Shown one piece after another: positions 1 to 64,000 of a DNA stretch of 64,000 bases. A program made the position numbers and the translations under genes. The DNA comes from Microbacteriaceae bacterium. GTDB lineage: Bacteria > Actinomycetota > Actinomycetes > Actinomycetales > Microbacteriaceae. How positions within the stretch are numbered: the first letter of the stretch is position 1; each line of letters starts with the position of its first letter. The DNA lies in the NCBI GenBank assembly GCA_025464975.1, contig JAODMT010000011.1, positions 62,001 to 126,000 on the forward strand. Direction: 5' to 3'. Under the pieces are notes generated by a model. It was not told the DNA's origin, ran no database searches, and saw only the letters and a program-made list of their open reading frames with translations.

Positions 1-510
1 GTCGGACTCGCGGTCGGCCGGCTCGACCTGACGGCGACCAGCACACGCCTCCGCATCCTGACCGCGGGCATCGGGCTAGCCGTGCTTGGCTACGGTGCGA
101 GCGCTCTCGTTCTCTCCGGGACCGTCGGGGACGTCCTCCCGGCCGACGTCCGCGACCTCTCCACGGTCGAGGCGCACAGCGGAACCCCGTTCGAGGTGGT
201 CGGATCGACAGGATTTGCGCTCGCGGTTCTCGCGGTATGCCTCCTTGTCCCTCGGGCCGTCCGCTGGCTGCTCTATCCGCTGGCGGCGATCGGAGCGATG
301 GCACTCACCGCGTATACCGTTCACGTGCTGATCGTCGACCGCATCGGCTCCCCCGCCTTCGATCAGCCGGACAACGGCCTCTTTCTTGGCTTTGTCGCGG
401 GGGCGTTTCTCGTCTGCGCAGCATGGACGCTGTTGCTCGGACGGGGTCCGCTCGAGCGTGCGCTCACCGCGCTGTCGCGGGTCGCGGCGCGGGCGCTGCC
501 CGAACGCTGA
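1..510 (+). CDS. DUF418/DUF1624-like multi-pass membrane protein, C-terminal part
   Basis: The frame is already open at base 1, so the gene begins before the window; 169 residues are visible. The fragment is mostly hydrophobic, with about four membrane segments. A soluble loop containing AHSGTPFEVVGSTG lies between the first and second, and GAMALTAYTVHVL lies in the third or fourth. This arrangement (HSGTPFE...G loop, then a GxMxLTxY helix) is typical of the C-terminal region of DUF418 and heparan-alpha-glucosaminide acetyltransferase-like proteins. Most bacterial members have no proven substrate. The gene converges on the next gene, with only 15 bp between the stops. Family assignment is moderately sure; the function is not. 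Confidence 0.7.
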   Translation, partial: VGLAVGRLDLTATSTRLRILTAGIGLAVLGYGASALVLSGTVGDVLPADVRDLSTVEAHSGTPFEVVGSTGFALAVLAVCLLVPRAVRWLLYPLAAIGAMALTAYTVHVLIVDRIGSPAFDQPDNGLFLGFVAGAFLVCAAWTLLLGRGPLERALTALSRVAARALPER

Positions 511-525
511 CCTACGCCGCGGAAC

Positions 526-1959
526 CTACCGGGAGCTGAGCGTGACCGGCGGCACGAACGAGCCGCTCGGCTCCCTCACCCACCAGGCACCGGTCTCCCG
601 TCGTTCGGTGAACGTGGAATAGCGGTACAGGTACAGCTGAGCCCGGAGCCACCTGGGCCTGCGGCCGTCGAAGGGGTCGCGGCGCAACAGCTTCAGCGTC
701 GCGGCATCCGCGGTCAGCAGCCGCATGAGCAGAACGATGAACCAGCGGTCACGGCGCATGCCCAGGGGCAGGAACCACATCAGCCAGTCGAGACGCAGAT
801 GGTACGGAGCGAACTGTCGAGGCATCCGCGTGACGTCGCCCGGCTTCCCCTTGAATTCGTACTCCAGCCAGGTCGTGGATTCGTCCGGCTCCTCGGCATC
901 CGTTCCCTCAATGACGATTTCGAACCGCTGGCGGGTGATGGTGCCGAACGCGCCATACGCGTTGACCAGGTGAAGCGGGTTGAAACTCGCATTCATCAGT
1001 TGTCGGCGCGCGAGGAGGTTGCGCGCCGGCCAGTAGCTGAGCACGACGAGCAGGGCGATGATCGCGACCACCACGATCGTGAACCAGAGCGGGGCGGACT
1101 GCCGCACTCCGAGGTCCGCCGGGATAGCCGGGATGATCCCGTGCACGACGGAGTCGCCGATCGCCGAGAACGCGAGCACGATCGTGATCGCGTTCAGCCA
1201 GGCGAAGTTGCCGGTGACCACGAGCCACAGCTGGGTGAGCACGATGACGATGCCGGCGATGCTCGCGACGGGTTGTGGCGCGAAGAGCAGGAATGGGATC
1301 ACCAGTTGGGCGAAGTGATTTCCGACCACCTCGAGCCGATGAAACCACCTGGGGAGGTGGTGCGCCCACCAGCTCAGAGGCCCCGGCATCGGTTGCGTCT
1401 CGTGGTGGTAGAACATCGCCGTGAGGTCGCGCCACGCCGTGTCGCCGCGCAGCTTGATCAGGCCGGCACCGAATTCGAGGCGGAAGACCAGCCAGCGCAG
1501 AAACAGCAGAATCGCGATCGGCGGGGCGGTGGCGTCGGACCCGAGGAAGGCCACCACGAAGCCGGCCTCGAGCAGCAGGCTCTCCCACCCGAAGCCATAG
1601 AAGGTCTGGCCCACGTTGACGATGGACAGGTACAGCACCCAGAGCACGAGATAGACCAGGAGAGGAACCCAAGGCGGCCCGAGCTGCGGCAGACCCAGAA
1701 TGTTGGATGCCGCAAGCACGGCGCCCGTCCAGGCGACGACGAGAAGCAGCCGGTCCGAGTAGCGCAAGCGGAACAGCGTCGGCGCGTTGCGCCACGACGT
1801 CGCGGCGATGAAATCGGGCGCCGGGAGCAACCCCCGCTCACCGAGAAGCACGCGGAACTGCGCCGCGGTCGAGAGGAACGCGATGAGATAGATGGCCCCG
1901 ATGCCGCGCTGAATCACCTGACGCGCAAGCTCGTAGTCTCCGGCCGCGAACCAGTCCAT
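526..1959 (-). CDS. Lipase maturation factor family membrane protein
   Basis: A 477-residue multi-pass membrane protein. Family hallmarks are GAGLIKLRGD (residues 164-173), followed by HHETQPMPGPLSWW (185-198), then FAPYHLRLDWLMWF near the C-terminus. In vertebrates LMF1 folds lipoprotein lipase in the ER. The role of bacterial homologues is unproven, though they may act on exported proteins. The length is normal for the bacterial family. Nothing next to it is a lipase, so the context does not help. The start is ATG with only a weak purine stretch (GGGG) upstream. It is probably monocistronic, diverging from the small gene that begins at 2089. Confidence 0.85.
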   Translation of the reverse strand: MDWFAAGDYELARQVIQRGIGAIYLIAFLSTAAQFRVLLGERGLLPAPDFIAATSWRNAPTLFRLRYSDRLLLVVAWTGAVLAASNILGLPQLGPPWVPLLVYLVLWVLYLSIVNVGQTFYGFGWESLLLEAGFVVAFLGSDATAPPIAILLFLRWLVFRLEFGAGLIKLRGDTAWRDLTAMFYHHETQPMPGPLSWWAHHLPRWFHRLEVVGNHFAQLVIPFLLFAPQPVASIAGIVIVLTQLWLVVTGNFAWLNAITIVLAFSAIGDSVVHGIIPAIPADLGVRQSAPLWFTIVVVAIIALLVVLSYWPARNLLARRQLMNASFNPLHLVNAYGAFGTITRQRFEIVIEGTDAEEPDESTTWLEYEFKGKPGDVTRMPRQFAPYHLRLDWLMWFLPLGMRRDRWFIVLLMRLLTADAATLKLLRRDPFDGRRPRWLRAQLYLYRYSTFTERRETGAWWVREPSGSFVPPVTLSSR

Positions 1960-2088
1960 TGCCCCACGGTAGATTTCCGCCGGTCAACGGACAACCCGGT
2001 GACAATCGCGTGACTTCGTGCTCTGTTCGCTGTCGGTGCTCGAGTCGTAAAATTGAGCCGCGGAGGCCGGTCTGCGAGGAGGAGCAGA

Positions 2089-2286
2089 ATGGCCGGCAGT
2101 CACGACGAATACGACAGGCACGTCGAGGACCTGTACCGGGAGGCTCGCATCGAGCCGCCGTGGACTCGAGTCTGGCAGGACGGTGTCGACATCACGGACA
2201 CGGTGCCGCCGGACGAGTGGCCCTGGCCGTACAACAAGAACGCTCCGCACCCGAATCGCCCAAGACGCAAGCGGGGCGCCGGATGA
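2089..2286 (+). CDS. Small hypothetical protein (65 aa)
   Basis: ATG at 2089 is chosen because GAGGAGGA (2076-2083) lies just upstream; a longer in-frame start at 2053 would place that Shine-Dalgarno inside the gene. The product is hydrophilic, with an acidic/aromatic middle (PPWTRVWQDGVDITDT, PPDEWPWPYNKN) and a basic tail (RPRRKRGAG). It has no membrane segment or signal peptide. I do not recognise a family. Codon use is normal for the region and the ribosome binding site is strong, so it is likely real. Confidence 0.6.
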   Translation: MAGSHDEYDRHVEDLYREARIEPPWTRVWQDGVDITDTVPPDEWPWPYNKNAPHPNRPRRKRGAG

Positions 2287-2350
2287 CCCCGTGCCGATAT
2301 TCAGTCCCGAAAAGGATGTTCAGATTCCGCCTCGCGCGCAAAGATGAGGG

Positions 2351-2977
2351 ATGTCATTCTTTTCGAATGTACCGATCGAGCCCGAGCCGCCGCGGCAGCC
2401 GCATCGGAAACCGGAGCCATGGATAGACGCGCCGGATGACGAACTCGGGGTCGTGCTGCCGTTCTCGACTCTCCTATTCCGCACTGATCTGACGGTGCTG
2501 GCGCTGACGAGCGTCACGGCGCATTCGACCGGGTGCCTGCTGGCGGTGAACTGGGCGCTAAATCGCGGCGAGCGCACCGGGCGGCAATGGCGGGATCTCG
2601 TCGAGTACTCATTTGCCTTCGGCCTACGACGAGCGGACGACGGCTCGCTTGCGGACACCCAGTTGCGTTTCGGCGTGGCATATCCGGATGGCAGGTCCGC
2701 TCGCACGATCGACGGATTCTCTCGCCCGTTCGCGGGTCCCGATGAAGCGGGACCGACGGTCGAGCCGATTCTGCAGAGTCGGAGCCAGGGAGGAGGTGGC
2801 GGGGACGAGCGATACAACGGAGGCTCCCACCTGTGGCTCTACCCGTTGCCACCGCCCGTCGATTTCCAGTTGGTCTACGAGTGGCCAGCAGCGGGAGTAC
2901 CCGAATCACGCTTTTCTCTCGACGGCGCGGCGATCACGGAGGCCGCCCGACGGGCCCAGTCGTTCTGGCCGGAATAG
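2351..2977 (+). CDS. Conserved-looking hypothetical protein (208 aa)
   Basis: A soluble protein with no signal peptide or membrane segment. The N-terminus is proline-rich (PIEPEPPRQPHRKPEPW). A beta-rich body follows, with a GGGGG linker around residue 150 and HLWLYPLPPPVDFQLVYEWPA near the end. That last motif resembles short actinobacterial proteins of unknown function that I have seen next to stress or sensor genes, but I cannot name a family. The ATG at 2351 has only weak complementarity upstream (GATGAGGG directly adjacent), so the start may be wrong. It converges on the NUDIX gene. Confidence 0.6.
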   Translation: MSFFSNVPIEPEPPRQPHRKPEPWIDAPDDELGVVLPFSTLLFRTDLTVLALTSVTAHSTGCLLAVNWALNRGERTGRQWRDLVEYSFAFGLRRADDGSLADTQLRFGVAYPDGRSARTIDGFSRPFAGPDEAGPTVEPILQSRSQGGGGGDERYNGGSHLWLYPLPPPVDFQLVYEWPAAGVPESRFSLDGAAITEAARRAQSFWPE

Positions 2978-3006
2978 GGAGGATGAGCAGTAGGCGACGA
3001 GTCGCG

Positions 3007-3594
3007 TTAGTCGGTCGCGTGTGACGCGAGGTTCGCCGCCACGGCTCCCACCCGTTCGGCAAAGCCCGGCGGGACGTCGCGTGGCAGGCCGGCCAATGGC
3101 CACCACGCCACATCCTCGCTCTCCGCACTCACCAGCGGCACTGCGTCGCTCGAGGCGGTTGCGGCGAACCCGATATCCCAATGCTCGGTGCACCGGCCGA
3201 AGCCGTCGCCGAGCGAATGCCGATCCACATCGACGGGTAGGAGTCCCACGGGCGTTAGAGCGCTGATGCCGCCCTCCTCTCGGGCCTCTCGCAACGCCGC
3301 GTGCGCCACGGACCGATCGGATGCCTCGATGTGCCCGCCCAACTGAACCCAGAACTGTCCCTTCCTGTGGAAACACAGGAGTACGCGGCGCAGGTCGGTG
3401 GAGAAGACGAAACAGCTGGCGGTCACGTGCTTAGGCCCGCTGTCCCGCGCGAGCACGCCGCCGGAACCCTGATCGATAAACCGAATGAATTCGGCGCGCA
3501 GACGGTCCTGATCCGCATTCGGCGGGACCCAGGCTGCGAGGTCGCGAGACAGCCGCTCGGCGACAGCCGTCGACGGGGATTGGCGCTGGCGCAT
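3007..3594 (-). CDS. NUDIX hydrolase
   Basis: A 195-residue protein that should hydrolyse a nucleoside diphosphate linked to another moiety, using divalent metal. The Nudix box lies at about residues 86-110 (GGHIEASDRSVAHAALREAREEGGI split as GGHIEASD and REAREEGGI). The essential REAREE glutamates are present. The first acidic position is Asp rather than Glu, and there is one residue more than usual between it and the REAREE segment. The substrate cannot be read from sequence. It is divergent from the dehalogenase-like gene at 3725, with a 130-bp shared upstream region. Confidence 0.88.
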   Translation of the reverse strand: MRQRQSPSTAVAERLSRDLAAWVPPNADQDRLRAEFIRFIDQGSGGVLARDSGPKHVTASCFVFSTDLRRVLLCFHRKGQFWVQLGGHIEASDRSVAHAALREAREEGGISALTPVGLLPVDVDRHSLGDGFGRCTEHWDIGFAATASSDAVPLVSAESEDVAWWPLAGLPRDVPPGFAERVGAVAANLASHATD

Positions 3595-3724
3595 CCAGTC
3601 AGGCTACCGACGATTCAGTGGTGGCTTCGATCGTGCCGAGGCGCTGAGTCCCATCATGCGCGCTCGGCTCTTCCGGCGCGCGGAACCCTGCGTTACGCTA
3701 GCCGCCTCACCCCGGGGAGCAGCG

Positions 3725-4660
3725 ATGACAAGCGAAAAACAGTCGGCCGATGGTGAAGGCTGGTTCGACGGCTTTGACGCTCGCTACTTCGAGGTGAATG
3801 GCACCTCGCTCTTCGCTCGCTACGGCGGCAATGCATCCGGCCCCACTCTCCTGCTGCTTCACGGATTCCCGGAGAGTCACGTCATGTGGCACCGGGTGGC
3901 GCAGGCTCTGCGCCACCGGTATTTCCTGGTCATGCCGGACCTGCGCGGTTACGGTGACTCAGCCAAGCCAACCGGTCTGGCCGATCACAGCAACTACAGC
4001 AAGCGAGCGATGGCGAGGGATGTCGTGTCCGTGGTCGACGCGCTCAATCGGGATAGTTTTCTGCTGTGCGGACACGATCGCGGGGGACGCGTCGCCCATC
4101 GGCTGGCGCTCGATCACCCGAGCCGGGTTGACAAGGTCTGCGTGATTGACGTCGTCCCCACCCTCGACATGTACGAGGCGACGGACATGGAATTCGCCAC
4201 CGCCTACTTTCACTGGTTTCTCCTGATCCAACCGAGCCCGCTTCCCGAGTTCATGCTCGGCGGAAATCCCATCGACTACCTTCACGCGTCCCTCGGAGGG
4301 CTGGGAAGCACCGGCCTCGAACACATTGAGCCTGAGGCGCTGATCGAATACGAGCGGGTCTTCACCACACCCGAGGCCATCCACGCCGCCTGCGAGGACT
4401 ACCGGGCCAGCGCCGGTATCGACCTCGATCAGGACCGCGAGAGCCGACGGCACGGGGAGAAGATTCGCTGCGATGTGCACGTGCTGTGGGCGCAGCGCGG
4501 CTATGTAAATAGGTTCTTCGAACCGGTGCCGCTCTGGCAGGCGCAGTGTGCCGGCGCGGTCAGCGGAGAATCGCTGCCCTCCGGACATTTCATCCCCGAG
4601 CAATTGCCGTACGAAACCGCTGACGCCCTATCGGAATTCTTTGGAGGCAGTGATGAGTGA
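3725..4660 (+). CDS. Alpha/beta hydrolase, fluoroacetate/haloacetate dehalogenase type
   Basis: A 311-residue alpha/beta hydrolase. ATG at 3725 is preferred over the upstream frame start because GGGGAG lies at about 3714-3719. The oxyanion motif is HGFPE (46-50). The nucleophile is Asp118 in GHDRGGR, with Arg119 and Arg122, and His288 (SGHFIPEQ) is the catalytic base. Asp142 (IDVVPT) sits 24 residues after the nucleophile, where fluoroacetate dehalogenases keep their acid. The halide pocket His-Trp-Tyr is matched by His163-Trp164 (YFHWFLLIQP) and Tyr226 (EDYRASAGID). This pattern is more specific than that of general epoxide hydrolases. Activity on fluoroacetate or another haloacid is inference. 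It overlaps the next gene by 8 bp, so the two are probably co-translated. Confidence 0.88.
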   Translation: MTSEKQSADGEGWFDGFDARYFEVNGTSLFARYGGNASGPTLLLLHGFPESHVMWHRVAQALRHRYFLVMPDLRGYGDSAKPTGLADHSNYSKRAMARDVVSVVDALNRDSFLLCGHDRGGRVAHRLALDHPSRVDKVCVIDVVPTLDMYEATDMEFATAYFHWFLLIQPSPLPEFMLGGNPIDYLHASLGGLGSTGLEHIEPEALIEYERVFTTPEAIHAACEDYRASAGIDLDQDRESRRHGEKIRCDVHVLWAQRGYVNRFFEPVPLWQAQCAGAVSGESLPSGHFIPEQLPYETADALSEFFGGSDE

Positions 4661-5057
4661 GTCCGCAGTGGAGAGCCTCACCGTAGACGAGTGCTGGGCG
4701 CTTATGGCGACTGCCAACCTCGGACGAGTGGGCGTGGCTCTCGACGGGGGCGTGGACATCTACCCCGTCAACTTCATGGTGAAGGACCAGATGATCTATT
4801 TCAGCAGCGCTCCGGGATCAAAACTGGTGGAAATGACCCGGCACCCTCGGGTGGCATTCGAGGTCGACGGCATCGCCAAACGCCGTCGCTGGAGCGTCGT
4901 CGTGCGTGGTGAGGCGAAGAGACTCGGCTTCGACACCGAAATCGAGGAATCCGGGGTGCGATCGCTTCACACTCTCACGCCGACCGAAAAGTGGAATTAC
5001 GTTCGGATCGAGCCACGGCTCGTGACCGGCCGACGCTTCGTCAGCAGCCGGCGGTAG
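4653..5057 (+). CDS. Pyridoxamine 5'-phosphate oxidase-like, flavin-binding split-barrel protein
   Basis: A 134-residue protein starting at ATG 4653 inside the end of the dehalogenase-like gene, with GGAGG at 4643-4647. The segments LGRVGVALDGGVDIYPVNF, IYFSSAPGSKLVEM and HPRVAFEVDG are those of the small PPOX split-barrel family, which bind FMN, F420 or haem as dimers. The substrate is unknown; many actinobacterial members reduce or sense small ligands. Translational coupling to the hydrolase suggests a shared pathway or shared stress, but no direct biochemical link is evident. Confidence 0.82.
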   Translation: MSESAVESLTVDECWALMATANLGRVGVALDGGVDIYPVNFMVKDQMIYFSSAPGSKLVEMTRHPRVAFEVDGIAKRRRWSVVVRGEAKRLGFDTEIEESGVRSLHTLTPTEKWNYVRIEPRLVTGRRFVSSRR

Positions 5058-5069
5058 TCGCGATCCGGT

Positions 5070-5549
5070 TCACGGGCGTACAACCAGAACCGGGCACGAC
5101 GCATGGTGCACGCACTGCTCGCTCACCGACCCGAGCAGCAGACTGGCGAATCCGCCGAGCCCGCGAGATCCGAGTACCAGCATTCGATGTCCCGCGGAGA
5201 GACGAAGGAGGGTTTCGGCCGGCTGACCCAGAATGGCAAGGTGCCGGACGGCAACGGACGGATGCTTCGCTACAACCGCGCGCGTCTCCGTGATCAGTTG
5301 CTCGCGAACCGCCGCGGTGATCTCGTCGAAGGACGCGACAAAGCCGCGGTCGAAGAGCGCACCGTGTGGAGCGGTGTCGATGCTCCAGCAGCGCACGATC
5401 ACGATCGGGGCGTTCAAGCCTTCCGCGATGGTCAACGCGACCTCGAGCGACTTCTTGGATCCGGCGGAGCCGTCGTTGCCCACGATGATGCTCTCGGCGG
5501 GGATCGTTCCGGGAACGGCGTTTGCGGTGGTGTTCGGTTGTTCGGACAT
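5070..5549 (-). CDS. Universal stress protein (UspA domain)
   Basis: A single-domain Usp of 159 residues. The start at 5549 (MSEQPNTT) is chosen because AGAGGA lies 7 bases upstream; ATG 5564 is an in-frame alternative. The ATP-binding pattern G-x2-G-x9-G-S is present at residues 127-141 (GSRGLGGFASLLLGS), and the N-terminal strand IIVGNDGS is typical. Such proteins bind ATP and respond to starvation, hypoxia or redox stress. It converges on the PPOX-like gene, with 12 bp between the stops. Confidence 0.9.
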   Translation of the reverse strand: MSEQPNTTANAVPGTIPAESIIVGNDGSAGSKKSLEVALTIAEGLNAPIVIVRCWSIDTAPHGALFDRGFVASFDEITAAVREQLITETRAVVAKHPSVAVRHLAILGQPAETLLRLSAGHRMLVLGSRGLGGFASLLLGSVSEQCVHHASCPVLVVRP

Positions 5550-5650
5550 CGGGTTCCTCTTCATTGATGGACCAGTGTTCTCGTAGATCTGGATTAAGCA
5601 TGCGGGTAGGGGGAGGTGCGTCGGGCGATCGCTGCCGAATCCGCCACACG

Positions 5651-5727
5651 AAAACGCAGGAGATTCACCACGGGAGGAGCGCATTCGGCGGACTTTGCCG
5701 CCAACGGTGGTGTTTCTCCTGCGTTTT
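5651..5727. repeat. 77-bp element with terminal inverted repeats, copy 1
   Basis: Left arm AAAACGCAGGAGATTCAC (from 5651) and right arm ending in CTCCTGCGTTTT (to 5727) are inverted copies; the arms match over about 21 bp with two mismatches. The 35-bp centre is different sequence and itself contains GGCGG/CCGCC complementarity. An element of identical length with the same ends lies at 58497-58573. This copy sits in the divergent region between the Usp gene and the reductase-fold gene. It could fold as a long RNA hairpin in either direction. Confidence 0.8.
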
Positions 5728-5851
5728 CAGTGGGCGGATGGCGCGGCGCGATCGATCGTCCCGTGACTCGGACCCGCCGCTGCGGTTGTCCTCGTGGGTG
5801 CTCGCCTCTAGGGTCGGAGCCAGCGGCACGTGCACTGAACCGGGAGGTCCC

Positions 5852-6412
5852 ATGAGCAAGCTGATCTACTCCGCGATCGCCTCGCTTGACGGGTATGTGG
5901 CCGACGAGTCCGGCAATTTCGACTGGAGCGAACCGGACGAGGAATTGCACACCTACGTCAACGATCGGGAGCGACCGATCGGCACTTACCTGTACGGGCG
6001 GCGAATGTATGACGTAATGGTCTTCTGGGAATCGGCGCACACGATGACCGCGCTGCCCGCGTTCATCCGGGATTACGCCCAGATTTGGCGGTCGGCGGAC
6101 AAGATCGTCTATTCACGCACGCTTGACGCGGCAGCGAGCACGAAGACTCGTATCGAGAAGCGATTCGATGCTGACGCGGTTCGGCAGTTGAAGTCGGCAT
6201 CGGAACGAGACATCAGCGTCGGTGGCCCCGAGCTGGCCGGCCGGGCGATAAGGGCCGGCCTGGTTGACGAGATCCACGTGTTCGTCACCCCCGTCGTTGT
6301 GGGAGGCGGAAACGGATTCCTGCCCGACGGGGTACACCTCACCCTCGACCTCATCGCCGAACGTCGGTTCGCGAACGGAGTCGTGCATCTGGGGTACCGT
6401 GTCACCAACTGA
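5852..6412 (+). CDS. Dihydrofolate reductase / RibD C-terminal fold family protein
   Basis: A 186-residue protein with ATG 5852 preceded by GGGAGG (5842-5847). The N-terminus MSKLIYSAIASLDGYVAD, the middle VGGPELAGRAI and the later DEIHVFVTPVVVGGG mark the NADPH-binding RibD_C/DHFR-like fold widespread in actinobacteria. These are not usually the essential FolA, and physiological substrates are mostly unknown. It has an independent promoter region that it shares with the 77-bp inverted-repeat element. Confidence 0.87.
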   Translation: MSKLIYSAIASLDGYVADESGNFDWSEPDEELHTYVNDRERPIGTYLYGRRMYDVMVFWESAHTMTALPAFIRDYAQIWRSADKIVYSRTLDAAASTKTRIEKRFDADAVRQLKSASERDISVGGPELAGRAIRAGLVDEIHVFVTPVVVGGGNGFLPDGVHLTLDLIAERRFANGVVHLGYRVTN

Positions 6413-6562
6413 GGCGCTCGCGTCGCGCCCGGCCAACCATCAGTTCGTCGGTGGATTTCTTCGAATCTTCGCCCCGGGAAAATGCGATCCGCCGAAGGAA
6501 GCTGTTTCAGGGGCCCAGGGTGGCGCACCGAACAAGAAGGGGCGACGGGGTAGCTTGATCCC

Positions 6563-7009
6563 ATGGATACCTTGTTTACAGTTTTGCACGTCGTCGGAGC
6601 AGTCTTCATTGTGGGGCCGATGGCGATTCTGCCGATGACCGCCATGCGCGCGCTTCGTTCCGAGAACTACGCCCAAGTGGCGACCCTCGCGAAGTCGACG
6701 GCTGTATTCAGCTACCTTTCCCTCATCGTTTTCGTGCTCGGCTTCGCGGTCCTCGGCATGAGCGCTCCCAAGGACAACCTGTCGTTCACTACCCCGTGGA
6801 TCCTGATCTCGGTGATCGCGTATGCGGTCGCCATAGTGCTGAGTCTGGTGGTTGTTGTGCCGGCGATGCGTCGGGCCGCCGAAGCGCCCGCCGGACCGTC
6901 CTCCGAATCTCCTGCTGCGCCACGGTCGAATGCGGCAGTGAGCGCCGGATCCGGCGTCGTGAGCCTGCTCCTGCTCTTGGTGGTCGTGCTGATGGTGTGG
7001 AAGCCGTAG
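6563..7009 (+). CDS. DUF2269-like four-helix integral membrane protein
   Basis: A 148-residue protein with four predicted membrane helices (residues about 5-25, 45-66, 80-103 and 125-145) and a short hydrophilic loop rich in Ala/Pro/Ser between helices 3 and 4. The N-terminus LFTVLHVVGAVFIVGPMAIL resembles DUF2269 proteins, where the helix 1 His is conserved. There is no clear Shine-Dalgarno before ATG 6563. The function is unknown. It converges on the ROK regulator. Confidence 0.65.
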   Translation: MDTLFTVLHVVGAVFIVGPMAILPMTAMRALRSENYAQVATLAKSTAVFSYLSLIVFVLGFAVLGMSAPKDNLSFTTPWILISVIAYAVAIVLSLVVVVPAMRRAAEAPAGPSSESPAAPRSNAAVSAGSGVVSLLLLLVVVLMVWKP

Positions 7010-7033
7010 CGGAAACTTACGAGGCCAGCAGGA

Positions 7034-8224
7034 CTAGAGTTCCTCCGTCATCGCCCCGATCGACTCTGGCGAGAGGGCGTGATGTAGCGCGAGCACGCTC
7101 GCACCAAGAACGGCGGCTTTTTCGGCAACTCGCGACTGCAGTATCGAAAGGTGCTGCGTGGCAAGCGGCGTCGAACGCTGATACACGACCTCACGCACCC
7201 CGGCGAGAAGGTGCTCGCCCACCCGGCTCACAGATCCTCCCAGCACGATCACCGACGGGTTTACCAGGCTGATACAGGTGGTGAGCACTTCGCCAATGTC
7301 GCGCCCGGCCTGTCGAACGGCGCGGATCGCGTCAAGGTCGTTGTGTCGAACCAAATCGGCGACGTCGTTCATATTCGCGACGTCGGCCCCGGTCTCCCGA
7401 AGCTGTGCGGCGATCGCCGGGCCGGATGCCATCGCCTCGAGGCATCCGAAGTTTCCGCACGGGCACGCGATGCCAGAACCACGTTCAATTCGGACGTGGC
7501 CGATGTCACCTGCCGAACCCTGTGCACCGCGCTGAAGCGACCCTCCGGAGATAATCCCGGCGCCAATGCCGGTTGCCACCTTCACGAACAGAAGGTCGGT
7601 GACGTCCGGGAAGGAGCTGGTCTGTTCCCCGATGGCCATGATGTTCACGTCATTGTCGACCAGGGCCGGCACTCCGAGTTCGTCGAGCACCCAACCGGGA
7701 ACGTCGAAGCCGTCCCATCCCGGCATGATCGGCGGATTGACCGGTCTTCCCGTGTCGTGCTCGACGGGGCCGGGAAGTCCCATTCCCACGGCAAGGAGAT
7801 CGGCTTCCGTGCGCCCGAGCTCCGCAAGCAGGCCGCGGCTCTCCGTGCCGAACCAGCCGAGAACGGCCTCCGGTCCATCCGCGATCGGGCGAGCCGTACG
7901 CCGGGTCAAGAGGATGTCACCGGCGAGATCGGCGACGGCGATTGTGGCGTGTGTCGCCCCAAAATCGGCCCCGATCACCACCCGGGCGGTCGGATTCAGG
8001 GCGAACTGCGATGGTGGCCGTCCGCCGCTGGATGCCGCCCCGCCGGTCGGGCCGATCAGCCCGGTCGCGCGAAGCGCCTCCAGCCGCAGGGCGACAGTGG
8101 AGCGGGCGAGTCCGGTGATCGACGAGAGCTCGGCCCGGGTCCGTGGCTGCCCGTCCCTGAGCAGCTGAAAAATGTCGCTCGCGCCGACGAAGCCGAGCGT
8201 GCTGGGCTTTCTGGGGGGCTCCAT
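7034..8224 (-). CDS. ROK family transcriptional repressor of the adjacent sugar operon
   Basis: An N-terminal winged helix-turn-helix (about residues 15-58, RTRAELSSITGLARSTVALR) is followed by a ROK sugar-kinase-like domain. GADFGATHATIAV (85-97) is the phosphate-binding strand, VDNDVN (189-194) supplies the sugar-pocket Asp, and CPCGNFGCLE (254-263) is the ROK zinc motif. 396 residues is normal for NagC/XylR-type regulators. Start: ATG 8224 gives the family N-terminus, and an in-frame start at 8242 is possible; neither has a good Shine-Dalgarno. It is transcribed away from the sugar operon, so it very likely represses it and itself until a sugar ligand binds. Confidence 0.9.
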   Translation of the reverse strand: MEPPRKPSTLGFVGASDIFQLLRDGQPRTRAELSSITGLARSTVALRLEALRATGLIGPTGGAASSGGRPPSQFALNPTARVVIGADFGATHATIAVADLAGDILLTRRTARPIADGPEAVLGWFGTESRGLLAELGRTEADLLAVGMGLPGPVEHDTGRPVNPPIMPGWDGFDVPGWVLDELGVPALVDNDVNIMAIGEQTSSFPDVTDLLFVKVATGIGAGIISGGSLQRGAQGSAGDIGHVRIERGSGIACPCGNFGCLEAMASGPAIAAQLRETGADVANMNDVADLVRHNDLDAIRAVRQAGRDIGEVLTTCISLVNPSVIVLGGSVSRVGEHLLAGVREVVYQRSTPLATQHLSILQSRVAEKAAVLGASVLALHHALSPESIGAMTEEL

Positions 8225-8290
8225 ACGGAAAGTAAAGCACATACTGTCGACGAACCGAATAGATTCGACTCGCCGACCGACGACTTTTGC

Positions 8291-8318
8291 TTGTACTTCG
8301 ACTTAAGTCAGTTACACT
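8291..8318 (+). promoter_or_regulatory. Candidate promoter and operator of the sugar operon
   Basis: A perfect 10-bp palindrome GACTTAAGTC (8300-8309) lies between a weak -35-like TTGTAC (8291-8296) and a -10-like TACACT (8313-8318), with 16-bp spacing. The position between the ROK gene and the first operon gene, overlapping the promoter, suits a ROK operator. The assignment rests on position and symmetry only. Confidence 0.45.
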
Positions 8319-8384
8319 CGACAGGGCGCGAACGGGATGAAGAGAAATTCATCGGCGCCGAACGTAGATCAAAGGAGATATTTC

Positions 8385-9131
8385 ATGGCCAGTGGCCCGC
8401 TTTCCGTCCAGCTTTACACGGTGAGGGACGCCCTTGCGGCCGACCTTCCGGGCACGCTCCGTCGAGTCGCGGATCTGGGATATCGCAACGTCGAGCTCTT
8501 CGGTTTCGTTGACCTTGCCGACAAGTACAGCGAAATCCTTCCGTCCGTAGGCCTCTCCGTGCCGTCGGCTCACGCCCGTCTCATCGGACAAGACACCGCG
8601 GCGATTTTCGCCGCCGCACAGAAGATCGGTATCGCGACGGTCATCGACCCGCACATCGACCGCACCCTGTGGAACGATCGCTCCGACATCGAAAAGCAAG
8701 CGGCGCTGCTGAACGAGATCGCCAAGTCCGGCGCGGATCACGGCCTTCGCATCGGCTACCACAACCACTGGTGGGAGACCGAGTCCCGGATCGACGGGAC
8801 CACCGCGCTTGAGATCTTTGCTGACGCCCTAGACCCGGCCGTTGTGCTGGAGGTCGACACCTACTGGGCTGAGGTCGGCGGAGTCTCCGCAATCGATCTG
8901 CTTGGGCGTCTCGGGGATCGGGTACAGCTCATCCACGTCAAGGATGGCGCGGTCTCCCAGGATGACCAGGACCAGACTGCGGTCGGATCCGGCACGCTCG
9001 ACGTGCTCGGGATCCTCGCCGCGGCACCACACGCCCTGCCGGTCGTCGAACTCGACGGCTTCAACGGGGATGTCTTCGACGCCCTTCGCGACAGCTTCAG
9101 CTACCTGACCTCGAACGGCGTCACGGCATGA
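8385..9131 (+). CDS. Sugar phosphate isomerase/epimerase-type TIM barrel protein (short form)
   Basis: A 248-residue AP-endonuclease-2/xylose-isomerase-like TIM barrel; start ATG 8385 with AAAGGAGA at 8371-8378. Likely metal ligands are in RIGYHNHWWE (Glu/His), LEVDTYW (Asp), LIHVKDG (His) and VVELDGF (Glu). This family includes epimerases and also lyases/hydratases acting on 3-keto-sugars. It is the first gene of the operon and overlaps the next by 4 bp (ATGA). With two Gfo/Idh/MocA partners, a role on a 3-keto-sugar intermediate is more likely than on a sugar phosphate. That is inference from context. Confidence 0.85.
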   Translation: MASGPLSVQLYTVRDALAADLPGTLRRVADLGYRNVELFGFVDLADKYSEILPSVGLSVPSAHARLIGQDTAAIFAAAQKIGIATVIDPHIDRTLWNDRSDIEKQAALLNEIAKSGADHGLRIGYHNHWWETESRIDGTTALEIFADALDPAVVLEVDTYWAEVGGVSAIDLLGRLGDRVQLIHVKDGAVSQDDQDQTAVGSGTLDVLGILAAAPHALPVVELDGFNGDVFDALRDSFSYLTSNGVTA

Positions 9132-10234
9132 GCCGCGCCGGACGGGTCGGCGTCGGTGTCATCGGGGCCGGAGTAATCAGCTCCCAGTACCTCGACAACC
9201 TCACGGTCTTCCCAGACCTGGAGGTGCTGTTCGTCGCCGACATCGATCTGGACCGCGCGAGCGCGCAAGCGGCCAAGTACGGCATCCCGGGAAGCGGAAC
9301 GGTCGCAGACCTTCTTGCCAATCCGGACATCGAGATTGTCGTAAACCTCACCATTCCCGCCGCGCACGTCGAGGTGGCACTTCAGGCGCTGGCCGCGGGC
9401 AAGAACGTGTGGACCGAGAAGCCCTTCGCCCTCGACCGCGAGAGCGGCCGGAAACTGCTCGACGAGGCCGACCGGCTCGGGCTGCGTGTCGCGACCGCGC
9501 CGGACACCTTCCTCGGCGCCGGGCTGCAGACCGCCCTTCGCCTCATGGCCGAGGGAGCCATCGGAACGCCACTGACCGCCCTCGCGCTCATGCAGTCGCC
9601 CGGGCCGGATTCGTGGCATCCGAATCCCGAGTTCCTCTTCCAGGAGGGCGGCGGACCGCTGTTCGACATCGGCCCGTACTACCTCACCACCCTCGTTCAG
9701 GCCTTCGGGCCGGTGCGAAGGGTGACGGCAGCCCAGTCGACATCCCGAGCGGTTCGAACAATCGGATCCGGACCGCGCGCCGGCACCGAGTTCGATGTGA
9801 CGGTCCCATCGCATCACAGCGCCCTCCTCGACTTCGAGAACGGCGCTTCCGCGCAGGTGATTTTCAGCTTCGAGTCGCATCGCAAGCGCACCGGATTCAT
9901 CGAGGTTTCCGGAACCAAGGCAACCATCCAGTTGCCTGATCCGAACAACTTCGACGGTGACTCGGTGATCTTCGACGAGGCGAACGAAGACGGCAAGACC
10001 GTGGAAGCGGTTGGGTCCATTTCGAGCCGCGGTACCGGGGTGGCGGAGCTCGCGCAGTCGATCCGGGCCGGTCGACCGGAACGTGCAGCGGGCGCGCAGG
10101 CGTTCCACGTTCTCGACATCATGGTGTCGATTTCCGAGTCGGCTCGTCTCGGCGAGCCGGTTCCCATCACGAGCAGCTTCACCAAGGCTCCCCCGGTTCC
10201 GGAGGACTGGGATCCCAAGGTGGCAACGCTGTGA
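9128..10234 (+). CDS. Gfo/Idh/MocA family NAD(P)-dependent sugar oxidoreductase (first)
   Basis: A 368-residue protein with the N-terminal Rossmann motif VGVIGAGVIS. The conserved EKPFALD follows, where the Lys is the family catalytic lysine. The C-terminal alpha/beta domain includes GGGPLFDIGPYYLTTL, whose Asp and Tyr/His region lies near the active site. Members oxidise or reduce a sugar hydroxyl or ketone. It is translationally coupled to both neighbours or nearly so. Two different paralogues in one operon suggest one oxidation step and one later reduction step. Confidence 0.9.
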   Translation: MSRAGRVGVGVIGAGVISSQYLDNLTVFPDLEVLFVADIDLDRASAQAAKYGIPGSGTVADLLANPDIEIVVNLTIPAAHVEVALQALAAGKNVWTEKPFALDRESGRKLLDEADRLGLRVATAPDTFLGAGLQTALRLMAEGAIGTPLTALALMQSPGPDSWHPNPEFLFQEGGGPLFDIGPYYLTTLVQAFGPVRRVTAAQSTSRAVRTIGSGPRAGTEFDVTVPSHHSALLDFENGASAQVIFSFESHRKRTGFIEVSGTKATIQLPDPNNFDGDSVIFDEANEDGKTVEAVGSISSRGTGVAELAQSIRAGRPERAAGAQAFHVLDIMVSISESARLGEPVPITSSFTKAPPVPEDWDPKVATL

Positions 10235-10246
10235 TGAGCCTCTGAG

Positions 10247-11344
10247 GTGGGATCGCGCACACCACTAGGCGTGGGATTTATTGGTGCCGGCTTCATGGCC
10301 ACGGTGCATAGCCGGGCCGCGAGATCCGATGGCGCGAGGCTAGCCGCCGTGGTCAGCTCTGGCGGTGCGGGTTCTGCCCGCGCCGCCGAGGCCCTCGGGT
10401 TCGAGCGCTCGTACGACTCGGCCGAGCAGCTGCTGGCGGATGATGACATTCAGGTCGTGCACATCGTCACACCGAACGTCACGCATTTCGAGTTCGCCCT
10501 CGCGGCGCTCGATGCCGGAAAGCATGTCGTGTGCGAGAAGCCGCTGACGACTAACACCGAGGACGCCCGGACGCTCGTCGCGGCCGCCGCGGCGGCGGGC
10601 GTGTCGGCCACCGTGCCGTTCGTCTACCGCTTCCATCCGATGGTGCGAGAGGCACGTGCACGGGTGCGCTCCGGGGAGACCGGCGCGCTGCTGAGCATTC
10701 AGGCGAGCTATCTCCAGGACTGGCTTCTCGAGCGCTCCGATGACAATTGGCGGGTCGATAGGAACGTGGGCGGCCCGTCCCGCGCGTTTGCCGACATTGG
10801 GTCGCACCTGTGCGACCTGCTCGAGTTTGTGACCGGCGACCACATCGCTCGGGTGCAGGCCGTCACCAAAACGGTGTTCGCCGATCGGGCAATGAACCGA
10901 ACGGTGACAACCGAAGACCTCGCGGCAGTCCTGCTCGAGACTCGCGGCGGCGTGGTCGGCACACTTCTCGTGTCGCAGGTCGCGCCCGGTCGCAAGAATC
11001 GACTGCAATTCGAGATCTCCGGAGCCGAGCAGACCGTTGAGTTCAATCAGGAGGATCCGGAGTCGCTGTGGCTTGGGCGCCGTCAGGGTTCTCAACTGTT
11101 GCGCCGCGATCTCGAGTTGAGCGCCGATGCAATGCGCCTCTCGGTGCTTCCGCCGGGGCATCCGCTCGGGTACCAAGACGCGTTCAACGCGTTTGTCGCG
11201 GACAGCTATGCGAACGTGCGCGGTGAACCGCGCGATGGTCTTCCGACCTTCGAGGACGGACTGCGCGCCGTGACTATCACCGACGCAGTGCTCGAATCAG
11301 CAGCAACCGACTCATGGGTCGTAATAGAAGGGGAATCCGCATGA
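10247..11344 (+). CDS. Gfo/Idh/MocA family NAD(P)-dependent sugar oxidoreductase (second)
   Basis: 365 residues from a GTG start at 10247; GTG 10271 is a later in-frame alternative, and neither has an ideal Shine-Dalgarno. The Rossmann motif is VGFIGAGFMA, the catalytic-lysine motif is CEKPLTTN, and the C-terminal domain has RNVGGPSRAFADIGSHLCDL with Asp and His in the usual places. It is clearly diverged from the preceding paralogue. It overlaps the next gene by 4 bp. The proposed job, reduction of a keto-sugar to close the pathway or oxidation of a different anomer, is inference. Confidence 0.9.
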   Translation: MGSRTPLGVGFIGAGFMATVHSRAARSDGARLAAVVSSGGAGSARAAEALGFERSYDSAEQLLADDDIQVVHIVTPNVTHFEFALAALDAGKHVVCEKPLTTNTEDARTLVAAAAAAGVSATVPFVYRFHPMVREARARVRSGETGALLSIQASYLQDWLLERSDDNWRVDRNVGGPSRAFADIGSHLCDLLEFVTGDHIARVQAVTKTVFADRAMNRTVTTEDLAAVLLETRGGVVGTLLVSQVAPGRKNRLQFEISGAEQTVEFNQEDPESLWLGRRQGSQLLRRDLELSADAMRLSVLPPGHPLGYQDAFNAFVADSYANVRGEPRDGLPTFEDGLRAVTITDAVLESAATDSWVVIEGESA

Positions 11345-12372
11345 CCGACGATGTGAAGGCAGACCAGACGCATCCAATCACCCTGTTTACCGGGCAGTGG
11401 GCGGATTTGCCGCTCGAGGAGGTCGCCCGATACGCGAGCGAGTGGGGCTACGACGGCCTGGAGATTGCCTGCTCTGGAGAACATCTCGATGTGTGGCGGG
11501 CTGCGGAGGACAAGACCTACCTACAGGGACGCCTCGACATCCTGGACCGGTATGGACTCAAGGTCTTCGCGATCTCCAATCACCTCAAGGGCCAGGCGGT
11601 CTGCGACGATCCGATCGACTTCCGCCACCAGGCGATAGTGGGATCCCGGGTGTGGGGCGACGGCGAGGCCGAGGGCGTCCGACAGCGTGCCGCCGCAGAG
11701 ATGAAGCTCACTGCGACAGTGGCGCGAAAGCTCGGCGTCGACACCGTCGTCGGGTTCACGGGGTCAAAGATCTGGCCGTATGTGGCCCAGTTCCCCCCGG
11801 TTCCCGCCGAGGTATTCGAGGCGGGCTACCAGGACTTCGCCGACCGTTGGAACCCCATTCTCGACGTCTTCGACGACGAGGGCGTGCGGTTCGCGCACGA
11901 GGTGCACCCGAGCGAGATCGCGTACGACTACTGGAGCACTGTTCGCTCTCTCGAGGCCATCGGAAACCGCCCCGCATTCGGGCTCAACTGGGACCCGAGC
12001 CACATGATGTGGCAAGACATCGACCCGGTTGGTTTCATCGTGGACTTCGCGGACCGCATCTATCATGTGGACTGCAAGGACACTCGCCTGCGACCGAAAA
12101 ACGGCCGAGCGGGAGTGCTGGGATCGCACCTGCCGTGGGGCGATCCGCGCCGCGGCTGGGACTTCGTCTCGACCGGGCACGGGGACGTGCCGTGGGAAGA
12201 CTCCTTCAGAGCCCTCGAGTCGATCGGATACTCCGGCCCGATTTCTATCGAGTGGGAAGACGCGGGCATGGATCGCCTGCACGGCGCCAAGGAGGCGATC
12301 GGATTCATCCGCTCGCTTCTGTGGAAGCGCCCAACGACGTCATTCGACGCGGCATTCAGCAATCAGGAATGA
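11341..12372 (+). CDS. Sugar phosphate isomerase/epimerase-type TIM barrel protein (long form)
   Basis: 343 residues from ATG 11341 (AGGGGAA upstream). Metal-ligand segments are visible in order: RFAHEVHPSE (Glu), GLNWDPSHM (Asp, His), IYHVDCKDT (His) and ISIEWEDAG (Glu). It is about 95 residues longer than the first TIM barrel of the operon, with an extension around HLKGQAVCDD and IWPYVAQFPP. It belongs to the xylose-isomerase-like group often paired with Gfo/Idh/MocA enzymes in glycoside and anhydrosugar pathways. An isomerase, an eliminase or a hydratase role is possible. Confidence 0.87.
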   Translation: MTDDVKADQTHPITLFTGQWADLPLEEVARYASEWGYDGLEIACSGEHLDVWRAAEDKTYLQGRLDILDRYGLKVFAISNHLKGQAVCDDPIDFRHQAIVGSRVWGDGEAEGVRQRAAAEMKLTATVARKLGVDTVVGFTGSKIWPYVAQFPPVPAEVFEAGYQDFADRWNPILDVFDDEGVRFAHEVHPSEIAYDYWSTVRSLEAIGNRPAFGLNWDPSHMMWQDIDPVGFIVDFADRIYHVDCKDTRLRPKNGRAGVLGSHLPWGDPRRGWDFVSTGHGDVPWEDSFRALESIGYSGPISIEWEDAGMDRLHGAKEAIGFIRSLLWKRPTTSFDAAFSNQE

Positions 12373-12487
12373 ACGCCGAAGCATCATTGAAACGGAGGGG
12401 ATAAGCGCAACACGAGTGTCAATCACTGCATCCGCATGAATTATGGGCTGTCGACCATCTGGTCTTGCCCGAGACAAGGAAGTCATC

Positions 12488-13807
12488 ATGAAAATTAGAA
12501 CTATCGCAGCAGTAGCAACGGTAGCGGCGGTCCTCGTCGCGACCGCCGCGTGCAGCTCGGGGGGCACCTCCTCCACGAGCAGCAGCGGCACCGCCGGCAA
12601 AACGCTCACCTACTGGGCGAGCAACCAGGGAACCAGCATCGCGAACGACACTGCGGTGCTTACCCCGGAGCTTGCCAAGTTCAAGAAGCAGACCGGGATC
12701 ACCGTCAAGCTCGAGGTCATCGGGTGGAACGACCTGCAGACCCGCATTCAGACCGCTGTGACCTCAGGGCAGGCGCCCGACGTGGTCAACATCGGAAACA
12801 CCTGGGCGACCTCGCTGCAGGCGACGGGTGCCTTCATGCCGTACGGCTCGTCTGAGATGACGGCGATCGGCGGAGCGAGCAAGTTCGCCACGACCGCACT
12901 CAGCACGGGTGGCGCGCCCGGCCAGACCGTGACCTCGGTCCCGCTGTACGGCCTGGTCTACGGCCTGTATTACAACAAGAAGATGTTCTCGGACGCCGGA
13001 CTGACTCCCCCCACGACCTGGGAGGAAATGGTTGCCGACGGCAAGAAGCTCACGAACGCGTCGACGGGAGTGAACGGACTCGCGATCGCCGCCGGTAGTT
13101 ACACGGAGAACGCTCACTTCGCCTTCATCAACGCCGCCCAGAACAACGCGTCCCTGTTTAATAAGGCCGGGAAGCCGACATTCACCTCGGCCGGAGTCGT
13201 CGATGGCATCAAGCGTTACCTCGATCTCATGCAGACGGACAAGGTTTCGCCCGTTGCCGACGCGCAGTACGACAACGCCACACAGTCGACGAGCGATTTC
13301 GCTAACGGCAAGGCGGCCATGATCATCAACCAGAGCAACGCCGACGGCACCATCAACGCCGCAGGCATGACCTCCGACCAGTACGGCGTTGTGCCGCTCC
13401 CCGCTCCGTCAGGGGGCAAGAAGGTCGCGAGCTTCATTGCCGGAATCAACCTCTCCGTGTTCAAGAACACGAAGAACAAGACCGGTGCTCTTGAGTTCGT
13501 GAAGTTCATGACGAGCGCCGCGGAGCAGGGTGTTCTCGACAAGCCGTACTCGGCTCTTCCCGTATTGAAGGGCGTAACGCCGACCTTCACAACCAACACG
13601 GCAGAGGCGAAGACGTTCTCGGACATCTACAACAACATGTCTCAGCCGCTTCCGTTGGTTCCGGCTGAGGACCAGTTCGAAAGCACGGTCGGCAAGGCGA
13701 TGAACGCCTTGTTCGCGACCATTGCCACCGGCGGAACGGTCTCGACGTCCGACATCAAGACGGCACTCCAGACCGCGCAGGACCAGGTCACCGCAACGAT
13801 GGGTTAG
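12488..13807 (+). CDS. ABC sugar importer substrate-binding lipoprotein
   Basis: A 439-residue family 1 extracellular solute-binding protein. The signal peptide MKIRTIAAVATVAAVLVATA ends in AAC, with Cys22 the predicted lipid-modified residue. A Ser/Thr-rich linker (SSGGTSSTSSSG) precedes the mature domain. The body (KLEVIGWNDLQTRIQTAV, GQAPDVVNIGNTW, YGLVYGLYYNKKMF) is typical of binding proteins for oligosaccharides or glycosides. ATG 12488 has AAGGAAG about 6 bases before it. It delivers substrate to the two permeases that follow. The absence of an ATPase gene is common in actinobacteria, which share an MsiK-type ATPase. Confidence 0.93.
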   Translation: MKIRTIAAVATVAAVLVATAACSSGGTSSTSSSGTAGKTLTYWASNQGTSIANDTAVLTPELAKFKKQTGITVKLEVIGWNDLQTRIQTAVTSGQAPDVVNIGNTWATSLQATGAFMPYGSSEMTAIGGASKFATTALSTGGAPGQTVTSVPLYGLVYGLYYNKKMFSDAGLTPPTTWEEMVADGKKLTNASTGVNGLAIAAGSYTENAHFAFINAAQNNASLFNKAGKPTFTSAGVVDGIKRYLDLMQTDKVSPVADAQYDNATQSTSDFANGKAAMIINQSNADGTINAAGMTSDQYGVVPLPAPSGGKKVASFIAGINLSVFKNTKNKTGALEFVKFMTSAAEQGVLDKPYSALPVLKGVTPTFTTNTAEAKTFSDIYNNMSQPLPLVPAEDQFESTVGKAMNALFATIATGGTVSTSDIKTALQTAQDQVTATMG

Positions 13808-13814
13808 CGGCAGG

Positions 13815-13849
13815 GGTGGCGGCGGAACCGTCCTGGTTCCGCCGCCACC
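13815..13849 (+). promoter_or_regulatory. Strong intercistronic hairpin between binding-protein and permease genes
   Basis: A perfect 15-bp stem, GGTGGCGGCGGAACC (13815-13829) with GGTTCCGCCGCCACC (13835-13849), and a 5-base loop. No U-tract follows, so it is less likely a full terminator. Hairpins here usually protect the binding-protein mRNA or partly stop transcription, making binding protein exceed permease. Confidence 0.7.
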
Positions 13850-13903
13850 ATTGCTCCCCATCCCCCACGCATCACCCACTGATCGACGCAGATTGGAATT
13901 TCT

Positions 13904-14899
13904 ATGGCTGTGACGGAGGCGCGCCCGCGCGCCGGGTCCCCATCTCCGCAAACCGGCACGAAAGCGGGTCCCACCCGTTTCCGAAGGAAGAAACCGGCCG
14001 GTTGGTGGTTGCCGTTCGTGTTGATCGCCCCCGCGGTGGTCTTCGAAATACTCATCCACGTCACGCCGATGCTGGTCGGCATCTGGATGAGCTTCATCAA
14101 GCTCACCAAGTTCTTCATCGCCAACTGGTCCGCTGCACCCGCGGCCGGACTGAGCAACTACCACCTGGCACTTGATGTGAACGGTGCCCTCGGCGCCTCG
14201 CTGCTGAACTCGTTCCTCATCACCTGCGCGTTCACCATCATCGTCGTTGGCGTGTCCTGGCTGTTCGGGATGGCCGGCGCGGTCGTGCTTCAGCGTTCCT
14301 TCCGCGGTCGGGCGCTGTTCCGCACCCTCTTTCTCGTCCCGTACGCGATCCCCGTCTATGCCGGCATCATCGCGTGGAAGTTCATGTTCCAGCGCGACAC
14401 CGGAGCGATCAACCACTTTCTGGCCGACAACCTGCACCTGATCAGCGCGACAGATAAGCCGTTCTGGCTGATCGGAGACAACGCGTTCACCGCTGTCGTC
14501 GTGGTGGCGATCTGGCGCACCTGGCCATTCGCGTTCCTCATGCTCATGGCCGGGCTCCAGAGTATTCCGGAGGAGGTGTACGAGGCATCCGCGGTCGACG
14601 GCGCCCGTCCGTTCCGCCAGTGGCGAAGCATTACGGTGCCGATGTTGGGTCCGGTGAACCGAGTGCTCGTGCTCGTGATGTTCCTCTGGACATTCAACGA
14701 CTTCAACACGCCGTACATCCTCTTTGGCGGGGCTCAACCTCCCTCCGGAGACCTGATCTCGTTCCACATCTATTCGGCGTCGTTCCTCACCCTCAACTTC
14801 GGGTTCGGGTCGGCAATGTCGGTGCTGCTGTTGTTGTTCCTGCTGCTTGTCACAGGCACCTACCTATTCATTCTCAATCGGAGGTCCAGAAATGCGTGA
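13904..14899 (+). CDS. ABC sugar importer permease, MalF/UgpA type
   Basis: A 331-residue inner membrane permease. After a hydrophilic N-terminus (about 40 residues, rich in Arg/Pro/Ser) there are about six membrane helices, the first being WWLPFVLIAPAVVFEILIHV. The EAA loop that contacts the ATPase is EASAVDGARPFRQWRSITVP in the C-terminal third. It pairs with the downstream permease, which it overlaps by 8 bp. The start is the ATG at 13904, 96 bp after the binding-protein gene. The substrate is presumably the sugar handled by the upstream enzymes. Confidence 0.93.
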   Translation: MAVTEARPRAGSPSPQTGTKAGPTRFRRKKPAGWWLPFVLIAPAVVFEILIHVTPMLVGIWMSFIKLTKFFIANWSAAPAAGLSNYHLALDVNGALGASLLNSFLITCAFTIIVVGVSWLFGMAGAVVLQRSFRGRALFRTLFLVPYAIPVYAGIIAWKFMFQRDTGAINHFLADNLHLISATDKPFWLIGDNAFTAVVVVAIWRTWPFAFLMLMAGLQSIPEEVYEASAVDGARPFRQWRSITVPMLGPVNRVLVLVMFLWTFNDFNTPYILFGGAQPPSGDLISFHIYSASFLTLNFGFGSAMSVLLLLFLLLVTGTYLFILNRRSRNA

Positions 14900-15731
14900 G
14901 ACCCTCGGATCAAAGTGGTTTCGAGCCGTCGTCCTGGTGATTCTCGGCGTCTTCACCGCGGTGCCGCTCTACGTGATGATCACCTCGGCGCTCAAGCCCC
15001 TCGGAGATGTGCAAAACAACTTCACCTGGTGGCCGACGCACTTCACGATGCAGCCATTCATCGACATCTGGTCGACGGTGCCGCTGGGTCAGTACTTCGT
15101 GAACAGCCTCATCGTCTCGGGTATCTCCACAGTGCTGAGCGTTCTGATTGCGATTTTCGCCTCGTACGCGGTGTCTCGCTACCGGTTCAAGGGGCGTGGG
15201 ATCTTCACCACCACGGTGCTGTCAACGCAGATGTTCCCCGGGGTGCTGTTCCTGCTTCCCCTGTACCTGATCTTCATCAACATCAACCAGACCTTCGGGA
15301 TTCAACTGGCCGGAACACGAACCGGGCTGATCATCACCTACCTGACCTTTTCGCTTCCGTTCGCGATCTGGATGCTGGCCGGATACCTCGACAACATCCC
15401 GAAGGAGCTCGATGAGGCCGCTCGCGTGGACGGCTCGTCGGCGATGGGTGTGCTGTTCCGGGTCATCCTTCCGGTTGCGCGGCCCGGGTTGATCGCGGTG
15501 GCGATCTATTGCTTCATGACCTCGTGGGGCGAAGTGCTCTTCGCGTCGGTGCTGACGACCCAGGACAGCCGAACTCTTGCGGTCGGGCTGGGCGGCTACT
15601 CGACGGAAACCAACGTCTATTGGAACCAGATCATGGCGGCCTCGCTCGTCGTGAGCATTCCGGTCGTCGTCGGGTTCCTGCTTCTGCAGAGGAATTTCGT
15701 CGCCGGCCTCACTGCGGGCTCCGTGAAGTAG
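14892..15731 (+). CDS. ABC sugar importer permease, MalG/UgpE type
   Basis: 279 residues from ATG 14892, within the end of the previous gene; GGAGG lies at about 14880-14884. There are six membrane helices. The EAA motif is EAARVDGSSAMGVLFRVILP, followed by VARPGLIAVAIYCFM. It is the last gene of the operon; a strong terminator hairpin begins 18 bp after its stop. It forms the heterodimeric channel with the MalF-type partner. There is no sign of truncation. Confidence 0.93.
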   Translation: MRETLGSKWFRAVVLVILGVFTAVPLYVMITSALKPLGDVQNNFTWWPTHFTMQPFIDIWSTVPLGQYFVNSLIVSGISTVLSVLIAIFASYAVSRYRFKGRGIFTTTVLSTQMFPGVLFLLPLYLIFININQTFGIQLAGTRTGLIITYLTFSLPFAIWMLAGYLDNIPKELDEAARVDGSSAMGVLFRVILPVARPGLIAVAIYCFMTSWGEVLFASVLTTQDSRTLAVGLGGYSTETNVYWNQIMAASLVVSIPVVVGFLLLQRNFVAGLTAGSVK

Positions 15732-15749
15732 CGCTCAGCGATCACGCCC

Positions 15750-15791
15750 GTGGCCCGGGCAGCGACCCACTGTGGGCGTTGCCCGGGCCAC
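15750..15791 (+). terminator. Terminator of the sugar operon
   Basis: GTGGCCCGGGCAGCG (15750-15764) pairs with CGTTGCCCGGGCCAC (15777-15791) with one G-U pair; the 12-base loop has further complementarity (ACCCAC/GTGGG). It lies directly after the last permease and before a convergent gene, so it may act in both directions. Confidence 0.75.
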
Positions 15792-15804
15792 AGGTGTGTA
15801 AGGG

Positions 15805-16092
15805 CTAGCTTGCCGCCCGTTGCGGGGTGGCGAACCGTTGGGCCGAGCGTGCTCTCGCCTTTGCTGCCTCGACCTCCCGGCTCTTTGGCGGGGCCGAGCT
15901 CACGAGATCATCGAGGAGGTGCCGCGAAATGTGTGCGATCTCGGCGACAGCGCGATCGAACGCCTCGGCGTTTGCCTTCGATGGCTTGGTCGATCCGCTG
16001 ATCTTGCGCACAAACTGCAACGCCGCAGCGTGCACTTCGTCCTCGGTTGCGGCTGGTTCAAAGTTGTGGAGTGGGTGGATGTTCCGGCACAT
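15805..16092 (-). CDS. DUF2277 family small protein
   Basis: A 95-residue protein starting MCRNIHPLHNFEPAAT, the diagnostic N-terminus of DUF2277, followed by ALQFVRKISGSTKPSKANAE. The CRNI...LHNFEP segment with Cys and two His is nearly invariant in the family, which has no known function. It is predicted soluble. It is separated from the sugar operon by a terminator, so it is probably independent. Confidence 0.88.
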   Translation of the reverse strand: MCRNIHPLHNFEPAATEDEVHAAALQFVRKISGSTKPSKANAEAFDRAVAEIAHISRHLLDDLVSSAPPKSREVEAAKARARSAQRFATPQRAAS

Positions 16093-16221
16093 GCTGTTAA
16101 GGTAACCCGCCTTGGGCTTCTCGTCACCCCGTTGCTGGCAATCACGGGCCTCGGGTCCGCGAGATCGGGTATAGCCTTCGGCGGGACGGCTCTGAAGTGA
16201 CCGTCAGAAAGCTGGTGCCTC

Positions 16222-16389
16222 GTGGACAAGCCATCGGGTCCGCTCTGGCGGCGTCTTCTCCGCCGGGTGTGGGCGGTGGTTCGCCGGGCCGGCACGGTCG
16301 TGTCCTACCTGCTCGTGGAGGGATCCGGGCGCCCGATGCGGCAGCGCCCGGACGAGAACGGCCGCCCGCGTGATGAGTACCGCCCGTAG
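16222..16389 (+). CDS. Possible small basic protein (55 aa)
   Basis: A GTG-initiated frame encoding MDKPSGPLWRRLLRRVWAVV at its start, then a hydrophobic stretch (TVVSYLLVEGSG) and a charged Arg/Asp-rich tail (RQRPDENGRPRDEYRP). It fills an otherwise empty gap and has the composition of a small membrane-associated protein. No clear Shine-Dalgarno is visible, and I do not recognise a family. It could be spurious. Confidence 0.35.
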   Translation: MDKPSGPLWRRLLRRVWAVVRRAGTVVSYLLVEGSGRPMRQRPDENGRPRDEYRP

Positions 16390-16421
16390 CAGATTCCGCC
16401 AGTCGACCAGGTCATCGGGAC

Positions 16422-16844
16422 CTACCCCGGTTGGCGAAGTCCCGCCATCCGGAGTACCGCCGCGAGGCCCTCGGCCGTTCCCGGCCAGTGCCGACTCACG
16501 GCGGCAGTCCCCGCGTGCCGGGTCGCGAACCGGAGTGCCAGCGCCACCACCAACGCGTCATCGAGGTAGCCGAGCACCGGGATGAAGTCCGGGATCAGGT
16601 CGATGGGTGACGCGAGGTAGACAAGCGGCAGCACCAGCCACAGCCGAACCCGAAACGACAGCGCCGGGTCCGCGCCCAATCGTTTCAACAGGCGAACGAC
16701 GTCGGGCACGAGCCGCAACAGGTCCCGAAGCGAGGCGGCATTGGGGTGCCGACGCTGCTCGAGCCACAGACTGATGACCAGGCCGCCCCAGAGGATGAGC
16801 ACGCCGCAGACTGCTCCGACGAGCACGTGCCAGACCGAAGTCAT
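16422..16844 (-). CDS. YkvA/DUF1232 family membrane protein
   Basis: 140 residues. An N-terminal membrane helix (VLVGAVCGVLILWGGLVISL) is followed by LLRLVPDVVRLLKRLGADP and the DUF1232 signature LVYLASPIDLIPDFIPVLGY, with LDDALVVALALR after it. The family is widespread and its function unknown; members sit in the cytoplasmic membrane. It lies 3 bp downstream of the cation transporter on the same strand, so it is probably co-transcribed with it and therefore under the CsoR-type operator. Confidence 0.88.
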   Translation of the reverse strand: MTSVWHVLVGAVCGVLILWGGLVISLWLEQRRHPNAASLRDLLRLVPDVVRLLKRLGADPALSFRVRLWLVLPLVYLASPIDLIPDFIPVLGYLDDALVVALALRFATRHAGTAAVSRHWPGTAEGLAAVLRMAGLRQPG

Positions 16845-16847
16845 CCG

Positions 16848-17450
16848 CTAGTCCGTTCCGTGGCGGAGGATCTGGATCGCCTCCCGCGCGGCGTAGAAGA
16901 CGATGACATACGCCGCAACCGGGTCGGCCCACCACCAACCGACCGCCAGATTGAGGAGCAGCCCGAGCAACACCGCCACCGCGAGGAGCGCGTCAACGAA
17001 GGTCACCCGACTCTCCGAGATGAGCACCGCGTTCCCGAGGGCTCGCCCGGTTGCTCCCTTACCGACCGCAAGGGCGACCATGACGAGCGCGGTCGCGGCG
17101 GTCCACACGATGCCGGGCAGGCTCGGGCCGGCGTGATGACCGACCGCCAGGGCCCACGTCGACTGGGCGGCCAGGTAGACGGCGAGGGCCACGAACGCGA
17201 CACCGATCAGTCGCAGCGCGCGCCGCTGCCGAGCCTCCCCGGTGCCGGCCAGCTCCCAGAGAACAACCGCGCTTGCGCCGATCTCGATCAGGCTGTCCAG
17301 TCCGAAACCGATGAGCGCCACGGATGACGCGGTGACGGCCACAATCGCGAGAACGAGCACTCCCCCGACGTTCCAAACCAGCGTCGACCACTCGAGAAGC
17401 CTGCCCCTTCGGGTGAGGACAGATGTGGCCGAGTTGCCGTTTACGAGCAT
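16848..17450 (-). CDS. Cation diffusion facilitator-like transporter, short form
   Basis: 200 residues with about six helices. ATG 17450 is chosen because GGAAGA precedes it properly. An in-frame start at 17537 would lie in the operator and add a charged 29-residue head. GFGLDSLIE in helix 2 and SRVTFVDALLA in helix 5 are the metal-site helices. Each keeps its Asp, but the residue four before it, often His or Asp in zinc CDFs, is Gly/Phe in helix 2 and Val/Thr in helix 5. The C-terminal cytoplasmic dimerisation domain of classical CDFs is missing. It is divergent from csoR across one operator, implying metal-dependent expression. The transported ion is unknown. Confidence 0.82.
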   Translation of the reverse strand: MLVNGNSATSVLTRRGRLLEWSTLVWNVGGVLVLAIVAVTASSVALIGFGLDSLIEIGASAVVLWELAGTGEARQRRALRLIGVAFVALAVYLAAQSTWALAVGHHAGPSLPGIVWTAATALVMVALAVGKGATGRALGNAVLISESRVTFVDALLAVAVLLGLLLNLAVGWWWADPVAAYVIVFYAAREAIQILRHGTD

Positions 17451-17535
17451 CTTCCGATTCTTCCAGCCGTCGGCAACTTTCTCCGCACGGGGGCGTAAAG
17501 CGCCCCGCCGTCCGGGGAATTCGGCGGTACAATTC

Positions 17536-17552
17536 ATACCCTGCAGGGGTAT
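17536..17552. promoter_or_regulatory. CsoR-type operator
   Basis: ATACCC-TGCA-GGGGTAT is a near-perfect inverted repeat between the divergent transporter and csoR genes. G-tract/C-tract palindromes ending in ATA are the usual DNA sites of CsoR-family repressors. The site is 17 bp before the csoR start and 86 bp before the chosen transporter start, so one site can control both. Confidence 0.75.
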
Positions 17553-17568
17553 CTAGCTGAGGAGCGGC

Positions 17569-17850
17569 ATGATCGGGTACATCGACCATAAGGAGGACAT
17601 CCTGAAGCGGCTTCGCCGCGCGGAGGGACAGGTTCGCGGCATCCAGAGGATGGTGGAGGAAGACACTTACTGCATCGACGTGCTCACTCAGGTCTCCGCG
17701 GCGACGAAGGCGCTCGAGACAGTGGCGCTGTCCCTCCTCGAGGACCACCTCAGCCATTGCGTCGCCGAAGCCACCGCGGAGGGCGGGGCGGTAGCCGACG
17801 AGAAGATTCGCGAGGCCGCGGCAGCGATCGCGCGTCTGGTGCGCTCCTGA
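17569..17850 (+). CDS. csoR: CsoR-family metal-sensing repressor
   Basis: A 93-residue all-helical regulator of the DUF156 family. The Cu(I) ligands of CsoR fall exactly at Cys35 (TYCIDV), His60 and Cys64 (EDHLSHC). The basic patch RRAEGQVRGIQRM is the DNA-contact helix. ATG 17569 has GAGGAG upstream. Bound Cu(I) should release it from the adjacent operator, inducing itself and the divergent transporter. The Cys-His-Cys set favours copper over the nickel/cobalt RcnR or formaldehyde FrmR types. Confidence 0.92.
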   Translation: MIGYIDHKEDILKRLRRAEGQVRGIQRMVEEDTYCIDVLTQVSAATKALETVALSLLEDHLSHCVAEATAEGGAVADEKIREAAAAIARLVRS

Positions 17851-17870
17851 TCGGCGCTCGGACCGACGGT

Positions 17871-18152
17871 TCAGCCGGGGTGGACGCTTCGGCGCACGAT
17901 GTTCCGTACCGCTGAGCGCCAATTGTCGAACTGTTCGTCTGCGGGGCCGTCGTCCACCACGACCGAGAAGCCACGGTCGGTGGCCGCGAACTCGCCGACA
18001 AGCGCTCCGCTCGACTCGTGCACGCTCCAGGCAGACTCGCTACGGGCGGCAATCGAGTGTTGACTATTTCCCGTCCAAAACTGGACCGGCGAGCCTTCGG
18101 CTGCGGGCAGGCTGTGGATTTCGTTCAATCGGGACTGGTGCATGTAGTGCAT
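17871..18152 (-). CDS. Hypothetical protein (93 aa)
   Basis: ATG 18152 has GGAGG six bases upstream; a second ATG three codons later is possible. The product is soluble and of mixed charge, beginning MHYMHQSRLNEIHSLPAAEG, with a beta-rich middle (VQFWTGNSQHSIAARSESAW, GFSVVVDDGPADEQFDNW) and a basic end (VRNIVRRSVHPG). I do not recognise it. It converges on csoR. The good ribosome binding site and normal codon use support it as a real gene. Confidence 0.55.
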   Translation of the reverse strand: MHYMHQSRLNEIHSLPAAEGSPVQFWTGNSQHSIAARSESAWSVHESSGALVGEFAATDRGFSVVVDDGPADEQFDNWRSAVRNIVRRSVHPG

Positions 18153-18342
18153 GGAGAACCTCCGCGACGGGCATCGGGTGGATGCGGAAAGGGCACTGCT
18201 CGGGTTAGGGCACTGCTCGGGTAGCCCTCCCTATGCAATCGGCTATTTGGCCACGCGTCAAAGGGCTTGCGTTTTGCGGGGCAGCATGCGAAGAATGCCG
18301 GACAAGATGCTCTGAGCGCCCGTCGACGGCTGGCGACGCGGG

Positions 18343-19035
18343 TCAGATCTCGACTACGGCGTTCTCAAGGTACGACGCGGTAACCAGAATTGGCATGTGA
18401 TCCGATGCACCGCGGTCGAGCGTCTCCACGCCGTCGATCCCCAAGCCGATCGAGGTCGCGAAGTCAAAATGTCCCTTGAAGAACTTGTATCGCGTGTATG
18501 TGCGGCGATCGCTCAGTGAGAGGTCGTAGCCGGTTTCGTTGACCCGTTCGGTGAGATTCGTGGTGAAAAGCGGGTAGTTGTAGTCCCCCACCATCAGGGT
18601 GGGCAACCCGTGTCCGAGGCTGAGCAGACGCTCGTGAGCGGCTCGAATCTGTTCCCGACGGAGCGAATTGAGCGCCGTGAGCGGGGCGGCGTGGAATGAT
18701 GCCACGACCAGTTCGCGACCGCACTCTTCGTCGACCAGTCGAGTTCCGATCAGCCGTTCGTGAGCGGGCTTCAGCACGCGGTCGTGAAGCGACTTCTTGA
18801 GCGCGAAGGTGCGAGTTTCACGTGCTGAGAAACGATCCGCCCGGTAATAGACGGCGAGACCGAGTCGATTGCGTTTGGTGGAATCCGCAAGCCGGAGCAT
18901 CCCCAAGTCCGCCGGAAGATCCGTGGTGTCGCACTCCTGAAGGCACAGCACGTCGAGTGCGAAATTCTCCGAAAGGGCCGCAAGTTCGCCGCTCGCATGG
19001 TTCTTACGAAGGTTGTAACTGATAACTCGTATCAC
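18343..19035 (-). CDS. Endonuclease/exonuclease/phosphatase family protein
   Basis: 230 residues of the EEP (DNase I-like) fold from a GTG start at 19035. Ordered motifs: MIRVISYNLRKN (Asn), DVLCLQECD (catalytic Glu), VASFHAAPL (His), TLMVGDYNYPLF (Asp-Asn) and GASDHMPILV (Asp-His pair). These are the full metal-dependent phosphodiesterase set. It has no signal peptide, so it is cytoplasmic. It could cleave nucleic acid or a phosphoester of a small molecule. Confidence 0.87.
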   Translation of the reverse strand: MIRVISYNLRKNHASGELAALSENFALDVLCLQECDTTDLPADLGMLRLADSTKRNRLGLAVYYRADRFSARETRTFALKKSLHDRVLKPAHERLIGTRLVDEECGRELVVASFHAAPLTALNSLRREQIRAAHERLLSLGHGLPTLMVGDYNYPLFTTNLTERVNETGYDLSLSDRRTYTRYKFFKGHFDFATSIGLGIDGVETLDRGASDHMPILVTASYLENAVVEI

Positions 19036-19180
19036 TGTGCCCGCTCGACTCGCCGTAATGGGCTCACCGATCGGAAGCCATCAAGAAATCCTAGGGGCCC
19101 AGAGCTCTACTGACTGCGAGGAGCGGCTGTGAGGTGACTGTGTCAGGCAGACAAGCGACAAAAAAGATCTGCGCCGGGGG

Positions 19181-19209
19181 TTAGCAATCGCGCCGGCGAA
19201 CCCTATCGT
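19181..19209 (+). promoter_or_regulatory. Candidate promoter of the acidic micro-protein cluster
   Basis: TTAGCA (19181-19186) and TATCGT (19204-19209) are 17 bp apart and lie 42 bp before the start of the first acidic protein gene. Each hexamer matches the vegetative consensus at four of six positions. Confidence 0.35.
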
Positions 19210-19251
19210 GTAGACGACGGCGCCGTCAGGCCGCCCAGCGAGAGGAATCGG

Positions 19252-19446
19252 ATGACCGAGGAGACCAGAGCCGAGCGCAACGGTGCGCAGGACATTTACC
19301 GTGACGGGGAAGTTCCCGGAGATGCTGACCTGAACGCTCCTGACGCGAAGGATGAAACCGCGGCGGATGAGGCCGTCAAGGACATCGCAGAGTCGGTCAA
19401 GCTCGACAGCGATGGGCAGCTCCCACCAGGAGCGCCGTTGCCGTAG
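19252..19446 (+). CDS. Small acidic, probably disordered protein (64 aa)
   Basis: ATG 19252 follows AGAGGA. It contains many Asp/Glu, few hydrophobics and no Cys or Trp: for example DLNAPDAKDETAADEAVKD. Its composition resembles hydrophilin-like or stress-associated small actinobacterial proteins, but I cannot assign a family. It is the first of three acidic genes on the same strand (gaps about 70 and 50 bp), perhaps one operon. Confidence 0.6.
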   Translation: MTEETRAERNGAQDIYRDGEVPGDADLNAPDAKDETAADEAVKDIAESVKLDSDGQLPPGAPLP

Positions 19447-19515
19447 CGAGAGAACGACTCGCGTGCACTGGGAGTGCAGCGCGGCGATCCGCAACGCTGA
19501 GAGAGGACAGAGAGC

Positions 19516-19737
19516 ATGAGCGATGTGCAGAACCCCCCGCTTCCCGACCCGGGACCCGGCGACGGCACCCACGAGGGAGACGAGTGGGAAGTTGGAGAGC
19601 ACGGCCACCCGTCCGAGACGGATCCGGATGCCGGCGGGAGCGACGACTTCGCCCGCGGGCGTCATGCCGACACCGGCGAGGACGGGGCTCTGTCACCCGG
19701 TAGCACGGCAACCGGATCGCCGACGGTACGCGAGTAA
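19516..19737 (+). CDS. Small acidic, glycine-rich protein (73 aa)
   Basis: ATG 19516 follows GAGAGAGGACAGAGAG. The sequence is Gly/Asp/Glu/Pro-rich (PPLPDPGPGDGTHEGDEWEV) with two His-containing segments and no predicted secondary structure core. No family is recognised. It lies between the other two acidic genes and shares their charge character but not their sequence. Confidence 0.6.
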   Translation: MSDVQNPPLPDPGPGDGTHEGDEWEVGEHGHPSETDPDAGGSDDFARGRHADTGEDGALSPGSTATGSPTVRE

Positions 19738-19789
19738 CCGGTTCGAGTCGCACGACCAGAAGATCGATCGAAGGAACGATGGAGGAATC

Positions 19790-20056
19790 ATGACTGACAG
19801 CACAAACCGTCCCGGGGGAAATGGGCAGGACAGGCTAGAACAGGACCGGGTCGAACGGGACAGAATTGAACGGGACCGGGTCGAACGGGTCCGGGTCGAA
19901 CAGGACAGAATCGAACCGGATGGCACGTTCACCGATGAGGAATACGAGGAAGGTACCAACACCGTCGAGCACGGGCAGGAACACTCGGAGGGCGGCGATT
20001 ACACCGACACCGACTTCACTGAAGACGAGGCTGATCGCGCAAAGCGTCACGACTGA
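19790..20056 (+). CDS. Small charged protein with pentapeptide tandem repeats (88 aa)
   Basis: ATG 19790 with GGAGG at 19781. After MTDSTNRPGGNG come six consecutive pentapeptides of the form (Q/R)DR(V/I/L)E (residues 13-42). An acidic tail follows (DGTFTDEEYEEGTNTVEHG, GGDYTDTDFTEDEADR). The repeat is encoded by a 15-bp tandem array and could form a single charged helix. No family is recognised. It is third of the acidic trio and ends just before a hairpin that may terminate it. Confidence 0.6.
   Translation: MTDSTNRPGGNGQDRLEQDRVERDRIERDRVERVRVEQDRIEPDGTFTDEEYEEGTNTVEHGQEHSEGGDYTDTDFTEDEADRAKRHD
19825..19914 (+). repeat. 15-bp tandem array, six units, inside a coding region
   Basis: Units such as ACGGGACCGGGTCGA and ACGGGACAGAATTGA run in phase with codons and encode the six charged pentapeptides of the 88-residue protein. 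Units differ at a few positions, mostly in the last six bases. Confidence 0.85.
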
Positions 20057-20064
20057 GTCGAGCA

Positions 20065-20096
20065 GCACGCGTCTAGACCGGCACGCGTCTAGACCG
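20065..20096. repeat. Two perfect 16-bp direct repeats
   Basis: GCACGCGTCTAGACCG occurs twice without gap (20065-20080, 20081-20096). Each unit contains the palindrome GTCTAGAC. It lies between convergent genes and runs into the last codons of the minus-strand nuclease-helicase gene. Confidence 0.9.
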
Positions 20097-23000
20097 GCAC
20101 AGGCCCCGGCCCGATCGGGGCCTGTGCCGCGTCCTCCGCAATCCGGATGAAGGCACTCAGCCGCGCTAGCCCCTCGACCGTAGGCGGAAGCGTCTCTGTG
20201 ATGGCGGGCGAGTACACGAGATACGCGGCCCACTGGGCCCGGGATACTGCGACGTTCAGTCGGTTGGCAAGCAGCAGGAACTCGAGCCCCCGAGGCACGT
20301 CCGCCGCCGAGGAGGCCGCGAGGGACACAATCGACACCGCGGCTTCCCTGCCCTGAAACTTGTCGACAGTCCCCACCGGAACGTCGACGAAGCCCGCGTC
20401 ATCCAGAGTGTGACGCACCAGTTCGACCTGCGCGTTGTATGGGGCCACGACGATGATGTCGCTCGGGCGAAGCGGCACGGTCGACCCGCCGGACGACCAC
20501 GCGCGATCGATCAGGTCTCTGACGATGGTTAGGACCGCTTCTGCCTCCTCGACCGAGGATGTGGAGTTGTCGGTGTGTGGAGTCGGAACACCGTGCACTC
20601 CCGGATCGATTCCGTCGAGCGTGCGGTCGGAGTCGTGAGCGTGAAGCCGTCCCTCGTAGGAAAGCAGGGAAACCGGGGCGCACACCGCGGGGTGCATGCG
20701 GTAGCTAACCCCGAGGAAGAACCCGAATTCCGCTGGGAGCACATCGTGCCCGTCGCTGAGCCAGCCGAGAGCGGATTCGTCCACCGGTTCCGGGTGCGAG
20801 CCCTGACTCACCTGCGGGAGTTGCTGCGGGTCGCCGAGCAGAAGCAGCCGTTTCGCGCCGACGGATGCGGCGATCGTGCTCGCGAGAGAGAACTGGCCCG
20901 CCTCATCGACCACGAGAAGATCGAGGGAGCCGCGCGGAATGCGGCCGGCGTTGCTGAACAGCCAGGCCGTTCCGCCGATGACGAAGCCGGGCCGGGCGGT
21001 GAAGTCCGGCAGCGATTTCTCGGTGAGTTTTGTCCAGGACACCGAGGTCGCGCCATCTCCGCTGCGCGGGATCTTGCCCACCAGATCCCGGTCGAGTCCC
21101 GCCTCGACCACCTTCGCGAGCATGGTCTCTACCGCCGCGTGTGACTGCGCGACGACGCCGATCCTCCACCCGTGGTTTCGCACGAGGTCGGCGATCACCT
21201 TCGCCCCGTTCCTAGTCTTGCCGGTGCCGGGCGGCCCCTGCACGGCAAGGTACGAGCGGTCGAGGCACAACAGGTAGTCCCGAATCGGGCCGGCCACCTC
21301 GGTTGTCCCCGTTGTCGGCGGCGGCTGGGAGCCCGGGACGACACGGGGAGGCTCGCGACGCAGCAGGTCGAGTGCGGCGTTCGGCAGCATCTCCGGTAGC
21401 GCGTCGAGCACCTCCCGACCCCACTCCGAGATGGCCGTGACCTGCGTGCCCGGGTCCGGTGGGATGCCGGGTGTCAGCGCGACCGGAAGCTGGTCGTACG
21501 CCTCCGCTCCGCCCTTCAACCGTTCGGTGAGGAAAACGGATCCATCCTCGTCGATCTCGATGCTCGACCGGTTGTGGGCACGCCGGGATCCCGGATCGCT
21601 CGGTTCGATCGGCGGAAACGGCTCGTCGTAGAGCACGTACGGTTGCTCGGCACCGCCGAACGAGCTTCCCGGCGCCGCCGCCCCGTGCAGACGGAGCGTG
21701 CGCGACTCGGTGCGCGCCTTGCCGAGGATGCCCCACCGGCGTACCACTTGTGCCGACTCGACAATGAAAGTGTTTCGCGTGTCGGCCCACTCTTCCAATG
21801 GGTTGGCCAGCCGCGAAAAGTGGTCCCACCAGAAGCTCTTACCCTCCCGGCGGTGGTAATCGATGGCGGCCGAGGCAAGCGCGATCGCGGTCTGATCTGA
21901 CGTGCGCCCGACAAGAGGGAAACCCTCGACGATCTGGGCGAGCTCAAGGTAGACGGGGTCGGGGTCCGGGATGGCGCGGGCCGGCGTCTCCTGCGCGGAC
22001 AGGCCGGGCGTGATTCCGTGTTCCAGAGCCCTGCCTAGCAACCAGTCGCGCAGTGCGAGGGTGGAGATGCAGTCGTATTCGTTGTAGTCCGCGATTTGCC
22101 CGAGAACGACAGCCGCGGCATCCGTCTGCCCGGACCCAGCGAGGTCTCGCGATCGAACGTACTCGGTGATAGAGTCCGCGGCGGTCGAGACCCCCTCCCG
22201 CGCGCGCTCCCCCATGTACAGCGGTTCGAGCTTCTTGAGCGAGTAGCTGCGACTTCCGATGCGCAGCGATTGCTTCACGATCGGGTACAGGTCCACGAGA
22301 ACGGCATTTCGCAACAGGTCATCCACCGCCGCCTCGCAGGCCCCGTGCCGTGCGGCGATGCTGAGCAGGTGACTGCGTTCGTAGGACGCGTAGTGGTAGA
22401 TGTGCATCCCGGGATGGCTCTTTCGCCGCTCCGCGACGTAGTCGAGAAAGTCCATCAGGGCCCGCTTCTCGCCGGCGAGGTCATGCGCCCAAAAGGACCG
22501 AAACGTCTCATCCGGTTCCACGAGGCCGAAGAGATAGTCGAGGCCCCATGCGGTCCCCTCCTGATAGAGCGGGTCTCCCTCAAAATCGAAGAAGATGTCT
22601 CCGGCGTCGGGAGCCGGCAAGGCCGCGAGGGCGTGTGGGTTCATCACTCTCCAGGCCAGCATGGGCTTGCGCTGGCCGGGGTCGATCTGCACGGACTCGA
22701 GCTGCACGGAGGCCTGTTCGCGGAGGGTGCGCAACGTGGCATCCGCGAGCCCGGGCACCGGGCTGTCGCGCCGGGCGAGCTGATCGATGGTTCGGACGTC
22801 GGCCTCGATGAGCCTTGCTCGCTGGGTCACCCGCATTCCGGCGACCAGTAGCACGTCGCGATGACTCTGCACCTGCTCCTCGCAGGCCGCACATCGACCG
22901 CACGCGGTGTAGCGCGGGTCGCCCCACTCGGTGGCGGCGGCATCCGCCACCCGTTCGTCGATGATCTGCTCGAGGCGTGCCCGGCGCTTTCGGTAGACCG

Positions 23001-23547
23001 GTGCGATGTCGGAGAGTCGGTGCACACTCGTGCTGTTGTCGCCGAGCACCAGGTACACGTGCTCACCGGTTGGGATGCCGAGCCGCTGGAGTTGCTCGCT
23101 GTAGGCAGCGAGCTGCAGCAGTGCGGTGACCTTCGCGTGCCTGGCAAGCTTGGTGTCATAGACCTCGTAGGCGCCGTCCAATGTGCGGATGATGAAGTCG
23201 GCGAAGCCAAGAAACCGACCGTCGAAGAATGCCGCTTGATACACGACCGGGGCCCCGGCTGCGAGGGCGGAAGCGGTTGCGGCGACCTCCACCGACGGAT
23301 CGGCGGAGTGGTGCGGCCGCTCGATTTCTACGACCGGACCCTGATCGCGCAGGGTGTGCAGGAATCGTTCCTCGTGGATGTCACCGAGCCGAGCGGTGCG
23401 TTCGAGCATGTCGTCGATCGTCTCGGGAGGACGCTGGACTCGACCGAGTCGTGCGTCGAGCTTTCGCATCGTCGCCCACTCGCAGTTCGAGGCAGCTGTC
23501 AGGTCCGAGGCGGAATACACCACCGTGCCGTTCTCGAGCAGGAACAC
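20089..23547 (-). CDS. TM0106-type RecB-like nuclease fused to a Dna2/Upf1-like helicase
   Basis: 1152 residues in three parts. Residues about 1-230 are a RecB-like nuclease: GFADFI (Asp117), EVYDTK (128-133) and QLAAY, plus the Cys pair CGRCAAC (216-222). Residues about 315-505 are an RNase H-like exonuclease domain: FFDFEGDP (319-326), HYASYE and YNEYDCIST. Residues about 755-1130 are a superfamily 1 helicase: GPPGTGKT (771-778), VVDEAG (879-884), GDPQQLPQV, DKFQGREA and NVAVSRA. It probably unwinds and trims DNA or RNA ends in repair or defence. The architecture is known in actinobacteria, but the biological role is poorly defined. It is monocistronic, preceded by a 16-bp tandem array. Confidence 0.9.
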   Translation of the reverse strand: MFLLENGTVVYSASDLTAASNCEWATMRKLDARLGRVQRPPETIDDMLERTARLGDIHEERFLHTLRDQGPVVEIERPHHSADPSVEVAATASALAAGAPVVYQAAFFDGRFLGFADFIIRTLDGAYEVYDTKLARHAKVTALLQLAAYSEQLQRLGIPTGEHVYLVLGDNSTSVHRLSDIAPVYRKRRARLEQIIDERVADAAATEWGDPRYTACGRCAACEEQVQSHRDVLLVAGMRVTQRARLIEADVRTIDQLARRDSPVPGLADATLRTLREQASVQLESVQIDPGQRKPMLAWRVMNPHALAALPAPDAGDIFFDFEGDPLYQEGTAWGLDYLFGLVEPDETFRSFWAHDLAGEKRALMDFLDYVAERRKSHPGMHIYHYASYERSHLLSIAARHGACEAAVDDLLRNAVLVDLYPIVKQSLRIGSRSYSLKKLEPLYMGERAREGVSTAADSITEYVRSRDLAGSGQTDAAAVVLGQIADYNEYDCISTLALRDWLLGRALEHGITPGLSAQETPARAIPDPDPVYLELAQIVEGFPLVGRTSDQTAIALASAAIDYHRREGKSFWWDHFSRLANPLEEWADTRNTFIVESAQVVRRWGILGKARTESRTLRLHGAAAPGSSFGGAEQPYVLYDEPFPPIEPSDPGSRRAHNRSSIEIDEDGSVFLTERLKGGAEAYDQLPVALTPGIPPDPGTQVTAISEWGREVLDALPEMLPNAALDLLRREPPRVVPGSQPPPTTGTTEVAGPIRDYLLCLDRSYLAVQGPPGTGKTRNGAKVIADLVRNHGWRIGVVAQSHAAVETMLAKVVEAGLDRDLVGKIPRSGDGATSVSWTKLTEKSLPDFTARPGFVIGGTAWLFSNAGRIPRGSLDLLVVDEAGQFSLASTIAASVGAKRLLLLGDPQQLPQVSQGSHPEPVDESALGWLSDGHDVLPAEFGFFLGVSYRMHPAVCAPVSLLSYEGRLHAHDSDRTLDGIDPGVHGVPTPHTDNSTSSVEEAEAVLTIVRDLIDRAWSSGGSTVPLRPSDIIVVAPYNAQVELVRHTLDDAGFVDVPVGTVDKFQGREAAVSIVSLAASSAADVPRGLEFLLLANRLNVAVSRAQWAAYLVYSPAITETLPPTVEGLARLSAFIRIAEDAAQAPIGPGPVPV
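20096..20128. terminator. Bidirectional hairpin between convergent genes
   Basis: GGCACAGGCCCCG (20096-20108) pairs perfectly with CGGGGCCTGTGCC (20116-20128), with a 7-base loop. It can terminate the acidic-protein operon. For the minus-strand gene it falls inside the last codons, so it would form before the stop codon is read. Confidence 0.65.
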
Positions 23548-23589
23548 TTTGGCCTTCCTCGTACGGGCGGTCGGTTGTCGTGGGTGTGC

Positions 23590-23717
23590 TAGTTCAAACG
23601 CCTGCTAGTCCAGGCGCTTATCAGTCCGAGCGCCTGCCAGTCTGGACGCTTGCCAGTCTGGACGCTTGCCAGTTCGGACGCTTGCCAGCTCGCACGCTTG
23701 TCAATTCAAGAGTGCAC
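23590..23717. repeat. 16-bp tandem array, about eight units, between two minus-strand genes
   Basis: The consensus unit is CAGTCTGGACGCTTGC. Units 4 and 5 (23638-23669) are identical and the outer ones are increasingly diverged. The last unit covers the stop codon and final codons of the phosphotransferase gene. There is no spacer between units, so this is a minisatellite and not a CRISPR. Confidence 0.9.
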
Positions 23718-24534
23718 GCAGGATCGCCGGTTCTTTGCTGAGCAACCAGGCCCGGCGCCGCAAAATAAGATCTCCCACGCCCTCACTCCACATTCTGGCC
23801 CAGCCGCCACCGTCGTTCTCTGCCCGAAACTTCATTCGACGCCAACTCGCAGTGGCCCGTGCGGCGGCAAAGCGCGGCAATGCCTCGCGCTCGCTCTGCT
23901 GCCACCCATAGGCATCGGCGAACAGCCGCAGCCTGGCAAACTGGTCGATGTCCATTGCAACGTCGTCCAGGTCGACCGGATCTCGCAGGGGCACCCAGTG
24001 CATCGCCGCGTTGAGCGAATCGATCAGCCGCGTGCTCGGGCCGGCGAGGTCGAAGTCGATGAGTCCGGTCGCCTCTCCCCCGTTGGTTACGACATTCTGC
24101 GGAGTGACGTCGAGGTGGGTCACGAGTTCAGCCCGGTGGAGGGTGAACGGGCTCGGCGGGAAATGCTCGAGGGGCTGATAGCCGATGGAGGCGTCGTGCA
24201 GCCGGCGGACGAGTAGCGCGACCGAGACGAGTAGCCTGTCGGCGAGAACCCACGGCTCAAGCTTCGCCTCCGCGACGTCGCCTTCAAGAAACGTCAGTAC
24301 GTCGCGCCCCTGGCTGTCACGCCCCAGGAATCGCGGGCTCGCATCAAACCCCACGGTCTCGAGGTGATCCAGATAGGCGGCCACCGCGTACGACTGCGGT
24401 TGATGGGGCCGACGCACAGTGTTGCCGACGCGCACGACCCCTTCGGTCACGTCACCGGCCGGCAACTCGATCTCGGGTTCCGCGGGGGCGTGCTCAAAGT
24501 GACGTGTGCGCAGTTCGCTCGAGAGCCGATCCAT
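23701..24534 (-). CDS. APH-family phosphotransferase
   Basis: 277 residues of the aminoglycoside-phosphotransferase/choline-kinase fold. The catalytic loop is HLDVTPQNVV (140-149: His140, Asp142, Asn147) and the metal-binding motif is IDFDLAG (159-165). The nucleotide loop in the N-lobe is weak, but VRVGNTVRRP fits. Antibiotic resistance cannot be inferred: most such chromosomal genes act on small metabolites. The C-terminus (LLSKEPAILRALLN) is partly encoded by the adjoining tandem array, suggesting the array has altered the gene end. Confidence 0.85.
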   Translation of the reverse strand: MDRLSSELRTRHFEHAPAEPEIELPAGDVTEGVVRVGNTVRRPHQPQSYAVAAYLDHLETVGFDASPRFLGRDSQGRDVLTFLEGDVAEAKLEPWVLADRLLVSVALLVRRLHDASIGYQPLEHFPPSPFTLHRAELVTHLDVTPQNVVTNGGEATGLIDFDLAGPSTRLIDSLNAAMHWVPLRDPVDLDDVAMDIDQFARLRLFADAYGWQQSEREALPRFAAARATASWRRMKFRAENDGGGWARMWSEGVGDLILRRRAWLLSKEPAILRALLN

Positions 24535-24670
24535 GAATCGAAACTAGCAGCGGCCACCGACAGAACCACGGAGCCTCGCGTATTGGGCTGGACCCTGAGC
24601 ACGGATGGCATCGAAGCCTCTGTAAAATTGGGTTGGTCCAATCGCGGCCCGACAATCACGGGGAGGCTTC

Positions 24671-25486
24671 TTGTCGCAAACTGTGCCGCTTGGCGCCAAA
24701 TCGCAGGGTGAGCATCCCCAGCCCTCCGCGCCGCGAGCGCCGTTGGTCGAGACCCCGTTGGTCGAGACCCCGTTGACCCGTCGACAATTGCGCGGTCGAC
24801 CGGTGCCCCTTGTGCAGCCCCCTGCCACGGTTCCATCGCCGTCCGCCACCCAGACGGCCGTTTCGCGGGCACGGGACTTGGCCACGGCGCCGCCCGAGTC
24901 GTCCGCGGTCGCGCTTACGCCTGCCGCAATCACCACTCCCGCACTCGCCACTCCTGCGATCACAACTCCTGCGATCACGACCTCTTCGAGCACAACTCCT
25001 GCGATCACGACCGCTACACGCACGACCTCTGGAGCTCGCCGGCGGCCGAGATTGGCAAAAGCCGCCACCAAGGCCCACGTGGGTCGCACGGTCGACGGCC
25101 CGGTCTATCGATCCACTTTCGTCGTCCCCGAGGCGGTGCCGGTCGTTTCGGTCGACGTGGCACCTTCGGTTCTGGTCGTGTGGCTCTTCGCACTGCTTCC
25201 CTTGGCTCAGCTCGCAGTCATCGTGCTGGTACTCGCCCCGCTCCATCTCCTCCCCGGTGTTGGCTATGCGCTTCTGGTCGCCCCGTCTCTCGGGCTGCTG
25301 CTGTCCGCGGCGCTTCGTCGAGCGCAGGGGCAGGATAAGCACTCGACCGGACCGATGGCGTTTGCCGTCGTGCCGCCGCTCTACCTCTCCGGCAGGACGG
25401 TCACGCTCTCGCCGGCGGCCATGGCCCCGGTGATCACCTGGCTTCTACTCGCCGGCGTCACCGCGGCGGTCTTGCTCTTCGCCTAG
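24671..25486 (+). CDS. Hypothetical membrane protein with Thr/Ala/Pro-rich repeat head
   Basis: 271 residues from a TTG start at 24671 (GGGAGG at 24661). Residues 1-140 are low-complexity: VETPL twice, then ATPAITTPAITT-type repeats. The body has three hydrophobic segments (VVWLFALLPLAQLAVIVLVL, YALLVAPSLGLLLSAAL, ITWLLLAGVTAAVLLFA). The head would be cytoplasmic or extracellular and disordered. No family is recognised. It converges with the J-domain gene. Confidence 0.6.
   Translation: MSQTVPLGAKSQGEHPQPSAPRAPLVETPLVETPLTRRQLRGRPVPLVQPPATVPSPSATQTAVSRARDLATAPPESSAVALTPAAITTPALATPAITTPAITTSSSTTPAITTATRTTSGARRRPRLAKAATKAHVGRTVDGPVYRSTFVVPEAVPVVSVDVAPSVLVVWLFALLPLAQLAVIVLVLAPLHLLPGVGYALLVAPSLGLLLSAALRRAQGQDKHSTGPMAFAVVPPLYLSGRTVTLSPAAMAPVITWLLLAGVTAAVLLFA
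24740..25020 (+). repeat. 15-bp in-frame tandem repeats in the membrane protein head
   Basis: CCGTTGGTCGAGACC occurs twice exactly (24740-24769). Further on, ACTCCTGCGATCACA-type 15-mers recur between about 24926 and 25020. Both keep the reading frame. Confidence 0.75.
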
Positions 25487-25494
25487 GCACCCGG

Positions 25495-25553
25495 TCTTCG
25501 TCGGGCTGTCTTCGTCTGGCTGTTATCTCGTCAGGCTGTCCTGATCGGGCTGG
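25495..25553. repeat. Degenerate ~15-bp tandem array between convergent genes
   Basis: Four units of the type TCTTCGTCTGGCTGT, ending TCCTGATCGGGCTGG, fill the space between the stop at 25486 and the convergent stop at 25563. Confidence 0.6.
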
Positions 25554-25562
25554 TGGGGGCGG

Positions 25563-26483
25563 TCAGACGAAACGAATATTTTCCTGCAGCCGGGTACGCA
25601 CATCGAAGAGCTCGTTGCCGCCGATGACCCGCGCGCCCGGGATTCCGTCTCGCAGCAGCGCGGGAAGGGTCGATTGCCGCACAATTGCGGTCGTTGCCCC
25701 GCGGATTGCTCCCGGGACGATCAGCGGCTCCTCGACCGCGTCATCCGGGAGCACAATGACGAGCGCCGTAAACTTCACGCCGGTCTGCCGAGAAACGACC
25801 TTCGCGCGCGCCCCAAGGTCGTGCATCGGTCGGGCCTCGCCGAGTGGCTTGCCGAGCAATTCGCCGCGTTTTGTGCGCACCGGTTCGCCGAAGTCCTCGG
25901 AGAGAAGGGCGAAGAGGCCGGTCGGACCGAGCACCACGTGGTCGATCTTCTCCTCCGGGGGCCCGGTGCTCACGTCGTGCCAAACCGTGTATCCGATACC
26001 CAGCGCCGACAGCGTGCGCGCCGTCGCCTCCTCTGCCAGCGCGTCCGCGAGAAGGTGGCGCAGTCCGATCGGGGCCGATCGCACCAGGGCGGGGTCGTAC
26101 GGATCGGTGAGGGTCTCCCCGCGACCGACCCACTCGCGCATGAGAGTCAGGTAGCGTTCGCGCCGCCACCCGCCGGGATGACCGTAAGCCCGCGCTCGGG
26201 GTCGCGTGTCAGATTGCTCAGGACGCGACCGTGGGCCCCAGCTGAATCCGGTGTCCGCGTTCCTACCGGTTGGGCGCCCGCGGTCGTAGGCCGCGCGATC
26301 TTCCGGGGTGCCGACTCGTTCCCACGCGACCTGCACCGCGGTGAATTTGGCCGCGTTTCCGCCGGTGTCGGGGTGAGTCTCGCGCATGAGGCGGCGGTAC
26401 GCGCGGCGGAGTTCTTCCTGACTGGCGTTCGAACTGACGCCAAGCACTTCGTATGGCGTGGCGGCGACCGGGCTGTCGGGCAT
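25563..26483 (-). CDS. J-domain protein with a C-terminal NERD-like nuclease-related domain
   Basis: 306 residues from ATG 26483; the frame extends to 26537, but the J domain begins only after this Met. Residues 8-70 are a J domain with THPDTGG (HPD 37-39), so it should stimulate a DnaK-type chaperone. An Arg/Pro-rich linker follows. The C-terminal region (ALAEEATARTLSALGIGYTV, KIDHVVLGPTGLFALLSEDF) has the Asp and strand pattern of NERD domains, with TALVIVLPDD after. The pairing of a chaperone-recruiting and a nuclease-related domain is uncommon. The NERD call is tentative. Confidence 0.75.
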   Translation of the reverse strand: MPDSPVAATPYEVLGVSSNASQEELRRAYRRLMRETHPDTGGNAAKFTAVQVAWERVGTPEDRAAYDRGRPTGRNADTGFSWGPRSRPEQSDTRPRARAYGHPGGWRRERYLTLMREWVGRGETLTDPYDPALVRSAPIGLRHLLADALAEEATARTLSALGIGYTVWHDVSTGPPEEKIDHVVLGPTGLFALLSEDFGEPVRTKRGELLGKPLGEARPMHDLGARAKVVSRQTGVKFTALVIVLPDDAVEEPLIVPGAIRGATTAIVRQSTLPALLRDGIPGARVIGGNELFDVRTRLQENIRFV

Positions 26484-26641
26484 GTTGCGCTTTCGCTGTG
26501 AACGGAAGGAGGCGCGAGAATTCATCGCACCACGCATTCACGATACCGAACGTCAGCTGGGTCTTTTCACCGAGGCACAAATGAGTCCGCTGACAGTGTG
26601 CGGTCGGGAATACCGAGCTCGAGGGGCTAGGTTTCATCGGT

Positions 26642-27124
26642 ATGACTCTCTCCGAGATTCCCCTGACCACAATCAACGGCGGATCGACAACGCTCGGCCA
26701 CTACGGCGACAGGGTGATCCTCATCGTCAACGTCGCATCCCGGTGCGGCCTCGCTCCTCAATACGAGAAGCTCGAGCAGTTGCAGAAGACGTACGGTGAG
26801 CGGGGATTCACCGTCCTCGGTTTCCCAAGCAACCAATTCCTGCAGGAGCTCGGAACCGAGGACGCGATCAAGGACTACTGCTCCACTACCTGGGGAGTGA
26901 CGTTTCCAATGTTCGAAAGGATCAAGGTCAACGGACGGAACGCACATCCGCTCTACGCCGAACTAACGAAGACCCCTGACGCCGAAGGCAAGGCCGGAAA
27001 GGTGAAGTGGAATTTCGAGAAGTTCGTGATCACGCCGGGCGGACAGGTTCACCGGTTCAGGCCGACCACCGAGCCGGATGCGCCGCAGATCATCGAACTA
27101 ATCGAGTCGTCGCTCCCCCAGTAG
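26642..27124 (+). CDS. Glutathione-peroxidase-fold thiol peroxidase
   Basis: 160 residues. The peroxidatic Cys35 (VASRCGL), Gln65 (FPSNQF) and Trp123-Asn124 (KWNFEKF) make up the GPx catalytic set. Cys80 (KDYCSTTW) is in position to be the resolving cysteine, so thioredoxin or mycoredoxin is the likely reductant; actinobacteria lack glutathione. It reduces hydroperoxides in the cytoplasm. The ATG at 26642 has GAGGGG upstream. Confidence 0.92.
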   Translation: MTLSEIPLTTINGGSTTLGHYGDRVILIVNVASRCGLAPQYEKLEQLQKTYGERGFTVLGFPSNQFLQELGTEDAIKDYCSTTWGVTFPMFERIKVNGRNAHPLYAELTKTPDAEGKAGKVKWNFEKFVITPGGQVHRFRPTTEPDAPQIIELIESSLPQ

Positions 27125-27163
27125 AAGCCCGACGCAAACGACTCACCGAAGAACGAGTGCTGG

Positions 27164-27769
27164 TCAGTTGGCAGGCTTGCGGTAACTGAGCCAACGCTCC
27201 TCGACAACATAGCCGAGCGCTTCGTTCGCGCGAAGGCTCGCGGCGTTCACCTTCGCACCGCCGGTTCCGAACAAGCGGACGCCCTGCGATGCGAGAGCGA
27301 TGATCGAGGCGGCCTTCACCGCGGTTCCGATCCCGCGTCGCCGGTAGGTTGCAAGAACCGAGGTGAAGTCCGTTTCGGCACGGTCGTCACCCTCCCTGAT
27401 GACCGTCGCTCCGACGAGCACGCCGTTGTCGAGAGCGCCGAAGATGCGACATCCTTCGCTCCAGAGCTTTCGCGCGTCGTCCTCGTTCAGCACCCGAGGC
27501 GGCGTGGCCGGGGTGTCTGGATAGTCAGCGCGGTTCGCCTCTTCGAGCGCATGTAGCGCCGGGGCAAGACTGTCATCGAGTTCTCGAACCGTGAGACCGG
27601 CGAGTTCCGCCCTCCGGACGGCTTCGTGTGCCACAGTCAGGTCTAGGTCAGGTGGCTCCGACAGGCGAAGACGTGCGCCCCACGACTCGGCGACAAGCTC
27701 ATAGCCCACGTCGCTGAGTGCTCGATTGCGCGGATCGGTTGCGAGAATAACTTCAAATTCCTCGGACAT
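27164..27769 (-). CDS. GNAT-family N-acetyltransferase
   Basis: 201 residues. The acetyl-CoA pyrophosphate loop is YRRRGIGTAVKAASI, preceded by the strand ETDFTSVLAT. After the loop, FGTGGAKVNAASLRANEALG followed by YVVEERWLSYRK is the usual N-x3-N-alpha4 end. The acceptor substrate is unknown. No Shine-Dalgarno is seen before ATG 27769, so it may be leaderless. It converges on the peroxidase gene. Confidence 0.85.
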   Translation of the reverse strand: MSEEFEVILATDPRNRALSDVGYELVAESWGARLRLSEPPDLDLTVAHEAVRRAELAGLTVRELDDSLAPALHALEEANRADYPDTPATPPRVLNEDDARKLWSEGCRIFGALDNGVLVGATVIREGDDRAETDFTSVLATYRRRGIGTAVKAASIIALASQGVRLFGTGGAKVNAASLRANEALGYVVEERWLSYRKPAN

Positions 27770-27856
27770 CTAGCGATCTAAGCACGCCACTTGCTGTGCC
27801 GGCGGATGCCGTGCGGTGGGGCTTCGCTCGCCCAGATGTGCGCTACGCCGTTCTGT

Positions 27857-28288
27857 TCACGGCACCGTCGCCCCGAACCGATAGTCATCTTGCGTGAGCC
27901 AGCGCACCCCCTTCCGATGGCTGATCAGGACGGCACGCACCGGAACCTCGATCGCCTGAAGTTTGTCGGTGATACACCGGGCCCAGCTCCGGTCTGCGTC
28001 GGTGATCGTCGAATCGGCGTACCGCTCGAGAACGACGATCACCGAGTGCGCCCCCTCGTCGTCCACCGCGTTTCCGATGATTTGGGCAAGACTCGAGACC
28101 GAGCGGTCCGGCCGCAGCGGAGGGTCGCCGAACGGCATGATGAGCGGCAACTGGTATCCGTTCTCATCGAGGAAGAGAAACCAGAGCTGACGGCGATTGG
28201 CTCGACCGATGAGACTGGTAATCCGCTCCTCGATGAGGGCGTCGCTCGTGAGCGGTTGGGTGATGGTGTCGTCGAAGTGGGATGTCAT
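27857..28288 (-). CDS. Hypothetical protein, possibly DUF4192-related (143 aa)
   Basis: ATG 28288 (MTSHFDDTITQPLTSDALIE) is the natural start. The open frame continues far upstream only because it runs antisense to recQ. The protein is soluble with alternating strands: RQLWFLFLDENGYQLPLIMP, SVIVVLERYADSTITDADRS and VRAVLISHRKGVRWLTQDDY. Its last part resembles the end of DUF4192 proteins, but this is a weak impression. It is divergent from recQ across a 16-bp tandem array. Confidence 0.6.
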   Translation of the reverse strand: MTSHFDDTITQPLTSDALIEERITSLIGRANRRQLWFLFLDENGYQLPLIMPFGDPPLRPDRSVSSLAQIIGNAVDDEGAHSVIVVLERYADSTITDADRSWARCITDKLQAIEVPVRAVLISHRKGVRWLTQDDYRFGATVP

Positions 28289-28339
28289 GCGCCCATAATC
28301 GGCGGGACTGCGGGCAGTCCGGTGGGCCCGGGACAATCG

Positions 28340-28446
28340 GTGGACAACCGGGTCTGACCGTTCCGTGTGGGGAATTGGATCTGCGGGAAACCGGATCTGT
28401 AGGGAACCGGGATCCGTGCGGAACTGAATCTGTGCCGAACCGAACC
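28340..28446. repeat. Degenerate 16-bp tandem array between divergent genes
   Basis: Units GTGGGGAATTGGATCT, GCGGGAAACCGGATCT and GTGCGGAACTGAATCT (15-17 bp each) repeat about five times from 28367. A related unit, GTGGACAACCGGGTCT, lies at 28340. The array occupies the shared upstream region of recQ and the hypothetical gene. Confidence 0.75.
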
Positions 28447-28519
28447 GCCGGGCCCGCCGACCGCTCGCCCCGGGCAATCTGCGCGCGCCAGGGTCGGTCG
28501 TTCCTGTCAAGCTTGAGCC

Positions 28520-30601
28520 ATGACCGACCCCCGCGCATCCGCCCGTCAGATTCTGCGCACTCTTGTCGGCAACGACTCTGCGGACTTTCACGATGGGCAG
28601 TACGAGGCGATCGAAGCGCTCGTCGACGATCGTCGCCGCGCCCTCGTCGTTCAGCGCACCGGATGGGGCAAGTCCGCGGTCTATTTCGTCGCCACGCTCT
28701 TGCTGCGTCAGCGCGGGACCGGCCCGACGATCCTCGTCTCGCCCCTTCTCGCCCTGATGCGGGATCAGGTGGCCGCGGCTGCGCGGGCGGGGGTGCGAGC
28801 GGTCGCGATCAACTCCTCGAACGCACACGAGTGGTCGAATGTGCTCGAGCAATTGCGTTCCGACGAGGTCGACGTGCTGCTCGTGTCTCCGGAGCGGCTC
28901 AACAATCCGAGCTTCCGGGATGAGCAGCTGCCGACCCTGATCGAGAGAGCCGGCCTGCTCGTCGTCGACGAGGCTCACTGCATCTCCGATTGGGGCCATG
29001 ACTTCAGGCCGGACTATCGGCGATTGCGCGACCTGATCGGCGCCCTCCCAGCCGGCATCCCGGTGCTCGCCACAACGGCAACGGCAAACAGCAGAGTGGT
29101 CGCGGATGTCGCGGAACAACTCGGCGGAACGGAAGTGCTGACCATCCGCGGCCCGCTCGCGCGGGCATCGCTCCGCCTCGGTGTGCTGCGACTCCCCGAT
29201 GCAAAGGCGCGACTCGCGTGGTTGCTCACCCACCTTGCCGAGCTTCCGGGAAGCGGAATCATCTACGCCCTCACCGTGTCGGCCGCCGAGGACACGGCCC
29301 GACTGTTGCGCGAGGCCGGCCACGAGGTGCACGCCTACACCGGTCGCACCGACACCGCGGAGCGAGAACAGCTCGAACAGCGCCTCAAAGCCAACGATCT
29401 CAAGGCCCTGGTCGCGACGAGCGCCCTCGGCATGGGGTTCGACAAGCCGGATCTCGGATTCGTGCTGCACCTTGGAGCGCCGTCCTCCCCGGTCGCGTAC
29501 TACCAGCAGGTCGGCCGAGCCGGCCGGGCCACCGAAAACGCCGACGTTCTGCTGTTACCGGGAACAGAGGACGAGGCGATCTGGCAGTACTTCGCGACGT
29601 CGTCGATGCCGGTCGAGGCTAAGGCCAACGCCGTGATTGCGGCGCTCGGCAGCAGCCCACTGTCCACACCGGCGCTCGAGGCTCGGGTCGATCTTCGGCG
29701 GACCCCGCTCGAACTGCTGCTCAAGGTGCTCGACGTCGATGGCGCGGTGAAACGGGTCTCCGGAGGATGGGTGTCGACCGGTTCGCCCTGGAGTTATGAC
29801 GCTGAGCGGTACGGTCGAATCGCGGCGGCCCGGGAGACGGAACAGCAAGCGATGCTGGACTACGAGGCGACATCCGGATGCCGAATGGAATTTCTGCAGC
29901 GGGCTCTCGACGACGAGTCCGCGGTTGCGTGCGGCCGCTGCGACCGTTGCGTCGGAGTCTGGTATCCGACCGACATCGAACCGGATGCGGTTGCGACCGC
30001 ATCCGGTTCGCTCGACCGGGTCGGTGTGGCCCTCGATCCTCGAGCGCAGTGGCCGGGCGGGATGGACCGTTTGGGCGTTCCGGTTCGCGGAAACATCGCG
30101 ACGGCCGAGCGAGCGGAAAGCGGCCGCGCCCTCGCACGGCTGACCGACCTCGGCTGGGGTGGCACGCTGCGCGACCTGTTCGCATCGGGGACGGCGGATG
30201 CCGCGGCGAGTCCTGCGCTGATCGCGGCCTGCGTTCGCGTGCTCGGCGACTGGGGCTGGGCCGAACGGCCGTCGGCCATCGTCAGCATGCCGTCTCGGCG
30301 GCATCCGCTGCTCATCGCCTCGGTCGCGGAGGGACTCGCCACCGCCGGTCGGTTGCCTCTTCTCGGCGAATTGGGGCTCAATGACGGCGGGCCGGTCGGC
30401 GACGCGGGAGGCAACAGCGCCTATCGACTCGCGGCGGTGTGGGATCGATTCTCGGCGGACGGCCTCGAGGTTCCACCCGGGCCCGTGCTGCTCATCGACG
30501 ATCTTGCCGACAGCCGCTGGACCGTGACCGTGGCGGCACGGCAGCTGAGGCGAGCCGGAGCCACGGCCGTCTTACCGTTCGTGCTCGCGCTGCGCGCGTA
30601 G
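28520..30601 (+). CDS. recQ: RecQ-family DNA helicase with phosphoribosyltransferase-like C-terminus
   Basis: 693 residues. Helicase motifs: QRTGWGKS (45-52), SPLLALMRDQ, DEAHCISDWGHDFRPDY (150-166), ATSALGMGFDKPD and QQVGRAGR. The RecQ zinc-binding region is CRMEFLQRAL followed by ACGRCDRCVG (about 455-482). The last 40 residues contain GPVLLIDDLADSRWTVT, which has the form of a PRPP-binding loop. Such tails occur on actinobacterial RecQ-like helicases, and their purpose is unclear. It unwinds 3'-tailed or branched DNA in recombination and repair. Confidence 0.92.
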   Translation: MTDPRASARQILRTLVGNDSADFHDGQYEAIEALVDDRRRALVVQRTGWGKSAVYFVATLLLRQRGTGPTILVSPLLALMRDQVAAAARAGVRAVAINSSNAHEWSNVLEQLRSDEVDVLLVSPERLNNPSFRDEQLPTLIERAGLLVVDEAHCISDWGHDFRPDYRRLRDLIGALPAGIPVLATTATANSRVVADVAEQLGGTEVLTIRGPLARASLRLGVLRLPDAKARLAWLLTHLAELPGSGIIYALTVSAAEDTARLLREAGHEVHAYTGRTDTAEREQLEQRLKANDLKALVATSALGMGFDKPDLGFVLHLGAPSSPVAYYQQVGRAGRATENADVLLLPGTEDEAIWQYFATSSMPVEAKANAVIAALGSSPLSTPALEARVDLRRTPLELLLKVLDVDGAVKRVSGGWVSTGSPWSYDAERYGRIAAARETEQQAMLDYEATSGCRMEFLQRALDDESAVACGRCDRCVGVWYPTDIEPDAVATASGSLDRVGVALDPRAQWPGGMDRLGVPVRGNIATAERAESGRALARLTDLGWGGTLRDLFASGTADAAASPALIAACVRVLGDWGWAERPSAIVSMPSRRHPLLIASVAEGLATAGRLPLLGELGLNDGGPVGDAGGNSAYRLAAVWDRFSADGLEVPPGPVLLIDDLADSRWTVTVAARQLRRAGATAVLPFVLALRA

Positions 30602-30691
30602 TCCAATCGAGCGGGACGGTGCCCGGTTTCGAGCCCTTGCACAGGCGGCTTTCGAAGCGTTGAGTTAACACGTCAAGAGACGGGAGTTGAC

Positions 30692-31246
30692 ATGACGGAC
30701 GCATCCGGACGCTCTCCGGGCGACGGGGACAAGACCACTCGGTCAGATGGGTTCTACGACGACCCGCTGCAGCGGGCATCGTCGGCCAAGCAGACCGTGA
30801 CGAACGACGCGGTCGCCGGTCACACGGTCTGGGGAGGCGCAGGCGACGGTAACGACGGTCCGACGGGCGGCGCAGCGCGCGAGTCGGAGCCGATCCTCGA
30901 CGAGCATGGCCGCGGAGGCGAACGGGTCGAGCTGGACAGCGACTCGCGGGACGCCGGATCCACGAATGTGAGCGGCGATGGTGTGGGAAACGCCAGCGCA
31001 AGCCACGGCGACGTGAGAAACGGCGGCGTGAGAAACGCCGACGCGGGCGCCGACAGTCCGGACATAACAGGCACACCGCACGACGCGCTGCCCAATGAAC
31101 AGGTGGAGTACGCCATGTCGTTTGCCGACTACGACGCTCTTACCGATGACGACGAGGACGCGGTAAACATTTCCGAAGGCGACGGGCCGTTTCTCGAGGC
31201 AAGCGACGACCCGATCGCGGGCGCAACGCTTCGAAAGAAGAAATAG
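30692..31246 (+). CDS. Acidic, low-complexity hypothetical protein (184 aa)
   Basis: Strongly acidic and Gly/Asp/Ser/Asn-rich, with few hydrophobic residues until a short conserved-looking patch YAMSFADYDALTDDDEDAVN and a basic end (ATLRKKK). It includes the near-repeat DVRNGGVRNADA. ATG 30692 follows GGGAGTTGAC. No family is recognised. It is co-directional with and 9 bp before the next acidic gene, and similar in character to the trio at 19.2-20.1 kb. Confidence 0.6.
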   Translation: MTDASGRSPGDGDKTTRSDGFYDDPLQRASSAKQTVTNDAVAGHTVWGGAGDGNDGPTGGAARESEPILDEHGRGGERVELDSDSRDAGSTNVSGDGVGNASASHGDVRNGGVRNADAGADSPDITGTPHDALPNEQVEYAMSFADYDALTDDDEDAVNISEGDGPFLEASDDPIAGATLRKKK

Positions 31247-31255
31247 GAGATCGAC

Positions 31256-31525
31256 ATGAGCAACACGAACAACTCTCGGCCTGATGATTCCACGGACGCC
31301 GAACCGATCGGCACATTCGACCAGACCAACGGTCTAGTCGACGGCCTCGACGGGGACGACGGCGGCGCGCTGAATAGCGCCGGAACGGACGAAGGGACCG
31401 GGGATGCCGCGGCAGGCAGCCTCTTTAGCGACATCGTCGATCCGGAGCTCGCCGACGAGAATGCCAAGGAGCACGGCGACGGTCTGCCAGGTGAGACCCG
31501 GTACAGCGAAGAGGGCACACCCTAG
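31256..31525 (+). CDS. Small acidic protein (89 aa)
   Basis: ATG 31256 with AGGAG upstream. Very acidic (DGLDGDDGGALNSAGTDEGT), with one amphipathic patch (AGSLFSDIVDPELADENAKE) and the end ETRYSEEGTP. No family is recognised. It is in an operon with the 184-residue acidic protein, and two palindromic dispersed repeats follow its stop. Confidence 0.6.
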   Translation: MSNTNNSRPDDSTDAEPIGTFDQTNGLVDGLDGDDGGALNSAGTDEGTGDAAAGSLFSDIVDPELADENAKEHGDGLPGETRYSEEGTP

Positions 31526-31550
31526 CCCGCGGGTCGAGACCCACCCCGCA

Positions 31551-31629
31551 GGTCGAGTAGGTCGCGCAGCGACCGTATCGAGACCCACCCCGCGGGTCGA
31601 GTAGGTCGCGCAGCGACCGTATCGAGACC
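31551..31629. repeat. Two copies of the 35-bp palindromic dispersed repeat, 44-bp spacing
   Basis: Copies at 31551-31585 and 31595-31629 begin GGTCGAGTAGGTCGCGCA and end CCGTATCGAGACC, each an imperfect palindrome. Relatives occur at 55.4, 56.3 and 58.6 kb. They lie between convergent genes, where they could form terminator-like hairpins. Confidence 0.9.
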
Positions 31630-31643
31630 AGCTGACCGGAAAC

Positions 31644-33230
31644 TCAGTCGTCTCCCGGGGCGTCCGAGAGCCGCAGCTCTTCGAGGTCGATGCGGCCGAG
31701 CACGCGCCGATGCACTATGTCGTCGATGCGGCGGGCATCCCGGAGCTGCACCAGCGCCGACCGTTTGGCCGGCAGCAGCCCGAGCCGAAGCGCGGCCTCG
31801 AGGTCGGTCTCCGTCTCGTCGACGTGCGCGAGCGACGGATCCCCCTCCTCCCGGTGGATACGGCCCAGCCGTTCCTCGTAGTCGCGCCGCACTGCCTCAC
31901 GCGCCTCGTCGGGTGCCGAAAGGGAGGATGCCACCCCGGGCAGCGCTTCCAGTGCGGCATTGAGTACCACCTGCTCGGCGAGCAACTCCTCATCGAGTTC
32001 GGCTGGATCGACGCTCAGTCGCGACCACCGCACTATCGCGGGCAGCGTGAGGCCAAGCACGATGAGGGTGAGAAGGATGACGACGAAAGTGACTGCGATC
32101 ACGACGCTTCGACCGGGAAGGGGGGCGCCGGAGGCCGTGTTGGTTGGAAGTGCCAGCGCCGCGGCGAGGGAGACCGCACCGCGAAATCCCGCCCAGGCGA
32201 TGGGAAAGCGTTGCCGGAATCCCGAGCGTCGCGCGCGCTGCTTCGGGCGTCGGTCGATGGCGCGGATCAGGTAGGTAGTGCCATTGCTCCAGGCGAGCCG
32301 GGTCACGATCACCGCGACGGTCGCAGCGACGCCGAGGGCGAGCGCGTGCGACCAATTGTCGCCAATGCTCTGGATGACTCGGTGCAACTCGAGTCCGATG
32401 AGCACGAACAACGATCCGTTGAGAATAAACGTGGTGAGTTGCCAAAAACCAAATGACTGCGATCGCATGCTCGCCGTGATCAGCTGCGGACCACGTTGGC
32501 TCAACACCAGTCCGCAGGTCACGACCGCGACCACCCCGGAGACCCCAAGCGACTCGGCTGGCAGGTATGCCAGAAACGGGGTGAGCACGCTCAGGGTGTT
32601 GGCGAGGAGTCGTTCCTTGAGAAACTTCCGGATGCCGACGACGATGAATCCGGCCAGCGCGCCGATGAGGATTCCGACCCCGTAAGAGGCGAGGAACCGC
32701 AACACGGTCTCGCCGAGCACGACCGGCTTGCCGGAGACCGCGGCGGTGACGGCGCTCGCGTAGAGCACGAGCGCCGTGCCGTCATTGACCAGACTCTCCG
32801 CTCGCAGAATTGTTCCCGCGCGTCGCGGGAGGTGGCCAACCACCGCGGCAACTGCCGTGGCATCCGTCGGAGCGAGGATGGCTCCGAGGGCAATCGCCAC
32901 CGGCCACGTGAGCCCGAACGCGTGCCCAATGACGGCGATGACCGCGGTCGTGGCGAAGACCAGGCCGACGGCGAGCAGGAGTATCACGCGCAGGTTGTTG
33001 CGAATCTCCCGCAGCGACGTGTTTATCGATTCCCAGTAGAGCAACCCCGGGAGGAAGAGAAGCAGCACCAGCTCCGGAGGCAGGGTGACGTGGCCAAAGA
33101 ACGGCACGAAACCGAGCCCGGCGCCGAGGATAAGCAACACAAGCGGGGGCGGGATGCGCAACCGCGATGCGATGGTGCCGCCGACGATGATGGCCGCGCC
33201 GAGTGCCACCACGAGGATCAGGCCGTCCAT
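31644..33230 (-). CDS. Na+/H+ antiporter, CPA1 family
   Basis: 528 residues from ATG 33230 (GGAGGG five bases upstream). There are about twelve membrane helices. GAILAPTDATAVAAVVG carries the ion-binding Asp, and AESLVNDGTALVLYASA the paired Asn-Asp of electroneutral CPA1 exchangers. FRGAVSLAAALALP is the conserved helix-11-like Arg/Gly segment. A cytoplasmic C-terminal tail of about 120 residues is rich in Glu/Arg. It exports Na+ for H+ for pH and salt homeostasis. Confidence 0.92.
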   Translation of the reverse strand: MDGLILVVALGAAIIVGGTIASRLRIPPPLVLLILGAGLGFVPFFGHVTLPPELVLLLFLPGLLYWESINTSLREIRNNLRVILLLAVGLVFATTAVIAVIGHAFGLTWPVAIALGAILAPTDATAVAAVVGHLPRRAGTILRAESLVNDGTALVLYASAVTAAVSGKPVVLGETVLRFLASYGVGILIGALAGFIVVGIRKFLKERLLANTLSVLTPFLAYLPAESLGVSGVVAVVTCGLVLSQRGPQLITASMRSQSFGFWQLTTFILNGSLFVLIGLELHRVIQSIGDNWSHALALGVAATVAVIVTRLAWSNGTTYLIRAIDRRPKQRARRSGFRQRFPIAWAGFRGAVSLAAALALPTNTASGAPLPGRSVVIAVTFVVILLTLIVLGLTLPAIVRWSRLSVDPAELDEELLAEQVVLNAALEALPGVASSLSAPDEAREAVRRDYEERLGRIHREEGDPSLAHVDETETDLEAALRLGLLPAKRSALVQLRDARRIDDIVHRRVLGRIDLEELRLSDAPGDD

Positions 33231-33285
33231 GAGTCCCTCCGATCGCTCCATTTCCCACCATCACAATATTCGCCGTGAGCCCGGT

Positions 33286-33315
33286 TGTCCGTAAGCCTCC
33301 TGTCCGTAAGCCACC
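33286..33315. repeat. 15-bp direct repeat, two units
   Basis: TGTCCGTAAGCCTCC and TGTCCGTAAGCCACC are adjacent in the divergent region between the antiporter and phosphoketolase genes. Confidence 0.8.
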
Positions 33316-33379
33316 CTTGTTCGTCCGCGGGGTTCGCGCGTAGGGTGCCGAAAGGTACGCGCAAAGAACCGGAGAGCTG

Positions 33380-35866
33380 ATGAGCGAGATGACTATTTCG
33401 ACAACTGGATGGCTGCAACGCGACGCCGAGCGTCTCGAGGGAGAGGAACTCGCCCGGGTTGACGCCTGGTGGCGGGCCGCCAACTACCTGTCGATCGGTC
33501 AGATCTATTTGCTTGACAATCCGCTGATTCGAGAGCCCCTCGGCCGCGACGACATCAAGCCGCGACTGCTTGGCCACTGGGGAACCACACCCGGCCTGAA
33601 TTTCGTGTACGCGCACCTCAACCGGATGATCCGTCAGCGTGATCAGAGCACTCTCTTCATCGCCGGACCCGGTCACGGCGGCCCCGGGATGGTGGCAAAC
33701 AGCTACCTCGACGGCACCTATTCCGAGCTGAATTCCCCCATCCGGCGCGACTCCGTCGGCATGCGGCGACTGTTCCGCCAGTTCTCCTTCCCCGGCGGAA
33801 TCCCCAGTCACGCGGCTCCGAACGTCCCCGGCTCGATCAACGAGGGCGGCGAGCTCGGCTACTCGCTCTCGCACGCCTACGGTGCGGCGTTCGACAACCC
33901 CAATCTGCTCGTCGCGTGCGTTATCGGCGACGGCGAGGCCGAGACCGGTCCGTTGGCCACCAGCTGGCACTCCAACAAGTTCATCGACCCGCTTCAGGAC
34001 GGGGTCGTGCTGCCGATCCTGCACCTCAACGGGTACAAGATCGCCAACCCCACGATTCTCGCTCGCATTCCCGAGGAGCAACTCCTCGACCTCATGCGCG
34101 GCTACGGACACAAGCCCTATCTCGTTTCCGGCGGCTTCGACGGCGAGGACCCGCTGCGCGTTCACGAGCGAATGGCGGAGACCCTCGACGAGGTGCTCAA
34201 CGAGATCGCCCGGATCAAGCAAGCGGCGGTGGATGGCACGCTCGAGGGCACTCCGTTGTGGCCGATGATCATCATGCGAACGCCGAAAGGCTGGACCTGC
34301 CCGAAGGAGATCGACGGACTGCCGGTCGAGGGCACCTGGCGGGCACACCAGGTGCCGCTCGCGAATGCTCGCGACACCGAGGCGCACACGAGACTGCTCG
34401 AGAACTGGATGCTCACGTATCGCCCCGAGGAACTCTTCGACGACGCGGGAGCCCCGCGTGACTTCATAACGGCGCTGGCGCCCGAGGGTGAGCTTCGAAT
34501 GAGCGCCACCCCGTTCGCGAACGGCGGGCTGCTTCGACGTGAGCTCGAGCTGCCCGACTTCCGGGACTTTGCCGTCACGGTTGCCGCGCCCGGCGGTACC
34601 TCGGTGGAGGCGACGAAGATTCTGGGTGGCTGGTTGGCGGGGGTCATCCGAAGCAATCCCGACAACTTCCGTATCTTCGGACCGGATGAGACCGCGTCCA
34701 ACCGGCTACAGGATGTCTACGAGGCGACGAGCAAGCAGTGGAACAGCGAGATTCTTCCGGTGGACGAGCATCTCGCCCGCGCCGGTCGGGTGATGGAGGT
34801 GCTGAGCGAACACCAGTGCGAGGGATGGCTCGAGGGCTACCTTCTCACCGGGCGGCACGGGCTGTTCAACTGTTACGAGGCGTTCATCCACATCGTCGAC
34901 TCGATGTTCAACCAGCACGCGAAGTGGCTGCAGGAGGCCAAGAAGCTTGAGTGGCGGCGTCCCATCTCCTCGCTCAACTATCTGCTCTCCAGTCACGTGT
35001 GGCGGCAGGACCACAACGGGTTCAGCCATCAGGATCCGGGCTTCATCGACCACGTCGTCAACAAGAAGGCCGACATCGTTCGCGTGTACCTCCCGGTCGA
35101 TGCCAACACGCTGCTCTCCACGTATGACCACTGCTTGCGCTCGGTCAACTACGTGAACGTTGTGGTCGCCGGCAAGCAGTCCGCGCCGCAGTGGCTCTCC
35201 ATGGACGACGCGGTCGCGCATTGCACCCGCGGACTCGGAATCTGGGGCTGGGCCGGTACCGAGGTGTCCGGGGAGGAGCCGGATGTGGTGCTCGGTTGCG
35301 CCGGGGACGTACCGACCCTCGAGGTGATGGCCGCGGCGGCCATCCTGCGCGAGCGGCTGCCCGAGCTGAAGGTGCGGGTGGTGAACGTCGTCGACCTGAT
35401 GCGACTACAGGACAACTCCGAGCACCCCCACGGGCTGCCGAGCGACGAGTTCGACGCGATCTTCACGACCAACCGTCCGGTGATCTTCGCCTACCACGGC
35501 TACCCGGCGCTCATCCATCGCCTCACCTATCGCCGGGCGGCGAACGAGAACCTTCACGTTCGCGGCTTCATCGAGGAGGGAACGACCACGACACCGTTCG
35601 ACATGGTCATGCTCAACCGTCTCGACCGCTACCGCCTGGTCATGGATGTCATCGACCGCACCCCCGGGCTCGCCCCCCACGCCGCCGGGCTGCGCCAGGA
35701 CATGCAGGACGCCAGGATGCGGGCGCGGGCATATACGCGGCTGCACGGCGAGGACATCCCGGAGGTGGCCGACTGGAAGTGGGGTGCGGCACCGGTCGGC
35801 CTCGCCCAGGACAGCGCAGATGAGAACACTCCAAGCGGCGGCGACACCGGTGGAGACAACGCCTAG
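33380..35866 (+). CDS. xfp: Xylulose-5-phosphate/fructose-6-phosphate phosphoketolase
   Basis: 828 residues, full length for the family. The N-terminal thiamine-diphosphate domain has [19 protein letters not shown], the HWGTTPG loop, [19 protein letters not shown] (96-114) and [18 protein letters not shown] (183-200). The middle and C-terminal domains are present ([39 protein letters not shown]). It cleaves xylulose-5-P or fructose-6-P with phosphate to acetyl-P plus glyceraldehyde-3-P or erythrose-4-P. No acetate kinase gene is next to it. It may feed carbon from the pentose phosphate pool to acetyl-P. Confidence 0.97.
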
Positions 35867-35897
35867 CCGGGGCCCCTGGCCGAAAGAGTGATGCCCG

Positions 35898-36635
35898 ATG
35901 CCATGGGGCGCGATCTTTAAGAACCGTGCGGATGCCGGTCGACGGCTCGCCGCCGCACTCGACGGCTTCGCCGCGCCCAACACGATAGTTCTCGCGCTGC
36001 CTCGCGGCGGGGTGCCGGTCGCCCGGCCGGTCGCCGATGCCCTCGGCGCTCCGCTCGATGTGGTGGGTATCCGCAAACTCGGCAGCCCGCGGCATCCGGA
36101 GTATGCCGTCGGCGCAATCGGCGAGCAGGGAGTGCGAATCGTTGACAGCGCCGCCGCGCGCTCGGTGGGACTCGGAGAAGCCGAACTCGCCGAAGTCGAG
36201 GCGCGGGAGCGGGTGGAACTCGCTCGGCGGTTGCGCAGCTACCGCGCCGGACGGGAACGCCTCGACCTCACCGGAAGAGTCGCGATTGTGGTCGATGACG
36301 GTGTGGCCACCGGTGCCACCGCCCGCGCGGCGTGCCGGGCGGTGCGTCAACTCGGGGCGTCCGAAATCGTGCTCGCGATGCCGGTCGCTCCGCCGGACTG
36401 GGAGAGGACTCTCGCCGGCGAGGCAGACGCATTCGTCGCGGTAGCCACCCCGAGCAACTTCTGGGCGGTCGGTCAGTGGTACGCCGACTTCAGCCAGACC
36501 ACCGACGAGGAGGTGATTGCCTGCCTTGACCGGGGGCCGCGGCAGCCGCAAGCGGGGACGGAGCGGCCGGGTTCGGAGTCGGAGCGGCCGGGTTCGGGGA
36601 CGGAGCGGCCGGGTTCGGAGTCGCCGGGGGTCTGA
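35898..36635 (+). CDS. Phosphoribosyltransferase-fold protein with repetitive C-terminal tail
   Basis: 245 residues. The type I PRTase PRPP loop is VAIVVDDGVATGATARAAC in the middle; the N-terminal flexible loop segment is ALPRGGVPVARPVADALG. Such PRPP-loop proteins lie near central carbon genes, and substrates are unknown. The last 30 residues are a repeated (G/E)(T/S)ERPGS motif from a 21-bp tandem array and are probably disordered. It is 31 bp after phosphoketolase on the same strand, so likely co-transcribed. Confidence 0.85.
   Translation: MPWGAIFKNRADAGRRLAAALDGFAAPNTIVLALPRGGVPVARPVADALGAPLDVVGIRKLGSPRHPEYAVGAIGEQGVRIVDSAAARSVGLGEAELAEVEARERVELARRLRSYRAGRERLDLTGRVAIVVDDGVATGATARAACRAVRQLGASEIVLAMPVAPPDWERTLAGEADAFVAVATPSNFWAVGQWYADFSQTTDEEVIACLDRGPRQPQAGTERPGSESERPGSGTERPGSESPGV
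36555..36617 (+). repeat. 21-bp in-frame tandem array at the end of the phosphoribosyltransferase gene
   Basis: Three units (GGGACGGAGCGGCCGGGTTC type) alternate GGGACG and GAGTCG beginnings, so units 1 and 3 are identical (a 42-bp higher-order period). A partial fourth unit leads to the stop. Confidence 0.85.
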
Positions 36636-36734
36636 CTCCGGGGGTCCGACTCAGGGGACGAAATCGCATCCTCCCGGCGCGCACGAACAGCCGAAGGTGT
36701 CCCCTGGCGAACCTACCGGGCGATGGGCGTCCGA

Positions 36735-36813
36735 GTCGGCGGAGTTTCTGGTCGGCGGAGTTCCGGGTCGGCGGAGGTGCTGGTCACCGAGGTCGCAGTC
36801 AGCGGAGGTCTCG
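36735..36813. repeat. 16-bp tandem array between convergent genes
   Basis: GTCGGCGGAGTTTCTG, GTCGGCGGAGTTCCGG and GTCGGCGGAGGTGCTG are followed by two more diverged units (15 and 16 bp). It lies between the phosphoribosyltransferase and metallo-hydrolase stops. The rest of the 206-bp gap shows nothing further. Confidence 0.85.
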
Positions 36814-36841
36814 GGCAGCCCACCTCCTGGCGCCGAGCAGC

Positions 36842-37633
36842 TCAAGAACGACCGGCCTCCCGGGCCAGATCGACGGCGGATCGAACACCGGTTCGCCACG
36901 ACGCCCCGTGCCCCGGAAGCACAAGCGTCGCATCGGTTGCCGCGAGAAGGTCCAGCGAGGCGAGCGCTTCGGTGCTGTCGGCGGTAGCGGCGCGAGACAC
37001 TATCTGCGGTCCGGATTCTCCGGTATACGGGTTGAACGTGACGAGCGCGTCTCCGGAGACCAGCGCGTCGCGGTCCTCGAAGTGCAATGCGCTGTGTCCA
37101 TAGGTGTGACCCGGGGTGAAAATTACCCGCGGGCCGCCGGGGATCGGCAGCACCTGGCCGGCCTCGAAGAATGTCAGGTCGGTGATGCCGGGAACGTGCA
37201 GCGCCCCGGCGCGGGCCATCCGAAACAGCACCGGGACCGAAGCCGGATGCCGGATCGGGTAGAGCGCGCGGGCCCGCTCATGCCCGTAGCGGTACGGATG
37301 CTCCGCGATGTGGGACTCGAGCGGATGAGCCCACACGGGCACGCCCCACTCCTCGCGAGCCTGGTGGGCGAATCCAAGGTGATCGAAGTGGGCGTGGGTG
37401 AGCACAATGGCGCGAACGTCCGCCGTAGAGCGTTCAATGGCCCGGATCGCGCGCTTGATCAGCGGCAGGGTCGCGGGAAAGGCGGCGTCAACGATGGTGA
37501 GGGAGGTGCCGTCCTCGACGAGGTAGCAATTCACGTAGGCGTGTTCGAGGCGATGGATGCCCGGTGCGACGTTTCGAGTGAATCGTGCAGCGAATCGATG
37601 CTGGCGTGAGGTCAGTGTCGCGCTGGCCGTCAT
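36842..37633 (-). CDS. Metallo-beta-lactamase-fold hydrolase
   Basis: 263 residues from ATG 37633 (GGGAGGG upstream; an in-frame start lies at 37657). The zinc motif is LTHAHFDHLG (78-87), with later ligands in FTPGHTYGHSAL (His), LVSGDALV (Asp) and LPGHGAS (His). It is predicted cytoplasmic with two metals. The GHTYGHS segment is shared with glyoxalase-II and quorum-lactonase-like enzymes, but specificity cannot be assigned. It is 20 bp after the small gene upstream, so probably one operon. Confidence 0.87.
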   Translation of the reverse strand: MTASATLTSRQHRFAARFTRNVAPGIHRLEHAYVNCYLVEDGTSLTIVDAAFPATLPLIKRAIRAIERSTADVRAIVLTHAHFDHLGFAHQAREEWGVPVWAHPLESHIAEHPYRYGHERARALYPIRHPASVPVLFRMARAGALHVPGITDLTFFEAGQVLPIPGGPRVIFTPGHTYGHSALHFEDRDALVSGDALVTFNPYTGESGPQIVSRAATADSTEALASLDLLAATDATLVLPGHGASWRTGVRSAVDLAREAGRS

Positions 37634-37653
37634 TGCACCCTCCCTCTTGATCC

Positions 37654-37878
37654 TCACCTCGAGGCGTCGTTCTCGATGTCTTCGGCGAGCGAGTCGAGCG
37701 CCTCCGGTCTGAGCGCTATGCCGGCGGCCTCGAGGCGCTGCTCAAGCACCGTAGACACATCGTCCTCAATTTGGCCGAGGTGAATCTCCTCGACCAACTC
37801 CTCGGCTATCGCCTGGATTTCGGCTTCGGTGGAGTGTTCCGTACCGTCGTCCGCAATGTCCCTCAGGAAGTTAGCCAT
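37654..37878 (-). CDS. Small acidic helical protein (74 aa)
   Basis: ATG 37878 with GGAG eight bases upstream; the longer open frame above it is antisense noise. The sequence MANFLRDIADDGTEHSTEAE, then IAEELVEEIHLGQIEDDVST, suggests two or three amphipathic helices and net negative charge. No family is recognised. It is probably co-transcribed with the metallo-hydrolase. Confidence 0.6.
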   Translation of the reverse strand: MANFLRDIADDGTEHSTEAEIQAIAEELVEEIHLGQIEDDVSTVLEQRLEAAGIALRPEALDSLAEDIENDASR

Positions 37879-37978
37879 GATCGTCACTCCTGGTGCGTGC
37901 GAGTCAGCTCCGGCCCGAGCTATCGGCCGTGCCCGCAACGGTACGCGAAGAGTGCCGCGCTGTGAAGACGATGTTGAA

Positions 37979-39007
37979 CTACGTGACGTTGCTGGAGTCC
38001 GCCCACAGATTGATGTCCATGTCCGTGGCGAATTCGTCGATCGCCGAGAGCTCCTGCGCGGTGAAATCCAACCGCGAGACAGACGCGAGATTCGCCTCGA
38101 GCTGGGCGACAGATGAGGCACCGACGAGCGCCGAGGTGACGTTCGAGTCACGCAGAGTCCAGGCGATGGCGAGCTGAGCGAGGGTCTGACCACGGCTCTC
38201 GGCGATGTCGGTGAGTCCACGGATAGCAGCGAGGGTGTCGCCGTTGACCATGTTCTTGCTCATCGAACCCTCTCGAGCCGCGCGGGCATCCGCGGGAATG
38301 CCGCCGAGGTAGCGGTCGGTGAGCAATCCCTGCGCGAGCGGGGAGAAGGCGATGCAGCCGACACCGAGGTCTTCGAGAGTCTCGAGCAACCCATCCTCGA
38401 CCCAGCGGTTGAACATGGAATAGGAGGGCTGGTGGATGAGCAGCGGAGTGCCGAGATCGCTGAGGATGCGGGCGGCCTCCCGTGTGCGTTCCGGTGAGTA
38501 AGACGAGATGCCGGCGTAAAGGGCCCGGCCGGACGTGACGGCAGTGTGCAATGCGCCCATCGTTTCCTCGAGCGGTGTGCTCGGGTCGGCGCGGTGCGAG
38601 TAGAAAATGTCGACGTAGTCGAGCCCCATCCGCTCCAGCGACTGGTCGAGGCTGGCGAGCAGGTACTTGCGCGATCCGTTGTCGCCGTAGGGGCCGGGCC
38701 ACATGTCGTATCCGGCCTTCGTCGAGATCACCAGCTCGTCGCGGTACGGCAAGAAGTCGCGACGCAGGTGCTCCCCGAAGCCCTCCTCGGCGCTGCCGTA
38801 GGGCGGGCCGTAATTGTTCGCGAGGTCGAAGTGGGTCACTCCGAGGTCGAAGGCGCGTCGCAGGATCTGCTGCTGCCGGTCCATCGGAACGTCGCGACCG
38901 AAATTTTGCCACAGTCCGAGCGACACCGCGGGGAGCTTGAGCCCGCTTCTTCCCGTGCGACGGTAGGGCATTGGGGTGTATCGGGATTCCAAGGCGAGGT
39001 AAGTCAT
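37979..39007 (-). CDS. Aldo/keto reductase, YghZ/L-glyceraldehyde-3-phosphate reductase type
   Basis: 342 residues of the AKR TIM barrel. Tetrad: Asp and Tyr in THFDLANNYGPPYGSAEEG, Lys in ISTKAGYDMWPGPYG, and His in IFYSHRADPSTP. The WPGPYGDNGSRKYLLASLDQ segment is characteristic of YghZ-like AKR14 enzymes, which detoxify methylglyoxal and reduce L-glyceraldehyde-3-P. GVGCIAFSPLAQGLLTDRYL is the NADPH-binding end. The start at 39007 lacks a good Shine-Dalgarno. It is divergent from the phosphatase gene with only 62 bp between. Confidence 0.92.
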   Translation of the reverse strand: MTYLALESRYTPMPYRRTGRSGLKLPAVSLGLWQNFGRDVPMDRQQQILRRAFDLGVTHFDLANNYGPPYGSAEEGFGEHLRRDFLPYRDELVISTKAGYDMWPGPYGDNGSRKYLLASLDQSLERMGLDYVDIFYSHRADPSTPLEETMGALHTAVTSGRALYAGISSYSPERTREAARILSDLGTPLLIHQPSYSMFNRWVEDGLLETLEDLGVGCIAFSPLAQGLLTDRYLGGIPADARAAREGSMSKNMVNGDTLAAIRGLTDIAESRGQTLAQLAIAWTLRDSNVTSALVGASSVAQLEANLASVSRLDFTAQELSAIDEFATDMDINLWADSSNVT

Positions 39008-39069
39008 CTTATGTATCTTGCCACTTCGGTGGCCCAGATTCAGGCTGCTGTGCCTAGGCTGGATGGTCT

Positions 39070-39738
39070 ATGCGACTCCTTCTCATCCGTCACGGACAGA
39101 CACCGGCCAACGTTCTCGGCCAACTGGACACCGCCGCGCCCGGACCGGGGCTCACCGAGCTCGGCGCACGCCAGGCGGCAGCCATCCCGCACGCGCTTCG
39201 CGACGAGCCAATCGACGCGATCTTCACCTCGACTCTTTTTCGCACCCAGCTGACCGCGGACCCGTTAGCGACCGATCGCGAGATCGAGGCGCGAGTGCTT
39301 CAAGGCCTGCACGAAATCGAGGCCGGATCTCTCGAGGGGCGAAACGATCGGGCGTCCGCTCGCGCCTACCTCGAGACCGCGTTCGCGTGGGGCTCGGGAG
39401 ATCTGGACGTTCGGATGCCCGGTGGCTCGGACGGTCACGACTTCTTCGAGCGATTCGACACGGACATCGAGAAGGTGGCAGAGGTCGCGGGGACGGCGGC
39501 GGTGTTCAGCCACGGGGCAGCGATCCGGGTCTGGACGGCCGGTCGGGCGCGAAACGTGCCGCCGGTTTTCGCCGGCACCAATGAGCTGGACAACACCGGG
39601 GTCGTGGAACTCACTGGCACTCCCGGGGAGGGATGGACTCTCCTCTCATGGGCGGGCATCCCGGTAGGAGGCGCCGACCTGGTTGGTGCGAGCGCCGAGG
39701 ACCCGACCGGCGAATCGCTCGACGACCTCCGGGACTGA
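39070..39738 (+). CDS. Histidine phosphatase family protein
   Basis: 222 residues of the phosphoglycerate-mutase-like superfamily. LLLIRHGQTPAN places the phospho-accepting His8; GLTELGARQAAAIPHAL and DAIFTSTLFRTQLTADPLA give the second Arg; FSHGAAIRVW supplies the second His. It could dephosphorylate sugars, nucleotides or proteins. The C-terminal 40 residues extend beyond the core and are acidic. It converges on the AI-2E-type gene with 3 bp between. Confidence 0.9.
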   Translation: MRLLLIRHGQTPANVLGQLDTAAPGPGLTELGARQAAAIPHALRDEPIDAIFTSTLFRTQLTADPLATDREIEARVLQGLHEIEAGSLEGRNDRASARAYLETAFAWGSGDLDVRMPGGSDGHDFFERFDTDIEKVAEVAGTAAVFSHGAAIRVWTAGRARNVPPVFAGTNELDNTGVVELTGTPGEGWTLLSWAGIPVGGADLVGASAEDPTGESLDDLRD

Positions 39739-39741
39739 CTC

Positions 39742-40866
39742 CTACGGCGCAGCGGGATGGGTCCGCCAGCTGCCACTCGCCACATACATGACCATCACGT
39801 TGATGGTCGCGACTATCGGCACAGCGAACAGTGCGCCGGGGATGCCCGCGACATACAGTCCGGCGGCCACGCCGAGCACGACGGCGAGCGGATGCACCCG
39901 AACCGCGCTACCCATGACGAGCGGCTGCAGCACGTGGGCCTCGACCAGGTGAACGAGCAGCACCCCGCCGAGCATGATCAGCGCCTGAATGGGGCCGACG
40001 TAGACAAGGGCGATTGCCACGGCGATGACTCCGGTCGCAACGGCGCCGACCACCGGGATGAACGACGCGAGGAAGACCAGAATCGCGATGGGAATGACGA
40101 GGGGCAGCCCGAGGAAGAAGGCGAAGAGTCCGACTCCGACGGCGTCGACGGCCGCCACGAAAATCTGCACCCGCGCGAAGGTCGTGAGCGTGAGCCATCC
40201 AGCCCGCCCGGCTCCGTCGACTGCAACGCGGGCGCCGAGCGGGAACAGTCGCACAAACCAGCGCCACACTCCCCCGCCATCGATCAGAAGGAAGATCACC
40301 GAAAACAGCGTCAGCAACGCCCCGGTGATGAGGTGGCCGGCCGTAGTGCCGACTCTGAGTGCGCCGGTGGCGAGGGTCGACGAGGACTGCTGGAGCGCCT
40401 GGCCGGCCTGGGCGAGGTAGCCCGTGAATTGCGAATGCGACACCTGGAGTGGTGAGGCGCTGAGGAACAGCTTGAACCGGTGGAACACGCCGACGGACTG
40501 CCGTTCGAGGCCCGGGAGCCCGGCGCGAATCTGAAACACCACGAGTGTCACCAGACCGCCGACTATGACGAGCGCGACGAGCAGAGCGACGACGATGGCG
40601 AGCCAACGCGGCCAGCGGCGGCGGACGAGCGCGTCGGCGAACGGTACGAGCAGTGCGGAGATCAGCACGGCGATCAGAAATGGGATGACGATCTCTTTGA
40701 GGTCGGCGATGAGCAGGCCGATAACGGCGAGCACCCCGGCGATGACGAGAACCCGCCAGGACCAGGCACCGGCCGTCTGCATCCCGTGCGGGACCGAGGG
40801 CGCCGGACTCGACGAATACCGGGCCTCCGGTGACGCAGGAGTGGCCTCGGCTGGCGAATCGCTCAA
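39742..40866 (-). CDS. AI-2E family transporter (PerM-like permease)
   Basis: 374 residues with about eight membrane helices. The conserved PIAILVFLASFIPVVGAVAT and GVLLVHLVEAHVLQPLVMG are family hallmarks. Most members are not autoinducer-2 exporters; roles in Na+/H+ or peptide export are proposed. The start is TTG 40866, overlapping the TGA of the upstream reductase gene (TTGA), so translation is coupled. Both ends of the protein are hydrophilic. Confidence 0.9.
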   Translation of the reverse strand: MSDSPAEATPASPEARYSSSPAPSVPHGMQTAGAWSWRVLVIAGVLAVIGLLIADLKEIVIPFLIAVLISALLVPFADALVRRRWPRWLAIVVALLVALVIVGGLVTLVVFQIRAGLPGLERQSVGVFHRFKLFLSASPLQVSHSQFTGYLAQAGQALQQSSSTLATGALRVGTTAGHLITGALLTLFSVIFLLIDGGGVWRWFVRLFPLGARVAVDGAGRAGWLTLTTFARVQIFVAAVDAVGVGLFAFFLGLPLVIPIAILVFLASFIPVVGAVATGVIAVAIALVYVGPIQALIMLGGVLLVHLVEAHVLQPLVMGSAVRVHPLAVVLGVAAGLYVAGIPGALFAVPIVATINVMVMYVASGSWRTHPAAP

Positions 40867-41909
40867 CGGCGGCGGCGCTCCGGCGTCAGCCAGTAGTTGC
40901 TGAACCCCGCGTCATCCGGATTCAGGTTGGTGCCCGGTGGCACGATCTCGTCGATGCGGTCGAGGGTGGATGCGTCGAGCTGAAGCGACGCGGCGTCGAG
41001 CTGTGACTCGAGCTGTTCCATGGTGCGCGGGCCGATGATCGCGCTCGTGACACCCGGATGGCGAAGCACAAAGGCGATCGCGAGATGCACGAGCGAGACG
41101 CCAAGCTCATCGGCGAGAGCACCCAGCTTGTCTGCGGCCTCGAACTTCGCGGCGATGCCCGGCTTGTTCAGGTCATAGCGTGCGGGATCGCGGTCGCTCC
41201 GGTGCGTGGTCGGGAGATCCCGTCCCTTGCGGAACTTGCCGCTCAACCAACCGCCGGCCAGTGGGCTCCAGACCAGAGTTCCCATGTCGTGCCGGTGGGT
41301 CGTCGGCAACAGATCCGCCTCGATCCCCCGGGTGAGCAACGAATACGGTGGCTGCTCGGTGACGAAACGCTGCGTGCGCCCCTCGCGGGCAGCCCATTGC
41401 GCCTCGACGACCTGCGAGGGCTGAAAGGTCGACGAGCCGATGTAGCGAACCTTCCCCTGGCTCACGAGAGTGTCCAGTGCGGCGAGGCTCTCCTCGATGT
41501 CGGTGTGTTCGTCCGGCCGGTGCATCTGGTACAGGTCGATGTAGTCGGTACCGAGACGGCGGAGCGAATCCTCGACGGCGCGGATGATCCATCGCCGGGA
41601 ACCGCCCCGATGGTTCGGACGCGGTTGCATGCCGTTGAAGAACTTGGTGGCGAGAACAACGTCGTCGCGCCTGCCGGACTGCGCGAGTGCCTTTCCGACT
41701 ATCTCCTCCGATTCGCCGAACGAGTAAATGTCCGCGGTGTCGATGAGATTGATGCCGGCATCCACGGCGCGGTGGATGATGCGGATCGAGTCGTCATGAT
41801 CCCTGTTGCCCCAGTCGCCGAACATCATGGTGCCAAGCGCGAGTCGCGAAACTTCCACGCCCGTTCGTCCGAGGAATGTGGTCGGTTGTTCGTTTGTCTG
41901 ATCCGGCAT
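40863..41909 (-). CDS. Aldo/keto reductase
   Basis: 348 residues from ATG 41909 (AGGGTG upstream; a GTG three codons earlier is possible). Tetrad: Asp and Tyr in NLIDTADIYSFGESEEIV, Lys in VLATKFFNG, and His in LYQMHRPDEHTDIE. The coenzyme end is HPGVTSAIIGPRTMEQLES. It is of the AKR9/YajO-like type: NADPH-dependent aldehyde or ketone reductase with unknown natural substrate. Translation is coupled to the AI-2E-type transporter. Confidence 0.92.
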   Translation of the reverse strand: MPDQTNEQPTTFLGRTGVEVSRLALGTMMFGDWGNRDHDDSIRIIHRAVDAGINLIDTADIYSFGESEEIVGKALAQSGRRDDVVLATKFFNGMQPRPNHRGGSRRWIIRAVEDSLRRLGTDYIDLYQMHRPDEHTDIEESLAALDTLVSQGKVRYIGSSTFQPSQVVEAQWAAREGRTQRFVTEQPPYSLLTRGIEADLLPTTHRHDMGTLVWSPLAGGWLSGKFRKGRDLPTTHRSDRDPARYDLNKPGIAAKFEAADKLGALADELGVSLVHLAIAFVLRHPGVTSAIIGPRTMEQLESQLDAASLQLDASTLDRIDEIVPPGTNLNPDDAGFSNYWLTPERRRR

Positions 41910-41976
41910 GGTTTTCACCCTACGCCCGACGGGGTGAGCCCCAGACCACGGCCAGGACTGCGGGGGGCGCTCCCCA

Positions 41977-42855
41977 CTACCGGGCGCGCTGCAACTGCAC
42001 CTCGAGGAGTCCGTCGGTCACCCGCGTGTCGAATCGGGGTAGTGGTGCTGTCGCCGGGCCGTGCACGACCTCGCCGGTGTTGAGGGAGAAGACGCTCCCA
42101 TGCCACGGGCACTCGACGCACGGATCGTCGCGGTGGCCCGACACCAATCGACCCCTGTTCAGCGGACCGGAGAGGTGACTGCACACGTTGGACAGCACCG
42201 AAACGGAGTCTCCGCGCCGAAGCACAAGCAGCGGAAGCCCGCCCACCGTGCGACTGATCAACTCGTTCTCGGGAATCTCCTCGAGCGGCGCGAGCGACTG
42301 CCAGCCGCGCGGGAAACGATGGGGAACGTCCTCGGCATGGTTGGCACCCGCGGCCTGCCGGTAGCTCAGGTGGCCGCCGAGGAAGCCGGAGAACGACACG
42401 ACGGCGAGTCCGAGGTACCCGAACACCTTTCCGCTGGTGTCGCGACCGCGACTGCGCTGCACGAAGGAGACCGCATAGAGCCCGACAGCGGCAAAGTTTG
42501 CCGCCCAGTGAATGACGCCAACCCGTGCCTGCTGCTGATGCAGTTGTGACCAGTCGTTCATTCCGGTAACCGCCGCGGGCAGCGCCGCGGCGACGCCGAC
42601 CGCGACGAGCACTCGCGAGGCTCCCCTATTTCCCGGGAGGGCATCCAGCACAGCGGCCGAAGTCCACGCGCCGATCGGGATTTGCACGGCAATCGGGTGT
42701 ACCGGATGCCCGAACGGCACTCCATGCAAGACGTCGCGAACTGCGCGAGGGCGGATGACCGACTTGACAAGGCGCCGCAACGGGCGGATCAGCGGATCGA
42801 GTGCGGCGGCATCCTCTAATCGATCGATCGGCTTGAGCACGGCGAGCTCGTTCAT
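41977..42855 (-). CDS. Fusion of a DUF2231 membrane domain and a Rieske [2Fe-2S] domain
   Basis: 292 residues. ATG 42855 (MNELAVLKPIDRLEDAAALD) follows AGAAGG; the longer frame up to 43191 lacks protein-like content. Residues about 40-190 hold four membrane helices of DUF2231 (GHPVHPIAVQIPIGAWTSA, HQQQARVGVIHWAANFAAV). Residues about 200-290 are a Rieske domain: CSH at NVCSHLSGPLNRG and CPWH at VECPWHGSVFSLNTG bind the cluster. It is probably a membrane electron carrier. The partner is unknown, and no oxygenase or cytochrome gene is nearby. Confidence 0.9.
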   Translation of the reverse strand: MNELAVLKPIDRLEDAAALDPLIRPLRRLVKSVIRPRAVRDVLHGVPFGHPVHPIAVQIPIGAWTSAAVLDALPGNRGASRVLVAVGVAAALPAAVTGMNDWSQLHQQQARVGVIHWAANFAAVGLYAVSFVQRSRGRDTSGKVFGYLGLAVVSFSGFLGGHLSYRQAAGANHAEDVPHRFPRGWQSLAPLEEIPENELISRTVGGLPLLVLRRGDSVSVLSNVCSHLSGPLNRGRLVSGHRDDPCVECPWHGSVFSLNTGEVVHGPATAPLPRFDTRVTDGLLEVQLQRAR

Positions 42856-43208
42856 GTGGCCTTCTCTCCTCGTGGGTTTTCGATCCACGACACCCCTGTT
42901 TCGGCTGCTCCACAACCCCTCGCCGAGAACCGTCCTCACCAGCATCCCGCCCCGTCCCCGATTCAACCTCACGCCCGGGCCGCCGCCGAGTCGAATGTCA
43001 AGCCCGGGAAAGACGAGCCGGTTCGCGCGTACGGTCGGGGAACCACACGACGATGGAGCACGAACGAAGGACAAGCGTGTGCACGGTGAGGAGCCCGTGG
43101 GCGGCCACGGAAGGTCACGATTCGGGAACCGATCGCGTGACGACAATCCGAAACGAAGGTCCTTGAGATCACAATACGAATAGGCACTCATAGAGCCAGG
43201 AGGGGTTC
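42856..43208. other. 353-bp divergent intergenic region, no gene recognised
   Basis: Lies between the Rieske/DUF2231 gene and the penicillin-binding protein gene. Open frames here have unlikely composition and no ribosome binding sites. It should hold both promoters. I could not pick convincing -35/-10 pairs beyond a TTGAGA at 43163-43168, and I see no repeats. Confidence 0.5.
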
Positions 43209-45413
43209 ATGAAAGCTCAGCCTCTCTCGAGTTCGTCGGCGTCTCGTGCGTCGGCACTGTCCCGGGCGATCGCTGCCGGTCCCGTTGCCGAGAACGGCAA
43301 GAGCGGCGGGGTATTGAGTGCCGCACTCGGGCTGGTGTTTTTCAGTGTGCTTGCGGGAATTCTGGTTGCGGTGATCGCCTTGCCGCCCATCCTGCTGGCG
43401 GGTCGCACCGCCTCCGCCAGCATCGGGTTCTTCGAATCGCTGCCCGACTACATCACCATCGACCAGCAGAGCCAACGGAACGTCATCTACGGCAACCGGG
43501 ACGGTCATCCGGTGCCGATCGCTACCGTCTTCAACCAGGATCGCGAGGACGTCGGCTGGAACTCGGTGTCGCAGTACATCAAGGATGCGACCGTCGCCGG
43601 TGAGGACCGCCGGTTCTACGAACATGGCGGCGTCGACGTCAAGGCGATGGTGCGAGCCGCGGCGGGCAACGTTGCCAACGAGAACATCACGAGTGGAAGT
43701 TCGACCATTGCGATGCAGTTGGTCAAGAACATCCTGGTTCAGCGTGCAATGCAGATCAGCGACCCGAAGAAGCAGAAGGCGGCATATAACGCGGCAATTG
43801 ACGACACGATGAATCGCAAGCTTCGGGAGATGAAGTTCGCAATCGGGCTGGAGAAACGGTACACGAAGAACGACATTCTGCTCGGCTACCTGAATATCGC
43901 CGGCTTCGGGGGCAACACCTACGGCATCGAAACAGCCGCACTGAAGTATTTCAGCGTCAGCGCCAAAGACGTCAGTCTCCCGCAGGCCGCGAGCCTTGTC
44001 GCGATGCTCCAGCAGCCGAACCTGCGCAACCTGAGCAGCCCCGACCTGTACCCGGCGAACAAGGAGCGGCGGGATCTCATCCTGGCCGACATGCGCGAAC
44101 TCGGGTACATCACCGCCGCCCAGTACCGGGAGGCGGTGGCAACCCCCATAGAACCGAAACTGCAAGCTCCGCACAACGGATGCCTGTACGCGAGTGACGC
44201 CAAATTCGCGTGTGACTTCGCGCTCCGGATCGCGCCGACCCTCGAAGCCCTCGGCAAGACTGAGGCGGAGCGCGCCGCGGCCTGGGCGCGCGGCGGCTAC
44301 GAGATCTTCACAAGCATCGATCTCAATCAGCAGGATGTCGCGCAAGCGGCTCTGTCGACAAGCGCGCCAGCCACCGAGACCCGATTCGCGCTCGGGGCGT
44401 CGGCCGTGTCTGTGCAGCCGGGCACCGGCCGCATCCTGATAATGGCCCAGAACAAGGAGTTCGACAATTCCGGCACCGGAAGTGGCCCGACCGCAACCGC
44501 GGTCAACTTCAATACCGACCAGCAATTCGGCGGATCATCCGGCTTCCCCACCGGCTCGACCTACAAGATCTTTACTCTCGCCGACTGGCTCAAGGACGGG
44601 CGGCGGCTGAGCGATGTGGTCAACGGCACTTCCCGACCGTTCTCCTTGTCTTCCTTCAACTCGCGTTGCGCAAACTTCAACGGGCAGCGCCCATTCACTT
44701 TCCACAATGACACCCCGAACGAAGGGGGCAACATGACGGTTCAGGCCGCCACCCAGAACTCGGTGAACGTCGCCTTTATCACCATGGCGCAGCAGCTCGA
44801 TCTGTGTGACATCACGGACACGGCAAAATCGATGGGGGTTCATCGCGCCGACGGGGGCGAACTGCAATCGGTGCCCGCAGCCGTGATCGGAACAAACGAG
44901 ATTGCCCCGCTCACCATGGCCGGAGCCATCGCCACGATCGGCACCAACGGAATCTATTGCGCCCCGACGATCATCGACCGGGTGGTTGCTCCGGGAGGCG
45001 CCGAACTTGCCGGTCAGCCCAAGGCGTGTTCACAGGCGCTCGACCCGAATGTCGCGAGCACCGAGGCCTATGCCCTCTCGGCCGTCATGAGGGCTGGCAC
45101 CGGTCGGCCCGGTAACCCGCTTGACGGCGTGCCGATTGTTGGAAAGACCGGAACGACGGACTACTCCGACCACAACTGGCTCATCGCGACGACCACCAAG
45201 GTGGCCCTGGCGGTATGGGTGGGCAACATCGACGGCGGTCATGCCTCTCTGCGCAAGACGACGGTCGCCGGAACCAACGGCTACAACACGAAGTTCAATA
45301 TCTTCCGCGCCACGATGCTGTCGTTGAACTCGAATCCGGAGTATCGCGGTGGAGCGTTCCCGCCGCCGGACCCGTCTCTCGTCTCCGGAAAGGGACGGGC
45401 GTCCAAGAAGTGA
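43209..45413 (+). CDS. Class A penicillin-binding protein (transglycosylase-transpeptidase)
   Basis: 734 residues. AGGAGGGG precedes ATG 43209. A cytoplasmic head of about 35 residues and one membrane anchor (ALGLVFFSVLAGILVAVIAL) come first. The glycosyltransferase domain (family GT51) has GEDRRFYEHGGVD with catalytic Glu132, GSSTIAMQLVKN (163-174) and ARKL-like MNRKLREMKFAIGLEKRYTK. The transpeptidase domain has GSTYKIF (Ser450, Lys453), SVN (518-520) and KTGTT (646-650). All catalytic motifs are intact. It polymerises and cross-links peptidoglycan outside the membrane. The C-terminus lacks PASTA domains. Confidence 0.95.
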   Translation: MKAQPLSSSSASRASALSRAIAAGPVAENGKSGGVLSAALGLVFFSVLAGILVAVIALPPILLAGRTASASIGFFESLPDYITIDQQSQRNVIYGNRDGHPVPIATVFNQDREDVGWNSVSQYIKDATVAGEDRRFYEHGGVDVKAMVRAAAGNVANENITSGSSTIAMQLVKNILVQRAMQISDPKKQKAAYNAAIDDTMNRKLREMKFAIGLEKRYTKNDILLGYLNIAGFGGNTYGIETAALKYFSVSAKDVSLPQAASLVAMLQQPNLRNLSSPDLYPANKERRDLILADMRELGYITAAQYREAVATPIEPKLQAPHNGCLYASDAKFACDFALRIAPTLEALGKTEAERAAAWARGGYEIFTSIDLNQQDVAQAALSTSAPATETRFALGASAVSVQPGTGRILIMAQNKEFDNSGTGSGPTATAVNFNTDQQFGGSSGFPTGSTYKIFTLADWLKDGRRLSDVVNGTSRPFSLSSFNSRCANFNGQRPFTFHNDTPNEGGNMTVQAATQNSVNVAFITMAQQLDLCDITDTAKSMGVHRADGGELQSVPAAVIGTNEIAPLTMAGAIATIGTNGIYCAPTIIDRVVAPGGAELAGQPKACSQALDPNVASTEAYALSAVMRAGTGRPGNPLDGVPIVGKTGTTDYSDHNWLIATTTKVALAVWVGNIDGGHASLRKTTVAGTNGYNTKFNIFRATMLSLNSNPEYRGGAFPPPDPSLVSGKGRASKK

Positions 45414-45550
45414 CGCTCGCCTCTCGCGCGGTGCCCGCGTTCGGTCCGCGCGCCGCGTCTCGCTGCACACGGTCTTCGCCGCGTCCGGTGCACTGCCGCT
45501 AATGAACCGCGCCTAATGCGTGGGTCTACTTCTTCGCCCCTGCAGCTTTC

Positions 45551-45615
45551 CTCTACTGCTTCGCTCTACTGCTCTCCTCTACTGCTTCGCCCTACTGCTT
45601 CGCTCTACTGCTCTA
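45551..45615. repeat. 13-bp tandem array, five units
   Basis: CTCTACTGCTTCG, CTCTACTGCTCTC and CCCTACTGCTTCG repeat without spacers and run into the last codons and stop of the minus-strand MarR gene. The period is not a multiple of three; the gene covers only the last unit. Confidence 0.9.
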
Positions 45616-46057
45616 TCGTGTGCTCAAGCGCCGGGAGCGCGGCCTCAATGCTCTGCACTTCGGACTCGCTCAGCCCGGCGAGCAGTTGCGCTACGACGCC
45701 GGCGCGGGCCGACCGTGCGCGTGCTATCGCATCCGTCCCGGCATCCGTCATCTCGATGAGGAAGGCGCGACCGTCGAGCGGATCGGTTTTGCGGGCGACG
45801 AGGCCGCGGGCCTCGAGCTCGGCAACGACTCGTGTGATGCTCGGAGCCGAGACCAATTCGACCTGCGCGAGGTCGGCAAGTCGAATCGGTCCCTGCTTGG
45901 AGATTGTGGCGAGGGCAGACAGGAGACCATGGCTGAGGCCTCCGGTCGCGGCGATGAGGCGACGGTTCAACCGCGCGACAACGAAGGCCAATCGTGCGGC
46001 GAGCGAGCTCGGTGTCTTCTCATCCACTGCCAGTCCTCCGGTCGAATTAGACGTCAC
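45605..46057 (-). CDS. MarR-family transcriptional regulator
   Basis: 150 residues from a GTG start at 46057, overlapping the end of the MFS gene by 11 bp. Winged helix: ATISKQGPIRLADLAQVE, recognition helix SAPSITRVVAELEARGLVA, wing KTDPLDGRAFLIEMTDAG. It probably represses the upstream MFS exporter from the palindrome at 47841-47858, with a drug-like ligand relieving repression. It is second in the operon. The end of the gene lies in a 13-bp tandem array. Confidence 0.9.
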   Translation of the reverse strand: MTSNSTGGLAVDEKTPSSLAARLAFVVARLNRRLIAATGGLSHGLLSALATISKQGPIRLADLAQVELVSAPSITRVVAELEARGLVARKTDPLDGRAFLIEMTDAGTDAIARARSARAGVVAQLLAGLSESEVQSIEAALPALEHTIEQ

Positions 46058-47792
46058 TCATTGCCTCTGCCGGCTGCTGCGTGCCGATCGGGGACGTCTC
46101 GAGATGAATATACTTGCCGCCCGCCGAGAGTGAGGCGACAGCACCGACGAGCGACATGACTGCCGCGGCGATGAACACGATCACGAGGCCGGAGTGGAAC
46201 GGCTGGGAGATCAGCTGGGGAAAGAACGTCTTACCCGTGAGCGCGCCGGCATTCGAGGTGGACAGGCTTTTCAGGACGCCTGTCGGCCCGAGGATGCTTG
46301 CAACCGGGTTGTAACCGAGGAAGGCGGCGAACAGACTGCCGACCGGTGGTGTCGCGGCGACCTGGTTCGCGACCGCCGTTCCGACTCCGTGGGCGGTGAG
46401 GCCGCTGCGCAGTGCGTTCGGAAGGGTGTCGGCGAGTCCTGCGATCATGAGCGAGAAGAAGATCCCGATCGAGAGCGAGTTTCCCGCGTTCTGGAAGGTA
46501 CCGGTCATCCCGGATGCTGCGCCTCGTTGATTCGCCGGGACACTGTTCATGATCGCGGTTCGGTTGGGTGCGGCGAACATGCCGGAGCCGACACCGTTGA
46601 GGAACGTGATGATCGCGAATGCCGCGTAGTTGAAGTTCACCGGAATGAGCAGCAGCGCGACGAAGGTCACGGCGACGAGCACGAGACCTCCGGTGGCGAA
46701 GATGCGAGCCCCGAAGCGGTCACTGAGCGTTCCGGAGATTGGTCCAGAGACCAGGAAGCCGATCGTGAGCGGCAACAGGTAGATGCCAGCCCAGAGCGGG
46801 GTGCTCGCGTAGGAGAAGCCGTGAAGCGGCAGCCAGATTCCCTGAAGCCAGATGATGAGCATGAACTGAAGTCCACCGCGACCGACCGACGCCAGAAGGC
46901 CGGCGAAGTTGCCCCAGGCGAAGGCTTTGATGCGGAAGAGCCGCATGTTGAACATGGGGTCCTTCGTGTGGAGCTGCATGAACACGAAGCCGACGAGCAG
47001 AACGACACCACCGATGATGCCGGTAAGCACCCAGGGGTTGGCCCAGCCGGTGGCGCTCGTGCCGTAGGGCTGGATGCCGTAGGTGATTCCGGCGAGGAGG
47101 GAGGTGAGTCCGACCGCGAACACGATGTTGCCCGGCCAGTCGACCTTTCCGGGGCTCTTGCTGCCGACCTCATGCAGCGACTTGTAGGACCAGATGGTTC
47201 CCAGCACGCCGATCGGAACGCTCACGAGGAAGATTGCCCGCCAGTCGATCTCGGCGAGCACCCCACCGATGATGAGGCCGAGGAAGGTCCCGGCGATCGC
47301 GGCGATCTGGTTGATGCCGATTGCCATGCCGCGCTTGTTGGCGGGGAACGCGTCGGTGAGGATTGCGGTCGAGTTGGCGAACAGCATCGAGCCGCCGACC
47401 GCCTGGATCACGCGCCATCCGATCAGCCACAGCGCCCCGGCACCGGAGGTAAACGGATCGAAGACGAGGGCGATGGCGGCGATCGAGAAGATCACAAAGC
47501 CCATGTTGTAGATGCGCACGCGGCCGTAGATGTCCCCGAGCCGGCCGAAGCTGACGACGAGAACGGCGGTGACGAGGATGTAGCCCATCAGCATCCAGAG
47601 CAGGTAGCTCACGTTGCCCGGCTGAAGTGGATCGAGCTTGATGCCCTTGAAGATGGCGGGAAGTGAAATGAGCACGATGGACCCGTTGATCGTGGCCATC
47701 AACATTCCGAGGGTTGTGTTGCTCAGTGCCACCCATTTGTACTTGGGGTGATCCTTATTGAACATGCCGGTGCGAGCCGCGGACTCTGCCAT
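46047..47792 (-). CDS. MFS drug exporter, DHA2 (14-helix) type
   Basis: 581 residues with about fourteen membrane helices. The MFS loop motif is FGRLGDIYGRVRIYN after helix 2. The DHA2 motif in helix 5 is NQIAAIAGTFLGLIIGG, and the second-half loop motif is SGTLSDRFGARIFATGG. It should export drugs or toxic metabolites using proton motive force. The MarR gene overlaps its 3' end, a classical efflux/regulator pair. Confidence 0.93.
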   Translation of the reverse strand: MAESAARTGMFNKDHPKYKWVALSNTTLGMLMATINGSIVLISLPAIFKGIKLDPLQPGNVSYLLWMLMGYILVTAVLVVSFGRLGDIYGRVRIYNMGFVIFSIAAIALVFDPFTSGAGALWLIGWRVIQAVGGSMLFANSTAILTDAFPANKRGMAIGINQIAAIAGTFLGLIIGGVLAEIDWRAIFLVSVPIGVLGTIWSYKSLHEVGSKSPGKVDWPGNIVFAVGLTSLLAGITYGIQPYGTSATGWANPWVLTGIIGGVVLLVGFVFMQLHTKDPMFNMRLFRIKAFAWGNFAGLLASVGRGGLQFMLIIWLQGIWLPLHGFSYASTPLWAGIYLLPLTIGFLVSGPISGTLSDRFGARIFATGGLVLVAVTFVALLLIPVNFNYAAFAIITFLNGVGSGMFAAPNRTAIMNSVPANQRGAASGMTGTFQNAGNSLSIGIFFSLMIAGLADTLPNALRSGLTAHGVGTAVANQVAATPPVGSLFAAFLGYNPVASILGPTGVLKSLSTSNAGALTGKTFFPQLISQPFHSGLVIVFIAAAVMSLVGAVASLSAGGKYIHLETSPIGTQQPAEAMSDV

Positions 47793-47840
47793 TGGAGGCC
47801 TTCCAGATTCGAAGGCGTCACCGTTGAGCGCCCGATAGTT

Positions 47841-47858
47841 ACTTGTTATGTACTAAGT
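47841..47858. promoter_or_regulatory. Candidate MarR operator upstream of the MFS gene
   Basis: ACTTGTTATGTACTAAGT is an AT-rich imperfect inverted repeat (ACTT...AAGT with matching T and A inside) 48 bp before the MFS start, in otherwise GC-rich DNA. On the minus strand a TATACT hexamer overlaps its edge as a possible -10. The site fits MarR-family operators in size and symmetry. Confidence 0.5.
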
Positions 47859-47897
47859 ATACGCGCGAGAGGTGGCGGAAATTCCCGCCCGGCCGCC

Positions 47898-50800
47898 CTA
47901 CCGAATGGCGCCGGCGAGCGAGCTACTTTCGATCCGGCTCGTGCCGTGCTCATCGACGGCCACATGCAGCTTCGACAGAATCTGCTCCTTCATCGACCCC
48001 ACATGACTGATCAGGCCGATGGTGCGCCCGCCGGCTCGCAGTCCGTCGAGGGTGCCCATGGCGATTTCGAGCGTCTCGTCGTCGAGCGATCCGAAACCTT
48101 CGTCGATAAACAGGGTGTCGAGACGGATGCCGCCGGCCTGGTTGGTGACCACCTCGGCGAGCCCGAGGGCCAGGGCGAGGGAAGCGAGGAAGGTCTCACC
48201 GCCGGACAGCGAGTGAGTGGCCCGCGATCGTCCCGTGTGTTCATCGAGAATGGCGAGACCCAGTCCGGATTGCGTGTTTCGGTACTGCACGGAGTCGTCG
48301 TGTTCGAGGGTGAAGCGTCCACTCGTCATCACCCGCAGACGCGCGTTGGCCGCGGCGACGATCTGCTCCAGTTGGGCCGCGAGCACGTATGTCTCGAGCC
48401 GCATCCGGCGCGTGTTCGGTTCCTTGCCCTGCACTGCGTTGGCGAGTTCGCTCAGTTGTTCGAACTCGGTCTGCAGCGACGCGGATGCCGAGAGCTGAGC
48501 GCGTGCGGCCGCCACCGTGCGGGTGGCTTCGTTTACTCGTTCGGTGAGGGTGCTGAGGGTGCCGAAGGCGTCGTCCCGGTACCCGCGGAGCGCGGCGAGG
48601 AGTTCCGCCGCGTCATCAGGCTCCACCGGTTCGGTCGGCAGATCGGCGAGTTCGGGTTCAGCAAGGGTGAACCGCGCGGTCGCCACTTCCTGGTCGAACG
48701 TGCGGACGAGGGCCTCGAGTCGCGCGAGTTCGGCCGGGGCGAGGCGCGCCGCGGCGACTGCATCCTCGAGTTCCTCGAGGACTTCGAGTGCGCCGAGGAC
48801 TTCGAGTGCGCCCAGCTCGACAAGGCCGTTAAGGCGGTCGAGGCCGTTAAGGCGGTCGAGGTCGACAAGGCCGTGAAGGCCGTCTGGGTCGTCAAGCCCG
48901 CTGGCCAGAACGCCATTGAGCCGGTCCGCTTCCGCCGCGTCGACGAAGCCCTGCTCGAGCAATTGAGCGACCAACACCGTGACGGCTCGGAAGAACGAGC
49001 GCTGGGCGGCACGTGTCTCCTCGATCGCGGCCTGGAGGGCCTTCGCCGCGTCCAGGCCGAGCTGCAGTTGTTCGACGCGGGCTGCCACCGACTCGTGCGC
49101 TCCCCGCTCGGTCTCGACCAGCTTCTGTGCCGCCTCGCGGGCGACTCGCTTCTCCGTGACCAGTCGTGCGGCGCTGTCGCGAGCCGTCTGTAGTTCGGCG
49201 AGTTCGGCCCGGGCGTTGTCCAGCTCTGCCTTGAGCTCGGTGATGCGGGTTTCGAGTGCCGTGGCTCGCTCGCCCGCTGCGACAGCCTTGGTTAGCGCGT
49301 CGTGAGCAGACGCCAGTTCCACCGTGAAGTCCTCCGGCGACTTGCTCTCGGTTCGCGCGGCTGTCTCGGCGAGCCGGGTCGCGAGTTCCGAACTCTCTGC
49401 TGTCTTGCGGTCGAACGCCAGGCGCAGGTCGTCCGCATGCTGCCGAGCGGCGTCGATGTCGTCCTGGGTGACGGGTTCGGCGTCGGTTGTGGCCGGTGCC
49501 GGGTGGGCTACGGAGCCACACACCGCGCACGGTTCGCCGTCGACGAGGGCACTCGCGAGTTCGAACGCGTGGCCGGCGAGGCGCTGCTCCATGAGCGACT
49601 GGTGATGAGCGACCGCGGCGAGGTGCACCCTTCCTGACTCAAGCTCCGCGGAACGCGTGATGGCGAGTCGGACTTCGAGTGCTCGGGCGAGCTCGGCCGC
49701 CTCGAGTGCGGCGGAGAGCCGAGCCGTGGTTTCTCTTGCCGCCGGTTCGCCGGCGGCCGTGATTCGGGCGAGCTGGAGTTGCGCCGATTCGTCGTCTATT
49801 TGTCGCGGCAGTGCCGCGATGTTCGCGGCGGCGGCGTGAACTGCTGTTTCGATCAGTGCCAGTTCCGCTTCGGAGGAATCCGCTTCGGTGCCGAGTCGTG
49901 CCAGGGAGAGCTCCTGGGCCAGTGCTCGATCGAGCGAGCCGAGTTGACGGCTGCGGCGATCGATCGCGGTCGAGAGCGCGAGAGCGTCTTTCTGCTCCGC
50001 TTTATCCTCAGCCTGCCCTGCAATACGCTCCTCCCGCTCCGCCCTACCCTCACCCGGGTCCGCCCTACCCTCACCCGGGTCCGCCCTACCCTCAACCTGC
50101 TGCGGCCCGTCGGCGGCGGAGTGCGGGGCATCCCCATCCGGCACGTCGAACAGTGCAAACGCTGCTCGAGCCTCGCGTTCGGCCGACTTCGCGGACCGCA
50201 GCGCGTCATCCGCTTCACGCCGCGCGGTCACGTGGGGCCACACGTTCGAAGCGCGACGGGCGACAGCGACCGTGTCCCGAACGTCATCGATCTCTGAGGC
50301 ACGCTCAAGCAGACCGGCGAGACTGCTTCGTGCCGCGTCCCGTCGGCGCTGGAGCGCGTGAACGGCGGTGAGGCGTCGGTGTTCCTCGTCGGTCGCGGAC
50401 AGGGCGGCGTCGCGTTCCTCAGCTTCAGATGACGCGGCCGATCGCTGCTCCTGGATTGAGGCCAGCCCGTCCTCGAACCACGCGAGATCGGTCACGGTCT
50501 GCTCGGTCCGGCTCTGCTCGGTCCGGGTCTGCTCGGCCAGGCTCTGCTCGGTCTGGGTCTGCTCGGTCCGGGTGCCCTCTGTCTGCAGCAGATGCCTCAG
50601 TTGGGCGGCGAGCTGGGCGATTGCCGCCCGTGACCCGCCCACTTGCGCTTCGAGCGCCTTGCGTCGCTCGGCGATGATTGTCTCGTAGTCGGCGAAACGC
50701 TGCGAGCCGAAGAGACTGCGCAACACGGACTGACGGTCTTCGTTGTTGGAGCGCAGGAACTCCTGAAAGCGGTTCTGTGCTAGCAGAATCACCTGCAGAA

Positions 50801-51248
50801 ACTGGTCCTTGGTGAGCCCGACCAGTTCGAGAAGGCCCTTGCCGACGTCGACGGGACCCGCGAACATTCCCTCCCAGGCGTCGTCGGCCCGCCGGAAAAG
50901 TTCGGCCGTCGGTGGCGCCTTCGTCGTGCCCTTTCCGTTCTTCTTGGCGCGCTCGAATTCCGGGGTGCGGTGCACCCGGTAATCGGTGCCCTCGACGCTG
51001 AAGACGAGTTCGACGAAGGTTGGATCCTCTGGGGTGGCGTGGTCGCTGCGCAGCTTCTGTTGGGATCCCTCGTATCGCGGCACGCTTCCGTACAGCGCGT
51101 AGCAGACGGCGTCGAGGATGCTGGACTTGCCGGCGCCGGTCTTGCCGGTGATGAGGAAGATTCCGTCGTCGTCGAACTCCTCAAAGTCGACGAACTGCTC
51201 GTGACGGTAGGGTCCGAAACCCGCGAGTCGGAGTGACTTGATTTTCAT
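47898..51248 (-). CDS. sbcC: SbcC exonuclease ATPase subunit
   Basis: 1116 residues, SMC-like. N-terminal Walker A GKTGAGKSSILDAVCYALYG (35-54), long coiled coils, zinc-hook CxxC in GEPCAVCGSVAHP near residue 575, then the C-terminal signature HSLSGGETFLASLALAL and Walker B DTLFIDEGFGSLD. With SbcD it opens DNA hairpins and trims double-strand ends. The coiled coils contain three tandem-repeat insertions (EQT-, GRADPGE- and RLNGL-type), which make it longer than usual and may disturb heptad phasing. It overlaps sbcD by 4 bp. Confidence 0.95.
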   Translation of the reverse strand: MKIKSLRLAGFGPYRHEQFVDFEEFDDDGIFLITGKTGAGKSSILDAVCYALYGSVPRYEGSQQKLRSDHATPEDPTFVELVFSVEGTDYRVHRTPEFERAKKNGKGTTKAPPTAELFRRADDAWEGMFAGPVDVGKGLLELVGLTKDQFLQVILLAQNRFQEFLRSNNEDRQSVLRSLFGSQRFADYETIIAERRKALEAQVGGSRAAIAQLAAQLRHLLQTEGTRTEQTQTEQSLAEQTRTEQSRTEQTVTDLAWFEDGLASIQEQRSAASSEAEERDAALSATDEEHRRLTAVHALQRRRDAARSSLAGLLERASEIDDVRDTVAVARRASNVWPHVTARREADDALRSAKSAEREARAAFALFDVPDGDAPHSAADGPQQVEGRADPGEGRADPGEGRAEREERIAGQAEDKAEQKDALALSTAIDRRSRQLGSLDRALAQELSLARLGTEADSSEAELALIETAVHAAAANIAALPRQIDDESAQLQLARITAAGEPAARETTARLSAALEAAELARALEVRLAITRSAELESGRVHLAAVAHHQSLMEQRLAGHAFELASALVDGEPCAVCGSVAHPAPATTDAEPVTQDDIDAARQHADDLRLAFDRKTAESSELATRLAETAARTESKSPEDFTVELASAHDALTKAVAAGERATALETRITELKAELDNARAELAELQTARDSAARLVTEKRVAREAAQKLVETERGAHESVAARVEQLQLGLDAAKALQAAIEETRAAQRSFFRAVTVLVAQLLEQGFVDAAEADRLNGVLASGLDDPDGLHGLVDLDRLNGLDRLNGLVELGALEVLGALEVLEELEDAVAAARLAPAELARLEALVRTFDQEVATARFTLAEPELADLPTEPVEPDDAAELLAALRGYRDDAFGTLSTLTERVNEATRTVAAARAQLSASASLQTEFEQLSELANAVQGKEPNTRRMRLETYVLAAQLEQIVAAANARLRVMTSGRFTLEHDDSVQYRNTQSGLGLAILDEHTGRSRATHSLSGGETFLASLALALGLAEVVTNQAGGIRLDTLFIDEGFGSLDDETLEIAMGTLDGLRAGGRTIGLISHVGSMKEQILSKLHVAVDEHGTSRIESSSLAGAIR
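48777..48860 (-). repeat. Two 18-bp direct repeat pairs inside sbcC
   Basis: GAGGACTTCGAGTGCGCC occurs twice (48777-48812) and GCCGTTAAGGCGGTCGAG twice (48825-48860). They encode the LEVLGA and RLNGLD duplications in the distal coiled coil. Confidence 0.9.
50038..50100 (-). repeat. 21-bp tandem array inside sbcC
   Basis: Three units beginning TCCGCCCTACCCTCACCCGG, in frame, encode repeats of GRADPGE. The third unit is diverged at its end. Confidence 0.9.
50491..50580 (-). repeat. 15-bp tandem array inside sbcC
   Basis: Six units of the type GTCCGGGTCTGCTCG, in frame, encode an EQT(R/Q)T-like pentapeptide array in the ascending coiled coil. Confidence 0.9.
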
Positions 51249-52402
51249 CGGGCCGCCTCGTGTTCCGCGACAACATCTGCAATCAGGGCGCGTTCGGTGT
51301 CGCTCGCACCCATTCCGTTGCGCACTAGCGCGAGAAAATCATCGACGATCGCGGCGTCGCTCTTGGCTGCGATCCGTTCGCTGTACGTCTTGGTGTCGTT
51401 CTCGGCGGTGACGCTCGGGCGGTACTCGAGTGTGGCGGCGTGCGGGAAGCGCGTCTGCAGTCGACGCATCGCATCCATCGGGCGAACCCGATCGGTGAGG
51501 ATTGCGCTGACCCAGTCGCTCTCGAACCGGGCATTGGCGGTGTCGGTGAGGAGGCCGTCCAACTCCCCGGTGAGTACGGTAAGCCGGCGCGGGATGGGGA
51601 GCTCGATCCACTCGACGGCGCCGAGGCCCGCGGCATCCAGTTCCACGAGCCACGCACCACGCGGCTTATCGGACTCGCTGAACGAGTAGTGCAGCGGCGC
51701 ACCCGAGTAACGAACGCGGGGGCTCAGTTCCGCTCGGCCGTGAATGTGACCGAGGGCGACGTAGTCGGGTCCGTCGAAGGTGCCGAGCGGCACGAGGTCA
51801 AGCCCGCCCGCGGTGATATCCCGTTCGACGTCGCTCGGTTCCACGTCGACGATAAATGCGTGCGACAGAACGACCGAGCGGCCCCCGTGCCGGGCAAGAT
51901 CGGTGCGGACGCGATCCATCACGAAGCCGAGCACCTGGGCGTGGCTGCGCAGTTCGCGACCAGCCTCGAGCATGCCCTGATAATGGTGCCGCACGAGCGA
52001 CGGTTCGAGGTATGGGATGCCGTAGAAGCGCACCGGTCCGTGGTCGTCGTCGATGGTGATCGGCTGGTCGTGCTGGTCGGGACGCGTGATGATGTGGATG
52101 CCGGACAGCCCGGTGAATCCGGAATTGAAGCCGAGTCGTGTAGCCGAGTCATGGTTGCCGCTGGTGAGGATGACCGCGGCGCCGGCAGCTCGGATCGCGG
52201 TCAGCGTTCGAGTGAGCACGTCGTAGTTCTCGGCCGCCGGAGTGGCGGAATCGAAGATGTCACCGGACACGACAACCACGTCCACTCGGTGCTTCTCGAC
52301 CGCGTCGACGAGTGCGTCGAGCACGATTTGGAGGTGTGCGAGGGTCGAATTTCCGTGAAAGCTCCGCCCGATGTGCCAGTCAGACGTGTGCAGGATCTTC
52401 AT
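51245..52402 (-). CDS. sbcD: SbcD exonuclease catalytic subunit
   Basis: 385 residues. The calcineurin-like phosphoesterase motifs are MKILHTSDWHIGRSF (Asp8, His10), VVSGDIFDSA (Asp), LTSGNHDSA (Asn-His), VVLSHAFI (His) and ALGHIHG (His-x-His). The capping domain follows. It is the Mn-dependent nuclease of the SbcCD complex and comes first in the operon, ahead of sbcC with a 4-bp overlap. No SOS box is seen upstream. Confidence 0.95.
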   Translation of the reverse strand: MKILHTSDWHIGRSFHGNSTLAHLQIVLDALVDAVEKHRVDVVVVSGDIFDSATPAAENYDVLTRTLTAIRAAGAAVILTSGNHDSATRLGFNSGFTGLSGIHIITRPDQHDQPITIDDDHGPVRFYGIPYLEPSLVRHHYQGMLEAGRELRSHAQVLGFVMDRVRTDLARHGGRSVVLSHAFIVDVEPSDVERDITAGGLDLVPLGTFDGPDYVALGHIHGRAELSPRVRYSGAPLHYSFSESDKPRGAWLVELDAAGLGAVEWIELPIPRRLTVLTGELDGLLTDTANARFESDWVSAILTDRVRPMDAMRRLQTRFPHAATLEYRPSVTAENDTKTYSERIAAKSDAAIVDDFLALVRNGMGASDTERALIADVVAEHEAAR

Positions 52403-52527
52403 GATCGTCAGGCTAATCGAGGCGTGCGACGTTGCTCGGTAGGCACCTCGAGAGTCGCGTCACGGGCGGAATTTCAGTGACATAGGCTCGCGATTGCAGA
52501 CCGCCGCACGGACCCGAAACAACCATG

Positions 52528-52986
52528 CTAGGTCTCTGTTCGATCGTCACGTCGGCTTGCCAGTTCCGTTCGCGCTCGTGCGATTCGTGCCTCAATGTCG
52601 AGCAGGGGGCAGATGTAGTCCAGATCATTTGCGAGGTGGTTTTCCATGACTTGCCTCATTAGCTTCTCGGTCACGGATAGCTGCATGCCCCGGAGTCGTG
52701 CGTTTGGATGCAGCCAACGCGGCTTGACAAAGAGGGCGAGGGCAAAGATCAGGTCGTCGGCGTGCATTGTGCGGGCAAAGGCGCATCCGGGGTCAAATGC
52801 TCGTTCCGCTTCGACGATGGCGCGGTCTTGATCGCCGAGTACCCGTGTGCCGTCCAGCTCAAGGAAGGTGCGAAGCAACCTCTCGATTTGGTTGAGCGGG
52901 ACGCGGTCGGAGCGCGGTGCGGCCGCGGAGAGCTGTCCGAAGAAGGCGTCGAGAATCGTGTGAATGGTCAGGGGTCGCGTTTTCAT
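52528..52986 (-). CDS. Hypothetical protein (152 aa)
   Basis: ATG 52986 (MKTRPLTIHTILDAFFGQLS) is chosen because the longer frame (to 53271) overlaps the next gene and has poor composition. The protein is helical, soluble and mildly basic at the end (EARIARARTELASRRDDRTE). The segments RVPLNQIERLLRTFLELDGT and ENHLANDLDYICPLLDIEAR are suggestive of a helical bundle. I do not recognise a family. It lies 265 bp downstream of the DUF222/HNH gene on the same strand. Confidence 0.55.
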   Translation of the reverse strand: MKTRPLTIHTILDAFFGQLSAAAPRSDRVPLNQIERLLRTFLELDGTRVLGDQDRAIVEAERAFDPGCAFARTMHADDLIFALALFVKPRWLHPNARLRGMQLSVTEKLMRQVMENHLANDLDYICPLLDIEARIARARTELASRRDDRTET

Positions 52987-53251
52987 ACCGAGAGGGTCGG
53001 TCCGGCCACCGACGAAAGCGAGCGCACTGGCACTGACGAGTGGAGGGGCGCTCCGCGAAACGAGTTGTGGAGGAGCAGCGAGCCGGCGGTCGTGCCGGGA
53101 AACGTGCGAACATCGGGCCTCGTCGAAAATGTGCGGCGGCACTCTCGAGTCACCGTTGAACTGGCGGCGGTGAACGAAAAATGCGGCCTTGTGTGGTTCG
53201 GAGCGCAGGAGGGTTGCCGCCGGCCGACGCGGTGATCGGGTCGGATGCTCT

Positions 53252-54754
53252 TCAGCGGACGCCGCGCTCATGCGGGTTGCCGCGCCGCCGCAGATCCAGC
53301 AATGCGGCGCTCTTGGACGGCATCAGCCGCGGGGTCTGATCGGGGTCGACGGTCGGTGGAGGAATCAGCCAGAATCCGACGTCGTCGCGCGCTATTTCCC
53401 AGTGATTGTTGTGCACCAGGAGATGGTGATGTCGACAGAGAAGTATCCCGTCGGCGATATTCGTATTGCCGAAATCACGCTTCCAATGCTCGATGTGATG
53501 TGCTTCGCACCAGCTTGGCGGTCGGTCGCAGTCTTCGACCATGCACCCCCCGTCCCGTGCGGCCATCGCAATGCGCTGGCGGGACGAATACAAGCGCTGC
53601 TCCCGCCCCAGATCCAGCGGTTGCAGGTTGTTGTCGAACAAGATCGAAACGGTACCCGAGGTGCATGCCATCCGCTCCACCGCTTCCATCGAGATCGCGG
53701 TGTTGGTGCCTTCGATGTGACCGAACCCCGATCGGGTGTCGAGGGCATCCTGAGTGACTAGAACGCGCACCGCCGGCTGCTTGGAACCGATGATTTGGCG
53801 AGCATCCGTCGATTCGGAGTCCACCGCGATGCGCAACAGCTGAGTGAGTGCGTCATGCAGGTACTGGTCGAGGGACCGCGTGTCGGTGGCAATCGCATCC
53901 GCCCACGCTTTGTCGTTGTCTGATACGAACCGGGGGCCACCGCGGCGGGGAGATGTGAGGGAATCGTAGACCTCGTCCCAGAAGGCCGATGACTCGATGT
54001 CAGGATCGATGATGAAGCGCGACAGCCCGTTAGCGCGCCGGGTGCGCCGCACGGACCGATCGCGATACGCCGCAGACTCTCGTTCCGCTACTCCGCTCTG
54101 GTCCAGATCGTCGCGCAGGGACCGTGCAAGGAGGAACAACTTATCCGCGTGCAATCCGGGTGCGTCAGCGAGCCCGAGCAACAACTCATGAGCGGCACCG
54201 GCGAGGTCGTCCTCCGAGACGCCGGATGGGTCTGCCTCCCCCGCCTCGGCATCGGGCCGATCAGCCAGAAGGGTCGTTGGCTTGCCGAGCCCATTGCGGA
54301 TGGCTTCGGCGCCATCTATCGACAGGAGCCCGGTGCTCACAGCGGACCCGACCTCGCGAAGCCAGGGTTCCCCACCGATCGAAGGCGCGGATGCCGACCC
54401 TTCGGGCACTGGATCGAGCGCGTCGAGAACGATGGCTCCGACCCGCACGAGCGTGACGGCATCCCGAGTGGTGGAGCCGGTCTCGTGGCGAACGAGCGCC
54501 TCCGGAGTTCGAAATCCCTCACGCTGTGCAAGACCCGAATAGCCGAGCTCTCTTCGGGATCGGAAACCAACCTCTCCCGCAACGAGGGCAGAGTCGCTGT
54601 CGATTTCGCGGCGCAATTCCGCTAGCTCCCGCTGGAACCGGAGCAGATCAGCATCGGAGAGCGACCTGATGGTACTGAGCGCAGGTGCCAGAAGCGACAC
54701 CGCGGACCGCGCTGCATCAACCAATGCTTCGAAAGGCACTGCGATCGTTTCCAT
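53252..54754 (-). CDS. DUF222/HNH endonuclease-domain protein (13E12-repeat type)
   Basis: 500 residues. The N-terminal DUF222 region is about residues 1-330 (RFQRELAELRREIDSDSALV, SRRELGYSGLAQREGF, TGLLSIDGAEAIRNGLG). The C-terminal HNH nuclease (about 400-455) has CMVEDCDRPPSWCEAHHIEH and DGILLCRHHHLLVH, with zinc cysteines and the His-Asn-His residues. These genes occur in many copies in actinobacteria and resemble 13E12-family elements of mycobacteria. A perfect LexA box lies just upstream, so it should be induced by DNA damage. Function is unproven; mobile or selfish behaviour is suspected. Confidence 0.93.
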   Translation of the reverse strand: METIAVPFEALVDAARSAVSLLAPALSTIRSLSDADLLRFQRELAELRREIDSDSALVAGEVGFRSRRELGYSGLAQREGFRTPEALVRHETGSTTRDAVTLVRVGAIVLDALDPVPEGSASAPSIGGEPWLREVGSAVSTGLLSIDGAEAIRNGLGKPTTLLADRPDAEAGEADPSGVSEDDLAGAAHELLLGLADAPGLHADKLFLLARSLRDDLDQSGVAERESAAYRDRSVRRTRRANGLSRFIIDPDIESSAFWDEVYDSLTSPRRGGPRFVSDNDKAWADAIATDTRSLDQYLHDALTQLLRIAVDSESTDARQIIGSKQPAVRVLVTQDALDTRSGFGHIEGTNTAISMEAVERMACTSGTVSILFDNNLQPLDLGREQRLYSSRQRIAMAARDGGCMVEDCDRPPSWCEAHHIEHWKRDFGNTNIADGILLCRHHHLLVHNNHWEIARDDVGFWLIPPPTVDPDQTPRLMPSKSAALLDLRRRGNPHERGVR

Positions 54755-54770
54755 CCCTTATTGTCCCATA

Positions 54771-54788
54771 TTCGAACGTATGTTCGAA
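54771..54788. promoter_or_regulatory. LexA (SOS) box
   Basis: TTCGAACGTATGTTCGAA is a perfect 18-bp palindrome. Its core TCGAAC-N4-GTTCGA is the actinobacterial LexA consensus. It lies 17 bp before the DUF222/HNH start codon, where bound LexA would block transcription. Confidence 0.9.
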
Positions 54789-54838
54789 GGAAAGGTGCGG
54801 CCTGTGGACAAAGAATTTGAGCAGATCTTGCACGTGCC

Positions 54839-55020
54839 CCAGGGTCGACGCGGCCCTGTCCCAGGGTCGACGCGGCCCTGGCCTAGTGTCGGGGCGGTCC
54901 TGGCAAGGGTCGCCGTCGTCGTCGCCCAAGGGGCGGCGCCATCCCCGCCGACGGTGGTCGCCCAAAGGGTCGCCGCACGTTGAGTCCAAGGGTCGCCGCC
55001 ATCCCCGCCGAGGGTCGCCA
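54839..55020. repeat. 22-bp tandem array, at least five units, degenerate further on
   Basis: CCAGGGTCGACGCGGCCCTG-type units of exactly 22 bp run 54839-54948. After that, related fragments (AAGGGTCGCCG, CCATCCCCGCCG) recur to about 55020. No protein-like frame covers it. Apart from the SOS box, the 368-bp gap between the DUF222/HNH gene and the redoxin holds nothing else I recognise. Confidence 0.8.
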
Positions 55021-55122
55021 GCCTCCTTCCCTCCGTCGTCGCGCCGAGCGCTGTCACGTCGGTCGATCGAGCGCGAAGTAGCCATAGGGAATGCCGCGGG
55101 CACGACTCGACTTCTCCTCCAC

Positions 55123-55371
55123 ATGGGACAACAGATCATCATGTACGGTGCCGAGTGGTGCTCCGACTGCCGGCGTTCGAAGCGAGTGCTCGACGAGTCG
55201 GGCGTCAGTTACGACTACGTCGACCTCGAGGCCGATCCCGCCGCAGCCGATCGGGCATACGCGATCAGCGGTCGCACGAACATTCCCGTCATTGTCTTTC
55301 CCGACGACAGCCATGTCGTGGAACCGAGCGATCCGGAGCTGCGCGGACGACTGGCGGAGTTTCGGGGCTGA
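55123..55371 (+). CDS. Mycoredoxin-like glutaredoxin-fold protein
   Basis: 82 residues from ATG 55123; MYGAEW at 55141 is a later Met. The redox motif is EWCSDCRRSKR (WCxxC), and SGRTNIPVIVFPDDSHVVEP carries the cis-proline and binding strand. The CRRSK segment and size match actinobacterial mycoredoxin-like proteins that reduce mycothiol mixed disulfides. No clear Shine-Dalgarno is present. It could serve as a reductant for the GPx-fold peroxidase encoded at 26.6 kb; this is inference. Confidence 0.87.
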   Translation: MGQQIIMYGAEWCSDCRRSKRVLDESGVSYDYVDLEADPAAADRAYAISGRTNIPVIVFPDDSHVVEPSDPELRGRLAEFRG

Positions 55372-55380
55372 TGCGCGCGC

Positions 55381-55452
55381 GGTCTCGATAAGGGCGCTGA
55401 GCGCCCTACTCGACCCGCAGAGCCATGCGGGCGCTGAGCGCCCTACTCGACC
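55381..55452. repeat. 35-bp palindromic dispersed repeat, one full and one partial copy
   Basis: A full copy at 55381-55415 (GGTCTCGATAAGGGCGCTGA start, CTACTCGACC end) is followed by a truncated copy (GGGCGCTGAGCG...CTACTCGACC, about 55428-55452). It lies just after the redoxin gene. Confidence 0.88.
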
Positions 55453-55661
55453 CGCAGAAGAGCGGAACGAGACCCGCGGAAAGCCCTACTAGCCAGTACA
55501 CGCCCCCAAAATGGGCACCGGCAAGCTGCGATGGGTAGTGTCGCAACATCATTACTTCACCATTCCCCGCCGACTGGGTCGCGCTCTTCACTCGAACGCC
55601 GCCGGTCCCCATTCCCACTCCCCTCCTTCTCAGCATCCTCGTCGCCGCAGCTGTCCTCAGT

Positions 55662-56282
55662 GTGCCGCGCGCGACCTGGCAGTACTTCGGGCTTTTCACC
55701 ACCCTTGTTCACGAACTCGGCCACGCGGTGGCGGCACTGCTCAGCGGACGGATGGTTCACGGCATCCGCATTCGCCGCAACCATTCGGGCGACGCCGTCA
55801 GCAGCGGACGCGGCGCCCGCGGCACGGTAATCAGCGGTGTGCTCGGCTACCCCGCACCGGCGATCGTCGGTGCCGCCCAGCTCTGGAGCGTGTTTAACGG
55901 CTACGCCGCCATCGCGCTCTTCGTCGGTGGGGTCGTTTTGCTCCTCACGCTCCTCGTAATCCGCAATCTGTTCGGTGCGCTCGTCGTGCTCGTTTCCGCC
56001 GCGGTTGGTGCCGCGCTGTGGCTCTACGCGAGTCCGCAGACACAGAGTTACGCACTCCTGGTGCTCGGTGTCGCGCTGCTCGTCGGCTCGGTGCGCGGGC
56101 TTGTCACGGTTATCGGGGTGCACGTTCGGCGCCGCGACCAAATCGGCACGTCGGATGCCTACCTGTTGTCCCGGCGAACGGGGGTGCCGTCCGCGGTGTG
56201 GCTGACGATCTTCGTCGTGCTGATAGGCGGATGTTGGGTGGGAGCGGTTACCTCGTACCTCGCGGATTCTCGGCCGGTGTAG
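55662..56282 (+). CDS. M50-like membrane metallopeptidase
   Basis: The zinc-binding TLVHELGHAVAALLSG lies in the first visible helix, followed by about five membrane helices and an Arg-rich loop (IGVHVRRRDQIG). It is a short site-2-protease-like protein of the kind common in actinobacteria, substrate unknown. GTG 55662 is the first standard start in this frame, but protein-like sequence continues upstream to 55539 (PIPTPLLLSILVAAAVLSV, a likely missing helix) without ATG, GTG or TTG. The true start may be a rare codon, or there may be a frame error. Confidence 0.75.
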   Translation: MPRATWQYFGLFTTLVHELGHAVAALLSGRMVHGIRIRRNHSGDAVSSGRGARGTVISGVLGYPAPAIVGAAQLWSVFNGYAAIALFVGGVVLLLTLLVIRNLFGALVVLVSAAVGAALWLYASPQTQSYALLVLGVALLVGSVRGLVTVIGVHVRRRDQIGTSDAYLLSRRTGVPSAVWLTIFVVLIGGCWVGAVTSYLADSRPV

Positions 56283-56293
56283 CGGGCGGGAGC

Positions 56294-56438
56294 GGTCTCG
56301 ATACGGGCGCTTCGCGCCCTACTCGACCCACGGGGAGCGATTCGGCGAGGTCTCGATACGGGCGCTTCGCGCCCTACTCGACCCACGGGGAGCGATTCGG
56401 CGAGGTCTTGATACGGGCGCTTCGCGCCCTACTCGACC
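56294..56438. repeat. Three tandem copies of the 35-bp palindromic repeat, 55-bp period
   Basis: Copies at 56294-56328, 56349-56383 and 56404-56438 (GGTCTCGATACGGGCGCTTC start) are separated by 20-bp spacers CACGGGGAGCGATTCGGCGA. The third has TCTTG for TCTCG. The spacers are also nearly identical, so the whole 55-bp unit was duplicated. Confidence 0.95.
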
Positions 56439-56557
56439 CACGGACACCGCGGCATGGGAGGCGGGCGCTGTGCCGCCAATGGGGGCCAGCGATGAGCGGT
56501 CGCCGACCCCTATGGTCGAATTGCCGCCCCGAATCGGCATCGAAGGACATTTACCCG

Positions 56558-57637
56558 ATGGACGTTCCGCAAACCCCTTTTCCCGAAACCCTTGTTCCCG
56601 CCGGTTGGTACCAAGACCCCGCAGATCAGGCCCGTCACCGCTGGTGGGATGGATCGGTCTGGACCGATCACGTGACGCCCCTGAATCCACCTGAACCGGT
56701 CGCCGGACTCGCGGCGTCGTCATCCGTGACGCTCAACCGAGACCGAGACCGAGACCGAGACCGAGCCAGGGCCACGCAAGACCTGCTGAGCGGGGATGCC
56801 GAGGCCCAAAACGTGCTCACCCGCCGTCAGCTTCGCGAACAAGTCGGCTCCCTCGTGACCGGGGAGGTTGACGGGACGCCCCCGGTACCACGGCCAACCG
56901 CGACGTTTGAGGCCGTGGAACGCCCCTGGAGTTCCGACCCGTTCGGAGACTCCGCATACGTTCCGATGCGCCCGGTGAGGTTCCCGCAGCCGAAACTTCC
57001 TCCCCGCAGGCAAAGCTCAAACACCCTCGCGGTGTGGTTATACGCCGTGTCGCCGCTGTGGATCGGATTTGGCGCCTGGGCCGTGGGGAAGCTCGGAGTC
57101 TTCCCGCCCAACGGCGTGGCGCTCGTCGGCGGCATCGTCAGCCTGGCGCTCGCCTTCGCACTCGCGAGCACCGACCGTAAGCGACTGGCCGCCCGTGGTT
57201 TCGACCCGACGGCATCTCCGGCGTGGGTGCTGCTTCCCCTCGTCTACTTCATCGTGAGAACGGTGCGAGTCGGCCGGGGTGGCCTCGGCCCGCTCATCCT
57301 CTATGTGCTGTTGCAGTGTGCCGTGATCGTGATCGCGGTGGCTGCTGCGTTGGCCGGGCTGCCCGTGGGGACGTCTGGCGATCTCAGCCCGACACAGCGA
57401 GCAGAGGAGCTCACACCGACCGGGATGGCGACAAAACTTCGGGCCGACCTCGAGCAAGTCGGGAGGGTCATCGGCGACGACCTGGTCTGCCAACCGCTCT
57501 CCTCGATGGAAAGCGGCACGGTGACCACGTGCGCCGACACGGAAGGAGGTGTGCCCACCACCTATCAGCTCAGAGTGTCTCCGGAAGAACCACGAGTCGC
57601 GTTCGTGCTGGTTGGCGTCCTCAAGAACGGAAGTTGA
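56558..57637 (+). CDS. DUF2510 domain membrane protein
   Basis: 359 residues; ATG 56558 with AAGGA upstream. Residues about 14-43 are a DUF2510 domain (PAGWYQDPADQARHRWWDGS, then VWTDHV). A linker containing five Arg-Asp dipeptides (NRDRDRDRDRAR, from a 6-bp repeat) follows. Four membrane helices lie between about residues 150 and 275. The C-terminal 80 residues are a soluble, DUF4333-like domain (TKLRADLEQVGRVIGDDLVC, CADTEGGVPTTYQLRV) with a likely disulfide. Function unknown; probably envelope. Confidence 0.8.
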   Translation: MDVPQTPFPETLVPAGWYQDPADQARHRWWDGSVWTDHVTPLNPPEPVAGLAASSSVTLNRDRDRDRDRARATQDLLSGDAEAQNVLTRRQLREQVGSLVTGEVDGTPPVPRPTATFEAVERPWSSDPFGDSAYVPMRPVRFPQPKLPPRRQSSNTLAVWLYAVSPLWIGFGAWAVGKLGVFPPNGVALVGGIVSLALAFALASTDRKRLAARGFDPTASPAWVLLPLVYFIVRTVRVGRGGLGPLILYVLLQCAVIVIAVAAALAGLPVGTSGDLSPTQRAEELTPTGMATKLRADLEQVGRVIGDDLVCQPLSSMESGTVTTCADTEGGVPTTYQLRVSPEEPRVAFVLVGVLKNGS

Positions 57638-57648
57638 GACCGCCACGA

Positions 57649-58395
57649 TCATTGGCTCGTGATCACCCCGGATGCGGTGTCGTATCTCGCATCAGCTCCG
57701 GCGACGCCGGTCAGCTGCATGGAGAATCCGCCACCGTCCGCGGCGGGTGTGTAGGAGAACCGGGATCCGGCAGGCAAGACGACGGAACCGGCCGGCGTAA
57801 TGACTTGGTTGTCGGATGTCGCGGCCAGCACAGCAGGATAGGCGCCTCTTTCTGCGGCATCCCTTTTGAGCAGGTAGGCGAGGGTTCCCTCGACCCGCAC
57901 TAGCGACAACCGCTCCGCCTCATGATCCTGCGGTGTCGGGGCGACCACGGCTGGCGCAGGTTGCGTCGATTGCACGGGCGAGACCGGCGAGCTGATGCCG
58001 AGCGGCACCGTCTGCGGGTTGTTGGTGTGAAGGTAATAGTCGAGGGCATTCGAGCCCGCAACGAGGGTGCCGAGCGCACCGAGCAAGATTCCTACGGTCG
58101 GGAGGATGATGCTCGTCGCTCGAGCGTTCGGACGATTGCGCAGCGCGACGAAGCCGAAGGCGACGGCGGAGATGCCGATCGTGGAGAAGATGTAGCCGTG
58201 ATTGGGCGTCAGAAAGCCAGGCTGAACCAGAATTGTGAAGGCGGCGCACACTCCGAGCACGAAGGAGAGCGCACCGGAGCCGCGGGTCCGCGGCGAACGC
58301 ACGCGCGTGTTGTAGCTGTAACGCGAGGGCGGCTGGGCCCGGGACGGTTCGGCTGGCGGCGACCAGTCGCGTGGACCTGACTGATTGGAATACAC
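57649..58395 (-). CDS. Membrane protein with exported beta-rich C-terminal domain
   Basis: 248 residues. An N-terminal Pro/Ser/Arg-rich region of about 40 residues comes first. Three membrane helices (SFVLGVCAAFTILVQPGFL, IFSTIGISAVAFGFVAL, IILPTVGILLGALGTLVAG) precede a Pro/Gln/Ala linker. The last 90 residues (AYPAVLAATSDNQVITPAGS, RFSYTPAADGGGFSMQL) resemble the globular part of pilin-like pseudopilins. No family is named with confidence. It converges on the DUF2510 gene with 11 bp between. Confidence 0.65.
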   Translation of the reverse strand: MYSNQSGPRDWSPPAEPSRAQPPSRYSYNTRVRSPRTRGSGALSFVLGVCAAFTILVQPGFLTPNHGYIFSTIGISAVAFGFVALRNRPNARATSIILPTVGILLGALGTLVAGSNALDYYLHTNNPQTVPLGISSPVSPVQSTQPAPAVVAPTPQDHEAERLSLVRVEGTLAYLLKRDAAERGAYPAVLAATSDNQVITPAGSVVLPAGSRFSYTPAADGGGFSMQLTGVAGADARYDTASGVITSQ

Positions 58396-58496
58396 GCGTC
58401 GTTTCTCCAGCTGCTGGGGACTTCGTCCTGTCTAGCAGAGTGACTGTTAGTCAGATAAGGCCCCAGAACGGGTACGGGAGTGTGCTGCGCCTACTC

Positions 58497-58573
58497 AAAA
58501 CGCAGGAGATTCACCACTCGCGAGCGTCACTTTCCCTGATTGGCGCACCGGAGTCGTGATTCTCCTGCGTTTT
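58497..58573. repeat. 77-bp element with terminal inverted repeats, copy 2
   Basis: It begins AAAACGCAGGAGATTCACC and ends GATTCTCCTGCGTTTT. The arms match over 18 bp with one mismatch. It has the same length as the element at 5651-5727 and an identical 21-bp left arm, but a different centre. It lies about 100 bp upstream of the start of the membrane protein gene. Confidence 0.85.
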
Positions 58574-58618
58574 CGGGTTCTGTGAGGGGGCGCGGAGGGG
58601 TTCGAGGGCTGCGGCGGC

Positions 58619-58743
58619 GGTCTCGATACGCGCGCTTCGCGCCCTACTCGACCTGCGAAAAAGCCCCTGCCCTACTCGACGCGCGGGAAGGCCCCTGCCC
58701 CACTCGACCCCGCGAGAAAGGCCGCGCCCTACTCGACCCGCAG
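58619..58743. repeat. 35-bp palindromic repeat plus three decayed half-copies
   Basis: The full copy at 58619-58653 is followed by fragments of the form GCCCTACTCGACCCGC at roughly 58664-58685, 58700-58720 and 58726-58743. The last fragment supplies the final codons and TAG stop of the flavin monooxygenase gene. The 333-bp gap between the two flanking genes holds this cluster and the 77-bp element; nothing else is seen. Confidence 0.8.
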
Positions 58744-60105
58744 AGGCGCCGGCAGCGATAGCCGCGCCTGCCCGGCGGGGTGCGCGTCCGGGGCGAACGG
58801 ACCGGCATCGAACAGTCGCTCACGCAACGTCTCGCCATCGCGATAGCCGGTGCGGTATCGTCCTCGCCGCTGCAACTCCGGCACGACGAGCTCGATGAAG
58901 TCCTCGAAGGTTCCGGGCGAGAGATATTGCACGAGGTTGAACCCGTCGAGGTCGGCTTCCTCCGCGATCTGTTCGATCCGGTCGGCCACCTGCTCCGGAG
59001 TCCCCCACACGAAGAACGGATTCTCGGTCGGCTTCTCGTAATACTCCACGATGTCCCGCACCTGCTTGTTCGCGAACGCCGCCTCGGCCGACTGGATGTG
59101 GTCGCGACCCCGGTACTCGATGTACTCCTCCGCGCCCATCGCCGCGAGATCGATCCCGCTGCCGCCACCGAGGTGCACGAGGTACCCGATCAGGTCGCGG
59201 TATTGCAGGATGTCATCCACCTTCGCCCGCGCCTCTGCCTCCGTCCTGCCGACGATGACATCGATCCCGATGAGGAACCGGATCGCGTCCCGGCCGCGCC
59301 CGTTCTCCTCGGCCAGGTCCTTGACCTGGGTCACGACCTTCCTCGCCTGGTCGATGGTGCGCGCCCCGACGAAGATCGCCTCGGCGTGCCTCGCCGCGAA
59401 CACCCGACCGCGATCGGATGCTCCGGCCTGGTAGATCACCGGGGTACGCTGCGGCGACGGCTCGGAGAGGTGCGGACCATCGACGGCAAAGAATCTGCCT
59501 TCGTGGTTGATCTGGTGCACCTTGGCCGGGTCGCTGTAGAGCTTGCGTCCGCGGTCGCGCACCACGGCATCCTGTTCCCACGAGCTCTCCCACAGCTTGT
59601 ACGAGACCTCGAGGAACTCCTCGGCGAGGTCGTAGCGGTCGTCGTGCTTCACTTGCGAGCTCAGGCCGAAGTTGCGTGCCGCATCCGGAAGGTAGCCGGT
59701 GACCACGTTCCAGGCGACCCTCCCGTTGGTCAGATGGTCGAGAGTGCTGAACCGGCGCGCGTTGCCGAATGGCGGCTCGTAGGTGGTGGTGAAGGTCACC
59801 GCGAAACCGAGGTGCTCGGTGACGGCGGCCATCGCCGGCACCAGCAGGAACGGGTCGTTGTTGGGCGACTGGATGCCGCGGGCGATCGCCGGATCGCGGC
59901 TGCCCTGATACACGTTGTAGGTGCCAACCACGTCGGCGAGGAAGATCGCGTCGAACAGTCCGCGCTCGAGCAGCTTGGCCGTATCGGTCCAGTAGCGAAG
60001 GTCGGTGTAGTCGTGGCGACGGTTGGCCGGATGCGTCCACAGGCCGTGATTGATGTGGCTCGGGGTATTCATCTCGAAACCGTTGAAATGCAGAAGCTGT
60101 GACAT
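58729..60105 (-). CDS. NtaA/DmoA-type FMN-dependent monooxygenase (luciferase-like)
   Basis: 458 residues of the bacterial luciferase-like TIM barrel. Landmarks: LLHFNGFEMNTPSHINHGLW, LFDAIFLADVVGTYNVYQGS, RVAWNVVTGYLPDAARNFG, and the NtaA-type EGRFFAVDGPHLSEPSPQRT and VIYQAGASDRGRVFAARHAE. It uses reduced FMN from a separate reductase to cleave C-N or C-S bonds (nitrilotriacetate, dimethyl sulfide, sulfonates). It is last gene of the ABC operon, 6 bp after the ATPase. The substrate is presumably what the importer brings in. The C-terminus PLRVE and its TAG come from a dispersed repeat. Confidence 0.92.
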   Translation of the reverse strand: MSQLLHFNGFEMNTPSHINHGLWTHPANRRHDYTDLRYWTDTAKLLERGLFDAIFLADVVGTYNVYQGSRDPAIARGIQSPNNDPFLLVPAMAAVTEHLGFAVTFTTTYEPPFGNARRFSTLDHLTNGRVAWNVVTGYLPDAARNFGLSSQVKHDDRYDLAEEFLEVSYKLWESSWEQDAVVRDRGRKLYSDPAKVHQINHEGRFFAVDGPHLSEPSPQRTPVIYQAGASDRGRVFAARHAEAIFVGARTIDQARKVVTQVKDLAEENGRGRDAIRFLIGIDVIVGRTEAEARAKVDDILQYRDLIGYLVHLGGGSGIDLAAMGAEEYIEYRGRDHIQSAEAAFANKQVRDIVEYYEKPTENPFFVWGTPEQVADRIEQIAEEADLDGFNLVQYLSPGTFEDFIELVVPELQRRGRYRTGYRDGETLRERLFDAGPFAPDAHPAGQARLSLPAPLRVE

Positions 60106-60111
60106 ATGGTC

Positions 60112-61908
60112 CTAACTGGTTGCGAGCGACGCGGTTGAACGGGCAGAACTGGTTGCAACAGACGCGGATGAGTCGGTAGGACTGGTCGCGACGAACGCAG
60201 TCGTGCCAGCGGGGCTCGCTGCGACGGACGCGGTCGCGCGAACGGGCAGCTCCGGAACTGCAGCGAGAAGGGCCCGGGTGTAGTCGTGTTGCGGCGCGAA
60301 GAACACGTCGTCGGCGCTGCCCGACTCCACGATCTGACCGTCCTTCAGAACGAGCACGTCATCACTCACGTGGTAGACCACGCCGAGATCGTGACTGATG
60401 AAAATGAAGGACAGCCCCAGGCGCCGCTGCAGGTCGGCGAGCAGGTCGAGAACTTGGGCCTGGATCGACACGTCGAGGGCGGAGACCGGCTCGTCGAGCA
60501 CGATGATCTGTGGCCGCGGCGCGAGGGCACGGGCGATGGCAACACGTTGACGTTGGCCGCCCGAGAGGGTCAGCGGACTCCGATCGGCGAACCGCCGCGG
60601 CAATCCGACCGAATCGAGCAGCTCGCCGACACGGTCCTGCCGTTGCGCCCGGGTGAGCGACTCCCCCGCCCGGAGCGCGTCGATCAGGATGTCGCTCACC
60701 GAGTGCCGCGGGTCGAACGACGACAACGGGTCCTGGTAGACCACCTGGATGCGTCGCCGCCGAGCGCGACGGTCACGCTCGGGCAGCGCGGACCAGGCTT
60801 GGCCGTCGAGCAACACCTCGCCCGCGTCCGCGTCGGTCAGGCCGAGCGCGAGCCACGCCGTCGTGCTCTTTCCGGATCCGGACTCTCCGACAATCCCGAG
60901 CGTGGTTCCGGCCCGGAGGCGGAAGGAGACATCCCGAACGACGGTGCGACGCACTCGGTCCGGGCCACGGTAACTCTTCACGAGACCGATGGCCTCGAGC
61001 GCTGGGGCGACGGGCGCGTCGTGGTGCGGCGCTGAACCAGGCGCTGAACCATGCTGCGGAGAATCGAACGACGCCGCAGCCCCCCCATCCCCAGCACCGG
61101 CCGCCGACAGGCGCCGGCCCTTCGCCGCCGCGACCGGCACAGAGTCGAGCAGGCGCCGGGTATACGGATGACGCGGGTTGCCGAGCACCTCGTCCACCGA
61201 CCCGTACTCGACCACCTCGCCGTCGCGGAGCACGAGCACGTCGTCCGCGATCGAGGACACCACCGCGAGGTCGTGCGAAATGATTATGAGCCCGTGGTCG
61301 CGCGACTTCAGGTCGTGCAACAGGGCGATGATCTGGGACTGCACCGTGGCATCCAGAGCCGTCGTCGGCTCGTCGGCGATCAGCACCCGGGGGTTCAGCG
61401 CCAACGCCTGGGCGATGAGTGCTCGTTGACGGAGGCCGCCGGAGAGTTCGCCGGAACGCTGCCGGGACCGCAGCTGCGGATTGGGCACCCCGGCCGCAGC
61501 GAGGCTCTCGATCACCCTCACCTGCCGTTCCGTCTTGCCGCGCACCCCGTGCACGATGAGCGCCTCCTCGATCTCCTGCCCGATCGTACGAAGCGGGTCG
61601 AGCGAGACGAGGGCGTCCTGCAGCACGAATCCGACGTCCTTGCCGCGCAGTGCCCGCCAGTCCCGTTCGGAATTCGTGCTGACGTCCGCCCCGAGAATCT
61701 CGAGTCGGTCAGCCTCGACGACGGATTCCGCACCGGTCAGTCCGACGAGGGTGCGGGCGATGACGCTCTTGCCCGACCCGGACTCGCCGACGATCGCGAG
61801 GGCGCGCCCGGTCTCGAGCCGGAAGGAGACGTTCCGCACCACCGGGCCGGTCGCCCCGCTGTGCGGAAAGGAGACGGTGAGGTTGGTCACCTGCAGCAGC
61901 GTCGACAT
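60112..61908 (-). CDS. Double-domain oligopeptide-type ABC transporter ATPase
   Basis: 598 residues from ATG 61908, sharing one base with the stop of the permease before it. There are two complete ATPase domains: Walker A GESGSGKS at 41-48 and 341-348, signatures LSGGLRQR (155-162) and LSGGQRQRVAIARAL, and Walker B ADEPTTALD and LDEPVSALD. The linker (260-300) is Gly/Ala/His-rich. The last 45 residues are an 11-residue Ala/Thr/Ser repeat from a 33-bp tandem array, absent from relatives. The first signature has Leu in place of Gln, normal for DppD-like halves. Confidence 0.93.
   Translation of the reverse strand: MSTLLQVTNLTVSFPHSGATGPVVRNVSFRLETGRALAIVGESGSGKSVIARTLVGLTGAESVVEADRLEILGADVSTNSERDWRALRGKDVGFVLQDALVSLDPLRTIGQEIEEALIVHGVRGKTERQVRVIESLAAAGVPNPQLRSRQRSGELSGGLRQRALIAQALALNPRVLIADEPTTALDATVQSQIIALLHDLKSRDHGLIIISHDLAVVSSIADDVLVLRDGEVVEYGSVDEVLGNPRHPYTRRLLDSVPVAAAKGRRLSAAGAGDGGAAASFDSPQHGSAPGSAPHHDAPVAPALEAIGLVKSYRGPDRVRRTVVRDVSFRLRAGTTLGIVGESGSGKSTTAWLALGLTDADAGEVLLDGQAWSALPERDRRARRRRIQVVYQDPLSSFDPRHSVSDILIDALRAGESLTRAQRQDRVGELLDSVGLPRRFADRSPLTLSGGQRQRVAIARALAPRPQIIVLDEPVSALDVSIQAQVLDLLADLQRRLGLSFIFISHDLGVVYHVSDDVLVLKDGQIVESGSADDVFFAPQHDYTRALLAAVPELPVRATASVAASPAGTTAFVATSPTDSSASVATSSARSTASLATS
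60115..60246 (-). repeat. 33-bp in-frame tandem array at the ATPase gene end
   Basis: Four units beginning ACTGGTTGCGAGCGACGC (60115, 60148, 60181, 60214) encode an 11-residue (S/F)VATSxxxSxA repeat. The outermost unit (60214) is the most diverged. Confidence 0.85.
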
Positions 61909-62888
61909 CAGCGGCCCTTCTTCGGTTCGAATTGCTTCTGCAGAAAATGCCCGATCGCGGTCGCGCTGAGTGCCGTCACGGTGATGAACAGCCCGGGGAA
62001 GAATGCGATCCACCAGGCGACCTGGATGTAGCTTCGACCGTCGGCGAGCATGGTGCCCCATTCCGCCGTCGGCGGTTCCGCGCCGAGTCCGAGGAAGCCG
62101 AGGGCAGACGCCCAGACCACGGCCTGGCCGATCCCGAGGGTCAGGATCGCCACGAGCGGGCGAAGTGTGTTCGGGATGACCGTGGCCCGCAGTCGACGCA
62201 GCGGCGACCAGCCGAGCGCTCGGGATGCCTCGACGTAACCGGATTGCCGCACCTGGAGCACCTGGCCGCGGAGGATGCGCGCGTAACCCGGGATCGATCC
62301 GATGCCGACCGCGACGGCGGCCGGTCCGATGCCGCGGCCGAGTACGACGATGAGCACGAGAGCGAGGAGCAGACCGGGGAACGCGAACAGGATCTCGATG
62401 AACCGGCTGGTCACGGCATCCGCGATTCTGCCGCCGAGGCCGGCGATCAGTCCGAGCACGAGGCCGCCGATCACGCCGATCAGGGTGGCCAACACGCCGA
62501 CCCAGAGCGACTGGCGGGCGCCCCAGACGATGCGGCTGAATTCGTCCCGTCCGGACTGGTCGGTGCCGAACAGGTGGGCGAGCCCCGGCTTCTGGAAGGC
62601 GTTTGCCGGGTCGACCGCGTACGGGTCGGACGGGGCGACCAGGTTCGGCGCGATCAGGGCAGCGAGCAGGAACAGCGCGAACAGGATCGCGAGAATCGTG
62701 CCGGGTTGCGCGGCGAGATCGCGAACCCAGCGCGGCCGGGGGCGGGTCCTGGGATCGCTTGTTGCGGCGGCGGCGGTTGTCGCGGCGGCAGTAGTCGCAG
62801 GGGCAGCATTTGTTGCGTCGGTAGCGGTTGTTGCAGCGGCGGCGCCCGGCGCGTGGGCCGAGGCCGCGGTTTTCGATACGGCATTCAT
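61908..62888 (-). CDS. Oligopeptide-type ABC permease, DppC-like
   Basis: 326 residues. The first 55 are an Ala/Thr low-complexity head (AAAATTATDATNAAPATTAA) ahead of the normal DppC N-terminal helix (GTILAILFALFLLAALIAP). Family motifs: YAVDPANAFQKPGLAHLFGT, DQSGRDEFSRIVWGARQSL, and the EAA loop EASRALGWSPLRRLRATVIP. It pairs with the following DppB-like protein, overlapping it by 4 bp. About six membrane helices are present. Confidence 0.92.
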   Translation of the reverse strand: MNAVSKTAASAHAPGAAAATTATDATNAAPATTAAATTAAAATSDPRTRPRPRWVRDLAAQPGTILAILFALFLLAALIAPNLVAPSDPYAVDPANAFQKPGLAHLFGTDQSGRDEFSRIVWGARQSLWVGVLATLIGVIGGLVLGLIAGLGGRIADAVTSRFIEILFAFPGLLLALVLIVVLGRGIGPAAVAVGIGSIPGYARILRGQVLQVRQSGYVEASRALGWSPLRRLRATVIPNTLRPLVAILTLGIGQAVVWASALGFLGLGAEPPTAEWGTMLADGRSYIQVAWWIAFFPGLFITVTALSATAIGHFLQKQFEPKKGR

Positions 62889-63988
62889 CGGCTGAGCCTC
62901 GGATCGATGATCGGATAGAGGATGTCGACGATCGCGTTGACGACGACGTAGACGGCGGCGATCACGACGACCACGCCGATCACAACTGGGATGTCCCGCG
63001 ACAGCACCGCGGAGAGCAGCACGCGTCCGATTCCCGGCCTCGCGAACACGACCTCGGCCACGACGGCGCCGCTGAACAGTGCGCCGATGGCCCAGCCGGT
63101 GAGCGTCACGCCGGGCAGGAGGGCGTGACGCAACGCGTGTCCGAACCGCACGCGCAGATCGCTCGCCCCGCGAGCCCTGGCCGAGGTGACGAATGGCTGG
63201 GCCAGTGCGTCCTCAAACGACTCGCGCATCACCTGGGAGAGGAATCCGGCAATGGGGATCGCGAGGGTGAGTGCCGGGAGGAACAGTCCGGTGAGCCCTG
63301 TCCCGCCGGCGACCGGGAACCAGCCGAGGCCGATCGCGAAGACGACGAGCAGCATGATCCCGATCCAGAAATGCGGAAGGGAGGCGAGCACGATCTCGAC
63401 CGAACGGCCGATGCGCTCGACAATCGGGCCGCGACCGGCGGTCGGAACCGTGATCAGCAGCGAGATGATCCAGGCCAGAAGGACGGACGCAACGACGAGC
63501 TGCACCGTGGAGGGCAGCTGCTCACCGATCACCGTCGTCACCGGAATCTTCAGCTGGTAGGAGGTACCGAAATCGCCCCGTACTGCTCCGCCGAGGAAGT
63601 TCAGGTACTGCACGAGCACCGGTTGGTCGAGTCCGAACGCCTTGCGCGTGGCATCCACCACCGCGGCCGATGGACTACCGGAGGTGCCGAGGATGAGCAG
63701 AACCGGGTCGCCCGGGATGAACCGGAGCAGTGCGAAGGTGAGGGTCGCCACGGCCCACAGCACGAAGATCGCGCCGGCCAGCTTGCCGAGCACCCGACGA
63801 ATCACGCCGGCGGTCCGGCGGAGTGCCGCGTCGTCGACTTCGTGCGGCGGCTCCCCCGCGAGGGACACCGAACGGGGCGCGAGCGTGCTGGCCGTCGCTG
63901 CGTCGCCGGCGACCGTGCTGGCCGTCGCCGCCTCGCCGGTCACCGTATTGACGGTCGCTGCCTCGACCGTCACTCTCTCGACCCTCAC
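62885..63988 (-). CDS. Oligopeptide-type ABC permease, DppB-like (5' end uncertain)
   Basis: 367 residues from a GTG at 63988, but the frame stays open through the last 12 bases of the window, so the true start may lie outside. The head is a repeated 10-residue (A/V)ATASTVAGD-type segment from a 30-bp array. The DppB core follows: AIFVLWAVATLTFALLRFIP, PGDPVLLILG, GDFGTSYQ, and the EAA loop FEDALAQPFVTSARARGASD. It lies upstream of the DppC-like, ATPase and monooxygenase genes in one operon. No binding-protein gene is in view; it is probably beyond the window. Confidence 0.9.
   Translation of the reverse strand: MRVERVTVEAATVNTVTGEAATASTVAGDAATASTLAPRSVSLAGEPPHEVDDAALRRTAGVIRRVLGKLAGAIFVLWAVATLTFALLRFIPGDPVLLILGTSGSPSAAVVDATRKAFGLDQPVLVQYLNFLGGAVRGDFGTSYQLKIPVTTVIGEQLPSTVQLVVASVLLAWIISLLITVPTAGRGPIVERIGRSVEIVLASLPHFWIGIMLLVVFAIGLGWFPVAGGTGLTGLFLPALTLAIPIAGFLSQVMRESFEDALAQPFVTSARARGASDLRVRFGHALRHALLPGVTLTGWAIGALFSGAVVAEVVFARPGIGRVLLSAVLSRDIPVVIGVVVVIAAVYVVVNAIVDILYPIIDPRLSR
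63879..63988 (-). repeat. 30-bp in-frame tandem array at the start of the DppB-like gene
   Basis: Units at 63879-63908 and 63909-63938 differ at four positions (GCGACCGTGCTGGCCGTCGC type). A third at 63939-63968 and a partial fourth are more diverged. They encode the Ala/Thr/Val repeat head. Confidence 0.85.
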
Positions 63989-64000
63989 TGTGTCTTGACC

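Follow-up and report, generated by a model that had tools for sequence, protein, structure and literature searches.

The window, that is, the whole 64-kb stretch of DNA analysed, carries short tandem arrays within and between its genes, among which are a nuclease/helicase gene, an ORF with a phosphoribosyltransferase domain and an SbcC-like gene. In it, 26 arrays reach a TRF score of at least 50, whereas 40 shuffles that preserved codons inside genes and dinucleotides between genes averaged 1.05 and never exceeded 4; these structure-keeping shuffles rule out chance or base composition as the source of the arrays. With head-to-tail units longer than those of a microsatellite and numbers beyond chance, the arrays qualify as minisatellites (VNTRs). 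As called, 12 of them are coding, nine intergenic and four palindromic, and one lies at a gene edge; the gene calls come from an in-house gene scorer that overlooked at least one gene, an 88-aa ORF at 19790-20056. The nine called intergenic have periods of 6, 13, 14, 15, 16, 16, 16, 17 and 22 bp, and the period-15 member, at 19826, is actually coding, since it lies in that ORF, just as the first-pass annotation had placed it although the scorer put it between genes. The ORF is intact in the sister species G010, and 12 of 18 differences fall at codon position 3.

For each of the 16 positions in the first-pass annotation, TRF detects an array there or no more than about 40 bp away, and it agrees with the periods given there, except that the array at 25495 has a period of 14 bp with indels rather than 15. 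The arrays placed at 28340 (TRF 28377-28442) and 33286 were likewise detected but are weak, with TRF scores of 45-47. Arrays that had been overlooked include those at 18190, 22682, 24924, 31005, 36624, 48821, 56736, 61028 and 62767. The features are the following, with arrays as found by TRF and lengths compared with G010:

18190..18222, intergenic array, 17 bp x 1.9; length equal in G010
19790..20056 (+), 88-aa ORF whose 15-bp array (19826-19920) encodes a pentapeptide repeat; open in G010, length unchanged
20065..20100, array, 16 bp x 2.2, covering the stop codon of the nuclease/helicase gene 20089-23547 (-)
22682..22710, coding array, 15 bp; 15 bp longer in G010
23598..23700, intergenic array, 16 bp x 6.4; 65 bp longer here than in G010
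24740..24775, coding array, 15 bp x 2.4; length equal in G010
24924..24978, coding array, 15 bp x 3.7; 45 bp (3x15) longer in G010
25494..25552, 14-15 bp array in a convergent gene gap; counterpart not found in the G010 assembly (64% complete)
28377..28442, degenerate 16-bp array in a divergent gene gap, TRF scores 45-47; shorter in G010 (gaps 49 + 41)
31005..31043, coding array, 15 bp x 2.6; 75 bp (5x15) longer here than in G010
33273..33312, weak 15-bp array in a divergent gene gap, TRF score 45; 1-bp length difference in G010
35898-36635 (+), phosphoribosyltransferase-domain ORF, with the array at 36553 at its 3' end
36553..36618, coding array, 21 bp x 3.1; 42 bp (2x21) longer here than in G010
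36624..36657, 14 bp x 2.4 array at a gene end; 14 bp longer here than in G010
36735..36785, 16 bp x 3.2 array in a convergent gene gap; 48 bp (3x16) longer here than in G010
45525..45612, 13 bp x 6.7 array in a convergent gene gap; 43 bp longer here than in G010, not a whole-unit difference by the criterion used
48766..48900, coding arrays of 18 and 9/18 bp (the second at 48821) in the SbcC-like gene 47898-51248 (-)
50038..50094, coding array, 21 bp x 2.7, same SbcC-like gene, 47898-51248 (-)
50488..50573, coding array, 15 bp x 5.7, same SbcC-like gene, 47898-51248 (-)
54838..54912, 22 bp x 3.5 array, called intergenic
56736, array, 6 bp
60114..60186, coding array, 33 bp x 2.2; length equal in G010
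61028..61051, coding duplication of 12 bp; G010 is shorter by 12 bp
62767..62806, coding array, 15 bp; 15 bp longer here than in G010
63879..63965, coding array, 30 bp x 2.9

All 26 arrays lie from 18 kb onward, where the rate in a sample of the same genome (40 stretches of 20 kb, 109 arrays) predicts 6.3 (negative-binomial p 1.9e-6, a value that overstates the excess because the segment was chosen for looking array-rich). The part from 44 to 64 kb holds 13 arrays, and the maximum in any of the 40 sampled stretches is 8. Four window arrays, at 31534, 55395, 56294 and 58641, contain a separate palindromic element; as regards a REP/RAYT system, which would bear on these palindromic arrays only, the Y1 transposase profile PF01797 gave no match in this genome and was positive in 5 of 14 controls.

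Reading frame and length turnover

Inside genes the unit length follows the reading frame. The first-pass annotation had proposed periods of 3n for coding arrays, and all 12 arrays called coding in the window (TRF score of at least 50) conform, as do 61 of 64 in the sample of the same genome. The rule is less strict in some relatives, with 27 of 33 coding arrays in G012, 22 of 24 in G007 and 9 of 12 in G004 having 3n periods, and just 4 of 9 in the outgroup G016. In a genus pool made up of this genome, G004, G012 and G007 (2.28 Mb; at most one mismatch), periods of at least 13 bp are 3n in 70 of 81 coding arrays versus 28 of 98 intergenic ones (Fisher p 2e-15), and in 172 kb of loci from nine other congeners coding periods of at least 13 bp are 3n in 13 of 13 cases. 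A duplication process filtered by reading frame is supported. Predominance of 3n units in bacterial satellites is reported in the available text of PMC6749651, and an in-frame bias of structural variants in the pe/ppe genes of M. tuberculosis in that of PMC12817950, whose authors credit mechanism, not selection.

The lengths of the arrays are in turnover between species. The comparison of this genome with G010 covers 51.5 kb of alignment at 94.7% identity, taken from pieces of the window plus two other stretches, and gave 29 comparable arrays found in either genome; arrays lacking a counterpart in the G010 assembly, which is 64% complete, were left out, and 14 of 32 window rows had no counterpart in the initial placement, among them 61028, which was placed later. 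Nearly half of the 29 (14; seven coding and seven called intergenic) differ by whole units, nine are identical in length, one is within 2 bp and five differ other than by whole units. Among the 16 coding arrays, seven are of equal length and nine differ, all nine by multiples of 3 and seven by whole units. Of the 13 called intergenic, two are identical (one being the coding array at 19826), one is off by 1 bp and ten differ by more than 2 bp, seven of these by whole units (within 1 bp) and three otherwise. The array at 20065, for instance, spans 36 bp here and 84 bp in G010, which thus carries an additional 48 bp, or 3x16, and for the array at 23598 the pairwise alignment shows a gap of 64 bp, or 4x16.

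Of the indels of at least 9 bp that separate the two genomes, 26 of 39 touch arrays (arrays of either genome with a score of at least 40 and margins of about 12 bp), and the arrays of this genome with their margins occupy 2,153 of 52,051 bp, about 4% of the sequence. Several of the 13 indels outside arrays fall at contig joins. The earlier proposal of a continuing duplication of unrelated sequences, with copy numbers that vary between relatives, is supported by mostly whole-unit changes relative to G010. In the more distant pair G003-G006 (86.4% identity), eight arrays comprise four whole-unit differences, three others and one without change; contrary to the frame rule, three of the five coding differences there are not multiples of 3, the gene calls being based on 40 kb.

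Distribution of unit lengths

Since the thresholds of TRF exclude short units, unit lengths were counted in the genus pool with two detectors of opposite length bias. Detector 1 allows at most one mismatch in one unit length and is stricter for long units, whereas detector 2 demands an exact self-match of 13 bases and is laxer for long units and stricter for units below 13 bp. From 12 to 22 bp, detector 1 counts 23, 15, 13, 21, 22, 14, 7, 2, 0, 0 and 4 intergenic arrays (after omitting the GTCGAGTAG palindrome rows and those of a single G007 family); from 10 to 22 bp, detector 2 counts 3, 6, 6, 10, 8, 14, 17, 12, 5, 1, 1, 2 and 4 (24 rows dropped, 11 from this genome and 13 from G007). The counts at 12, 15 and 18 bp are upper bounds, because the scoring of the coding array at 19826 as intergenic shows that this class includes missed genes. 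With both detectors the intergenic units form a plateau at 12-17 bp with a steep fall above it, 85 arrays at 13-17 bp standing against 13 at 18-22 bp for detector 1 and 61 against 13 for detector 2. Detector 2 also finds 22 further intergenic units of 30-39 bp, possibly including doubled units of 15-19 bp. Among coding arrays, detector 1 peaks with 95 at 12 bp (about 23 expected) and 55 at 15 bp, and detector 2 with 40 at 15 bp versus 16 at 12 and 16 at 18 bp.

It is improbable that detection thresholds or the eye of the reader created the preference for 15-16 bp. An exact two-copy repeat needs about 13 bp to reach a TRF score of 50, which cuts off shorter units, and a criterion laxer than this score does bring in many units of 9-12 bp; however, the detectors of opposite bias both give many units of 12-17 bp and the drop above 17 bp, and the shuffles yield 0 to 1 array per intergenic period of 12 bp or more.

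The first-pass annotation had described intergenic arrays as mostly of 16 bp, which was true of four of the eight it listed and applies to three of the nine called intergenic here. A special 16-bp step does not emerge from the genus pool either, where detector 1 counts 22 arrays at 16 bp against 23 at 12 and 21 at 15 bp, and among the 35 intergenic arrays sampled from this genome outside the window three have a period of 16, seven of 15, three of 13 and three of 12. With detector 2, 16 bp is the commonest intergenic period (17 arrays versus 14 at 15 and 12 at 17 bp), and among intergenic periods that are not 3n, which missed genes could not have produced, it ranks highest with both detectors (for detector 1, 22 versus 15, 13 and 14 at 13, 14 and 17 bp); this lead is modest, so that 16 bp is the top of a hump rather than a separate step. 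The idea of a strict 16-bp peak across the genome was rejected, as none was found in the sample of this genome or in the genus pool, by either detector. What is supported of the suggested preferred step is a limit on its size, given the drop above 17 bp in both detectors. A 14-bp step specific to G007 (15 arrays at 14 bp) was dropped, as it consists mostly of one dispersed repeat family.

A check with the expectation set beforehand, on the 172 kb of loci from nine other congeners (some loci overlap; six repeated units dropped), gave five intergenic arrays at 13-17 bp and none at 18-22 bp. It is a weak check, since four of the five come from G010, three of which are shared with the genome studied here, while in the remaining G010 array a 7-bp repeat was taken for one of 14.

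TRF arrays number 40.6 per 100 kb in the window, 13.6 in the sample of the same genome, 7.8 in G004, 29.8 in G012 and 21.4 in G007; G012, the richest of the three congeners sampled, reaches an intergenic density of 105 per 100 kb. Five order-level outgroups range from 12.5 to 72.5 TRF arrays per 100 kb, with shuffles there giving up to about 10, and restriction to this genus was rejected, as other actinobacteria are array-rich too. In E. coli K-12 and S. meliloti pSymB, sampled over 300 kb each, the density is 4.0 per 100 kb; for units of 12-18 bp, detector 2 finds none in E. coli and three in pSymB, all of 15 bp, and detector 1 finds four coding arrays of 12 bp and one intergenic array of 16 bp in E. 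coli. The clear plateau at 12-17 bp is seen only in this genus, where the sample is largest.

Birth, growth and retention of arrays

Taken as a whole, the segment is probably a dense minisatellite (VNTR) cluster that arose by duplication, whole-unit slippage and frame selection. Stretches of mostly about 10-18 bp would be duplicated head to tail at unrelated sequences; whole units would then be added or removed, most simply via strand slippage, and point mutations would blur the copies. In genes, mostly steps of 3n would survive, and between genes arrays would be commonest where gene ends face each other and there is no promoter to break. The size ceiling may reflect how long a looped-out or displaced strand can physically be. 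The arrays themselves, the frame filter, the length changes between sister species, mostly of whole units, and the plateau with its drop above 17-18 bp are observed; that slippage drives the process, that selection does the filtering and that such a strand limit causes the ceiling is inferred. A drop at 17-18 bp does not follow from slippage alone.

How arrays are born can be read in part from strict two-copy exact duplications, a criterion that excluded 53 intergenic and 41 coding duplications. Among the 30 intergenic cases 13 have at least three extra matching bases, as do 11 of the 26 coding ones, compared with 8.5% of simulated blunt duplications, and 17 of the 30 intergenic ones have 0-2 extra matching bases, which indicates that slippage on pre-existing microhomology is not the sole route of birth. 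Births thus look mixed, some with microhomology of at least three bases and others without. Chance may account for a few of the 10-bp duplications with 0-2 matches, and longer arrays or shorter units may have left some of the 13 microhomology cases behind as remnants.

Births without microhomology, which are many, lend some weight to a tentative alternative, namely that the arrays start as de novo duplications from misrepaired nicks or displaced flaps, as in E. coli topA mutators, with slippage acting only later. The published range of 2-19 bp for the topA R168C mutator, whose tandem duplications are independent of existing repeats according to the available text of PMC6954433, also lies near the ceiling seen here and is the nearest experimental match to it in the literature searched, a lead by analogy rather than a test. 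However, residues R35 and R168 are unchanged in this genome and in all covered congeners (11/11, 12/12), and as both are intact, an E. coli-type TopA substitution was rejected as the cause of the ceiling. A far-reaching version, rather unlikely as it stands, would posit a constitutive duplication process in the genus, whose products are physically capped at about 17-18 bp by a replication or nick-repair intermediate, not by sequence, and whose rate differs several-fold between congeners.

It is very improbable that the duplications stem from Ku/LigD end joining that fills staggered breaks and leaves short tandem duplications. Ku is present in this genome and in 8 of 12 congeners, but G012 is array-rich and yet has no Ku match (in a 99% complete draft, where absence is not proof), and G004 has Ku but few arrays (7.8 per 100 kb). 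MutS was found in none of 20 genomes searched and NucS in 18 of the 20. The absence of MutS is not taken as a cause, since it is also missing in the array-poor G004 and since loops of 15 bases exceed the range of MutS. NucS leaves indels uncorrected, as stated in the available text of PMC8228993.

Between genes, arrays number 62.9 per 100 kb in convergent, 32.5 in tandem and 25.0 in divergent gaps, and this convergent preference is the pattern expected if arrays are tolerated rather than used. It bears on the view that arrays are retained for a function, as regulator binding sites, terminators or phase-variation switches, which has little probability. In M. tuberculosis promoter tandem repeats switch copy number and phenotypes have been proposed (available text of PMC12817950), and the end of the same nuclease/helicase gene bears arrays of differing unit, 16 bp in this genome and G010 and 17 bp in G003. 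However, units look unrelated by eye, per-base density is lowest in divergent, that is, promoter gaps, array length is not conserved relative to G010, and unit dimers are no more prone to hairpins than shuffled units, being in fact slightly less foldable (mean z +0.23, RNA energies). On the same folding result, hairpin-driven slippage was discarded. A transposed satellite family was rejected as well, as the units of this genome and of G012 look unrelated by eye; G007 has one dispersed 14-bp family, which was excluded from the unit-length counts of both detectors and from the analysis of births.

Relation to known systems

A search of the literature, with most subscription journals outside its coverage, returned no report of a ceiling at 17-18 bp. 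The first-pass annotation knew of no named system for such arrays; they are minisatellites or VNTRs, a known class, and both the predominance of 3n units (available text of PMC6749651) and copy-number switching of promoter repeats are likewise already in print. The novel part, provided it holds up, is the size ceiling together with the array density in this genus. As with the bacterial VNTRs described in the accessible parts of PMC6749651 and PMC12817950, units are unrelated and arranged head to tail, variation is by whole units and genes favour 3n. Unlike those, unit lengths here cluster at 10-18 bp and fall off sharply beyond that size; the arrays are also dense in one 46-kb segment and mostly consist of 2-7 blurred copies.

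The E. coli topA R168C mutator resembles the present case in its similar size limit and in births partly without prior repeats (PMC6954433, as far as its available text goes); it differs in that R35 and R168 are intact here and that natural genomes display the long-term outcome under selection. A duplication process with a physical ceiling would, if true, be a natural counterpart of this laboratory mutator, and genomes would record the process twice, frame-free between genes and frame-filtered within them. The origin of tandem repeats from non-repeated DNA is called unknown in PMC6954433, and this genus, with its many young arrays, its clear upper size limit and densities that vary between species, offers a place to measure births directly. 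A ceiling found beyond this genus, if real, would point to a particular intermediate; otherwise the arrays still show, in plain form, how frame selection acts on a single mutational process.

Short periods including 16 also occur in the microsatellite-derived satellites of Burkholderia, which have repeats of 12, 14 and 16 nt, derive from units of 6-8 nt and form families (available text of PMC6749651). Unlike these, the 16-bp arrays of the window are without an 8-bp period by TRF, and their units look mutually unrelated.

Arrays at the end of the nuclease/helicase gene

At the end of the nuclease/helicase gene, our genome and its sister species (G010) carry a 16-bp array, whereas the congener G003 carries a different, 17-bp array, in which another congener, G006, has 68 bp (4x17) less.

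20065-20100, own genome: 16-bp array, end of the nuclease/helicase gene
L064:2271-2352, locus from G003: 17-bp array (x4.8), end of the nuclease/helicase gene
19790-20056: small ORF of 88 aa that encodes a repeated, charged pentapeptide

The 88-aa ORF, which the codon scorer overlooked, is conserved in the sister species. Across the genus pool, the exact detector (a self-match of 13 bases, laxer for long units) returned a further cluster of long units, 22 intergenic repeats at periods of 30-39 bp versus 5 at 25-29 bp, and those of 30-39 bp are possibly doubled 15-19 bp units. The end-joining protein Ku is present in our genome and in eight other congeners, while no match was found in G012, which is 99% complete, or in G003, G006 and G010, which are 64-90% complete.

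Coding arrays in the SbcC-like gene

Several coding arrays lie inside the SbcC-like gene (47898-51248), for which 15 loci of relatives were found at 38-66% identity, their record titles naming Microbacteriaceae and similar genera. These relatives are so titled, yet the list of relatives of the genome is without other genera of its own family.

Dispersed repeats

A palindrome, GGTCTCGATACG ... CTACTCGACC, is scattered through our genome with 43 exact pattern matches, against 0 for the reversed control, and is tandem at some sites. No Y1 transposase (PF01797) was found in this genome.

Palindrome-bearing arrays in the window:
31534-31629
55395-55458
56294-56443
58641-58741

One congener, G007, has a dispersed family with the core GTTGTGCAGGAC (loci L111, L159 and L168), which forms 14-bp pairs, both direct and inverted.
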